Positions 1 to 42,121 of a stretch of 42,121 nt of DNA are shown here, in pieces. The stretch's first letter is position 1. Every line of letters starts with the position of its first letter. The position numbers and the translations under genes are program-made. Source of the stretch: Eubacteriales bacterium. GTDB lineage: Bacteria > Bacillota > Clostridia > Lachnospirales > Lachnospiraceae. The notes under the pieces were generated by a model. It was not told the DNA's origin, ran no database searches, and was given only the letters and a program-made list of their open reading frames with translations. The DNA is taken from positions 1-42,121 of the forward strand of contig JAUNPJ010000027.1 in NCBI GenBank assembly GCA_030536755.1, given 5' to 3'.

Positions 1-93
1 GCGATTCTGTTTCTCCATATCCTGTTCAAAATATTCCACTGGAAACTGACTGGTTTCTAACCTCGTCTCAATCGTAAAACATTTTTTCAGCAC
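1..93 (-). CDS. Partial unknown gene (5' end only, runs off the window)
   Basis: An open frame runs leftward from a GTG at 93 to the window edge without a stop (31 codons). An AAGGTGG ribosome-binding-like sequence lies about 8 bases upstream (around 103-110). The residues (VLKKCFTIETRLETSQF, then VEYFEQDMEKQNR) match no family I recognise. Because the frame is truncated and starts with GTG, it may be a real gene start or a chance frame. Confidence 0.3.
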   Translation of the reverse strand, partial: MLKKCFTIETRLETSQFPVEYFEQDMEKQNR

Positions 94-114
94 AAAAGCA
101 CACCACCTTTACAG

Positions 115-310
115 ACCAAACAAGTCTTCCTCTGACATAGTTAACAATTTTATATATAATTTCGCAATTTTACAAATCAATTATATAATTTAAGAACAAT
201 CATATAACAAATAATATTTTGCATAATTCTATATTAAGATTATAACAAAAGCAAGAATTTTTGTAAATATGAAATATTATATATTTTTTATATAATTATT
301 CCTATTTGTT
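115..310. other. Extremely AT-rich intergenic stretch
   Basis: About 200 bases made almost entirely of A and T, with runs such as TATATATAAT and ATATATTTTTTATATAA. No open frame with a ribosome binding site and no clean terminator were found. It separates the edge gene from the MATE relic and may hold promoters for either, but no single promoter stands out. Confidence 0.5.
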
Positions 311-317
311 GAAACAG

Positions 318-470
318 TTAATTAACCCTGCGCAGGACAACAAAACAATAGATACATGAAATTCCCTGTGCGATCAGCGTTGCAGCAGCACCGGCAATAC
401 CCAGATGGAATCCCATCACAAACAGCAGTTTGGCCGGAGCACCTGTTGTCATATCTTTTGTTGCAGCCAT
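318..470 (-). pseudogene. MATE-family efflux transporter relic with internal deletion
   Basis: Read on the minus strand, the frame starts at 470 with MAATKDMTTGAPAKLL, a typical MATE N-terminus. It then passes directly into FVMGFHLGIAGAAATLIAQG, which is typical of a membrane segment in the middle of MATE proteins, and ends at a TAA at 318-320 after about 50 residues. Full-length family members have about 440-460 residues, so roughly 90% is missing by one in-frame deletion that fused an early and a later LLF-type segment. A GGTGG ribosome-binding-like sequence precedes the ATG. The product cannot be a working transporter. Family assignment is from motif memory; the truncation is directly visible. 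Confidence 0.65.
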
Positions 471-542
471 CTTTTCCACCCATTTCCATCCCGATCATAT
501 GACAAGCCGGTTCTAAATTGACAACTGCTTCCCAAATACCAG

Positions 543-1148
543 TTATATTTCCACATCAAAAACTCTCTTCTTAAAATAGTATTTCCGGTCTTCTTCCGTG
601 ATCTCGCGAATCACCCTGCAGGGATTGCCCGCAGCAGCCACTCCGTCCGGAATGTCTCTGGTCACAACACTCCCACCACCAATCACTACATTATTCCCAA
701 TCGACACTCCCGCCATAATCACGACGCTCCCGCCTATCCACACATTATCTCCGACAGTAATTGAGATACCGTATTCATAGCCGGTGTTTCTGGATTCATG
801 ATGTAACGGATGTCCGGCAGTATAAAAAGACACATTTGGCCCCAGCATGACATTTTTCCCTACTTTTACCTTTGCAACATCCAAAACTGTACAATTATAG
901 TTTGCAAAGAAATTCTCTCCGACCTCTATGTTATAACCATAATCGCAATGAAATGGAGGTTCTACAAAAACAGCCTCGCCGGTTTTTCCAAACAATTCCT
1001 TTAGCAGCCCCGGAATCCTGTTATACTGATCTGGATGGACATGATTCAGTTCATAAATCCTTCTTTTACATTCCAGGCGTTCCCTGCTCAATACTTCATC
1101 AGATGCAATGTAGGGAAGTTCTGCAAGCATTCTTTCTTTTTGATCCAT
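543..1148 (-). CDS. maa: Maltose/galactoside O-acetyltransferase (left-handed beta-helix)
   Basis: This 201-residue protein matches the usual 185-205 aa of the Maa/LacA/NodL family, which transfers acetyl from acetyl-CoA to a sugar hydroxyl in the cytoplasm. The N-terminal helical Mac domain (about residues 1-55) is followed by left-handed beta-helix hexapeptide repeats (VGENFFANYNCTVLDVAKVKVG, broken as VGENFF / VAKVKVG, then VGDNVWIGGSVVIMAGVSIG). The family's catalytic His is His113 in AGHPLH. The C-terminus has the usual AAGNPCRVIREI. I chose the ATG at 1148 because GAGGAG lies 8 bases upstream; the GTG at 1157 overlaps that ribosome binding site. A perfect sigma-A promoter lies upstream, so it is probably monocistronic. 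The sugar acceptor is unknown. Confidence 0.9.
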   Translation of the reverse strand: MDQKERMLAELPYIASDEVLSRERLECKRRIYELNHVHPDQYNRIPGLLKELFGKTGEAVFVEPPFHCDYGYNIEVGENFFANYNCTVLDVAKVKVGKNVMLGPNVSFYTAGHPLHHESRNTGYEYGISITVGDNVWIGGSVVIMAGVSIGNNVVIGGGSVVTRDIPDGVAAAGNPCRVIREITEEDRKYYFKKRVFDVEI

Positions 1149-1194
1149 TTTCAACACTCCTCAAATTCATATTTTTCATTATCGTTAGCTTGCT

Positions 1195-1223
1195 ATTATA
1201 TTCCCGGAAATCTATTTTGTCAA
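1195..1223 (-). promoter_or_regulatory. Consensus sigma-A promoter for the acetyltransferase
   Basis: On the minus strand, TTGACA (1218-1223) and TATAAT (1195-1200) are both perfect consensus hexamers separated by exactly 17 bases. The predicted start lies about 40 bases upstream of the ATG at 1148. This is the strongest promoter seen in the window and suggests high constitutive expression unless an unseen operator intervenes. Confidence 0.85.
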
Positions 1224-1260
1224 TTATTTCCCTGAAAAAATTCCTATCTTATCTTATGTG

Positions 1261-1279
1261 AAACCGTCCCCTTGTCCCC
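1261..1279. repeat. Half REP-like element abutting a gene end
   Basis: AAACCGTCCCCTTGTCCCC on the plus strand lies two bases from the stop codon at 1282-1284. Its reverse complement has the same architecture (GGGGACA, GGGGAC, GGTTT) as one arm of the palindromic repeats found elsewhere here. No second arm is present, so this is a related but distinct half element. Confidence 0.5.
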
Positions 1280-1281
1280 AC

Positions 1282-3009
1282 TTATATTCCAAAGTAGCTT
1301 TTCATTTCTGCCTGAAACGAGGAATGTCTTGGGAATTTTTTCTTATACTCCTGGAAAGTTTTCTGCTTTGCCTCAGAAACGCCCATACTTTCTTCTATTT
1401 CTGCTGCCATAGCCAGTAATCCTGCCACTTCTCCATAGTGTCTTCTATGCTGTCCGGATACAATGGCATCTGCTCTGCTGTACACTATTTTTTTTGCCCA
1501 GGCAAAATATATCTTTTTTTCCTGCTCTGACATCGGGAAATACTGTTTCCATCTCTGAAAATAGTTCCAGAATGTACTGGTTTTCAGCCTGCTACTTTCT
1601 TCCATGATATCACTTTCAAAACTCATCTGCTGATTCAAATCCTTTTCGTCCGGAAAGCCCACATAAGCCGCAATGTTTGCCGCCGCTTTGGAAGGAAGTG
1701 GATTTTCATATAAATACAATAAGAACAAACGTATTCCGATGGGGATAAAGCTTCCGCTCCATCCAAGCGACCCCTGCGGATTTTTGGATGCCTCTTTTGC
1801 TTTTTCAAAGTCCCCTGTATAAAAACGAAGTGTATCATACCGGTAGCCACTTATGATATTTCTCCGTAGTTCTTTATTGCCTGCAAATCCAAAGGAATCG
1901 CCTCTTTCTGTGGAACGCAGGACTTCCTCTCCTCGCATCCCATACTTTTCTGCCATCTCTTTTGTTCCAAACAGCCTCAGAAAATTTCTGTCAGTCGAAT
2001 CTGACCGAAAAGCTTCCCAGCAAAACTGCATTTCCTTCTCCGTGTGCATCAGACAGGAAGAAGCGTATGATGCCATCAATGCTATTTTACTTCTGATTTT
2101 CAATCTGTAATCAATTTTGCCAAGAGCCTTTTCTCCAATTGTTTCCATTTGCAGATAATCGTGCTCTTTCTTATATTCCTGCATTGCTGACAAATATAAG
2201 GATGGGTGGACTTTACATTGTTGATCTGCCATTTTTACCAGGCCCTCAACCCCCTCATGGTATAAAACAGCTTCCTGCAAAAGCCGGCTCTCCGTATCTC
2301 CGCTTTTTGTCTGCAGCAGTGCAATCCAGTCGTTCCAAAATTGCTCTGTCCCGTCCAATTCTTCACGTCCTACGCCAAACATATCCTGAATGTGCAGCTT
2401 CTGGAAAGTATCAGAATAAAAATATAAATAAATATCCTCCGCACGATTTTGGGGTTCCTGCACCTGATAATCCGCATACAACGTCAGCAAGGCCATCTGC
2501 TGAAGATCTGTATGAATGATTTTATGTTCCGACAATGTTTCCAGATCCACAGGATCGCATTCATCCTCATACTCGGAATATGTAATTACACACATTTGCC
2601 ACAGCCACTCATAAATTAAATTCGCTTCCTGATATTTCCTGTCATGCACACAATCCTGTGCAAACTGAATCATGGCTCCAATCTTATCACCGATTCCCTG
2701 ATTATCATAGTATTTCGTAACCCAGTCTCTGTCCCAGTAAGAATCCGAATACTCTTCGTATTCCTCCACATCCAGATATAATTCTCCCTCATCAATCTGA
2801 TTCATCCATGTTTCCAGAAGTTCCATTTTCTCATCCACAAATTCCTGTGACATTCTTTCCGGCAATTGTATTTTTTCTTCTGCTTTACCCAGACAGGCAT
2901 CTATCAGCAATTCTAATTTTTCGCATTGTTCCTTCGAAAGCGATGTCGTCATTTTTAATACAATCTCCTGCAACTGTTTTTTATTGAGCTGTTTTATTTT
3001 CTGCTTCAT
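1282..3009 (-). CDS. Hypothetical protein, probable alpha-helical repeat (575 aa)
   Basis: I do not recognise this gene with confidence. The protein has a charged helical start (residues 1-50), an acidic Tyr/Asp/Glu stretch near residues 85-105 (VEEYEEYSDSYWDRDWVTKYY), and then predicted helix pairs to the end, as in TPR-like solenoids. The C-terminus (HRRHYGEVAGLLAMAAEIEE, then KKKFPRHSSFQAEM) resembles the C-terminal helical part of bacterial SWIM zinc-finger-associated proteins, but no CxC...CxH finger is present. There is no signal peptide or membrane segment. The ATG at 3009 lies 11 bases after GAGGGG; a TTG at 3015 with a 5-base spacer is an alternative start. It is expressed alone, and neighbours give no functional hint. 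Confidence 0.75.
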   Translation of the reverse strand: MKQKIKQLNKKQLQEIVLKMTTSLSKEQCEKLELLIDACLGKAEEKIQLPERMSQEFVDEKMELLETWMNQIDEGELYLDVEEYEEYSDSYWDRDWVTKYYDNQGIGDKIGAMIQFAQDCVHDRKYQEANLIYEWLWQMCVITYSEYEDECDPVDLETLSEHKIIHTDLQQMALLTLYADYQVQEPQNRAEDIYLYFYSDTFQKLHIQDMFGVGREELDGTEQFWNDWIALLQTKSGDTESRLLQEAVLYHEGVEGLVKMADQQCKVHPSLYLSAMQEYKKEHDYLQMETIGEKALGKIDYRLKIRSKIALMASYASSCLMHTEKEMQFCWEAFRSDSTDRNFLRLFGTKEMAEKYGMRGEEVLRSTERGDSFGFAGNKELRRNIISGYRYDTLRFYTGDFEKAKEASKNPQGSLGWSGSFIPIGIRLFLLYLYENPLPSKAAANIAAYVGFPDEKDLNQQMSFESDIMEESSRLKTSTFWNYFQRWKQYFPMSEQEKKIYFAWAKKIVYSRADAIVSGQHRRHYGEVAGLLAMAAEIEESMGVSEAKQKTFQEYKKKFPRHSSFQAEMKSYFGI

Positions 3010-3098
3010 ATCCAACGCATCCCCTCTATCATTTTTTCTTCCGTATTTTTATACTACCACAAAACCTTATTTTCTTGAACTGTTATAGGTATTTTTCT

Positions 3099-4832
3099 TC
3101 ACTCTGGCAGACTCTCCTTCACGCACAGCACACCATACCCCAACATTTCATTCGGCCACCGCGCATACCCCGGCAATTGTCTTGCACCTCTTCTCAGATA
3201 TGCCTTCACTTTCTCCCCAAATAAAAACGGATCATTTCCACGCACAATTCCCCACTCCATCAAAAGCGCCGCAGCCCCGGTGACAAACGGAGTCGCAAAG
3301 GAAGTTCCTGTAACCGATGTATAACCGCCGCCGGCCCGCGCAGTCGTGATATCAACCCCTGGAGCCGCCAGGTCCGGTTTTACCTGATTCGTCACGCGTG
3401 TAAAGCCTCTGCCCGAAAAATCAGCATATGTCTGATTTTTGGAGTCATATGCGCCCACTGTAATCACTTTGGCTGCTGTTCCGGGAACAGTGAGCGTCGT
3501 CTCCGGATTTGGATTCAGAAATTTTGTTCCCGTGTTCAGTACCCCGCCTCCGGGCAGCCACATATCAAATCTCCCATCCACAATCTGCCGCGGCACAAGC
3601 GTAAACGTCCAGATTCCGCTGTTTACATATTGATTCATAGGCAGAAAATCAATATAAATTTCCTGAGACGTACTGTATGGCCCCGGCTTTCCGTAATAGA
3701 TCAAAAGCTGTGTTCTTCCCATATAAAAACGCTGAGGTCCTAACCGCTCATTGAGCGGTCCCACCCGTTCCCCAGCCGGATTCGTAATAAAAATATCAAA
3801 CAGGTCGACATACGATTTCCAAAGCTGCACATTCAGGGAGGATTCATATTCACTGACCGAAAGCTCTGCCTTCGATTCCATTCCTATCCGAAGCTGCCCC
3901 AGCACATGCAGCGCATCCCGGCCATTATTTCCCGAACCAACACAGATTACGGTTCTTCCCAGGGAAGACACCGAATCCAGATAGGTTGTCACAAGGGAAT
4001 CTCCCTCATGTGAGCCATAATTATTTCCAAAACTCACATTGATCGCAATTGGCCGGTTATAGGCAATCCCCTGCCGGATCAGATAATCCACTCCCTGCAT
4101 CAGCTCGGTCGTGCGGGGGAAGGACTCTTCTCTCGGATTTCCAAGCTTCACCACCAGAATATCGCTTTGCGGCGCCATCCCGATGTAAGTACCATTGGAC
4201 GCATTTCCGTTTCCCGCCGCAATGCCAAGCACCTGTGTTCCATGTCCACTCAAATCTCTGGAGGGTACAATTTCATAAGCCTGACTGCGGCTTCCAGCCC
4301 GCAGCGCTTCGTTAATCTGCTCACTTGTGTATTCACTGCCCAACACATACCCTTCCGGCGGATTGCCTGGCACAGACTGATCCCAGATTTTGAGGATTCT
4401 TGTCTCTCCACGCTCATCGATAAAGTCAGGGTGCTGGTAATCCACACCAGAATCCACCACTCCGATCAGGACATCTTTTCCAAAAAGCTGGTACGGCACT
4501 TCCCGAAGGGGCAAAACACAAGAAGCTGCCTTTCCCTGGTCAACAGAGAAAAACAGCCTCTTTGGTTTTTCAATATATTCAATTCTCGGAAGTTGAGACA
4601 AAAGTTCCAATTGTTCTCTGGCAATCGTGACAATGGCATATTCATTCAGAAGCGGAACCACCTGCGCTCCCAATGCTTCCACCTGCTCCAGATTTCCGGA
4701 ATATTTCACCACCACATCCCAAAGCCTGCTTGCAGCATCGTATCCCACATCCAGTTCCATGGATTTTTCGCGCTCCTGCGGCGTCGCCTCCAGTGATAAG
4801 TTCAAGAGATTTTCGAGTTTTTGATTCGGCAT
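3099..4832 (-). CDS. S8 family serine peptidase (Csp-like subtilase)
   Basis: This 577-residue subtilisin-family protease carries the full catalytic triad: Asp127 in GVVDSGVDYQHPDF, His197 in DLSGHGTQVLG and Ser511 in GTSFATPFVTG. Residues 1-115 form a prodomain-like region, and an inserted beta-rich segment lies around residues 330-450, the arrangement of clostridial CspA/B/C-type proteases (about 550-600 aa). No Sec signal peptide is visible, as in that family. The correct start is the ATG at 4830-4832, with GGGAGG 7 bases upstream. The frame stays open further upstream only because a REP-like palindrome happens to lack stops, and that extension should not be annotated. The Csp germination role is known only for Clostridium; here the substrate is not determined. 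Confidence 0.92.
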   Translation of the reverse strand: MPNQKLENLLNLSLEATPQEREKSMELDVGYDAASRLWDVVVKYSGNLEQVEALGAQVVPLLNEYAIVTIAREQLELLSQLPRIEYIEKPKRLFFSVDQGKAASCVLPLREVPYQLFGKDVLIGVVDSGVDYQHPDFIDERGETRILKIWDQSVPGNPPEGYVLGSEYTSEQINEALRAGSRSQAYEIVPSRDLSGHGTQVLGIAAGNGNASNGTYIGMAPQSDILVVKLGNPREESFPRTTELMQGVDYLIRQGIAYNRPIAINVSFGNNYGSHEGDSLVTTYLDSVSSLGRTVICVGSGNNGRDALHVLGQLRIGMESKAELSVSEYESSLNVQLWKSYVDLFDIFITNPAGERVGPLNERLGPQRFYMGRTQLLIYYGKPGPYSTSQEIYIDFLPMNQYVNSGIWTFTLVPRQIVDGRFDMWLPGGGVLNTGTKFLNPNPETTLTVPGTAAKVITVGAYDSKNQTYADFSGRGFTRVTNQVKPDLAAPGVDITTARAGGGYTSVTGTSFATPFVTGAAALLMEWGIVRGNDPFLFGEKVKAYLRRGARQLPGYARWPNEMLGYGVLCVKESLPE

Positions 4833-4911
4833 CAGACAGCCTCCCGGCACATACTCTTTTATCTTATTCACTGGACAGTTAAAAGTTCCTATATCAAATA
4901 CGATTTTTCGA

Positions 4912-5020
4912 GGAGGGACAGGGGACAGGTTTGTGTCCGGAAATAAATCCGGGGAGGGACAGGGGACAGGTTTGTGTCCGGAAATAAATCCGGACACAAA
5001 CCTGTCCCCTGTCCCTCCCT
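4912..5020. repeat. REP-like palindrome A with tandemly duplicated left arm
   Basis: The arm starting GGGACAGGGGACAGGTTTGT occurs at 4915 and again 41 bases later at 4956. The second copy is completed by a perfect inverted arm, giving 26-27 bp arms around an AT loop (4956-5015). Thus there are two left arms for one right arm. The loop (AAATAAAT) differs from the loop of the other three copies. The element lies in the leader of the protease gene, about 80 bases upstream of its start. Confidence 0.9.
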
Positions 5021-5171
5021 CAAAATCTCCAAGTTCTACACAGATACATCAAATATTCATAAGATTATTATCGTCCGAAATTATTTATCAAATTTCTGAT
5101 TTATCCTCAAATAAAAGTTATAAAACTCAACATCTATTTTTAATATTTTATAAGTTTTTTGTAACTGTTAC

Positions 5172-5230
5172 TATCCTTCTCTCCAAACAAAAACGGATCT
5201 TTCCACGTACGATTACTCCAATCAGAACGT
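5172..5230 (-). pseudogene. Subtilase gene relic with frameshift
   Basis: On the minus strand this short stretch reads VLIGVIVRG, then after a one-base deletion DPFLFGEK. It matches the intact protease nearby (GIVRGNDPFLFGEK, encoded near 3205-3262). The missing base is visible as GGATCTTTCCACG against GGATCATTTCCACG. VLIGV also resembles the Asp-motif segment DVLIGVV of the same protease, so the relic may be two distant parts fused by a deletion. The remaining bases between this relic and palindrome A (5021-5171) are AT-rich, with no other recognisable content. Confidence 0.6.
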
Positions 5231-5244
5231 TTTTTCTGAGCCTC

Positions 5245-5925
5245 TTAACTTTTCCTGTATTTGATGGATGGACGTCCTCCGGTCGAGTAATCTACCTGAC
5301 TCACAATCTCATGATTCTCCAGCAGATAATTCATATATCTTCGCACGGTTATCCGGGATAAGCCAACTTTCCCTGCAATTTCATTGCTGCTCAGGTAGAC
5401 ATCGGGATGCTCGCACAGATAATTTTGAATCATCGTCAATGTCTGTTCCTGCAGTCCTTTTTCCAAAAGCTGCTGCGTACTCTGGGCAGGCTTTGGCGAC
5501 AGAATCTTGTCCAGTTCCGCCTGGCTTAACTGTGCCTCAGAATGCAAAACCTTTTTCATACTCAAATATTTTTCGATAGCAATCTGAAATCGTTCGAATG
5601 TAAACGGCTTGACAAGATAATCCACAATTCCAAGCTGGAGGATTCCCGATATCTCCTGGACATGATTTGCCGCTGTAATCATAATGATACTGATGGGAAA
5701 TTGCCGCTCACGGCAGTTCAAAATAAATTCCCGTCCATCCATCACCGGCATATAATAATCGATCACAGCCAGATCAACCGGATTCTTTTCCAGAAAAAGA
5801 ATCGCGTCTTGTCCGTTCCGGAATTCTCCGACTATCACCAGCGAAGGATTCGACTGTAAGTACTGACGGTTAATCGATGCAACCATCGGATCATCTTCCA
5901 CAATAATTACTTTATATGTTTTCAT
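5245..5925 (-). CDS. Response regulator, CitB/DcuR/MaeR family
   Basis: This 226-aa regulator has an N-terminal receiver domain (residues 1-120) with acidic pocket EDD (10-12), phosphoacceptor Asp56 in VIDYYMP and Lys106 in LVKPF. The C-terminal DNA-binding region has a winged-helix-like HTH near residues 175-215 (SSNEIAGKVGLSRITVRRYM), the layout of CitB/DpiA/DcuR/MaeR regulators of dicarboxylate and citrate genes. AAGGAG precedes the ATG. It lies 15 bases behind the cognate kinase gene and divergent from malic enzyme and a 2-hydroxycarboxylate carrier, so it probably activates those genes in response to malate. MaeR is the likely equivalent; that is inference from context. Confidence 0.92.
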   Translation of the reverse strand: MKTYKVIIVEDDPMVASINRQYLQSNPSLVIVGEFRNGQDAILFLEKNPVDLAVIDYYMPVMDGREFILNCRERQFPISIIMITAANHVQEISGILQLGIVDYLVKPFTFERFQIAIEKYLSMKKVLHSEAQLSQAELDKILSPKPAQSTQQLLEKGLQEQTLTMIQNYLCEHPDVYLSSNEIAGKVGLSRITVRRYMNYLLENHEIVSQVDYSTGGRPSIKYRKS

Positions 5926-5940
5926 AAGCGTTCTCCTTTC

Positions 5941-7551
5941 TCACACAGGCAATACGATTTCAATCGAAGTTCCCATTCCTGGTTCCGTATCAATGTGAAT
6001 CGTTCCGTCATAGCAGTCCACAATTTCACGGATTAAGGCAAATCCGGTACCATGACCAGGTCCTTTTGTTGTCGTATTGCGGTCATAGATGGAAAAAAGT
6101 ATTTCTTCCGGAATTCCGCCTCCGGTATCATCGCAGGTGATCATAGTATGGCCATCTTCAGAATAAATCCCAAGCTCAATTTCTTTTACCGGATAATTTC
6201 TGCTGTTCAGTTCATCCATCGCATTTTCCAGCAGATTTCCGACTAACGTAATATAACAGTCCACAGGAAGCGGCGTTATTTTTGGATAAAAATAGCTGTC
6301 CGATTTCAGGGCAAACTGTATGCCAAGCTCTGAAGCCCGAATTAATTTTCCGATCAGCAATGCCGCCAGATTGGAAATCGGAACCGTGCGGCTGATCTGA
6401 CTGACAGATTCTCCGGACACGAGACTGGTCTTCAGAATATATTCTTTGGCTTTGTTGACTTCCTGCATTTCCAGAAATCCAAGAATAATGTGCAGTTTAT
6501 TCATAAACTCATGATTGAATGCACGGAGAGTATCCACCATATAACGGGCTCCCGTCAGTTCTTCCGCCAGTTTTGTCACTTCCGTTTTGTTTCTCAGAAC
6601 TGCTGCTGCACCGATGATTTCTTTATTGTGAAAAATCGGGATACGTGAAGACAATATATTCTGTTTTTGTATCATCTGATTCATATTGTAGTCGGCTTTT
6701 CCTGTTTTTAACGTTTCCTGCAGATGTGCATCCGGGAAAATCTCCGGCAAGACAGTTCCTTCTATAATCTTACCCTCTGGAATTTTCAGAATGCTGCGCG
6801 CTGCTGTGTTCATCAGAATCACTTTTTCCTCCTGATTGATGGCAACGATTCCCTCTTCCAGAGCATCCATCACTTCGGTTCGCTCCACATACAGTTTTTG
6901 AAATTCCTCCGGCTGGTACCCCAGTAAAATTCTGCGGATTCCGTACATGGCGGCCCGTGAAAAAATCACGCCTAAAATAATCATTACAATTAAAAGACAA
7001 AGAAAAATCCCTGCAATCTGGTAGCGTATTCTGGCAAGACTTGAAGTCAATACAGAACTCACGACAAATCCGATAATTTCTCCGGAATCATCCTTTATGG
7101 AATAAAAAGCTCTTCGCTGCATTCCAAGAGTCCCCTCTGCTTCTGAAATATACGGCTCTGCCCCTTTTAGTATTTCTTCCTGATCCTTTCCCTGAAATTG
7201 TTTTCCTATTCTTGAATGATTACTGTGATAATATCTCCTGCTCTCCGTATCACATACAACCAGAATGTCCACCTGTTCAAATGATTCCGAGAGAAGATCC
7301 AGCTCTTCCATCCATTCCCTTGCGTCAGGGCTGTCTGCCCTTTTTGACTGCAAAACCGCTCTGGTACTATCCATATTTGCAACCGTCCGTGAAAGATTAC
7401 GTATCACCGTATCCAGATCATTCTGCCGGATTGTAAGCGATATGTACAGACTTACCATACCGGAAATAAGCACGGAGGTCAGAACCAAAATCAGATTATA
7501 ACGGTAAATTTTCCCCAACACGGTACTGTGTTTTCCTGTTTTTTCTTTCAT
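5941..7551 (-). CDS. Sensor histidine kinase, CitA/DcuS/MaeK family
   Basis: This 536-residue membrane kinase has TM1 near residues 18-40, an extracytoplasmic PAS-like sensor (about 45-180) with the HSNHSRIGKQF segment typical of CitA/DcuS sensors, TM2 near 180-205, a cytoplasmic PAS domain (about 220-330), a SpoOB-type dimerisation helix with phospho-His in AFNHEFMNKLH, and an HATPase domain with N box NLLENAMD and glycine boxes DDTGGGIP and GHGTGFAL. I chose the ATG at 7551 because AGGAG lies 8 bases upstream; a weaker in-frame ATG exists at 7572. It forms a two-gene unit with the regulator that follows. The ligand is probably L-malate by analogy with MaeK of Lactobacillus casei. Confidence 0.93.
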   Translation of the reverse strand: MKEKTGKHSTVLGKIYRYNLILVLTSVLISGMVSLYISLTIRQNDLDTVIRNLSRTVANMDSTRAVLQSKRADSPDAREWMEELDLLSESFEQVDILVVCDTESRRYYHSNHSRIGKQFQGKDQEEILKGAEPYISEAEGTLGMQRRAFYSIKDDSGEIIGFVVSSVLTSSLARIRYQIAGIFLCLLIVMIILGVIFSRAAMYGIRRILLGYQPEEFQKLYVERTEVMDALEEGIVAINQEEKVILMNTAARSILKIPEGKIIEGTVLPEIFPDAHLQETLKTGKADYNMNQMIQKQNILSSRIPIFHNKEIIGAAAVLRNKTEVTKLAEELTGARYMVDTLRAFNHEFMNKLHIILGFLEMQEVNKAKEYILKTSLVSGESVSQISRTVPISNLAALLIGKLIRASELGIQFALKSDSYFYPKITPLPVDCYITLVGNLLENAMDELNSRNYPVKEIELGIYSEDGHTMITCDDTGGGIPEEILFSIYDRNTTTKGPGHGTGFALIREIVDCYDGTIHIDTEPGMGTSIEIVLPV

Positions 7552-7586
7552 AATTTTTCTCCTGGATTTCATTCATGAAATGTGTT

Positions 7587-7659
7587 GTTTTCATTTTAAT
7601 ATAGACGTTCCGTCAGTACAATACGGTTTTCATTTACAATACTTACAAAAGGTTTTCAT
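7587..7659. promoter_or_regulatory. Three GTTTTCAT direct repeats in the divergent mae promoter region
   Basis: GTTTTCAT occurs at 7587-7594, 7626-7633 and 7652-7659, all in the same orientation, between the divergent kinase and malic-enzyme genes. Copies two and three lie upstream of the proposed malic-enzyme promoter. Direct AT-rich repeats at this position are a plausible binding site for the CitB-type regulator. Function is inferred from position only. Confidence 0.45.
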
Positions 7660-7671
7660 ACTTTCCTAAAC

Positions 7672-7700
7672 TTCACAAACACAAAATTTTCCATTATGCT
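7672..7700 (+). promoter_or_regulatory. Candidate promoter of malic enzyme operon
   Basis: TTCACA (7672-7677), a 17-base spacer and TATGCT (7695-7700) give a moderate sigma-A match directly downstream of the GTTTTCAT repeats. The start of transcription would lie about 43 bases before the ATG at 7750. The weak hexamers fit a promoter that needs an activator. Confidence 0.45.
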
Positions 7701-7749
7701 TGACTCATCAAAAACGCAACGGAAAGAAAAAAATTGGGAGGAAAGAAAC

Positions 7750-8916
7750 ATGGATTTTAATCAGATGAGTTTAAAAATGCACGAGGAAAACAAAGGAAAA
7801 GTAGCAATTCGTTCAAAAGTGACGGTGAAAACACGCGATGATTTAAGCACGGCTTATACACCGGGAGTCGCAGAGCCATGCCGAAAGATTGCAAAAGATA
7901 AAATGGAAGCTTACCGCTATACAGCAAAAGGAAATCTCGTAGCTGTTGTGTCCGATGGAACCGCAGTTCTTGGTCTTGGAGATATCGGTCCGGAAGCGGC
8001 AATGCCTGTTATGGAAGGAAAAGCAATCCTGTTTAAGGAATTTGGTGATGTAGACGCATTTCCAATCTGTCTTGACACAAAAAATCCGGATGAAATTGTG
8101 GAAACGGTCATTCGTCTTGCTCCTACTTTTGGCGGTATCAATCTGGAGGATATCTCCGCACCGAGATGTTTTGAAATTGAAGCAAGACTGAAAGAAGCTC
8201 TGGATATCCCGGTATTCCATGATGACCAGCATGGTACAGCAGTGGTCGTACTGGCAGCGATCATAAACGGTCTGAAGCTCACAGGAAAATCTGCCGAAGA
8301 CTGCAAAGTGGTTATCAACGGTTCCGGTGCCGCAGGAATTGCGATCGGCAAACTGCTGTTGAATTATGGATTCCGTCATATGACTCTCTGCGACAGAAAA
8401 GGTATGATCAACAAAGCGAACGCCAACAATCCTGTAAAAAAAGAAATGGCAGAGCTGACAAACCTTGAACAGAAAGAAGGAACACTGGCAGATGCTCTGA
8501 AGGGAGCAGATATCTTTATCGGTGTTTCCGCACCAAACAGTGTTACCCCTGAAATGGTAAAAAGCATGAACGACAATCCGATGATCTTCGCAATGGCAAA
8601 TCCGACTCCGGAAATCATGCCAGATCTTGCAAAAGAAGCAGGCGCAAAAATCATTGGTACCGGACGCTCTGACTTCCCGAATCAGATCAATAATGTTTTA
8701 GTATTTCCGGGACTTTTCCGCGGTGCTTTAGACGTACGTGCAAAAGCAATCACAGAAGAAATGAAGATGGCAGCTGCCAAAGCACTCGCGGGGCTGATTG
8801 ACGAAAAAGATTTATGCCCGGAATATATTATCCCGGATGCTTTTGATTCGCGTGTCGCAAAAGTAGTCGCAAAAGCGGTAGCTGAGGAAGCAATTCGCAG
8901 TAATATTACAAAATAG
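7750..8916 (+). CDS. Malic enzyme (oxidative decarboxylation of L-malate to pyruvate)
   Basis: This 388-residue short-form bacterial malic enzyme has the N-terminal malic domain with TAYTPGVAEPC, the metal/substrate segments LEDISAPRCFEIE and FHDDQHGTAVV, and a Rossmann NAD-binding domain with VVINGSGAAGIAIG, followed by IFAMANPTPEIMPD and the GRSDFPNQINNVL motif. It converts malate to pyruvate and CO2 with NAD(P)H formation in the cytoplasm. The start at 7750 has GGGAGG 9 bases upstream; an upstream in-frame ATG at 7696 has none and overlaps the promoter. It is followed 13 bases later by its transporter. MaeE of Lactobacillus casei has the same neighbourhood. Confidence 0.95.
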   Translation: MDFNQMSLKMHEENKGKVAIRSKVTVKTRDDLSTAYTPGVAEPCRKIAKDKMEAYRYTAKGNLVAVVSDGTAVLGLGDIGPEAAMPVMEGKAILFKEFGDVDAFPICLDTKNPDEIVETVIRLAPTFGGINLEDISAPRCFEIEARLKEALDIPVFHDDQHGTAVVVLAAIINGLKLTGKSAEDCKVVINGSGAAGIAIGKLLLNYGFRHMTLCDRKGMINKANANNPVKKEMAELTNLEQKEGTLADALKGADIFIGVSAPNSVTPEMVKSMNDNPMIFAMANPTPEIMPDLAKEAGAKIIGTGRSDFPNQINNVLVFPGLFRGALDVRAKAITEEMKMAAAKALAGLIDEKDLCPEYIIPDAFDSRVAKVVAKAVAEEAIRSNITK

Positions 8917-8929
8917 GAGGATAGGAATC

Positions 8930-10261
8930 ATGCAGGCGACAAAAAGTATGTCCATAGAAAAATCCCAGAATTCTATGGGAATCCTGGAAAAATTAAATGC
9001 TATTCAAATATATGGAATTGGATTGCCCTTATATCTTATTATTTTTGCTCTTATTTTTGCAGCAATGATGTTAGGATGGCTTCCAGGCGGAATGATTGGC
9101 GCATTTCTAATCATGATGGTTTTTGGAGGACTTTTCAATATTATCGGCAACAATTTTCCAATTGTAAAAACATATTTAGGCGGAGGAGCAATTGTTTGTA
9201 TTTTTGCATCTGCAGGTCTTGTTTTTGCGGGATTGATTCCGGAAGCTGTGATTGAAAATGTAGATACTTTCATGAATACCACCGGTTTTTTGAATTTCTA
9301 CATAGCAGCTTTGATCACAGGATCTATTCTCGGTATGAGCCGAAGTCTTCTTCTGCGCGCTGCCATCCGCTTCCTTCCAGTGGCACTTTGCGCTATGACT
9401 ATGGCAATCCTGGCTGTAGGAGTCGTTGGTATGCTGATGGGCTATGGATTTATGGATGCAATCATGTATGTGGCAATCCCAATGATGGGCGGTGGAATGG
9501 GCGCAGGTGTTGTGCCGCTATCCGGAATGTATGCAGAAGCTCTGCATGTGGATGCCGCCGGTATTATTTCAAGAATGATTCCGGCATCCACTCTTGGAAA
9601 CGTCACAGCGATTGTCGCAGCCGGTATGCTGGCAAAGCTTGGTGAAGTGAAACCATCTCTCAGCGGAAACGGAAAATTAATGAAAAAAGAAACAGAAGAT
9701 ATGTCTGACAGTAAAAAGCCGGCAGAAAGTATTCATCTCATGGGGATGGGGCTTGTCACCGCAATGACCTTTTATCTGCTTGGAATGTATATCAACAAAG
9801 CAGTTCCGTCCGTACACACTTATGCATGGATGATCATTTTAGTTGCAGTTTCTAAAGCACTCGGAATTGTTCCGAAAAAAATGGAGTATGCAGCACAGCA
9901 GTGGAGCCAGTTTGTGATGGGCAACTGGACACAGGCATTACTGGTCGGAATCGGAATTTCCATGATTGACCTGAATGCCGTGATCAGTGCCTTCTCCGTC
10001 ACATATCTGATTCTCGTTCTGGTTGTTGTCGGCGGTGTCGCATTAGGCGCAGGAATCGGTGGATATTTCGTTGGATTTTATCCCATTGAATCTTCTATTA
10101 CAGCCGGATTATGCACAACGAACATGGGCGGAACAGGTGACATTGCAGTTCTTTCTGCTGCAAAACGTATGGAACTTCTTCCCTTTGCCCAGATTTCAAC
10201 CCGAATCTGCGGAGCATTGGTCTTAGTTGTTGCCAGCATTCTTATCAAAATTTTGTTTTAG
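8930..10261 (+). CDS. 2-hydroxycarboxylate transporter family symporter (malate/citrate)
   Basis: This 443-residue polytopic membrane protein of the 2HCT family (CitS, CitP, MaeN, MaeP) shows the two family re-entrant-loop regions: GGGMGAGVVPLSGMY near residue 185 and the C-terminal GTGDIAVLSAAKRMELLPFA, which bears the conserved substrate-binding Arg region RICGAL. About 11 membrane segments are evident from hydrophobic runs. AGGAGG precedes the ATG by about 8 bases. It is co-transcribed with malic enzyme, so L-malate uptake is the likely role; citrate or lactate exchange cannot be excluded. Its stop codon (10259-10261) overlaps the flank of palindrome B, which probably ends the transcript. 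Confidence 0.94.
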   Translation: MQATKSMSIEKSQNSMGILEKLNAIQIYGIGLPLYLIIFALIFAAMMLGWLPGGMIGAFLIMMVFGGLFNIIGNNFPIVKTYLGGGAIVCIFASAGLVFAGLIPEAVIENVDTFMNTTGFLNFYIAALITGSILGMSRSLLLRAAIRFLPVALCAMTMAILAVGVVGMLMGYGFMDAIMYVAIPMMGGGMGAGVVPLSGMYAEALHVDAAGIISRMIPASTLGNVTAIVAAGMLAKLGEVKPSLSGNGKLMKKETEDMSDSKKPAESIHLMGMGLVTAMTFYLLGMYINKAVPSVHTYAWMIILVAVSKALGIVPKKMEYAAQQWSQFVMGNWTQALLVGIGISMIDLNAVISAFSVTYLILVLVVVGGVALGAGIGGYFVGFYPIESSITAGLCTTNMGGTGDIAVLSAAKRMELLPFAQISTRICGALVLVVASILIKILF

Positions 10262-10265
10262 GGGA

Positions 10266-10332
10266 GGGACAGGGGACAGGTTTGTGTCCGGAATTACTTC
10301 CGTAATTCCGGACACAAACCTGTCCCCTGTCC
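10266..10332. repeat. REP-like palindrome B, possible bidirectional terminator
   Basis: Two perfect 31-bp arms (10267-10297 and 10302-10332) enclose the loop TTCC. The element begins 4 bases after the stop of the malate carrier gene and ends 14 bases before the stop of the convergent HAD gene. The stem is very stable and GC-rich at its base, but it lacks a following T-run, so terminator function is inferred from position. Confidence 0.9.
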
Positions 10333-10346
10333 TGTCAAAATCTGCT

Positions 10347-11057
10347 TTATATGTTTTTGCGGATATAGTCCAAAAGTTGATCAAAACTGCCCCGTCTGTA
10401 TTGATTGATGTCTTTTCTACCTTTGTTAATCAGGCAGTCTGTCAGAAGAAATACCCTCATGCCTATCGTTTCAGATATCATATCCTCCGTCACATCATTC
10501 CCCACCATCAGACATTGTTCCGGCACGACCCCCAGCCGTCTTGCAATCTCCCGGTAATAGTCTGGGCTAGGCTTACAGTATCCGATATTCTCGTAAGTCG
10601 TATACAGTGCAAAATCCTCCGGTTCAAGACCCGACCAACGGATACGGCTCTGTGTGGCAACTGTGGGGAAAATGGGATTTGTCGCCAAAGCTACCTGCAA
10701 TCCCATTTCCTTTACTGTGTGAACAGCGATTGCTGCCTTAGGATTCATTCCGCAAAGACCTTTCGCTGCGCAAAAATCGTTCTCGTAGAATTCATCGAAC
10801 AGCGGTTTATCCGCAAGCACCTTTTCTCCATAGATACTTGCAAACTTTTTCCAAAAGACTTCTTCGTTGCTCTGACTGCCGTCATTTTTTACCATAGCAG
10901 CAGTTCCTGCCCAGATGGCATCCACAAGCTGCCCGGGTTCATACCCGTGAGGAGCCAGCTTAGCGGCAAGGATTTTAAAATAGCCCTTTGTAAAGGCATC
11001 GTTGTCCATTGGAAGCAGTGTGCCATCCAGATCAAATAGTACTGTGGTAAGTTTCAT
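10347..11057 (-). CDS. HAD family hydrolase (phosphatase)
   Basis: This 236-residue haloacid-dehalogenase-like protein has motif I FDLDGTLL (nucleophile Asp9, acid Asp11), a helical C1 cap (about residues 15-95), motif II near ATNPIFP, motif III Lys in CKPSPDYY and motif IV MVGNDVTEDM. The family hydrolyses small phosphate esters; the substrate is unknown. The ATG at 11057 has AAGGAG about 9 bases upstream; the upstream ATG at 11075 overlaps that site. It follows two DegV genes on the same strand by 50 bases and may be the last gene of their operon. Confidence 0.9.
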   Translation of the reverse strand: MKLTTVLFDLDGTLLPMDNDAFTKGYFKILAAKLAPHGYEPGQLVDAIWAGTAAMVKNDGSQSNEEVFWKKFASIYGEKVLADKPLFDEFYENDFCAAKGLCGMNPKAAIAVHTVKEMGLQVALATNPIFPTVATQSRIRWSGLEPEDFALYTTYENIGYCKPSPDYYREIARRLGVVPEQCLMVGNDVTEDMISETIGMRVFLLTDCLINKGRKDINQYRRGSFDQLLDYIRKNI

Positions 11058-11107
11058 CTTTTCATTCTCCTTCATATAGTTTTTTTCGTCATTGATTCGC
11101 CTTTCTT

Positions 11108-11947
11108 CTACCTGCTTTCAAATCCTACCAAAATACCACCTTTTTCAGCATAGTACGAGCAGAGGCCACGATTCACTCCGATTTTTATATCAGCATTTGG
11201 AAAACAATTTTGAATATCTTTGGCAAGCATCTCTGCCGCATTCAGATTATCAGAGTGACGAATACATACCTTCCCGCCTGCATAACCGCTTTGCTGCATA
11301 CTATCCCAAAGCTGGCGGATTGCACGCTTTTCACCGCGACATTTATGCAGCGGCTCCAGCTCACCCTCATCGCTGGCGCGCCCAACAATGCGGATACCCA
11401 ACAGGTTTGCTGCAGCGGCAAGAGCCGGACTGACGCGTCCGTTCCTTGCAAAATTCGCCAGAGATTCCAGTGAAAACAGCAGATGAGTCCGTTTCGAATA
11501 TTGTAAGATTTTTTCCTGAATCTCGTCAAAGGAATATCCGAATTCAATCAGACTACGGTATTTTTCAACCAACAATTCCAGTTCCGGACCAGTAGACAAG
11601 GAATCCAGAATGAATACCTTTCTACCTGGGTGTTCCGCCATATAATCCTCTGCGGCAATGGAAGCTGCATTGTAACAGCCGGACAAGTGACTGGTAAGGG
11701 AAACCCCATACACTTCCTCTGCATCCCCAAAAGCTTGCAGCCAATCTCCCACACTTGGGCAGGACGTGCCGGAGCGGCCTTTATATTCCCGCAGATCTGT
11801 CAGCATTCCTTCAACATCCAGCACTTCGTCATCCACGTATTCCTTTGCATCCGTCAGTATTTTCAGTGGCACAGACATGAAACCGGCATAGTCGCTCGGA
11901 AACAGATTGGCGGACGAATCCGCTACGATTACAGTTTTTCTCTTCAT
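11108..11947 (-). CDS. DegV family protein (fatty-acid-binding, FakB-like)
   Basis: This 279-residue DegV protein starts with KTVIVADSSANL (the DSSAN/DSTAD motif) and contains SCPSVGDWLQAF, SLTSHLSGCYNAA and the acyl-pocket segments ILDSLSTGPELELLVEKY and FARNGRVSPALAAAANLLGI. DegV/FakB proteins hold a fatty acid and present it to the kinase FakA. No FakA gene is in the window. It lies 14 bases after a second degV gene, with GAGGAG 7 bases before the ATG, so the two are co-transcribed. The two copies probably differ in acyl-chain preference, as known for FakB paralogues; that is inference. Confidence 0.92.
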   Translation of the reverse strand: MKRKTVIVADSSANLFPSDYAGFMSVPLKILTDAKEYVDDEVLDVEGMLTDLREYKGRSGTSCPSVGDWLQAFGDAEEVYGVSLTSHLSGCYNAASIAAEDYMAEHPGRKVFILDSLSTGPELELLVEKYRSLIEFGYSFDEIQEKILQYSKRTHLLFSLESLANFARNGRVSPALAAAANLLGIRIVGRASDEGELEPLHKCRGEKRAIRQLWDSMQQSGYAGGKVCIRHSDNLNAAEMLAKDIQNCFPNADIKIGVNRGLCSYYAEKGGILVGFESR

Positions 11948-11961
11948 AGTAGGTCTCCTCT

Positions 11962-12825
11962 CTATGTACGATACAGAATCCCGATCATGTCTGGCCCGGT
12001 ATTGATGGCAATCACACAGCCTACTTGGTATTCTGCAATAGGTGGTTTATCCATAATCTGCGCACAAGCTTCCTTCAGATGATTGAGCGCCCTTGTATTA
12101 TTACCATATACGATGGCATAGTTAGTGCCTGGTTTGCGTTCTCGCTTGCACAGCTCCACCAAGGTAGAGATAGCCTTTTGCTCTCCGCGGGCCTTGCCGA
12201 TGATCTTTGCCTCCCCGTCCTCAAAGGTGATCAGCGGTTTCAAGCCAATGGCATCCCCGACGAAGGCAGCTGCCGGAGAAATGCGCCCGGATTTCTTGAC
12301 GCAATTCAATTTTAATGGAATAAAAACGGGACGGGTATGATTTAGCCACTCCGTAATGTGGTTAATAACCTCCTGCACGGTCGCTCCGCGCTTTATCATT
12401 TCCGCTCCCTCTATTACGGGAATCCCGTATGCCATACTATATGTCTTGGAATCAATGATATGTATATGAAAATCTTTACTCATTTCGGGGTGTGATTCGA
12501 AGAACATTGTCTTAGCTAATTCAGCAGCCTGATAAGTACCAGAACCTTTGGAATTCAACGTAACTTGAATCAAATCGTTATATCCTTCATCTCTGCACTG
12601 ATGAAAAAACTCGGTATACATATTCACCGCTACCTGCGACGATGCCGGAAGCTTTTTTGCCGTTTCAAGTATTTCATAAAAGTCCTGTTTTGAAATATCT
12701 ATTCCATCACGGTACTCATTTTCTTCATGTATGATTGTAAGCGGCAAAACGCTGATATTCCATTTTTCGCATAAATCCTTCGGAATATCCGCCGTGGAAT
12801 CAGTGACTATTTTTATTTTACTCAT
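11962..12825 (-). CDS. DegV family protein (fatty-acid-binding, FakB-like), paralogue
   Basis: This 287-residue DegV protein has KIVTDSTADIPKDL at the start, SSQVAVNMYTEFF and TLNSKGSGTYQAAELA in the N-lobe, and IDSKTYSMAYGIPVIEGAEM plus CVKKSGRISPAAAFVGDAIG in the acyl-binding part. It is the first gene of a degV-degV-HAD unit, divergent from a TetR-family gene. A strong sigma-A promoter and operator-like palindromes lie between them. AAAGGAAG precedes the ATG. The pairing with TetR suggests control by a lipophilic ligand such as an acyl-CoA; this is inference. Confidence 0.93.
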   Translation of the reverse strand: MSKIKIVTDSTADIPKDLCEKWNISVLPLTIIHEENEYRDGIDISKQDFYEILETAKKLPASSQVAVNMYTEFFHQCRDEGYNDLIQVTLNSKGSGTYQAAELAKTMFFESHPEMSKDFHIHIIDSKTYSMAYGIPVIEGAEMIKRGATVQEVINHITEWLNHTRPVFIPLKLNCVKKSGRISPAAAFVGDAIGLKPLITFEDGEAKIIGKARGEQKAISTLVELCKRERKPGTNYAIVYGNNTRALNHLKEACAQIMDKPPIAEYQVGCVIAINTGPDMIGILYRT

Positions 12826-12846
12826 ATTGTTCTTCCTTTCACTTCG

Positions 12847-12875
12847 TTGACTTTCAAAGTACGTTTTGATATGAT
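12847..12875 (+). promoter_or_regulatory. Candidate promoter for the TetR gene
   Basis: TTGACT (12847-12852), a 17-base spacer and TATGAT (12870-12875) on the plus strand are a good sigma-A match. The predicted leader to the ATG at 13016 is long (about 135 bases). The -10 overlaps the GATAGAATC operator-like site at 12873-12881, consistent with autorepression. Confidence 0.5.
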
Positions 12876-12894
12876 AGAATCAAATAGGTACTTT
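12856..12894. promoter_or_regulatory. Operator-like inverted repeat between degV and tetR
   Basis: AAAGTAC (12856-12862) is mirrored by GTACTTT (12888-12894), with inner TTTGAT/ATCAAA also inverted around ATGATAGA. It lies downstream of the degV start site and over the tetR promoter. Three related near-palindromes GATAGAATC (12873-12881), GATAGTATC (12911-12919) and AATAGTATC (12988-12996) are in the same intergenic region, and the latter two share the 11-base direct repeat ATAGTATCATT. These are candidate TetR binding sites. Confidence 0.5.
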
Positions 12895-12925
12895 CGTCTT
12901 TAATTGAAACGATAGTATCATTTAC

Positions 12926-12954
12926 ATTATACGGATTATTACTAATGTCTTCAA
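12926..12954 (-). promoter_or_regulatory. Sigma-A promoter of the degV-degV-HAD unit
   Basis: On the minus strand, TTGAAG (12949-12954), a 17-base spacer and a perfect TATAAT (12926-12931). Transcription would start near 12919, within the GATAGTATC operator-like site, leaving a leader of about 95 bases to the ATG at 12825. Confidence 0.65.
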
Positions 12955-13015
12955 TAGGAATGAATCAATTTGAGACTCAGCAATATGAATAGTATCATTA
13001 TTATGAGGTTGTAGA

Positions 13016-13540
13016 ATGGGACGAGGTACAAAAACAACAGAATTTCTGAAAGAGTGTCTTTCGGACGCTTTGATTCGACTTATGCGTGAAAAACCCTTTG
13101 AGAAAATTTCTATACAAGAAATTGCAGATGCATCGGGCGTAGGTCGTGCTACCTGGTTTAGAAATTACAGTGGAAAAAATGAAGCTCTCACTTTCAAACT
13201 TGTTATTTCGTGGAATCGTTGGTCTGACGAACACAATGTTGCTGTACGTGATCAATTTACTTTAAAAAATGCAACAGATTTTTTTCTGTTTAATTATGAG
13301 ATTCGTAATATCATTCAAGTCATTTACTCTGCCAAAATGCAATCTGCTGTGTATGATGCCTTTTATCAGGTAATGATGCCGCAGTACGGATCTAATGCAA
13401 TGGAATGCTATCAGGCGCGTTTTTACTCATACGGTCTTTTTGGATTACTCGATGAATGGGTAAAACGTGGATTTAAAGAGACACCTGATGAGATGGTGAG
13501 TATTTTTTATCAGGTTATGGACAATAGAAATGACTTGTAG
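13016..13540 (+). CDS. TetR/AcrR family transcriptional regulator
   Basis: This 174-residue protein has an N-terminal TetR helix-turn-helix (residues 10-55: LKECLSDALIRLMREKPFEK, then IQEIADASGVGRATWFRNY) and a helical C-terminal ligand and dimerisation domain of about 115 residues, slightly short for the family. The segment GRATWFRNYSGKNEAL fits the TetR recognition helix and following turn. GAGG lies 7 bases before the ATG. It is divergent from the degV operon and followed by a terminator hairpin, so it is monocistronic and probably represses the degV genes and itself. Confidence 0.9.
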   Translation: MGRGTKTTEFLKECLSDALIRLMREKPFEKISIQEIADASGVGRATWFRNYSGKNEALTFKLVISWNRWSDEHNVAVRDQFTLKNATDFFLFNYEIRNIIQVIYSAKMQSAVYDAFYQVMMPQYGSNAMECYQARFYSYGLFGLLDEWVKRGFKETPDEMVSIFYQVMDNRNDL

Positions 13541-13583
13541 ATTGCCCTTATGCCCCTACACTGTTCCACTTCTTTCATCAAGA

Positions 13584-13627
13584 AAGCCACCGTAGTGCAT
13601 CTACAGTGGCTTAATCCCTCTTTTTTT
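13584..13627 (+). terminator. Rho-independent terminator of the TetR gene
   Basis: AAGCCAC-C-GTAG, loop TGCAT, CTAC-A-GTGGCTT (13584-13612) forms an 11-bp stem with one mismatch. It is followed by AATCCCTC and a run of eight or more T (about 13619-13627). It lies 44 bases after the tetR stop. The rest of the gap to 13712 shows no gene. Confidence 0.75.
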
Positions 13628-13712
13628 TCGATTATTTTTTGCATATCGCAATCTATTCAAAAGTGGCATAAGGCTTCTTCTCGCCAATGCTATACGCCGC
13701 TCCGATAAGCCG

Positions 13713-16136
13713 CTATCCCATGATAACCTTCACCTGAGCCGTTTCACATCCAGAGAGGTTACTTTCAGTGATATAAGCACCATCTGTCAGATCCAGAGAC
13801 ATACCGTTCAATATAAGTTCCTTCACTCCGTGTTGAACATGTGCCGGGTTTTCTACCTGGATTGTGAGCCTACAGCCGCGGTAGATTCTCTCCACTGTAT
13901 AGCTGTCCCATTGGGAGGGAATCGACGGGTCAATAAGCAACCCTTTGAGTGTCGGACGGACACCAAGAAGGTACTGAGTAGCCACGACGTCCATCCAAGC
14001 CGCTGTTCCCGTCACCTGCGAAACGCAGCCCCAACCAAACTTCTCATTGTCCTTACCGAGCATTGTTGAGCAATAAGCATACGCCTCTGCGTGATAGCGT
14101 TCCACGCCAATCTTCTGGATTACCGTATTCGGAAGGATCTGCTTATAATATTTCCATGCGAGATCACCGCGCCCAAGCAATGCCTCAGCCATGATTGCCC
14201 AGCAATTGGCCTGACAGAAGACACCACCGTTTTCGGAGTATCCTGCGGGAAGGCCGTTGACCATCGCTGATTCCTTGGACGGCCAGCCTGGGTAGCCCGG
14301 TGTATTCAGCAGCAGTCCCATGCCAGTGTCCAACTCCCTTGCAGCACTGTCCATGGCTCTAATCTGCTTATCTTTACAGGCTCCGGCAATGACCATCCAG
14401 CTCTGGGCATTGAGCCAGATCCGGGCATGAGCATCAGAATGTGTGCCGATCGGCTGTGCGTCATCGTCCAGTCCGCGCAGGAACCATTCGCCGTCCCATG
14501 CGCATTTCTCCAACGCCTTTTCCTGCTTGTCAATGAGCCCTGCAAAGGATTCTACTGCCGCCGTATCCCCACGCATTGCAGCCATCTCGCCAAGCTGACG
14601 CAGAGCGTAGATATGCTGCTGAGAAACCATGATGCTTTCGCCCTTTCCTTTGCGTCCAAAGGGTCCGAGATGATCGTTCCAGTCAGAAAACAGAATCAAC
14701 GGCAGGTCATGAGCACCGAGGTGTTTTTCCGTGAAATCCACACCACGCAACAGATGCTCCCAAAGGGTAGCACTGCCCGCAGGCGTAACAAGATCCGCAG
14801 AAAGGAACGGGATCTCCTTATCCAAAAAACTCAGATCGCCGGTTTCGGAAGCTATTGCATAGGCAAGATAAACCATCCAGATATGGTCATCCGAGCGGGT
14901 AATGTCCTGCGGAGGGCGATTTTCCTCCGGCCAGGCGGTGTGGACAGCATGTCCGTCCTCCAACTGCTGGGAGGCAAGATACCAAAGCATATCCCTCGCC
15001 CATTCTGGCTTGCGGTATGCCTGCGCCAACATATCCTGAGCCGTGTCGCGGAAACCGATGCCCCGCACTCCGGACGCGTCCGAACTGATAGAGCGTGACA
15101 GCCGCGCTGTGTGGACGCTTTGCAGCGGGTTCCATGTGTTAATTTCCCGCTCCGCATCCGCATCCGGTAACTGGCATTGCATGACATTCAGGTGTTTATC
15201 CCACCATGCCTGGAGTTTTGCAAACTGTTCGTCAGCCGCCCCAGCCTTGCGAAGAACAGTCAATGTTTCTTTCGTTTCCGCAATAGCCTTTTCGTAATCT
15301 GCCAGTGCACCTTTTGTCACGCCGAGATAGTAGTGGATCTGCGTTTCCTCACCACCGGTAAGTGTAATATGTGTATGGAGTGCGCCACAGGGCTCTCCTC
15401 CCTGAAGATTCGTATTTGAGAGACATCCTTTCTCTATTTCCACCGGATTACGCTCGTCCCGGTAATTGCCGCAGAAGGTATCGCGGTTGCAGCAGAAAGA
15501 GTCAATCTTTGCGTCTGAGCCGAAATAGACCAGCGGAGAGTCATCCTTGCGAGGGTGCATCCATGCCGTATAGGCATAGGTGATGGCCTGCAATTCCTCG
15601 TCAAACACAGCCCTCGTATTCCATTTAAGGTAATAACCGAGGATATTTTCCTGCTGTGCCATGAATTGCGACAGTTCCACGTAGGCGAATACATCGCAAG
15701 AAATTTCGTGACCGCACTCATTGCGGAGTTTCAAATCCCACAAAAGGGTATCGGTATCCTGCGCCATAAAGAGTTTTAAGGTGGCACTCAGCCCGTCCTT
15801 CTCGGCAGTAAACACGGAATAGCCTGGAGAATGAGCGGCCTTGCGCCGGTCAACCTTCGTTTCACAAGGACGGAAGGTTGGTGACCATACACTGCCGTCC
15901 TCCATACGAAGATATACATAAAATCCCGGAGAGTCGATAGGCAGATTAAAAAAGCGATAGCGGCTGACACGAAACAGCATCGGTGTCAGCCACCATGTCA
16001 TGCCGCCACCAGCCTGTGAAACAAAAGCATGCATCCTGCCGTTGGAGAGATAGTTGATCCAAGGAGAAGGCAGATCAAAACGATCGAAACGTATGGTTCT
16101 TTCGTTATCTAAGAAAGCATATGGTAAAGTATTCAT
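13713..16136 (-). CDS. GH94 glycoside phosphorylase (cellobiose-phosphorylase-like)
   Basis: This 807-residue protein matches the roughly 800-aa GH94 family, which cleaves beta-glucosides with inorganic phosphate to give alpha-glucose 1-phosphate. The order is an N-terminal beta-sandwich (about 1-290, with SPWINYLSNGRMHAFVSQAG and SRYRFFNLPID), a linker helix, then an (alpha/alpha)6 barrel with GFRDTAQD near residue 363, SDDHIWMVYLAY near 425 and the catalytic-acid region SDWNDHLGP (Asp about 484). CNRDTFCGNYRDERNP and GGEPCGALH are strongly cellobiose-phosphorylase-like. There is no signal peptide, so it acts in the cytoplasm. GAGGAG precedes the ATG by 9 bases. It is the last gene of a run with an alpha-L-rhamnosidase and a GPH symporter, which suggests a disaccharide core left after rhamnose removal; the exact linkage is unknown. 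Confidence 0.9.
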   Translation of the reverse strand: MNTLPYAFLDNERTIRFDRFDLPSPWINYLSNGRMHAFVSQAGGGMTWWLTPMLFRVSRYRFFNLPIDSPGFYVYLRMEDGSVWSPTFRPCETKVDRRKAAHSPGYSVFTAEKDGLSATLKLFMAQDTDTLLWDLKLRNECGHEISCDVFAYVELSQFMAQQENILGYYLKWNTRAVFDEELQAITYAYTAWMHPRKDDSPLVYFGSDAKIDSFCCNRDTFCGNYRDERNPVEIEKGCLSNTNLQGGEPCGALHTHITLTGGEETQIHYYLGVTKGALADYEKAIAETKETLTVLRKAGAADEQFAKLQAWWDKHLNVMQCQLPDADAEREINTWNPLQSVHTARLSRSISSDASGVRGIGFRDTAQDMLAQAYRKPEWARDMLWYLASQQLEDGHAVHTAWPEENRPPQDITRSDDHIWMVYLAYAIASETGDLSFLDKEIPFLSADLVTPAGSATLWEHLLRGVDFTEKHLGAHDLPLILFSDWNDHLGPFGRKGKGESIMVSQQHIYALRQLGEMAAMRGDTAAVESFAGLIDKQEKALEKCAWDGEWFLRGLDDDAQPIGTHSDAHARIWLNAQSWMVIAGACKDKQIRAMDSAARELDTGMGLLLNTPGYPGWPSKESAMVNGLPAGYSENGGVFCQANCWAIMAEALLGRGDLAWKYYKQILPNTVIQKIGVERYHAEAYAYCSTMLGKDNEKFGWGCVSQVTGTAAWMDVVATQYLLGVRPTLKGLLIDPSIPSQWDSYTVERIYRGCRLTIQVENPAHVQHGVKELILNGMSLDLTDGAYITESNLSGCETAQVKVIMG

Positions 16137-16167
16137 ATTCTAAGACTCCTCTCTATAATTTACTTCT

Positions 16168-16208
16168 CTGATGCTGATACAGGCTGTTTTGCACGAGTTC
16201 AGCATCAG
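16168..16208 (-). other. Intercistronic hairpin between GH78 and GH94
   Basis: CTGATGCTGA (16168-16177) is perfectly inverted at 16199-16208 around a 21-base loop. It lies in the 95-base gap between the rhamnosidase stop and the phosphorylase start. No T-run follows on the coding strand, so it is more likely an mRNA processing or stability hairpin than a full terminator. Confidence 0.55.
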
Positions 16209-16231
16209 TTCTTATCATCTTTACTATATTT

Positions 16232-18562
16232 TTATAACACAAAATCATATGTGCCGCTTGTGAGGAACTGACTCTTCCCATCTGGCAAAGTCAGGCAGGC
16301 AACGGTATTTTCCGGAATCTCACAGCTGTAACTGACATTACTGCCTTTCTTCTCCCAACGCGAGCGGATAAGTCCATGCTTTGTCTTGTACGTTCCCTCC
16401 GCCCATGTCAGACTACCGCCGATCATGGGCTTTAGTTCAAATTCCTCGAAGCCCGGCGCATTGAAAGTAGGGCGGATGCCCGCCACATATTCAAACAAGA
16501 ACTGGCAGACTGCACCGAAAGAATAATGGTTAAAGCTATCCCGATAGGTGTCAAGCCCATCCCATCGTTCCAACATGGTCGTAGCTCCAATGGTAATAGG
16601 ATGCAGCCAACCTGGAGAAGTGGTTTGCTCCAAAACTTTGAATGCCTCATCAATCATGCCATAGTCACAGAGCGTGGGCAGCAAATAGACAGTGGACAGG
16701 AAACCAGTGTTCAGATGGTAGTCCGCATCCTTCAACTCGCATTTTAGCTGTTCGATTACCAGTGGCTTCTTTTCTTCGCTGACCATATTCAGCGCCAGAG
16801 CACGGATATATGCGGCCTGATGCCCTTTTTGAATTACCCCGTCGTCGCCTATGAGATATTTGTCATAGGCAGTTCTGATTTTTTTGGAGAGTGCAGCGTA
16901 GTGCTCCGCATCCTCGGACTTACCGAGGATATGGGCCATGTGCGCCAAATTGTCACAGCTCCGCTTGGTATAGGCCGTGGCCACCTCTGGTTTGCCATAC
17001 TTTGCCATGTGTGTGACAAAATCCGCCGACGTACCGCCATTCATAAACAGTTCGACGACCTCCGGTGCGGGAGGCAACGGCTCATTCCACTCACCGTAGT
17101 GGAAGCGGGTGTCGTAGATGTAGTCACCGTCACCGTTTACATACCACGGCTTTTTGGCATACATAGGGTTTTTCTCTTTCATGCAGCGAAGAGAAAACTC
17201 GACCCATTTTTTCGCAGTTTCGTATTGGCTCTCTAAAAACTCCCTGTCTCCGTACATCAGGTACATCTGATACGGAATCCACACGGCAGAATCGCCCCAG
17301 CCAACGCTGTCCTCACCAATGTTGCCATCGCCAGAGGGACCCGCCAGTGCCATAGCAGGATTGACCGTCTGTACTTCTTTAAGTTCCTCCGGATTATGGA
17401 CACTGGAAGTAGATGGGAAGGTAATCCCAACCTTACCGCTGGCGTATTGCTCAATGGTCTGATCTTTGAGCCACTTTTTGAAAAACTGCTTCACATCCAT
17501 AAAATACGCCGCCGTGCGGCAATAGATCATGGCATCCCCTGTCCAGGCATTACGCTCACGTGTCGGGCAATCCACCGGTACATCAAGAAAATTTCCCTTC
17601 TGACTCCAGCGCGCATTTTCAACCAGTTTGTTGATGAGCTCATTGGAGCATCGGAAGTCGCCCACTTCCTCCATATCGGAGTAAACAGCTATTGCTTCAA
17701 AATCCGCATCCTCGATGCCTTCCACAAGAACATAGCGAAAGCCAAACACGGCAAAGTGTGGAGCGTATTCCTCGACCTCGCCTCCTTGACAGATATAAGT
17801 AATCTCCTGAAACCTGGTCTTGCCGCCGTCACAGTTAGCGGTGGAGAAATTGCCCTCTTTATCCAAGCCCTCGCCGTGCTTGAGATGCACAACCTGCCCA
17901 GATGTAGTGTTTCGGAGTGTCATGCGTATATAGCCTGCGATATTTTGCCCGAAGTCAATCACGAGGCTTCCTGAGTTGTCCCTCATGGGTTTTCCGGAAA
18001 AACGCTCCTTCTCCCGTATAGGGACACTCTGATTGTCAATCAGTTCGCCCTCCGTATGTTCAACGCAAACAACAGCCTGCTGCCAGCCCTGTGGCTCAAT
18101 CCGCGCGTCATAAGTTTCTCCCATTTGAAGATCCGTTTTCACAATCGGACCAATACCAACCTCGAAGTTCTCATCAGTTGCAATCACCTCAGTACTTCCG
18201 TCTGCAAAGGTCAACGTCAACTCTCCCCAAAGTGCCAACGTATAGCCAAAGTTATTGTTCCAGCGCCACCAGCCATCGCCCACATTCACGGATAGCAGGT
18301 TCCTTCCCTCCGTCAAGAATTCGGTTACATCATATTCCTGCACTTGAATGCGGTAATAATAACTGGTCAATCCCGGCATAAATTTATGATCCGTCACGCT
18401 CTTGCCGTTTAATTCCGCTTCGTAAATGCCATGGGCGGTCAGCCGTAAAGTGGCACTTTTCAGTCCGTTCTTGACGGTAAACTTGCGCCTAAATACCGGC
18501 GCAAGTCTTGTTTCCCGATTATCTTCAGGATGACAAATCCATTTTCCTATGATCCTTTTCAT
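16232..18562 (-). CDS. Alpha-L-rhamnosidase, GH78
   Basis: This 776-residue GH78-type enzyme releases L-rhamnose from rhamnosides. N-terminal beta domains (about 1-310) include FRRKFTVKNGLKSATLRLTA, ELNGKSVTDHKFMPGLTSY and VNVGDGWWRWN. The (alpha/alpha)6 barrel carries DVPVDCPTRERNAWTGDAM near residue 330 with the family's acidic active-site residues, GWGDSAVWIPYQMYL near 425 and TTMLERWDGL near 660, where the Glu is the expected second catalytic acid. The C-terminal beta domain has YKTKHGLIRSRWEKKGSNVS. There is no signal peptide. GGAGGG lies 6 bases before the ATG, 34 bases after the symporter gene. The rhaBAD genes in the same window could use the product. Confidence 0.93.
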   Translation of the reverse strand: MKRIIGKWICHPEDNRETRLAPVFRRKFTVKNGLKSATLRLTAHGIYEAELNGKSVTDHKFMPGLTSYYYRIQVQEYDVTEFLTEGRNLLSVNVGDGWWRWNNNFGYTLALWGELTLTFADGSTEVIATDENFEVGIGPIVKTDLQMGETYDARIEPQGWQQAVVCVEHTEGELIDNQSVPIREKERFSGKPMRDNSGSLVIDFGQNIAGYIRMTLRNTTSGQVVHLKHGEGLDKEGNFSTANCDGGKTRFQEITYICQGGEVEEYAPHFAVFGFRYVLVEGIEDADFEAIAVYSDMEEVGDFRCSNELINKLVENARWSQKGNFLDVPVDCPTRERNAWTGDAMIYCRTAAYFMDVKQFFKKWLKDQTIEQYASGKVGITFPSTSSVHNPEELKEVQTVNPAMALAGPSGDGNIGEDSVGWGDSAVWIPYQMYLMYGDREFLESQYETAKKWVEFSLRCMKEKNPMYAKKPWYVNGDGDYIYDTRFHYGEWNEPLPPAPEVVELFMNGGTSADFVTHMAKYGKPEVATAYTKRSCDNLAHMAHILGKSEDAEHYAALSKKIRTAYDKYLIGDDGVIQKGHQAAYIRALALNMVSEEKKPLVIEQLKCELKDADYHLNTGFLSTVYLLPTLCDYGMIDEAFKVLEQTTSPGWLHPITIGATTMLERWDGLDTYRDSFNHYSFGAVCQFLFEYVAGIRPTFNAPGFEEFELKPMIGGSLTWAEGTYKTKHGLIRSRWEKKGSNVSYSCEIPENTVACLTLPDGKSQFLTSGTYDFVL

Positions 18563-18596
18563 CTTTAGCCCTCCAATTCAGAGTTTAGCGCTTTTA

Positions 18597-20000
18597 TCAA
18601 GTCATCTGCTGTGCTTTCTTACGCGCGTCCAATTCCTCTTTCACTTTTGGCATTTGCTTATCCAGATTATAAAAAACGAAAATAATCACCGTCATGATGC
18701 CAAGCAAAATCGTTGGAATAGCGTTGAAACTCATGTTGATGGCTCGCATAGCACTCTCGGACTGCGTTTCCAGTCCGCCCACATAACCGGAAACCCCCAT
18801 CACAAAGCCGCCAAGAGACACAGACAAGCCGGCTGCGACTTTGTTTGCAAAATTGGGGAACACAGCAAGGACGCCCTCCACGCGCTTTCCGGTTTTCCAC
18901 TCACTATAGTCAATAATATCGAACAGGAAAAGAGGAAAATACACGCTGATGGGCATGATGCCAAACATCATCAAACCGAGTCCGACGCCCATGGTGATCA
19001 TATTGGTTCCACCGATCCAACGAAGGATGCAGCCTCCCAGCGCAATCAGAAGGCTTACCTTCATTACATTACCTTTGCCAAAGCGATTAGCCAGTGGGAC
19101 AAAGATCACCAGCATGAGGAGTGAGGCAAAGGATGCGACAGCGATGACAGACATCTGACTGATATCGCCCACATAGTAAGTAAAGTAATACGCTGCGGAA
19201 GTGTTTAGAAAACCGGAGGCAACTACGATTGTGAAAATCGCCAGCGTAAGGATAAGGATGTACTTGTTTTGTACAATGGCCTTGATACCGTCCATAAAGC
19301 TTACACCCTGCTTCTTCTCTTTCTTTCCGTCGGTATTAATCACCGTTTCGTCTACCGTCACTTCCTTGATTGCGAAAAATCGAATCATACCGAAAATGGC
19401 TATAGGAACGGTAGCAAAGATGACCATTTTTGTCCACTCGCTCTGAATCACACCAGCCGCGCTGATCCACTTTGGAATCATTACGCCCAGAATCAGACTT
19501 ACAAACTGACCAAAAACGGTGCTGACGCCGAATACATTGTTGCGTTCCTTATCATTAGGAAATGCACGTAGCAGATATACGTTGTCGCTGGCACCGAGAA
19601 GCGTTCCAAATACAGCCTGCGTCAGAATATACATTACGCCTATATAAACAGCCTGTACCATTGGAGCCGCATTGGGCGCAGAAAAAGTCAAAATCGTGAA
19701 TAATGCAATAAATGGGATGCACCAGTCGTAGGGACGAGCCTTGCCGAAACGAGTGTGGGTGTTATCTACGATGAAGCCCGCAATCAGATCGGTCACACCG
19801 TCAAAGAGCTTAGTAACCAGAAGAACTGTTGCGATCATCGTCAGTGACAGCCCCAACACGTCCGTTGCGTAAAAGGATATATACGAAGTGAACAGTGTAT
19901 TGGTTACTGCAGTGCTAATGTACCTGGATGACCAGAAAACACCATTTTTCAAGTTTCTGAGTCCCCCATGTCTTTGTGAGTTTGCTGTTTTTTCTCTCAT
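18597..20000 (-). CDS. GPH-family glycoside:cation symporter (MelB-like MFS)
   Basis: This 467-residue protein with about 12 hydrophobic segments has the GPH signature in the first cytoplasmic loop region (KLFDGVTDLIAGFIVDNTH, then TRFGKARPY), including the paired Asp residues used for cation coupling in MelB. A second motif (DIIDYSEWKTGKRVEGVLAV) is the family's loop 10-11 signature. It imports glycosides with Na+ or H+. The ATG at 20000 has AAAGGA 9 bases upstream; ATGs at 20009 and 20018 sit on or before that site. It is transcribed between an esterase gene and the rhamnosidase gene, which points to a rhamnose-containing oligoside as cargo. Confidence 0.93.
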   Translation of the reverse strand: MREKTANSQRHGGLRNLKNGVFWSSRYISTAVTNTLFTSYISFYATDVLGLSLTMIATVLLVTKLFDGVTDLIAGFIVDNTHTRFGKARPYDWCIPFIALFTILTFSAPNAAPMVQAVYIGVMYILTQAVFGTLLGASDNVYLLRAFPNDKERNNVFGVSTVFGQFVSLILGVMIPKWISAAGVIQSEWTKMVIFATVPIAIFGMIRFFAIKEVTVDETVINTDGKKEKKQGVSFMDGIKAIVQNKYILILTLAIFTIVVASGFLNTSAAYYFTYYVGDISQMSVIAVASFASLLMLVIFVPLANRFGKGNVMKVSLLIALGGCILRWIGGTNMITMGVGLGLMMFGIMPISVYFPLFLFDIIDYSEWKTGKRVEGVLAVFPNFANKVAAGLSVSLGGFVMGVSGYVGGLETQSESAMRAINMSFNAIPTILLGIMTVIIFVFYNLDKQMPKVKEELDARKKAQQMT

Positions 20001-20039
20001 GTTTAACATTCCTTTCATCTTTGTTTACTAGAATCTGTT

Positions 20040-21074
20040 TTAAGATATCGCAATGTTATTTACCATACCATGCAGTGTTCTGTCGATCTCATAAATTGTG
20101 TCCGCATCCAACTGCACCATTTCCATTAATTCCCGTATTGTATTATTCCCCACAGCCTCCATCAGTTTTTCCACGGAGAATCCTCTGGCATCCGCCACTG
20201 CCTGTATGCCGTCGTACATTGGCTTTAAAAGTACCTGTACTTCCTCTGATTGTCTGCGGATATGCCGCAGCGAACAAGCTACCGAGAGCACCGGCGCATT
20301 GTCACCGTTTGGACTGACAGCAATATTAGGTTCCGTAAAACCTTTTGCTGTCAGCGTCCCCAATGTTTCCTTCAGCCACCCAATACTGTCATCCACCCAG
20401 TTTGGCACACGCTCCGATGTGCCGTTCTGCTTAATCCAATCCTCTGCAGTCGAAAAACCATGACCACCATAAGAATAAATATGGCTTTCAAACGGTATCC
20501 CATTTTCTGCTAACGCAAGGCCCATCATGAGACTGTTTTTGATATCCACTGTCCGGTCATCACGGGCAGCCACCAAAAAACAAGGGCAGGTATCTGACGT
20601 CACATGCTCATTGGGATATGGCATCCCTGGCTGGCAAAGATCACAGATCTCTTTTAAGATGGCAGGATACACCAGAATTGCGGCGGCCGGTCTGTGTTTT
20701 GCCACGGTTGCTGCACAGGCACAGAGATGTCCGCCTGCTGAAAATCCAACCGCTGCAATTTTTGAGATGTCAATATTCCATTTATCAGCATTGCTTTCAA
20801 TCACCGTCATTGCTTCCTCATAATCCTCCAATGGCAGCGGCCATTTCCCTTTTGAGGTAACTGTATATCTGAGAATCATTGTCTGATATCCAGCCCTCAG
20901 ATATGCCATTGCCACAGGGTCGGCTTCTCTGTCAGAACACATGGCATAACCGCCACCCGGAAGTATCAGCATCGCCGGGCGCCTGCCAAAGCCGAACTCC
21001 CCATCAACTTCTTGCGTATAAACAGTCAAAGTAACATTTCTTTCTTCATTCAGTACGATTGTTTCTGATTTCAT
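20040..21074 (-). CDS. Alpha/beta hydrolase esterase with C-terminal helical domain
   Basis: This 344-residue protein has an acetyl-esterase/BD-FAE-type alpha/beta hydrolase core (residues 1-245) with oxyanion motif LPGGGYAMCSDRE, nucleophile Ser in VGFSAGGHLCA, Asp in AARDDRTVD and His in YGGHGFS. A helical tail of about 90 residues (KPMYDGIQAVADARGFSVEK, then NNTIRELMEMVQLD) has no family I recognise. The core probably removes acetyl or other acyl groups from sugars in the cytoplasm, as no signal peptide is present. GGGAG precedes the ATG. It follows GH3a by 6 bases, so it is in the same operon. Confidence 0.88.
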   Translation of the reverse strand: MKSETIVLNEERNVTLTVYTQEVDGEFGFGRRPAMLILPGGGYAMCSDREADPVAMAYLRAGYQTMILRYTVTSKGKWPLPLEDYEEAMTVIESNADKWNIDISKIAAVGFSAGGHLCACAATVAKHRPAAAILVYPAILKEICDLCQPGMPYPNEHVTSDTCPCFLVAARDDRTVDIKNSLMMGLALAENGIPFESHIYSYGGHGFSTAEDWIKQNGTSERVPNWVDDSIGWLKETLGTLTAKGFTEPNIAVSPNGDNAPVLSVACSLRHIRRQSEEVQVLLKPMYDGIQAVADARGFSVEKLMEAVGNNTIRELMEMVQLDADTIYEIDRTLHGMVNNIAIS

Positions 21075-21080
21075 ATGCCT

Positions 21081-23558
21081 TTATCTCCCTTTCTCTATAT
21101 AACGTACCAATCTGATTACATGGGCTGCGCAGAATTCCAAATCTTCCCTGCTCACACGGTAACCCTTTACTTCCTCCTTCATAGCCTTCAACAGATCATC
21201 CATATCCATCCTGCCGCCTGGCATCATCAGGTCATTTCCTGCGGCTATGGCACCCGGTGCATTTGCCATGGGATATTTGTGTCCTTCTACAGCCGAAAAC
21301 CCCTGCGTTACCCAGTCTGTCATCACACATCCCTCAAATCCCCATTCTCCACGCAGTACATCCTTCATAAGATCCCTTCTTGATGAGGTATGTTCTCCGT
21401 TCAGGAGATTATAAGATGTCATAACAGTCAGAGGATGACTCTCTTTTACCGCGATTTCAAAACCTTTCAGGTATATATCTCTGAGCGTACGCTCACTCAT
21501 GATACTGTTGGACCGCATACGGTTCGTCTCTTGATTATTTCCCACAAAATGCTTAACCGTCACTCCTTTTCCGGAATGCTTCTGTACTCCCTTTGTAATG
21601 GCAGATGCCATCTTTCCGCTGATCAGTGGATCCTCCGAAAAATATTCAAAGTTCCTTCCGCATAGCGGATTTCTGTGGATATTCAACGCCGGAGCAAGCC
21701 ACAAGTCTACATGGAACCTCTCCATTTCTTCCCCCACCAGGCTGCCGCAGGCCTGTGCCACTTCATCACTGAAGCTTTGGGCAATTGCAGTTCCAATGGG
21801 TATGGCGGAGCAATACTGATCAAACACCTCACCATGCCGTTCCACTTTCTTATCTTTTAAATGGAGCATTTCTATCATCTCTTCCGGCAGCAGTTCATAT
21901 ACACTCTCCAGATTACCATCATCTAAGCCGTAAACGCCTTTTTCATCTACGCCATATTGCCTGTTCAGACGCAGCCCTGCAGGTCCGTCCGCCATAATGA
22001 CACTGCCAATACCTTTATCTTGTAACCTGTCTGTTGTCTCGCCCGCAGCCCCGGCAACTTTCCGTCCGGCATTTCCGATAAAGCTGTTACTTCCATCTTC
22101 TGAAAAGCCACCGACACACAGATATGCCAATTCCTCATCCGATAATTTTGCTACCAAATCCCCAATCTCTGGTTCTTTCACTGATATATCCGCATTTTCT
22201 TCCTGATATGATTTATGGAAAGCATCCACTGAAATCTGATAAATTCTATCTTTTTCTATTCCTGCCATGGAGAATGATTCCTCCGTTCTCTGAAGAACCA
22301 TATCTGTAAAATCAGCCTTTCCGCCAACATGACCTGCCTCTTTCACTATAACTGTCTCGGAAAGCTGTATTGCCGCTACCCCTGCAGTACTCCTGCTGCT
22401 GGTTCCTGCCCTCAAAATATAGTTTCCCTTCTCCAGTATGTATGCACCCATTTCCTCGTCATAAGAGGCAAGCTGTTCCAGCGTAAAGCAAAGTTCAAGT
22501 CTTGTCTGCTCCCCTGGTTTCAGTTCCTTTGTCTTGGCATAAGCTGCAAGTACCTGATATGGCTGGTTCAGCTTTCCCTCCGGAACAGATACATATGCCT
22601 GTACGACCTCCTTTCCACAATATGCTCCTGTATTTTCTACCAATACCGGAAGTGTTATCCGGGTTTCCTCTATCACCGGTGATTCATCCTTTATGGAAAA
22701 TGTCGTATAAGAAATCCCAAAGCCAAATGGAAAAATCGGTTTTTTCCCTATGGTATCAAAATACCGGTAGCCCACATAAACCCCTTCCCTGTAACGGGTA
22801 TCGTCCTTTTCCGCAAAATCCCCTTCATGGCAGTAATCCTCATACTTTGCCCATGTAGATGACAGCCTTCCGGATGGATAACTCTTTCCAAGAAGTACAT
22901 CTGCAAAGGAATCTCCGACAGTCATTCCGGTCTGGGATAAAAGTAAAACATTGTTTACCTCATCAAGCACCGGTGATATATCAATAACACCTCCGGCATT
23001 GATCACCAACATAAATTTTTCATATTTTTTACTAAGTGCAAGAATATCCCTTGTTTCTGTATCAGACAGCATGAAATCACCTTTCACAGCCTGCCGGTCA
23101 GAACCTTCCCCGCTAATACGGGACAATACATAAACTGCCTTATTTCCTTCACCATCCAGTGGAAAATCATACTCCGGCTCCGGCATTACCGCACCGATTC
23201 CGAGCATGATTGCGGAAATTCCTTCTGCTGCGATCCTAGCCTTAATTTCTGCTGCGAATTTCTTATGCGCCTGCTCATAGCAATCATCATAGGAATCCAA
23301 CCATTCCTTTGTTGTAATGGTAAACCCTGCATTTTCCAGTCCTTCCTCTATAGTTACATAATGACGTACATTTACGTCACCCGAACCAGTACCACCCTTG
23401 ACCGTATGTCTTACACCGTTGCCGTATGCTGCAATTTTACCTGCTGATGAAAGCGGAAAACTGCCATCGCTTTTGAGCAATACCATACATTCCGGTGCCA
23501 GCTTACGCAAAGCCTGGATATGCTCCATTTCATAATCATACAGATTTCTTTGTTCCAT
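21081..23558 (-). CDS. GH3 beta-glycosidase with permuted domain order (GH3a)
   Basis: This 825-residue GH3 enzyme has swapped domains: the C-terminal-type alpha/beta domain comes first (about 1-250, ECMVLLKSDGSFPL, with YGNGVRHTVKGGTGSGDVN), then the fibronectin-III-like domain (about 270-400), then the TIM barrel (about 480-825) with VIMADGPAGLRLNRQYG, ALNIHRNPLCGRNFEYFSED, KHFVGNNQETNR and nucleophile Asp about 745 in CVMTDW. This order is known from Ruminococcus albus and Butyrivibrio beta-glucosidases. It hydrolyses terminal beta-glucosides or similar in the cytoplasm. The start at 23558 has AGGAGG 7 bases upstream; the open frame extends to 23591 without a site. It is co-transcribed with the flanking esterases. 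Confidence 0.93.
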   Translation of the reverse strand: MEQRNLYDYEMEHIQALRKLAPECMVLLKSDGSFPLSSAGKIAAYGNGVRHTVKGGTGSGDVNVRHYVTIEEGLENAGFTITTKEWLDSYDDCYEQAHKKFAAEIKARIAAEGISAIMLGIGAVMPEPEYDFPLDGEGNKAVYVLSRISGEGSDRQAVKGDFMLSDTETRDILALSKKYEKFMLVINAGGVIDISPVLDEVNNVLLLSQTGMTVGDSFADVLLGKSYPSGRLSSTWAKYEDYCHEGDFAEKDDTRYREGVYVGYRYFDTIGKKPIFPFGFGISYTTFSIKDESPVIEETRITLPVLVENTGAYCGKEVVQAYVSVPEGKLNQPYQVLAAYAKTKELKPGEQTRLELCFTLEQLASYDEEMGAYILEKGNYILRAGTSSRSTAGVAAIQLSETVIVKEAGHVGGKADFTDMVLQRTEESFSMAGIEKDRIYQISVDAFHKSYQEENADISVKEPEIGDLVAKLSDEELAYLCVGGFSEDGSNSFIGNAGRKVAGAAGETTDRLQDKGIGSVIMADGPAGLRLNRQYGVDEKGVYGLDDGNLESVYELLPEEMIEMLHLKDKKVERHGEVFDQYCSAIPIGTAIAQSFSDEVAQACGSLVGEEMERFHVDLWLAPALNIHRNPLCGRNFEYFSEDPLISGKMASAITKGVQKHSGKGVTVKHFVGNNQETNRMRSNSIMSERTLRDIYLKGFEIAVKESHPLTVMTSYNLLNGEHTSSRRDLMKDVLRGEWGFEGCVMTDWVTQGFSAVEGHKYPMANAPGAIAAGNDLMMPGGRMDMDDLLKAMKEEVKGYRVSREDLEFCAAHVIRLVRYIEKGR

Positions 23559-23593
23559 GCCTGTTCCTCCTGTTTTATCCCATTCTTTCATTC

Positions 23594-24580
23594 TTATTGA
23601 ATAACTTTCCTCTGTTCCATAAACTGTAACATATGGTCAAAACACTCTTTTGCATATCTATTGCTTGCAAATCTTTTCATATATCCGTGTTCGAGTCTGT
23701 CACACTCCTGCCCACGGATAAAGAACACATACTCTGTCCCATTCTTTTCCAGAACTGCGGCCAGATCCTCTGCAGAGTCTCTGAACCAGATTTCCATGTT
23801 GCTGCTATTGATAAAAGATGGGATATACGTATCACCAATCCACTTTGTGGCGTCAAGAAGCTTTACAATATCGTCTCTTTTTGATGGGTGGTCCACCCCC
23901 ATCCAACATCCGAACATCGCATCCATATTCTCCTCGTAGTGTCTGACGGACAATGCCGCCTCATCGATCAGCAGCCCTGCAATCTGTTCCTTTCGTATAG
24001 AAACAGGTACCCCGATTTTTTCGGCATACTCTGGATTGACAAGCATAGCTCCATATATTTCTGACAGACAGGCACCTGCACTGCCGCCGCCCAGAAACAC
24101 ACATTCCATGTCCAGCCCATACAGTTCCTGATTTTCCGTCAGGTACTGCAGCATCTTATCTACCTGCTCCAACTGCACTGGGAAACGATACTCCGGAGCC
24201 AGCGCGTAATTTGCCGAAACTACATTGTACCCTTTTTTTGCAACTTCCGCATAGAACGCAATATCACTTCCCTTTTCTTCTGCCAGCGGGTCACCTGATA
24301 TTTTATCCCCGAAAATCATACCTCCACCATGAAGATAGATCATTGTCGGGCGCTTTTTGGTCTTGTCTCCGTCCGGATAATAAATATCCAAATGACTGTT
24401 TGGATATTTTTCACCATAACATATATCGTTCACATACAGAACTCCGTCTTCCCGTAAATGCTCTCCCGGTACATTTCTCGGCTCAAATGAATTTACCGGT
24501 GCACCGCTGCAGGTTTTTGCAAACACTATTTTTTGAAGCGGGATGCACCTTAAATCCGACTCTAATGCTTTTTCTGACAT
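23594..24580 (-). CDS. Alpha/beta hydrolase, HSL/Aes-type acyl esterase
   Basis: This 328-residue hydrolase has the HSL-type oxyanion motif YLHGGGMIFGD, nucleophile Ser in FLGGGSAGACLSE and a C-terminal His in ECDRLEHGYMKRF. VSANYALAPEYRFPVQLEQV is the usual conserved loop of the family. It is a cytoplasmic esterase of acyl groups on small molecules or sugars; the chain length is unknown. GGAGG lies 9 bases before the ATG. It sits between the pectin-acetylesterase-like gene and GH3a with gaps of about 35-45 bases, so it belongs to the same operon. Confidence 0.9.
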   Translation of the reverse strand: MSEKALESDLRCIPLQKIVFAKTCSGAPVNSFEPRNVPGEHLREDGVLYVNDICYGEKYPNSHLDIYYPDGDKTKKRPTMIYLHGGGMIFGDKISGDPLAEEKGSDIAFYAEVAKKGYNVVSANYALAPEYRFPVQLEQVDKMLQYLTENQELYGLDMECVFLGGGSAGACLSEIYGAMLVNPEYAEKIGVPVSIRKEQIAGLLIDEAALSVRHYEENMDAMFGCWMGVDHPSKRDDIVKLLDATKWIGDTYIPSFINSSNMEIWFRDSAEDLAAVLEKNGTEYVFFIRGQECDRLEHGYMKRFASNRYAKECFDHMLQFMEQRKVIQ

Positions 24581-24625
24581 TCTTACTTTCCTCCATTCTC
24601 TTTTTTCTTTTTATTACCAAATTTT

Positions 24626-25768
24626 CTAATTACCATTCAACAGTCCAATTCCGTAACTTTTCACCTGACCTTTCAGGGCATCTCCTATCCACTGCATCAC
24701 CGTTTTTTCTTCTGTGACATATTCATATACATCTTTCTCGCCTATGATACAATGGACCGTCAGCCTCTTGTCTTTCTGCCGTTTATCAACTTTATCAAAA
24801 AAGAACATCCCTATACCAGGAACCTTTTCCTGCAGTTCTCTGCAAAGCTCCGACAACTCCTTCTGAAATTTATGACCCGATTCTTCTGAAAAAGCAAATT
24901 CATTGTTTTCCAAATAGTTTTCCATGCGTGCCAAAAATCCATCACGGACTGAACAGCAGAATAAATACTTTATTTTACTGCCGTGCGTTTTATACAGAGC
25001 TTCCAGACCGTCCAGCATGATATTATCACTGTGTATACAATCCACAATCTCCTTTGGCGCATGCCAGACATCCCTTGCTGCTGAATGCCAATCCTCCATG
25101 CGGAAATATCCGCTGTCCACCAGACAGGTCACATCTCTGCATTCCGGGAATTGGTGAATCAGATCATTGGATACCAAAGACACCCCGAAAGCCCCACCGC
25201 TACATCCACAGATAAAAAGCTGTTCCGGTGCCGATATCCATTTCTTTACTGACTGGAGAATCGCCCTATAGTTACGGAATCCGTGATGGTGGAGCACCCT
25301 TCTGCTCCCATCCAGCGCCGTATATGGAAAATCTCCATCCCCCACATGAAAATCCCCTGTATTATAATTCAGGACAAGTTTTGACCAGTTACAGAAAGGA
25401 TTGCGGTCGCTGTCCTCAAAAATCCCCTTATTCAAGTTTAGATCTGTAAATAGGTCTACATGTACCATATAAAATCCCTCTGCCAGGTTTTTGCTGTAAA
25501 GAGAAGACTGTCTGGCTGCAGTATATTCATTCCATGACACTCCTCCCCCGGCAAAATACACCAGAAGTTTATTCTCCGTGCCTATCTGAAAACTACCGTA
25601 AGTTGATTCGCCGTTAGCATCCACGACTCCTTCCGGATAGACACGGTACCATTTACCCTTCTGAGGATCTTCGGGTATTCCTGGAAACCGTTTCTTTTTT
25701 AAAAATGGTGTCAGTAATTTCAACCATAACGGCTCTCTTTCCCATTCTTCCAATTTGAAATCTGCCAT
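24626..25768 (-). CDS. Pectin acetylesterase / Notum-like esterase (CE13-type), cytoplasmic
   Basis: This 380-residue protein carries the pectinacetylesterase family landmarks: LLVYFAGGGVSWNEYTA (oxyanion loop), NWSKLVLNYNTGDFHVGD, nucleophile Ser in FICGCSGGAFGVSLV and VDSGYFRMEDW. The family removes acetyl groups from polysaccharides and is normally secreted, but here the N-terminus (MADFKLEEWEREPLWLKLL) has no signal peptide, so it should act on imported oligosides. AAGGGGG precedes the ATG. It is the first intact gene after the duplicated, broken MBL block, which carries a copied promoter region that may drive this operon. About 130 bases at its 5' end are repeated at 28542-28674. Confidence 0.85.
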   Translation of the reverse strand: MADFKLEEWEREPLWLKLLTPFLKKKRFPGIPEDPQKGKWYRVYPEGVVDANGESTYGSFQIGTENKLLVYFAGGGVSWNEYTAARQSSLYSKNLAEGFYMVHVDLFTDLNLNKGIFEDSDRNPFCNWSKLVLNYNTGDFHVGDGDFPYTALDGSRRVLHHHGFRNYRAILQSVKKWISAPEQLFICGCSGGAFGVSLVSNDLIHQFPECRDVTCLVDSGYFRMEDWHSAARDVWHAPKEIVDCIHSDNIMLDGLEALYKTHGSKIKYLFCCSVRDGFLARMENYLENNEFAFSEESGHKFQKELSELCRELQEKVPGIGMFFFDKVDKRQKDKRLTVHCIIGEKDVYEYVTEEKTVMQWIGDALKGQVKSYGIGLLNGN

Positions 25769-25784
25769 CTTCTGCCCCCTTCTC

Positions 25785-25942
25785 TCAATCCAGTTTATCT
25801 GCCGACACTACAATTCCTGCCGCTTTCTTTTTCGGTTTTCCCGGCTGGATGCAGCAGTGCAGTTCTTTTCCCGGTGTCAATTCATGTTCTTTCCGTGGTA
25901 TTCCTTTTTCATAGTCCAAATGTTCAACCACTTCAATATAAT
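25785..25942 (-). pseudogene. 3' fragment of an MBL-fold hydrolase gene (duplicate)
   Basis: The minus strand encodes the last roughly 50 residues of the intact MBL hydrolase, nearly unchanged (EVVEHLDYEKGIPRKEHEL, then CCIQPGKPKKKAAG and VVSADKLD). The frame then runs straight into sequence that lies upstream of the intact gene (matching from 29639 on). The 5' 80% of the gene and its start are gone. The two copies differ at only about ten positions over roughly 310 bases counted by eye, so the duplication is recent. Confidence 0.85.
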
Positions 25943-26062
25943 ATTCATTCTATAATTTAAGGCTTCACTTTTTCTATCTTATTCTTATACATATTATCTT
26001 AATATTGCTCTTCTCTTTTTCATTTTGTATAATGATGCTAAGATATAAATTTTAAAGTGCGA
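25943..26062. promoter_or_regulatory. Duplicated MBL/araC intergenic region with orphan promoter
   Basis: These 120 bases match 29641-29761 nearly base for base. The plus-strand promoter TTGCTC (26005-26010), 17-base spacer, TATAAT (26028-26033) is retained but no longer has the araC gene behind it and points into the 3' end of GH3b. On the minus strand the copied region lies in front of the pectin-acetylesterase operon and may supply its promoter and AraC sites. Confidence 0.75.
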
Positions 26063-26091
26063 ATAATCTCTCGGAATCCTGAGTGATTATT
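26061..26091. terminator. Hairpin at the end of GH3b
   Basis: AATAATC-T-CTC, loop GGAATCCT, GAG-T-GATTATT forms a stem directly next to the GH3b stop codon at 26092-26094. The plus side is followed by TTATATATT, the minus side by CGCACTTTAAAATTT. It is a weak, AT-rich terminator candidate in either direction. Confidence 0.4.
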
Positions 26092-28518
26092 TTATATATT
26101 ATTTATTGCCCGCAGCACTCTTGTTGCACAGATATCTATCTCCTGCCGGCTGATTGTACCATTATTCAGTGCCTCCATCATATCATCAAAGTCCGGCTGC
26201 CCACCTGCCATCACAATATCGTTTCCGGCCTTGATAATCTTATGGGCATATACCGCAGGATGGGCAGAGGAAGGATTGAACTTCACCCCTGTAGTAACCC
26301 AGTCCGTCATAACCAGCCCCTGAAATCCGAACTCTCCCCGCAGAATCTCTTCTACCAAATCTTTGCACTGACTGGTATGCTCCCCATTGAGCAGATTATA
26401 GCTGGTCATTACTGCCTTAGGCTGGCTCTCCCGAATGGCAATTTCAAAACCTTTCAGGTAAATTTCTCGCATTGCCCGCCGGGATACAATGGAATTGCTG
26501 TTATAACGGTTGTTTTCCTGATTATTGGCCGCAAAATGCTTTATGGTAGTTCCCCGATGCTCATGGCTCTGTACACCCAGCGTAATGCCGGCTGCCATTT
26601 TCCCTGAGATAAACGGATCCTCAGAAAAATACTCAAAATTCCGCCCACACCGGATATCCCTATGAATGTTCAGTGCCGGAGCCAGCCACAGATGGATACC
26701 ATAAATCTCCATCTCTGTTCCCACAATATCGCCGCAGAGCTTTGCAAACTCTGTGTTCCAGCTCTGAGCAATAGCAGTTCCGATGGGAATGGCTGTCGTA
26801 TACTGCTCTTGTATGGTTTCCGGTGGAATGCTTTCATAAATTTTGCGCACTGCAGCATTCATTTCATCACCCAGAAGTTCATCCAAGCCATCCGGCAGCT
26901 TCTCAATGACGGGAGTAACTCCCTTTTCTGTCAAAGCATATTTTCGGCTAATTCGAATTCCCGCAGGGCCGTCTGCCATGACAAGATATCTGTCACCAAG
27001 TTTTTCGGTAAGATAATTTGTAGTCTCCCCTGCTGCGCCTGCAACATGAAAAGCAGAGTTCCCCACTATTCCGCCTGTAGCGTTTGGAAGAAATGCCCCC
27101 AGACACAGATATGCAGCTTCTTCATTAGAGAGTTCTGCCACAAACTCATCCACATTCCGGTCTACCATGTAGTCACATGTCTTCGTTTCGAAATCGGCGG
27201 CAGTGATCTCCAATTTCGGAATTTCTGCCACATTGTCATCATAAGAAAACTCTATGACAGCATCCTCGAAATCCGGTTCTCCCATCCTTTTTTTCAGTTT
27301 CCATGTTTCCACCGTCCTATCCAGCTTTAAGCTGGCGGCAATCTGGGTATTTCGGCTGGAAGTACCCACACGAATAATATAATCTCCCTGTTCCAACACC
27401 CATGCCTCGCATGCTTCGCAATAGCTGGCTGTATCCCGCAAATCAAATGCAAGTAATATCGTCTGGCTTTCACCCGGCTGCAGTTCCTTCGTCTTAGCAA
27501 AGGCTGCCAGCCCCTGATAAGGCTTGGGAATCTTCCCTTTCGGTGCGGATACATAGAGCTGGATAACCTCTTTTCCGGCTATATTCGCTATATTAGAAAC
27601 TGAAACGGAAATGTTGACCTTCCCTTTTTCCACACTAATTTTCCCTATTTTCCATTCAAATTCCGAATAGCTTAAACCGAATCCAAATGGAAACAGAGGG
27701 TTAGCTTTAGCCGTATCAAAATAGCGGTATCCTACATAAATTCCTTCTTTATAACGTGTATCATCTCTGCTGCCAAACTCCCCTATCTTTTGATAATCTT
27801 CCACAGCTGCCCAGGTGGTCGTAAGCTTGCCGGAGGGATTTGCCTTACCCAATAGAATATCTGCCAGAATATCTCCGGTTACTGCACCCAATTGGGATAG
27901 ATAAAGGATATTTTTGACTTCCTTTACCGGAGTCAGGTCTATCACACCGCCCACATTGAGTACCAGCATAAAACGTTCGAACTGCCCGTTTAATGCCAGA
28001 ATATCCCGTACCTCCGTATCCGTAAGCAGCACATCTCCCGGCATAATCTCCCTGTCATTGCCCTCCCCGGAAATACGCCCCAGTACATAGACACAAGCCT
28101 CTCCTTCCGCCGAAAGCGGAAACTCATAGTCATACTCCGGCTCGATTTTGCCAAAACCAACCACAAAAGGAGACACATTCAATTCCGCTGCCTTCCGCTT
28201 AATTTCTTCAACAAATTCCCCATGATAACGATCCCGCTCGCTGTCATATGCATCCAGCCAATTCTTTGTAGTCACCTCAAAGCCCGCATACTCCAGACCT
28301 TCTTCACAAGTGGAATAACAACGGCTGTACACATTCCCGCTGCCAGTGCCTCCTTTTACCGTCCGTCTGGCTCCATTGCCATACAATGCAAGCTTTCCCG
28401 GCTTCTCAAGCGGAAATTTTCCGTCTTTTTTCAACAATACGGCACATTCCGCGGCATTCTCTCTCAAAACTTTGATATGTTTTACTTCATGAGGCAACAT
28501 TCTCTCTTCAAATCTCAT
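26092..28518 (-). CDS. GH3 beta-glycosidase with permuted domain order (GH3b)
   Basis: This 808-residue paralogue of GH3a has the same swapped order. The alpha/beta domain comes first (ECAVLLKKDGKFPL, YGNGARRTVKGGTGSGNVY), then an FnIII-like domain (LFPFGFGLSYSEFEW, ending VRVGTSS-type TSSRNTQ), then the TIM barrel with LVMADGPAGIRISRKYAL, ALNIHRDIRCGRNFEYFSED, KHFAANNQENNRYNSNS and nucleophile Asp about 735 in LVMTDW. The two proteins are clearly homologous but diverged along their whole length, so this is an old paralogue or separate acquisition, unlike the recent flanking duplication. GGAGG lies 7 bases before the ATG. There is no signal peptide. Confidence 0.93.
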   Translation of the reverse strand: MRFEERMLPHEVKHIKVLRENAAECAVLLKKDGKFPLEKPGKLALYGNGARRTVKGGTGSGNVYSRCYSTCEEGLEYAGFEVTTKNWLDAYDSERDRYHGEFVEEIKRKAAELNVSPFVVGFGKIEPEYDYEFPLSAEGEACVYVLGRISGEGNDREIMPGDVLLTDTEVRDILALNGQFERFMLVLNVGGVIDLTPVKEVKNILYLSQLGAVTGDILADILLGKANPSGKLTTTWAAVEDYQKIGEFGSRDDTRYKEGIYVGYRYFDTAKANPLFPFGFGLSYSEFEWKIGKISVEKGKVNISVSVSNIANIAGKEVIQLYVSAPKGKIPKPYQGLAAFAKTKELQPGESQTILLAFDLRDTASYCEACEAWVLEQGDYIIRVGTSSRNTQIAASLKLDRTVETWKLKKRMGEPDFEDAVIEFSYDDNVAEIPKLEITAADFETKTCDYMVDRNVDEFVAELSNEEAAYLCLGAFLPNATGGIVGNSAFHVAGAAGETTNYLTEKLGDRYLVMADGPAGIRISRKYALTEKGVTPVIEKLPDGLDELLGDEMNAAVRKIYESIPPETIQEQYTTAIPIGTAIAQSWNTEFAKLCGDIVGTEMEIYGIHLWLAPALNIHRDIRCGRNFEYFSEDPFISGKMAAGITLGVQSHEHRGTTIKHFAANNQENNRYNSNSIVSRRAMREIYLKGFEIAIRESQPKAVMTSYNLLNGEHTSQCKDLVEEILRGEFGFQGLVMTDWVTTGVKFNPSSAHPAVYAHKIIKAGNDIVMAGGQPDFDDMMEALNNGTISRQEIDICATRVLRAINNI

Positions 28519-28541
28519 TGTAAATCCTCCAAATCATCCAT

Positions 28542-28674
28542 GATAGACACGGTACCATTTACCCTTTTTAGGATTTTCGGGTATTCCTGGAAACCGTTTC
28601 TTTTTTAAAAATGGTGTCAGTAATTTCAGCCATAACGGCTCTCTTTCCTATTCTTCCAATTTGAAATCTGCCAT
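28542..28674 (-). pseudogene. 5' fragment of the pectin-acetylesterase-like gene (duplicate)
   Basis: From the ATG at 28674 the minus strand repeats the first roughly 44 codons of the intact esterase gene, but codon 9 (TGG, Trp) is TAG and the copy ends abruptly 24 bases before the GH3b start. It lies directly downstream of the intact MBL gene, so the ancestral order was MBL then esterase, later split by the arrival of GH3b. Confidence 0.85.
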
Positions 28675-28691
28675 CTTCTGCCCCCCTTCTC

Positions 28692-29543
28692 TCAATCCAG
28701 TTTATCTGCCGACACCACAATTCCTGCCGCTTTCTTTTTCGGTTTTCCCGGCTGGATGCAGCGACGCAGTTCTTTTCCCGGTGTCAATTCATGTTCTTTC
28801 CGTGGTATTCCTTTTTCATAGTCCAAATGTTCAACCACTTCAATATAATCATCCAGCATATATTTGGGGAACAACTTTGACTGATGTCCTGTGACAAAAT
28901 AATCAAAATCAAGTTCCTTCGCTCTGTACAGAGTCTTTTGATAAACAGAAACTTTCGTAGACTCTGGCAGAAACATATATACATCGGAGTTGATAGCATC
29001 GGAAGTAATAAGCAGCTTCAATTCCCTGCAGTACAGTCCGATGCTGCCCGGAGTATGTCCAGGCAGTTCAATGACCTCCGCTGTCTTCCCTCCAAGGTCA
29101 AAGGTATACCCTTCCGTGACTTCCAAAAAATCATTAAAATCATCCTGTAAGATGTCTTCTTTTTTCACTCTCCTGGGAAGGATGGGGAGAAAGAACAAGA
29201 GCTTCTGTACTTTTTTCAAAGAATCATACATGATACCCCGGTACTCCGCTGAATTGTGCCGCCTGAACACCGGAATATCCGCCGGATGAATAAAAACAGG
29301 CTGATGAAATGCTGAATTACCACAAGCATGGTCAAAGTGTCCATGCGAATTAACAATAAAGAGCGGTAGTTTTGTAATCTCTCGAATAACTTCTGGTAGT
29401 TTTGTAAAGCCATATCCTGTATCAACCAACAGCGCATGATGACTTCCTACCAAAAGATGCATCTGCACAAAGCAACTTGAAATTTCAAAGAAACCGGGCA
29501 TAGGCTCCTCTATCTTAAAATATTTTCTTTCGCTTTTATCCAT
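28692..29543 (-). CDS. MBL-fold metallo-hydrolase
   Basis: This 283-residue metallo-beta-lactamase-fold protein has the metal-binding motif NSHGHFDHACGN (HxHxDH), a further metal His in LPGHTPGSIGLY, Asp in ITSDAIN and a late His in VTGHQSKLF. It hydrolyses an unknown ester, lactone or thioester; the family includes lactonases and glyoxalase-II-like enzymes. GGAG lies 7 bases before the ATG. It is divergent from the AraC-type regulator gene and upstream of GH3b, so it probably belongs to the glycoside operon, where a lactone or aglycone-ester substrate is conceivable but unproven. Confidence 0.9.
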   Translation of the reverse strand: MDKSERKYFKIEEPMPGFFEISSCFVQMHLLVGSHHALLVDTGYGFTKLPEVIREITKLPLFIVNSHGHFDHACGNSAFHQPVFIHPADIPVFRRHNSAEYRGIMYDSLKKVQKLLFFLPILPRRVKKEDILQDDFNDFLEVTEGYTFDLGGKTAEVIELPGHTPGSIGLYCRELKLLITSDAINSDVYMFLPESTKVSVYQKTLYRAKELDFDYFVTGHQSKLFPKYMLDDYIEVVEHLDYEKGIPRKEHELTPGKELRRCIQPGKPKKKAAGIVVSADKLD

Positions 29544-29610
29544 TTGCTTTCTCCTTCTGCTTATCTTTGTTCGTATCTGTTCTTATGGCCTCATCAGCAA
29601 GTGATTCGGC

Positions 29611-29623
29611 CTGTTCTGAACAG
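29611..29623. promoter_or_regulatory. Perfect 13-base palindrome in the MBL leader
   Basis: CTGTTC-T-GAACAG lies between the MBL start and the region shared with the duplicate. It is an operator-like site absent from the deleted copy. No regulator can be named. Confidence 0.35.
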
Positions 29624-29702
29624 TTACCTTTGTTCTATGTATTCATTCTATAATTTAAGGCTTCGCTTTTTCTATCTTATTCTTATACATATTATCTTAA
29701 TA

Positions 29703-29731
29703 TTGCTCTTCTCTTTTTCTTTTTGTATAAT
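29703..29731 (+). promoter_or_regulatory. Promoter of the AraC-family gene
   Basis: TTGCTC (29703-29708), a 17-base T-rich spacer and a perfect TATAAT (29726-29731), about 50 bases before the GTG start at 29782. An almost identical copy at 26005-26033 no longer has a gene behind it. Confidence 0.65.
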
Positions 29732-29781
29732 GATGCTAAGATATATAAATTTAAAGTGCGATTGAGAAGGAGGGAATAACT

Positions 29782-30525
29782 GTGATAATCACGGAAAAAC
29801 AGATAAATACCTTTGTAGATTTAATCAGATTCCAACATATGGAAAACCAATTCCAGCGAATTCCTGTTGAAGTCGAGGCGAATCTTCTAAATAAAATACG
29901 GCTGGGAGACTATGAGAATATCCACATCTCCCCATTTAACAAAATGAATGATAACTTAGGTTCCATGGCTTTGGATAAAATGACAGCTTACACGTATCTT
30001 ACAGTAGCGTCTATTACCCTGTTCTCCCGAACATCCATCGAATGCGGAGTTTTACCTGACGAGGCTTTTGATCTGTCTGATGCTCTGCTCTATACCCTTT
30101 CCAGATGTAATAGTGTGGACGAAATCCATAATATCTTCCAGTTATCCGCCACCATGTTTGCCAAACAAGTAGCCCACCTGCATATTACGCCCTGCTCCCA
30201 TCAGGTGGAGCGGATATGCAATTATATCGGACGCAATATCTTTCAGAAGATTACTCTGAAAGATATCGCTGATTATACAGAATTGACTGACACCTATTTA
30301 TGCCGTATTTTTGCGAAAGAAATGGGGATATCTATCCACCGTTATATTCAACGTGAAAAAATAACCGTTGCCTGCAACCTTCTGGAGCACACAGACCGCC
30401 CTATATCAGAAATTTCAGTTTATCTGGGCTTTAATAGCCAGAGCAATTTTGCGGCTATTTTCAAAAAATGGCGGAATATGACACCTACTCAATATCGAGC
30501 AATAAATTATCGGGAAGTGTACTGA
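29782..30525 (+). CDS. AraC family transcriptional regulator
   Basis: This 247-residue regulator has the usual C-terminal double helix-turn-helix (about 145-240: YIGRNIFQKITLKDIADYTE, then YLCRIFAKEMGISIHRYIQR and ISEISVYLGFNSQSNFAAIF). The N-terminal 140 residues are helical and lack a recognisable cupin sensor, as in one group of Firmicute AraC proteins. It starts at GTG with GGAGGG 8 bases upstream; the start codon lies inside the palindrome GTGATAATCAC. It is divergent from the MBL/glycosidase genes, which makes it the probable activator of the 13.7-29.5 kb glycoside operon. The inducer is unknown. Confidence 0.9.
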   Translation: MIITEKQINTFVDLIRFQHMENQFQRIPVEVEANLLNKIRLGDYENIHISPFNKMNDNLGSMALDKMTAYTYLTVASITLFSRTSIECGVLPDEAFDLSDALLYTLSRCNSVDEIHNIFQLSATMFAKQVAHLHITPCSHQVERICNYIGRNIFQKITLKDIADYTELTDTYLCRIFAKEMGISIHRYIQREKITVACNLLEHTDRPISEISVYLGFNSQSNFAAIFKKWRNMTPTQYRAINYREVY

Positions 30526-30559
30526 CACACCTCCCGATATTTGGAATTACTGAAGGGGA

Positions 30560-30628
30560 GGGACAGGGGACAGGTTTGTGTCCGGAATTACTTCCGTAAT
30601 TCCGGACACAAACCTGTCCCCTGTCCTT
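30560..30628. repeat. REP-like palindrome C, possible bidirectional terminator
   Basis: The arms 30561-30591 and 30596-30626 (31 bp each, loop TTCC) are identical to palindrome B. The element lies between the convergent araC gene (stop 30525) and the GH2 gene (stop 30638), 11 bases from the latter. The conserved position at gene ends supports a termination or mRNA-end role. Confidence 0.9.
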
Positions 30629-30637
30629 TCCTCCTTC

Positions 30638-33025
30638 TTAATATGCCATCAGCTCCACCGTCTGTGTCTCCACGCCTTCTGCTGATGCAGTAACTTTGAT
30701 TGTGCCTTTTTCTCCATTACTCTGTACAATTGCCAACAATCTCCCATGATATGACGTATAACTACTGTCTGAAAATTTCTCCGTTGTCTCCGGATTTCCA
30801 CTTGCCAATGCGCGTAAAGTAGCTGCGCCATCCACAGTAACCATCAGTTTCCGATCCTTCAGCATTTTTACGATGCCTTGATCATCTGTAATCTGAATAT
30901 GAATGTATGCTATATCTTCTCCATCAGCTTTTAAAGAAGTATCTTCCGGGAGAATCGTCAGTTTCTCAGACTCGCCTGCAGTTATAAGACTTTCCCTTCC
31001 CAGTTCATTTCCGTTTGCATCATAGCTGATCGCTTCCAGCTTTCCCGGTCTGTACTCTGCCTGATAAAATGCACGACATTCCTTCAACGATTTTCTGCCA
31101 AGCGAAATACCATCCTGAAGCAGCTCTACCTCTGCTCCAATACTATATACTTCAATATCAGCAATTCTTCCTTCCTGCCCTGGCCAACTCCAGCTGTTTA
31201 CTGCATCCGTCAGTCTCCATTTTCCAACCGTATACGCTTCCCCCGCATGGTCTACCGGGCGCACCCCGATGTACGGCTTTTTGTAAGTTCCAAATACAAT
31301 AGAGGTATAATACCCCTGACTTTCTACATAACCGGTCAGATCCACAGAACCGCAGCCTGCTGTTAGGCATGGATAATCTTTGGAAAATGGAGCCTGTGCG
31401 GATCCATAGAACGGAAGACCTACCCCGGCCTCTCCCAAATAATCCCACGCTGTCCACATAAAATCACCAACCAGATAAGGACTCTCTTTCACCCGTTTCC
31501 AGTTGCTTCCGATTTTGCATGGAAAAGTTTCTGAGCTAAGCATTACTCTGCCTGGAACCATCTCATGTGTTTTTTCATACCACAGCTCTCCGTAGTTATA
31601 TCCCACAATATCCACATGACGGAATACATCCTTTAAAAGTTCTTCCTGATTTTCTGCCGTGATGGATGCCATGATCTTAGGAAGCAGTGTCAATACGTTA
31701 TTTACATCCTGACTGCCAACCGTCTTTTCTTCAGCTTCCTTTTTTTCTTCCTCACTCATGGCCGTCTCTGCCGCTTTCTGTTCCGCCATCTTTTTAGCCA
31801 TAACTGACAACAATACATTGTTCGCAATCGTCGTTGGCCTTGTCGCATCCAATGACTTAAAGGTTCCTGCGATTGCCTGGCATATAATTGCTCCATGTGG
31901 AAGCCCGGTATCGGTAATCTCATTTCCAACGCAATACATAATTACGGACGGATGACTATAGTCTTTCTTTACCAACGCCTCTACATCTTTTTTCCATTCT
32001 GCATCAAAATATTTTGCATAATCATAAGTTGTCTGAGGCAATTTCCACTGATCAAAGGTTTCATCCAGTACATACATTCCTACTTCATCACAAATATCCA
32101 GGAATAATTTCCCCGCAGGATTGTGGGAATAACGAATTGCATTATATCCAAGTTCTTTCAGTTTCTTTACACGACGATACTCCGCTTTATAGACAGAGCA
32201 AGCTCCCAACGGTCCATTATCATGATGAATACAACCACCCTTCAGTTTTACAGTATTGCCGTTTACCTGAAATCCTTTTTCTGCATCCCACGCAAGACTT
32301 CGGATACCAAAACGGATTTCCGACTCATCAATAACTGCATCCTGTTTCATCAATCTGGCTTTTAAAATGTAAAGATTTGGCTCTTTTGCATCCCAGAGTT
32401 TTGCCTCCGTAATCTCCGTCTGAAAATCTGCACCACATCCCTCTGCTATCTTTTTACCATCCAGGAACACTTCACAGACAATCTCTGTACCTTCATCTGC
32501 AGTGGTCTCTGTCTCAACACGAATCACTGCAGGATCTACTGATAATGTGGTGACACGTATACCATCAGGCACGATGTGCTCTCTGTTTCCTACATAAAGA
32601 TTTACATCCCTGTAAATACCGCTCCCCGAATACCAACGGGAATTCGGCGTCATGGAATTGTCAACAATCACACGCAGTTCATTTTCTTCACCGATACGAA
32701 GATGCTCTGTCAGATCCACATAAAAGTTCGTATAACCGTATACCCAGCCACCGATTACTTTCTCATTCAACAGTACCGTTGAATTCATGTAGACACCTTC
32801 AAACTCTGCAATAATTATCTTGCCTTTATACGCCTCTTCTCCGTAAATAGACTTTACGTAGTTGTACTTTCCGCCCGGATAGAATCCTGAGGCATTGCCG
32901 TTTTCCAGATCAGGAACCCGTTCTTCTTCAATCATGGCATCATGAGGCAGATTAATCCGTCTCTTTTCATTTTCATAACCATCTTTCCAGAAGTACCAGT
33001 TCTGATTCAGTTTCTGTTTTTTCAT
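30638..33025 (-). CDS. GH2 family glycoside hydrolase (beta-galactosidase-like)
   Basis: This 795-residue GH2 enzyme has an N-terminal jelly roll (about 1-155, with SGFYPGGKYNYVKSIY and WYSGSGIYRDVNLYV), an Ig-like domain (about 160-255), the TIM barrel (about 260-570) with RYSHNPAGKLFLDICDEVG, acid/base Glu about 366 in YCVGNEITD, nucleophile Glu about 497 in LSSETFP, and C-terminal beta domains. There is no signal peptide. GH2 covers beta-galactosidase, beta-glucuronidase, beta-mannosidase and others, and the exact specificity cannot be read here. AAGGAG precedes the ATG. It has its own upstream region with paired direct repeats, and lies downstream of the second sugar-kinase operon. Confidence 0.9.
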   Translation of the reverse strand: MKKQKLNQNWYFWKDGYENEKRRINLPHDAMIEEERVPDLENGNASGFYPGGKYNYVKSIYGEEAYKGKIIIAEFEGVYMNSTVLLNEKVIGGWVYGYTNFYVDLTEHLRIGEENELRVIVDNSMTPNSRWYSGSGIYRDVNLYVGNREHIVPDGIRVTTLSVDPAVIRVETETTADEGTEIVCEVFLDGKKIAEGCGADFQTEITEAKLWDAKEPNLYILKARLMKQDAVIDESEIRFGIRSLAWDAEKGFQVNGNTVKLKGGCIHHDNGPLGACSVYKAEYRRVKKLKELGYNAIRYSHNPAGKLFLDICDEVGMYVLDETFDQWKLPQTTYDYAKYFDAEWKKDVEALVKKDYSHPSVIMYCVGNEITDTGLPHGAIICQAIAGTFKSLDATRPTTIANNVLLSVMAKKMAEQKAAETAMSEEEKKEAEEKTVGSQDVNNVLTLLPKIMASITAENQEELLKDVFRHVDIVGYNYGELWYEKTHEMVPGRVMLSSETFPCKIGSNWKRVKESPYLVGDFMWTAWDYLGEAGVGLPFYGSAQAPFSKDYPCLTAGCGSVDLTGYVESQGYYTSIVFGTYKKPYIGVRPVDHAGEAYTVGKWRLTDAVNSWSWPGQEGRIADIEVYSIGAEVELLQDGISLGRKSLKECRAFYQAEYRPGKLEAISYDANGNELGRESLITAGESEKLTILPEDTSLKADGEDIAYIHIQITDDQGIVKMLKDRKLMVTVDGAATLRALASGNPETTEKFSDSSYTSYHGRLLAIVQSNGEKGTIKVTASAEGVETQTVELMAY

Positions 33026-33328
33026 GGTCTTTCGCTCCTTTTCATTATTTTAAAACTATTGTATTTCATACTTTTTAGCAGAACAATGACAGGAACCGCT
33101 TTCCGGCAGTTATTTTGTAACATATTACGACTTTATCCTTTTCCACAAACTCTATATGTAACAAAAGAATAACATATTACGACTATTTTTATTTTCTTTG
33201 TATCATATACCGTCTTACAAGTTTATCTCTTCTTCATTCTGTGCTAGAATAAAACAAAAAAGTACGAAATAAATCAACCTGTGAATTCATTGACCTCCTG
33301 TACATGGCTTTTCACACTCTCATCACTT
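33026..33328 (-). promoter_or_regulatory. GH2 upstream region with paired TAACATATTACGACT repeats
   Basis: This 303-base gap has no gene. The 15-base sequence TAACATATTACGACT occurs at 33118-33132 and again at 33170-33184, 52 bases apart and in the same orientation. Each core (GTAACATATTAC / ATAACATATTAC) is itself an imperfect palindrome. Two spaced same-direction sites upstream of a glycosidase gene fit AraC- or LacI-type control. No clear promoter hexamer pair could be assigned. The rest is AT-rich. Confidence 0.5.
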
Positions 33329-34306
33329 TTATTTTTCACATGAATCTTTCATAGTGATTTTTACTTTATATGTTTTCTTTTCTCCCGGATTTAAGAATTT
33401 CAGCATTCCTGTCTTTCTCATCACATCACGTCCGTCCGGGTAGCAGTTGCCGCATTCCAGACCGAGCACATAATCTCTGATTCCCATCATCTTCCATTCC
33501 ACAAACCCGTCCAGTTCCGTTGCGTCAAAAGAAATGTTCAGCCCGATTCCCAGTTTCGGCTGAAAGATAGAAGCTCTTCCTTCTTCTCCTTCAAACTTAT
33601 GATAATAACAGCGTTCCTGATATCCAACTGTCGGTTTCTCCATATGCATCCAGTTTTCTATATCCTCTGCCGCATGATTGTCTCTTGGCAGTACCTCCAC
33701 CGCCGGTATTTTCACAATGCTGTCTTCGTCCAGCAATGGATATCCCATATTCATGTGGTACAAAATCTCAACAGGCTCTATTTTATCTCCTGTATTGCAG
33801 ATCGTATCACAGATTTCAAAACTGTTTTCCTCAGTAGAAACCCGAATCTCACGCTCCATCCGGAGTTTTCTGCCAAAAATGGTCTCATCTTTTACTACGG
33901 TATGAATAACAAGACCGGCTTCGTCTTCGGTCCAGTAGGCCTGCTCACAGGGCTGATTACCGATAGAACCATGGAGTGGAAGTTCTTCTCCTTCATCCAT
34001 GCATGGAGAGCCCACCGCCTGTAGTCCGCAGGTGGTAAGAAAACCAGCCGTAAAGGTCTTCAGCCAGTTTGCTCCGATACTGTCATAATAAGCCGGTGCT
34101 GCATATCCGCAAGGAGACAGGTAGCTCATATTGATTCCCTTAAAACGCAATCTGGTAATATCACCGCATCTGTCAGGCGAAACAGTGAGCATAAGCCCCT
34201 TTCCATTATTCACTTCAAAGAGACGCATACCGTCACCTTTTCCTCCTACAAGACGATGTTCTTCTACTCCATACAACTGTGTGTCATGTCCTATATATGG
34301 ATTCAT
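33329..34306 (-). CDS. DUF4432-type aldose 1-epimerase-like protein
   Basis: This 325-residue protein resembles the galactose-mutarotase-fold DUF4432 family: LTVSPDRCGDITRLRFKG near residue 40, YLSPCGYAAPAYYD, FTAGFLTTCGLQ with HGSIGNQP near 115, and the C-terminal LGLECGNCYPDG. HGSIGNQP His and the Glu in GLECGN are candidate catalytic residues. The family is often found in sugar operons and is thought to act on sugar anomers. AAAGG precedes the ATG by 10 bases. It is the last gene after a kinase, an isomerase and an aldolase, so it probably supplies the right anomer of the same sugar. Confidence 0.85.
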   Translation of the reverse strand: MNPYIGHDTQLYGVEEHRLVGGKGDGMRLFEVNNGKGLMLTVSPDRCGDITRLRFKGINMSYLSPCGYAAPAYYDSIGANWLKTFTAGFLTTCGLQAVGSPCMDEGEELPLHGSIGNQPCEQAYWTEDEAGLVIHTVVKDETIFGRKLRMEREIRVSTEENSFEICDTICNTGDKIEPVEILYHMNMGYPLLDEDSIVKIPAVEVLPRDNHAAEDIENWMHMEKPTVGYQERCYYHKFEGEEGRASIFQPKLGIGLNISFDATELDGFVEWKMMGIRDYVLGLECGNCYPDGRDVMRKTGMLKFLNPGEKKTYKVKITMKDSCEK

Positions 34307-34339
34307 TTTCTCTTAACCTTTCCCAGACAGCCTGTACCA

Positions 34340-35839
34340 CTACATCAGTGATCTGACTGCCTGATATACATTTTGATATTTTTCATAGATTCTCATATAC
34401 TTTTCATGCATTGCCGATCTTGGTTCATAAGTTTTCATTTCTTGCACCATATGAACTGCGGCATCCTGCAGATCATGAAAAAGTCCTATCGCAATTCCAG
34501 TAAGCATAGCACTTCCTACCGTTCCCGCATCTACAGTTTTCAATGCAACCATAGGCACATTCAGCATATCTGCCTTCATCTGCATCCATTCTTCAGAATG
34601 AGCTCCACCGCCGGTGGCGTGGATTTTTTCAAACCGGATTCCTGAGCCCTGAAGTGCCTGCATATTCAGATACATTTCATAGACCACGCCTTCCATACAA
34701 CCGCGGTAAATATCAGCTGTCGTCGTTGCCGTTGTAAGCCCCAGAACAGCCCCTTTGGAACCGGTATCCATATAGGGGGTTGCAGCGCCTGCAAAATGAG
34801 GCAGTACCAGAAGCCCGCTTGGAATCTGTCCTTTCTGAGACGCATAAGCCTGTTCCAGATACTCATTGACAGAAATCCCCTGTTCTTTCGCCAACTCCAT
34901 TTCTTTTTTTGCCAGTGTCTCCGTACACCACTGCATCAGGGCTCCCCCAGTGTAGGAAAATGCATATGCCACATATTTTCCCGGTATTACGTAAGGCACT
35001 ACGGAAAAATATCCCTGATACATCACGTTGATGTCCGGTATCTGATCGTACACCGGAGTAAGGCATTCTACTGTTCCTGCCCCATCCACGGCTACAGAGC
35101 CGTCAAAAGCACCTGCTCCTACAGCTGCTGATACCTGATCGTGACTCACAGAAACTACTTTTGTATCCCGGCCAAGTCCCGTCTTCTGTACTGCTGCCAG
35201 ACTGACCGTCCCGGCAACAGTTCCGGTCGGTACCGGCTTTGCCATCAGCCCCATATCAATTCCTGCCGCCTCAAATATTTCTCGACTCCAGCAGAGGTTT
35301 CGAATATCAAATGCCATCGTTCTGGTGGCAAGGGAATAATCAATCTGTGCATTTCCCGTCAGATGATAGACCACATAATCTTCCATCAAAAAAATCTTAC
35401 AGGCAGAAGAATATACCTCCGGCTGATTCTTCTTGATCCACATAATTTTGGAAATGCTGTACATTTCATGCGGACGGAGACCGGTAATATTCGCAATCTC
35501 CCGTTCTCCAAGTTTTTCAACCAGTTCCCGGCATTCTTCCTTTCCTCGCGGATCCGTATAGAGCATGGCCGGATGAAGCGGTTCTCCCGCCTCATCCACA
35601 CAGACAAAAGTTTCTCCAAAGCTGGTAACACCGATTCCTGCAATATCAGGATACTTTTTTGCCATCTCATGAATACATGCATATACGCCTTCCATGATTA
35701 CTGATACATCCACCTCATGTCCGCCTACAGCACGTTTCACCGGATAATCACGATATGCTTTATCCAGATATATCCCTTGTTCATCAAAAACAGTACATTT
35801 ACAGCCGGTTGTTCCTATATCCAATCCCACAATTTTCAT
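34340..35839 (-). CDS. FGGY-family carbohydrate kinase, substrate unknown
   Basis: This 499-residue FGGY kinase has an N-terminal ATPase lobe with GLDIGTTGCKCTVFDEQG, GVTSFGETFVCVDEAG and YTDPRGKEE, a central SHDQVSAAVGAGAF with the catalytic Asp, and a C-terminal adenosine-site region GGGAHSEEWMQMKADML. It phosphorylates a ketose or polyol, probably the product of the neighbouring isomerase. The ATG at 35839 has GAGGG 7 bases upstream; in-frame starts further up (35845, 35866) lack proper spacing. It starts 13 bases after the isomerase stop, so the two are tightly coupled. It is distinct from the RhaB in this window. Confidence 0.9.
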   Translation of the reverse strand: MKIVGLDIGTTGCKCTVFDEQGIYLDKAYRDYPVKRAVGGHEVDVSVIMEGVYACIHEMAKKYPDIAGIGVTSFGETFVCVDEAGEPLHPAMLYTDPRGKEECRELVEKLGEREIANITGLRPHEMYSISKIMWIKKNQPEVYSSACKIFLMEDYVVYHLTGNAQIDYSLATRTMAFDIRNLCWSREIFEAAGIDMGLMAKPVPTGTVAGTVSLAAVQKTGLGRDTKVVSVSHDQVSAAVGAGAFDGSVAVDGAGTVECLTPVYDQIPDINVMYQGYFSVVPYVIPGKYVAYAFSYTGGALMQWCTETLAKKEMELAKEQGISVNEYLEQAYASQKGQIPSGLLVLPHFAGAATPYMDTGSKGAVLGLTTATTTADIYRGCMEGVVYEMYLNMQALQGSGIRFEKIHATGGGAHSEEWMQMKADMLNVPMVALKTVDAGTVGSAMLTGIAIGLFHDLQDAAVHMVQEMKTYEPRSAMHEKYMRIYEKYQNVYQAVRSLM

Positions 35840-35852
35840 AGTCATTCCCTCA

Positions 35853-37256
35853 TTAATCAATGTCAACCCACTCGTATCCGAGATATGTCGTAAATGCCTC
35901 TTTTAAGATTTCTTTCATATGCCCTACACCTACGCAGGTGTGATGCTTAAAGCCGCCTTTAGCCAGTTTAATCATTTTATCCTGCATGTTATCGATGGCG
36001 CAAACTCCTGCGCATCCGAAATATGCCTCTTCGATTGGGTCATCGGTGAATTCTGCTTCGCTGGCATACATAACCACCTTCCCATCTACGGTTAAGCAGT
36101 TGGAAATAGTAGTTTTCATTGGGCGAATGCGTCCTTCATTGGTTCCCCATCCGGATCCCGGATCACCTTTTGCAAACATCTTATGCTCGGTAACCGTTCC
36201 TTTTTCCGTCATGAGACTCTGTGCAGTCGATCCACAGTGGAACAGGATTACCTTGTTCTCATCATCTCCGTAGTTATTGTTCCAGTCAAGGACAGCAGTA
36301 GGCTGCTCGCTGGCGAGTGCCATTGCCCTCATGGATATAGCAGAAGTCAGGTCAATTTCACATGAGGTCACGATACCGCGATCATTCAACTCAGAAAGGA
36401 GTACACATGGACATACACGAAGGATTGTTTCCATCTCATTCCAGCAGCGAATTGCCAAAGCATCCAGATGATACTCTTCCACATACTCGTCAATGACAAC
36501 AGAAATTTTAGCCAGAGTATTTTTGTTCTCCTCCGGAACCTTACTAAAATCACTATATTTCATAAGGCTTTCCTTCTTAGCAGCTACAGCAGCATCCTCA
36601 TCAGATTTTGCATTTACTTTAAATACAAGCTCTGAAAGATCAAAGGACTCTACGGTAATGCCGTTTTTCTGTAAACCAATCTCATCAAACCTGGTTGTCT
36701 TGAAAGCAGTGGTTCTTGCACCAATACAGCCGATGGTAAATCTCTTCATTCCGTTTACGACACGGCAGATTGCAGCAAAGTCTCTTAAATTCTCCTGAAA
36801 TTTATCAGAAAGTGGATGAACTACATGCGGTTTCAATACAGTGAATGGTACGTGATACTGGGTAAACACATCTGTAACTGAGAATTTTCCGCAGAATGCG
36901 TCTCTACGGTGTGCAAAATCCATCTTGCCAATCTCATCCGGATATGCCTGCATCAGAATTGGAACTCCTGCATCCTGAAGTGCTGTAATGGCACCATTTT
37001 CATCTGCAAAGATTGGCATGGAAAAAATAACGCCATCGTACTCTCCTTCATGTTCTTTTAACCATTTAGCATAGAGGCGTCCTTCATCCCTTGTCTCAAT
37101 CCCGCCAAATCTGGTCAGTTCCGCATCCATGGCAATGTAATCATACCCCGCATCTGTCACAGCCTTGATCATATCTTCTCTTGCTCCGTAAATCAGTTCT
37201 CCCGGCATAAATCCACGGTTACAAAATGCCAGTGCAAATGTCATCTTTTTACTCAT
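35853..37256 (-). CDS. L-fucose/D-arabinose isomerase-like sugar isomerase
   Basis: This 467-residue protein belongs to the FucI/AraA-like isomerase superfamily (COG2407 type, shorter than the roughly 590-aa classical FucI). Metal-site segments are visible: TSCEIDLTSAIS (Glu), VLDWNNNYGDDENKV (Asp) and KHHTCVGVGHM (His). RCWNEMETILRVCPCVLLSE is a family signature. It should convert an aldose to a ketose in the cytoplasm with a divalent metal. AGGAG lies 8 bases before the ATG. It sits between a class II aldolase and an FGGY kinase, which together form a complete aldose to triose-phosphate route. The sugar is not determined; deoxyhexose or pentose is likely. Confidence 0.88.
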   Translation of the reverse strand: MSKKMTFALAFCNRGFMPGELIYGAREDMIKAVTDAGYDYIAMDAELTRFGGIETRDEGRLYAKWLKEHEGEYDGVIFSMPIFADENGAITALQDAGVPILMQAYPDEIGKMDFAHRRDAFCGKFSVTDVFTQYHVPFTVLKPHVVHPLSDKFQENLRDFAAICRVVNGMKRFTIGCIGARTTAFKTTRFDEIGLQKNGITVESFDLSELVFKVNAKSDEDAAVAAKKESLMKYSDFSKVPEENKNTLAKISVVIDEYVEEYHLDALAIRCWNEMETILRVCPCVLLSELNDRGIVTSCEIDLTSAISMRAMALASEQPTAVLDWNNNYGDDENKVILFHCGSTAQSLMTEKGTVTEHKMFAKGDPGSGWGTNEGRIRPMKTTISNCLTVDGKVVMYASEAEFTDDPIEEAYFGCAGVCAIDNMQDKMIKLAKGGFKHHTCVGVGHMKEILKEAFTTYLGYEWVDID

Positions 37257-37276
37257 TTTCGCTTCTCCTTTTTTTC

Positions 37277-38143
37277 TTAATCTAATAGTGCAAACATTTT
37301 CATTGCTGCTTTTACATTTTCTTTCATTGCATCCCTTGCCGCCATGGACGCAGAAGAGAAAAACATTGGTTCTCCTTCTTTTACGCTGTTTACATATTCT
37401 GCCACCGCATTTCCGCCGGATTTATCCATATATGTAAAATAATTCACCTTTCTTACCCCCGCATGGATTGCTTTGAAATAATCTTCTTTGCTCACACCTG
37501 AGCCGCCATGCATGACAACCGGAATGTCGCCTGTAAGACTTCTCACATTCTTCACAACTTCAAAATCCAACTTCGGCTGTGTCAGGTATATTCCATGTGT
37601 TGTACCAAAAGAACAGGCAAGGGCATCAATTCCCGTCTCTTCTACAAATATTTTCGCCTGATGTGGGTCTGTATAGATCTTAGTATCATCGTTCTCACCA
37701 CTGTCATCCCCGGCACCGGACTCTCTTCTTCCCATAGAACCAAGCTCTGCTTCTACCGAAGCCCCTGTCTTTGCTGCCATGGCAACTGCTTTTTTTGTAT
37801 TCTCCAGGTTTTCTTCATAGGAAAGTGTTGAGCCATCATACATAATTGCTGTAAATCCTATATCGAGTGCCTGCTGCAAATATTCCAGGGTCTCACCATG
37901 ATCCAGATGGACGCATACCGGAACTTTAGATTTTTCCGCCGCATTTACCATAATTGGTCCAATCACAGCAAGTGGGATCCACGGTTCGTGACACTGTGCG
38001 AACTGAATGATAACCGGCAGATCCAGTTCTTCCGCCGCTTCAATCACTGCCTGAAGTGCCTCAAGATTTGGTGTATTAAAGGAGCCAACAGCTATCTTTT
38101 TTTCCTCGGCAATCTTCATTACGTCGTTTAATGTTGCTAACAT
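37277..38143 (-). CDS. Class II (zinc) ketose-phosphate aldolase
   Basis: This 288-residue FBA/KbaY/GatY-family aldolase has the catalytic Asp81 and zinc His82 in HLDHGE, zinc His183 in GTTHGIYL, His212 in MHGGSGV and Asn234 in KVNYFTYMD. In ordinary fructose- or tagatose-bisphosphate aldolases the last motif is N-(I/V)-(D/A/N)-T-(D/E). Here it is NYFTYM, so the acidic residue is lost, suggesting a different ketose phosphate. The start at 38143 has AAGGAGG 8 bases upstream; the frame upstream to 38215 has no site. It is the first gene of the aldolase-isomerase-kinase-epimerase unit and probably yields DHAP and an aldehyde. Confidence 0.88.
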   Translation of the reverse strand: MLATLNDVMKIAEEKKIAVGSFNTPNLEALQAVIEAAEELDLPVIIQFAQCHEPWIPLAVIGPIMVNAAEKSKVPVCVHLDHGETLEYLQQALDIGFTAIMYDGSTLSYEENLENTKKAVAMAAKTGASVEAELGSMGRRESGAGDDSGENDDTKIYTDPHQAKIFVEETGIDALACSFGTTHGIYLTQPKLDFEVVKNVRSLTGDIPVVMHGGSGVSKEDYFKAIHAGVRKVNYFTYMDKSGGNAVAEYVNSVKEGEPMFFSSASMAARDAMKENVKAAMKMFALLD

Positions 38144-38202
38144 ATTCGTTATCCTCCTTATCTTCTTTCTGTTATAAATACTATCCTTCTTTTTTCCTTT
38201 TT

Positions 38203-38232
38203 TATATAGAATCATGTTCTTTTTACTTTGAA
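38203..38232 (-). promoter_or_regulatory. Candidate promoter of the aldolase-isomerase-kinase unit
   Basis: On the minus strand, TTCAAA (38227-38232), an 18-base spacer and TATATA (38203-38208), downstream of palindrome D and about 60 bases before the ATG at 38143. If real, it makes the second sugar unit separable from rhaBAD. Confidence 0.4.
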
Positions 38233-38261
38233 TTTGTTCGCAGATATGTTAAAATTTATGG

Positions 38262-38333
38262 ATGGGACAGGGGACAGGTTTGTGTCCGGAATTACTTCCG
38301 TAATTCCGGACACAAACCTGTCCCCTGTCCCAT
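38262..38333. repeat. REP-like palindrome D after rhaD
   Basis: Two perfect 34-bp arms (38262-38295, 38300-38333) enclose the loop TTCC. The inner 31 bp of each arm are identical to palindromes B and C. It begins 5 bases after the rhaD stop codon (38339-38341, minus strand), exactly where a terminator would separate rhaBAD from the next unit. Confidence 0.9.
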
Positions 38334-38338
38334 TGCAG

Positions 38339-39166
38339 TTATTTTTCATATAAGAATTTTTCTGGCAATACAACATGAAATCCTTTTGCAAGATCTCTGA
38401 AATTCTGTGGAGTAATTGTCTGCAACTTGTCTGATCTCATAGACAGCATTTTCACAAGAATCTCTGCGGATTTCTCTACGGTATGCATCAGTCCAAATGT
38501 CAAATCAAAGTCTTCCCCAGAACAGAACATTCCGTGATGTGCCCAGATTGCTACATCATACTTCTTCATCAGTTCACTGGTTGCTACCGCAATATCACGT
38601 CCTCCCGGAACCATCCATCCTACTACTCCGATTCCGGATGGAAATACAACCGGGCATTCTGTTGCCATTTCCCATAATTCTCTTGTAAACACTTCATCCG
38701 TTAACGGAAGAACAAAAGTCAACGCGATAACATTTGTTGTATGTGCATGATAGATTACTCTGTGAGTACCGCCCGATGCTCTCTTTTTCACTTCATGATT
38801 CATCAGGTGGCTTGGCAGTTCGCTTGTCGGTCTTCCTCCATTTACCAGCCCCCAGCAGATTCTGTAGTTCTCGCCTTTTTCATCCAGCTCGATAATACAG
38901 ATGCTGTCTTCCGGATCCAGAATAACGTTACGGAAATATTTTCCGCTTCCTGTTACCATGAAGAATTCTCCTGCCAGATCTGGCACAGATGTACCGATCT
39001 CTTTCCATTCGCCGTCGAAGCTTAAATATTCCTTTACTTCTGCCACTTCTTCCTCTTTCATACGATAGGAAAGGTTTCCGCCATTTCTCTCATGCCATCC
39101 CTGTTCCCATCCATCATTACACATACGGATAAATCCCTGTACAAATTTTACATCTACAATACTCAT
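38339..39166 (-). CDS. rhaD: L-rhamnulose-1-phosphate aldolase
   Basis: This 275-residue class II aldolase (E. coli RhaD has 274) cleaves L-rhamnulose 1-phosphate to DHAP and L-lactaldehyde. The visible family marks are GWHERNGGNLSYR near residue 25, the phosphate-binding MVTGSGKYFRN, zinc ligands in VIYHAHTTNVIALT, and WAHHGMFCSGEDFD near the C-terminus. The ATG at 39166 has AAGGAG 9 bases upstream; the upstream frame overlaps rhaA and has no site. It is the third gene of rhaB-rhaA-rhaD, 37 bases after rhaA, followed by palindrome D. Confidence 0.95.
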   Translation of the reverse strand: MSIVDVKFVQGFIRMCNDGWEQGWHERNGGNLSYRMKEEEVAEVKEYLSFDGEWKEIGTSVPDLAGEFFMVTGSGKYFRNVILDPEDSICIIELDEKGENYRICWGLVNGGRPTSELPSHLMNHEVKKRASGGTHRVIYHAHTTNVIALTFVLPLTDEVFTRELWEMATECPVVFPSGIGVVGWMVPGGRDIAVATSELMKKYDVAIWAHHGMFCSGEDFDLTFGLMHTVEKSAEILVKMLSMRSDKLQTITPQNFRDLAKGFHVVLPEKFLYEK

Positions 39167-39203
39167 GATTTTCTTCTCCTTCCAGAACATATTCTTATTT
39201 TGA

Positions 39204-40460
39204 TTAATTTCTCTTACTGAGGACTTCTGTTTCGTATTTTTCCACTTCTTCAAACCAGCCTTCTGCCGCTACACCGCATCTTCTGCAATACTCTTCCCAG
39301 ATATCGCCGATTGGAAGTGTCTTTACTTCTTCCTGCATTACCATCTTTTTGGACATCTGATTGGTATCCTGAAGTTCCTTTAACATTTCATTCGGAGTAC
39401 AAAGTGCACTTAAGAGTGCTTTCTGGAAGCTTCTGAATCCAGTCACCCATGCAGAAATACGGTTGATGGATGCATCAAAATAATCCAGTGCGATATAAGT
39501 ACGTTCGATACCACCTTCGCAGCGAACGATTTCTTTTGCAATCTCTTTTGTCTCATCGTCAAAAAGAACCACATGATCGGAATCCCAGCGGATCGGACGT
39601 GTAACGTGCAGTGCGATTTCCGGGAAAAATGTCAATAATGCCGAAATCTTATCAGAAACGACTTCCGTCGGATGATAGTGTCCGTTGTCCATAAGCGGCA
39701 GGCATTTGTCAATGTTTGCTGCTGCATAGCTCAGCGAGAACTCTGCAGAACCTACTGTATAAGCCTCAACTCCGATACCAAATACTTTGGATTCCACACA
39801 TGGTTTTACCATCTTTGGATCATATGGCTCTGAAAGGATTGCATCAATAGATTCTTTATAGCGGACTCTCGGTCCCATACGGTCAGCAGGAACATCCTTG
39901 TATCCATCCCCCGTCCAGATATTCATAACACAAGGAACTCCTGTCTGCTCTGCAAAATAAGAAGAGATACGGATACATGCCTTTCCATGCTCAATCCAGA
40001 ATTTTCTTGTTTCTTCATCCGGACTTGAAAGTGTCAGACCATCTTTTACTCGGTCGTGCGAGAAAAATGTTGGATTAAAGTCTAATCCCATTCCCCTCTC
40101 TTTTGCAAAATCAACCCATTTCTGGAAATGTTTTGGCTCCAATTTATCACGGTCTGCAAACTCACCATCCTCAAAAATCGCATAGCATGCATGTACATTA
40201 ATTTTTTTCTTTCCCGGCATCAGGCTCATCGCCTTATCCATATCTGCCAGAAGTTCTTCCGGTGTTCTTGCTCTTCCCGGATAGTCTCCTGTCGTCTGAA
40301 TTCCTCCGGTAAGAGGTCCTTCGTGATCAAATCCAATGACATCATCTCCCTGCCAGCAGTGCAGCGAAACAGGGATATTCATACATTTTTCAATTGCCGC
40401 TTCTGTGTCTACACCAAGTCTTGCATAAATTTCTCTTGCTGATTCATAGCGTGTTACCAT
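39204..40460 (-). CDS. rhaA: L-rhamnose isomerase
   Basis: This 418-residue protein (E. coli RhaA has 419) converts L-rhamnose to L-rhamnulose. The TIM-barrel landmarks are SLHCWQGDDVIGFD near residue 32, MNIWTGDGYKDVPADRMGPR near 185, and the metal-binding segments GVEAYTVGSAEFSLSYA, MDNGHYHPTEVVSDKI and RPIRWDSDHVVLFDDE. AGGAG lies 7 bases before the ATG. It lies between rhaB (44-base gap) and rhaD (37-base gap) in the canonical operon. Confidence 0.97.
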   Translation of the reverse strand: MVTRYESAREIYARLGVDTEAAIEKCMNIPVSLHCWQGDDVIGFDHEGPLTGGIQTTGDYPGRARTPEELLADMDKAMSLMPGKKKINVHACYAIFEDGEFADRDKLEPKHFQKWVDFAKERGMGLDFNPTFFSHDRVKDGLTLSSPDEETRKFWIEHGKACIRISSYFAEQTGVPCVMNIWTGDGYKDVPADRMGPRVRYKESIDAILSEPYDPKMVKPCVESKVFGIGVEAYTVGSAEFSLSYAAANIDKCLPLMDNGHYHPTEVVSDKISALLTFFPEIALHVTRPIRWDSDHVVLFDDETKEIAKEIVRCEGGIERTYIALDYFDASINRISAWVTGFRSFQKALLSALCTPNEMLKELQDTNQMSKKMVMQEEVKTLPIGDIWEEYCRRCGVAAEGWFEEVEKYETEVLSKRN

Positions 40461-40504
40461 AATCTTTCTCCTTTATCATTCTATTTTCTTTTTTGTCTAT
40501 TCTT

Positions 40505-41926
40505 TCATTCATCTTCCTGCAATTGAGGTTCATAGATTTTTACATCAAAGGATTCCCGTACACATTTTCTTGCTTCAAAAAGATTTTTGAATTTTCCGTC
40601 CCGGATCATCTGTGCCATGATATTTCCAATGGCTGTCGCTTCTCCCGGTCCTGCATACACCGTTTTCTTTGTTGCATTAGCAGTTAACTGGTTCAGATAA
40701 GCCGCGTTTGAACCTCCGCCGATGATATAGATTTCACCGTATTCCTTATGTGTATTCGCTTCAATTTCATGTACAGTTCTTCCATAACACTCAGCCAGGC
40801 TCTGGTAGATGACTGCCGCTATCTCTCCGACTGACTCCGGTACTTTCTGATCCGTATCTGCACAATAGTCCTTAATTGCCTGGATCATACTATCCGGTGC
40901 CAGAAACACTTCATGATTCACATCTACTCTTGACGGGAAGGATTTGCATGTTTCTGCCATCTCACATAGTTCTGCAAAAGAATAGCTGTCATTCAGTTCA
41001 TGTCGTACTGATTGGATCATCCAAAGCCCCATAATATTTTTCAGATAACGAAATCTGTAATCATATCCGCCTTCATTGGTGAAATTCGCTCTTCGGCTGT
41101 CTTCTGTACAGATTGCATCCACGACTTCAGTTCCCATCAATGACCATGTACCGGAACTGATATATAACCCTTCTCCTTCTGCCTTCGGCATTGCCATCAC
41201 TGCGGATGCTGTATCATGACTTGCACAAAGTACAACTGTCAGATCATATCCGATCTCATTTTGAATGTCTTCCTTAAGATTTCCCACAATTGTCCCCGGC
41301 ACGGACAATGGAAGGAATATCTCTGAAGGATATCCCAGATTTTTAATCAAGGATTCATCCCATTGGTTATAAAATGGACTCACCAACTGTGTCGAAGTGC
41401 CATTTGTATACTCTGACATCTTATTGCCGGTCAGTAAGAACTGAAAATAATCCGGCAGCATAAGGAACGTCTTTGCCTTTTCTAGAAGTTCCGGTGTGTT
41501 TTGCTTTACAGCCATAAGCTGGTAAATGGTGTTAAAGATCTGCTTCTGAATTCCTGTCTTATGATATAATTCCGGTTCCTGAATTCTCTTATATACTTCT
41601 GCATCCATTCCGGTTGTTCTGCTGTCCCGATAGCCGTATGTGTCCCCAAGTACCTGATCCTTTTCGTCCAGCAGTACATAATCGACTGCCCATGTGTCAA
41701 TGGACATACTCGCAGGGATTTTACCTATTTCTTTACATTTCTTCATACCAGCCACGATTTCAGAAAACAATCTCTGAATGTCCCATAGTCTTTTACCATC
41801 CTGATTGGTCATACCATTTTCAAAACGATAGATCTCTTCCAGAATCATTCTTCCATTTTCAATATGCCCAAGAATGTGCCGTCCACTGGAAGCTCCGATG
41901 TCAACTGCTAAATAATATGTCTGCAT
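40505..41926 (-). CDS. rhaB: Rhamnulokinase
   Basis: This 473-residue FGGY kinase has RhaB-specific motifs: AVDIGASSGRHILGHIENG at the start, SIDTWAVDYVLLDEK, YRDSRTTGMD, the catalytic CASHDTASAVMAMP and GTWSLMGTEV. It phosphorylates L-rhamnulose at C1. The ATG at 41926 has AGGAG 8 bases upstream; the preceding GTG at 41929 is a less likely start. It is the first gene of rhaBAD. The operon regulator is not in the window. Confidence 0.96.
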   Translation of the reverse strand: MQTYYLAVDIGASSGRHILGHIENGRMILEEIYRFENGMTNQDGKRLWDIQRLFSEIVAGMKKCKEIGKIPASMSIDTWAVDYVLLDEKDQVLGDTYGYRDSRTTGMDAEVYKRIQEPELYHKTGIQKQIFNTIYQLMAVKQNTPELLEKAKTFLMLPDYFQFLLTGNKMSEYTNGTSTQLVSPFYNQWDESLIKNLGYPSEIFLPLSVPGTIVGNLKEDIQNEIGYDLTVVLCASHDTASAVMAMPKAEGEGLYISSGTWSLMGTEVVDAICTEDSRRANFTNEGGYDYRFRYLKNIMGLWMIQSVRHELNDSYSFAELCEMAETCKSFPSRVDVNHEVFLAPDSMIQAIKDYCADTDQKVPESVGEIAAVIYQSLAECYGRTVHEIEANTHKEYGEIYIIGGGSNAAYLNQLTANATKKTVYAGPGEATAIGNIMAQMIRDGKFKNLFEARKCVRESFDVKIYEPQLQEDE

Positions 41927-41976
41927 CACAGTTTCTCCTTTCTCTTCCCCTTTCTTTTAAGACAAATATATCAAAA

Positions 41977-42005
41977 ACCGACTTACAGTTTTAGATTCTG
42001 GTTTG
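41977..42005 (-). promoter_or_regulatory. Candidate rhaBAD promoter
   Basis: On the minus strand TTGGTC (near 42000-42005), a 17-base spacer and TGTAAG (near 41977-41982). The hexamers are imperfect, as expected for an activator-dependent sugar promoter. TTGGT-CA-AACCA makes a small inverted repeat over the -35. Alternative hexamers nearby (TATATT) cannot be excluded. Confidence 0.3.
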
Positions 42006-42054
42006 ACCAAAAAACTGTCCTTATTTTCCATTTTCGTAAAAATCCTATAAAAAA

Positions 42055-42099
42055 AAGAATAAACAAAATCGACATCTATCGTCCACTTTGTTTATTCTT
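42055..42099 (-). terminator. 13-bp inverted repeat followed by T-run upstream of rhaB
   Basis: AAGAATAAACAAA (42055-42067) is perfectly mirrored by TTTGTTTATTCTT (42087-42099) with a 19-base loop that itself holds GAC/GTC. Read on the minus strand, the second arm runs into eight T residues. It may be the terminator of a gene beyond the window or an operator for rha control. The stem is AT-rich, so either reading is tentative. Confidence 0.45.
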
Positions 42100-42121
42100 A
42101 TTAGTTTTAAATCCTTATGTT

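Follow-up and report, generated by a model that had tools for sequence, protein, structure and literature searches.

The window, which is the whole 42 121 nt stretch of Eubacteriales contig JAUNPJ010000027.1 that was analysed, contains four long palindromes and one half element with related arms, most of them close to gene ends; this raises the question of what these hairpins are, how they spread and whether they serve the neighbouring genes. The original prediction was of a REP-like family, recently spread or under selection, that would be moved by a RAYT transposase acting in trans and may have been co-opted as bidirectional terminators. All five elements were located as predicted and are listed with their neighbouring genes (no strand is given for the hairpins).

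1260-1279, − strand: half element or decayed REP unit, GGGGACAAGGGGACGGTTTC on the − strand; the gene at 1282-3015 (− strand) has its stop 2 nt away
4915-5019: copy A, a direct REP unit (4915-4951) followed by hairpin arms (4952-4982/4989-5019) with loop AATAAA
8930-10261, + strand: 2-hydroxycarboxylate transporter gene (Pfam 2HCT), neighbour of copy B
10267-10332: copy B, full hairpin with 31-bp arms and loop TTCC, convergent genes on both sides
10347-11075, − strand: HAD-like hydrolase gene, convergent neighbour of copy B
29782-30525, + strand: AraC-type regulator gene, neighbour of copy C
30561-30626: copy C, full hairpin with 31-bp arms and loop TTCC, convergent genes on both sides
30638-33025, − strand: glycoside hydrolase family 2 gene, convergent neighbour of copy C
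38262-38333: copy D, full hairpin with loop TTCC and arms of 34 bp; the stop at 38339 is 5 nt away
38339-39253, − strand: class II aldolase/adducin-domain gene, neighbour of copy D

The 31-bp arms of copies B and C are identical, those of copy C extend imperfectly to 30556-30631, and the 31-bp arms of copy A are 100% paired. Distances were taken from the ORF table: copy B is separated by 4-5 nt from the preceding stop (ending at 10261) and by 14 nt from the following one (at 10347), and for copy C the corresponding gaps are ∼35 nt (from 30525) and 6-11 nt (to 30638). The predicted closeness to stop codons, with two elements between convergent genes, was thus found for the window elements with the exception of copy A, the nearest stop to which is 225 nt away. 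As RNA, the full window copies were predicted to fold with energies of −64.6 to −85.8 kcal/mol (z = −10.5 to −14.3; equalled by 0/200 shuffles), and the half element was not distinct from its shuffles (z = −0.26). Neither the window nor stretch L106 gave a match to Rfam at the gathering score, and no GTAG or CGTC tag was seen on reading the window copies.

A search of the organism's own genome (G000) with a 24-base arm and up to two mismatches gave 37 matches, compared with none for the reversed control. Hairpin-core sites numbered 28 (control 0), of which 27 belonged to the family by their arms, the remaining one being C102:39809. A 14-mer search with one mismatch was close to noise (52 matches versus 43 for the reversed sequence), so single short matches were not counted as copies. 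About thirty long hairpin repeats with nearly perfect arms are thus present in the genome, each made up of a pair of inverted REP units with a spacer between them and capable of forming a hairpin; they are over-represented and extragenic, their loops vary widely, and they number in the tens, which is few compared with Pseudomonas fluorescens SBW25. All of these results were obtained from draft assemblies, in which contig ends, 10-N gaps and garbled bases affect several copies.

The family is narrowly distributed. Exact GGGACAGGGGACRGKTT was found in one of the 250 genomes of a set covering the bacterial family, namely the own genome (the congener G001 lies outside this set), and among genome contigs a single MAG, SUG1049, carried the exact core GGGGACAGGTTTGTGTCC, in a set from which the own genome was possibly left out. 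In G001 the half element is kept at its orthologous site (97% identity over 250 bp), copy A is missing at the matching point, where synteny also breaks, and C72 had no orthologue by DNA. The second congener, G002, contained one core match and one arm-like match, neither of which was a clear family member. A mobile vehicle (virus, plasmid or phage) was considered and rejected, as viral contigs lacked the exact core and plasmid or phage records had no match to copy B at E = 1e-3. No published description of the hairpin family was found in the open-access literature searched. Where a gene end has a copy in one genome and lacks it in another, a before-and-after comparison is possible.

A RAYT profile search found no such gene in the draft assemblies of G000, G001 and G002, and thus no cognate RAYT flanked by the repeat. 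The controls were recovered at 4.1e-102 (G207, outside the profile), 4.0e-102 (G038, gene inside the profile) and 5.9e-76 (a second G038 gene). The sole clear Y1 gene of the own genome, at C39, is an IS200/IS605 TnpA beside TnpB, and the proposal of a RAYT acting in trans was therefore unsupported there; it is possible that the RAYT has been lost or is absent from the draft assembly. A link to RAYTs was seen elsewhere in the bacterial family, where the count covered 19 RAYT loci (the best 20 less L049, in which no ORF was found). In the 250-bp RAYT flanks, 9227 bp in total, the motif GGGACRG, common to the family described here, was counted 47 times, and in 53336 bp elsewhere 26 times; resampling the flanks with their dinucleotide steps preserved gave a mean of 1.6 and a maximum of 7. 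The motif was present on both sides of the gene at 12/19 loci, on one side at 3/19 and on neither at 4/19. Locus L053 carries GGGGACGGTTCTTC on both sides of its RAYT, close to the own-genome subfamily GGGGACGGTTCTGTGTCC. On the strength of the 27 core sites, the inverted doublets with variable loops, the position at gene ends (see below) and this shared motif, the predicted REP-like family was upheld, and the hairpins are probably a lineage-restricted family of REPIN-like elements.

The conservation of both arms, described as perfect in the original prediction, held within the window copies and failed across the whole family, in which other copies differ, often by the same change on both arms. 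Such symmetry was quantified using 38 hairpin rows, of which six were dropped, four being truncated at a contig end and two (C102:39809 and G001 C207:5606) lying outside the family; the mutated-core copies C72:9563, C23:80189, G001 C59:1122 and G001 C169:5984 lay outside the test. Across the 32 intact hairpins, 650 of 960 outward positions were matched, compared with 528 ± 15 when the right arms were shuffled and 601 ± 9 when they were shuffled within subfamilies (0/5000 as symmetric in each case). Deviations from the consensus in the inner 16 positions were symmetric in 60 cases, one-sided in 40 and different on each side in eight, and mismatched arms were seen at C65, G001 C147 and C23:74231. 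Private changes thus tend to occur on both arms of the same copy, which fits arm-to-arm template switching. The use of G.T versus A.C mismatches as a test of RNA or DNA constraint was dropped because G.T on one strand is A.C on the other, making the types uninformative. Same-contig pairs shared a loop in seven of 12 cases, with 1.1 expected (8/20000 shuffles), and this clustering fits local spread; together with the restricted distribution it supports the recent spread that had been predicted. At one orthologous site the loop may be inverted (AATTTATT in the own genome versus AATAAATT in G001), a comparison that rests on a contig end.

It could be argued that the hairpins are host-selected bidirectional transcription terminators or 3'-end stabilizers, kept for an RNA function with their spread being secondary. 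Their position is what such a role would favour: using a crude ORF call, a stop codon lay within 40 bp of, or overlapped, 24 of the 27 own-genome copies (25 after correction of one ORF call) and eight of nine G001 copies, and those copies inside called ORFs that were checked (A, B and C104:6368) proved to be within spurious calls or extensions. The motif was present in 7/12 convergent gaps and 5/75 other gaps in nine own-genome stretches (Fisher P = 8e-5), a bias that was absent from seven G001 stretches (2/11 versus 7/48, P = 0.67), all of these stretches having been picked because they held elements. G001 has a terminator-like stem with a T-run at the sites orthologous to C104:6368 and C100:37896, and the short copy C23:81662 has T-runs on either side. 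Against this reading, U-tract terminators (a GC-rich hairpin followed by a U-tract) were predicted at 2/19 element gene ends, both belonging to C23:81662, versus 3/63 other ends, and in G001 at 0/11 versus 2/50, using a predictor that is insensitive (positive in 2/300 random pieces and in few ordinary ends). Near-perfect arms of 31 bp also probably exceed what an RNA hairpin would need. Next to copy C, the end of the AraC gene is overlapped by a distinct stem of 14 pairs (30508-30539), and this gene may therefore keep its own terminator; the promoter/terminator scan, used solely for this stem, was run on two stretches of 20 kb and gave 23 terminator-like sites for both (shuffles 18.6 ± 6.1 and 14.2 ± 3.9). 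Selection as terminators or stabilizers is on balance an unlikely primary explanation.

Movement by another enzyme, either the resident IS200/IS605 TnpA or a DDE transposase acting on the hairpins as non-autonomous elements (MITEs), appears more improbable still. The TnpA with TnpB at C39 is a candidate, and on G001 C169 an IS of this type lies between two elements, within ∼2 kb; the ends of the C39 IS lack the arm motif in the 7 kb read around it (L105), and a target-duplication signal was not found in 27 copies (shared flank words averaged 0.89, versus 0.95 for mispaired flanks; 1346/2000 as high). A fold-back artefact of assembly or library preparation could give seemingly perfect arms, and some contigs do end inside copies while two copies are garbled around 10-N gaps. 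Each internal copy has different outer flanks on its two sides and the separate assemblies G000 and G001 carry the same family with different, symmetric variants, which makes an artefact very hard to credit.

For the REPIN-like family we propose that the hairpin would have been copied in trans by a RAYT-type Y1 (HUH) transposase that has since disappeared from the genome or that the draft assembly fails to include, and would have spread partly into nearby sites, with template switching between the arms at replication holding the two arms of each copy alike. Copies may have persisted behind stop codons, at some sites replacing ordinary terminators, and may act as 3'-end hairpins for the mRNA of one or both neighbours. 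A bolder version, offered only tentatively and with low confidence, is that the population outlived its transposase and now relies solely on host replication, through template switching or conversion between neighbouring hairpins, both to spread over short range and to renew its palindromes. It would in this way have displaced earlier hairpins and normal terminators at gene ends, leaving those genes dependent on the family for their 3' ends.

REPINs are known best from Proteobacteria that themselves carry a RAYT. They were described in P. fluorescens SBW25 as REP doublets forming hairpins (PMC3116915), and the present family resembles them in its inverted doublets and extragenic location, in its compensatory two-sided changes, in the presence of singlets and clusters and, apparently, in its conserved ends and less conserved hairpin-forming spacer. 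It differs in having tens rather than hundreds of copies, in the lack of a detected RAYT in the genome and two congeners, in window copies that lack the GTAG tag and in arms that are often palindromic into copy-specific outer bases. The hairpins flanking RAYTs in the same bacterial family (loci L040-L059) are likewise palindromic and share the GGGACRG unit, and GGGGACGGTTCT is common to the L053 flanks and one subfamily here. CGTC-tagged REPs (PMC3733652) are also small palindromic repeats without a transposase of their own; their tag is different, and the main text of that paper does not mention Firmicutes or Clostridi. The persistence of a REPIN population without a RAYT is known from RAYT-less E. 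coli genomes (PMC8049555), although other E. coli strains keep the RAYT, whereas here none was detected in three of three congeneric genomes. The family thus provides REPIN-like hairpins without a detectable RAYT in three congeneric genomes, in which arm symmetry and loop clustering make renewal and spread without a transposase, as well as terminator replacement, testable.

All copies of the hairpin repeat in the window were retrieved by a repeat finder.

1260–1279: half element, a partial copy.
4915–5019: copy A, a composite of a direct unit and, after it, a hairpin whose 31-bp arms enclose the loop AATAAA.
10267–10332: copy B, a hairpin with 31-bp arms identical to those of C and D and loop TTCC, between convergent genes.
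30561–30626: copy C, a hairpin with arms as in B and D over 31 bp and loop TTCC, between convergent genes.
38262–38333: copy D, a hairpin with 34-bp arms (31 bp identical with B and C) and loop TTCC.

The identical 31-bp arms and TTCC loops originally noted for B, C and D were confirmed by the repeat finder and by reading, as was the location of four of the five copies near stop codons, with B and C between convergent genes; the exception is copy A, which is upstream of a subtilase gene and has no stop codon closer than 225 nt. The RNA folds of the full copies had energies of −64.6 to −85.8 kcal/mol and were equalled by 0/200 shuffles; the fold of the half element was not distinct from shuffles. 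A separate 14-pair stem adjoins copy C and overlaps the end of the AraC gene. Direct repeats of 115–168 nt (95–98% identity) at 25636–26056, 28542–28849 and 29640–29754 suggest a segmental duplication.

A genome-wide search with a 24-base arm (≤2 mismatches), as had been proposed, gave 37 matches in the draft genome containing the window (own genome; 3.84 Mb, 145 contigs) and none for the reversed control. The hairpin-core pattern (TGTCCGG, 0–24 bases, CCGGACA) occurred at 28 sites in the own genome, ten in the congener G001 and one in the congener G002 (controls 0); 27, nine and none, respectively, belonged to the family as judged by their arms. The 27 include four cut by contig ends (the C129 end and C27 start may be one copy), and a handful of copies in which the core is mutated fall outside the counts of 27 and nine. 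Among 250 genomes of the bacterial family, a set including the own genome but not G001, the exact arm GGGACAGGGGACRGKTT was found in the own genome alone. An 18-base core was found in the genome_contigs collection, from which the own genome was possibly left out, only in the MAG Lachnospiraceae bacterium SUG1049, taken as G001.

Distances to stop codons were checked, as had also been proposed. By a crude ORF call, 24/27 own copies and 8/9 in G001 lay within 40 bp of a stop codon or overlapped one. One of the three exceptions, the copy at C104:6368 (contig:position, own genome unless stated), in fact follows the stop of a 726-codon gene by 31 nt, the call having been misled by a spurious antisense ORF, and its reassignment gives 25/27. 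Nine own copies have a stop no more than 40 bp away on either side, and B, hidden by a spurious ORF, is the tenth. In nine own stretches the motif was present in 7/12 convergent gaps (20–600 bp) versus 5/75 other gaps (Fisher P = 8e-5), and in seven G001 stretches in 2/11 versus 7/48 (P = 0.67); these stretches were chosen for holding elements and the rates are not genome-wide.

The most frequent unit reads GGGACAGGGGACAGGTTTGTGTCCGGA and precedes a loop and its own inverted counterpart; a second subfamily, taken to be older, carries GGGACAAGGGGACGGTTCTGTGTCCGG (e.g. C38, C13). Arms vary from copy to copy, and within one copy the identical change is often found on both (GGTTTG/CAAACC, GGTCTG/CAGACC, GGTATG/CATACC, GGTGTG/CACACC, AAGGGG/CCCCTT, GGGGG/CCCCC); outer bases are also paired yet copy-specific (AT/AT in D, AGA/TCT in C108). 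In 32 intact hairpins (23 own, nine G001), 650/960 outward positions matched, whereas shuffling of the right arms gave 528 ± 15 and shuffling inside subfamilies 601 ± 9; 650 was reached in 0/5000 shuffles under either scheme. Arm symmetry is strong but partial, since deviations from consensus at the inner 16 positions comprised 60 symmetric, 40 one-sided and eight different on both sides; the arms are mismatched in C65 and in its G001 counterpart. PMC8604942 describes how inverted repeats are homogenised, and spacers inverted, by template switching between arms. At the C69/C104 junction the loop, in equal orientation, reads AATTTATT in the own genome versus AATAAATT in G001, a possible loop inversion judged from a contig end.

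Loops, classed irrespective of orientation, were common to both members in 7/12 same-contig pairs of own copies (expected 1.08; 8/20000 shuffles reached 7), in keeping with local spread. The sharing sets are B, C and D, three copies on C104 and two on C27, one copy on each of the latter contigs being a contig end.

Several element sites were compared with G001. Behind the same gene as C104:6368, G001 has a stem CCCCGGCTG...CAGCCGGGG and then TGTTTTTG; at the C100:37896 site the stop is followed in G001 by AGGGGTGT...ACACCCCT and a long T-run, and at the C104:18976 site G001 has another hairpin, GGGGACAAATG...CATTTGTCCCC. The own copy at C23:80189, with GGGGGACGGTTC remaining at its edge, resembles a new-type element that has overwritten one of the other type, which persists in G001 (C169:5984). 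Related copies occur in both genomes at C93, C121 and C65; one arm of G001 C152 is cut by rearrangement, and copy A is missing in G001, where synteny also breaks. No clean empty site was found in these comparisons, and the flanks of the 27 copies were no richer in shared words than mispaired flanks, thus giving no sign of target duplication.

Other differences were seen. Where the own genome carries an element, G001 C211:~11600 (L137) has a different hairpin, GAAGGGGACAAATG...CATTTGTCCCCTTC, possibly of a second REP class. An insert of ~165 bp with inverted ends CTAGTACATCGAATAATAA (L102:1315–1485; G001 C89:5214–5384) adjoins an element; the own orthologue lacks this insert. G001 C107 (L100, 8443–10591) is a collinear patchwork of eight pieces of window 5232–34746 (95–99% identity), as if by many deletions, and at one junction the left half of copy B abuts window 33317; this may be either real decay or an assembly artefact. 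The comparison is between a draft (the own genome) and a MAG (G001), and contigs end inside copies; two copies (C100:18516 and C104:28918) are garbled around 10-N scaffold gaps, suggesting that the hairpins disturb sequencing or assembly. A ~600-bp repeat (L106:9216–9820; C23:75215–75819) whose terminal inverted repeats are imperfect and ~35 bp long, and which also contains an inner inverted repeat of 37 bp, has G001 matches at many places among the matches listed and no Rfam match.

A role of the elements in termination or stability is plausible but unproven. An element stands in place of a terminator-like hairpin of G001 at two compared sites. PMC8049555, citing other papers, attributes to REP hairpins an effect on termination or mRNA half-life. 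T-runs on both sides were found only at one short copy, C23:81662. The terminator predictor says little, because U-tract terminators were predicted at 2/19 element gene ends (both C23:81662), 3/63 other ends and 2/300 random pieces.

A RAYT (REP-associated tyrosine transposase) acting in trans had been postulated. None was found in the own genome with either a curated RAYT model or a profile built from 13 RAYTs of the bacterial family. The curated model matched 99 of 250 genomes of the bacterial family at E ≤ 0.001, 12 of them above the cutoff, the own genome not being among the 99; IS200 genes may account for many of the weak matches, three such genes scoring 30–43 bits on this model. The profile recovered its controls (G207, outside the profile, 4.1e-102; G038, 4.0e-102 for a gene in the profile, and 5.9e-76), and gave only a 0.28 fragment in the own genome, an IS200 TnpA at 1.6e-5 in G001 and nothing in G002. 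The one clear Y1 gene of the own genome is an IS200/IS605 TnpA beside TnpB, with no arm motif at the ends of this IS. The searches could have missed a RAYT lying on a short contig and bounded by two such hairpins. At 19 of the best 20 RAYT loci, some with crude ORF bounds, GGGACRG occurred 47 times in 9227 bp of flanks versus 26 in 53 336 bp elsewhere (resampled flanks 1.6); 4/19 lacked it inside 250 bp.

PMC3116915 describes REPINs as REP doublets in inverted orientation whose ends are conserved, whose spacer is less so, and in which compensatory changes are common. According to PMC8049555, RAYTs occur in single copy and are inherited vertically, and REPINs persist, in lower number, in E. coli genomes lacking the RAYT; CGTC repeats have no dedicated transposase (PMC3733652). 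The family described here behaves as REPINs do and has a motif common to RAYT-linked repeats; despite this it is filed as a REPIN-like variant rather than a proven RAYT family, because, unlike RAYT-associated REPs, it has no resident RAYT by these searches and, unlike GTAG/CGTC REPs, its window copies carry neither tag.
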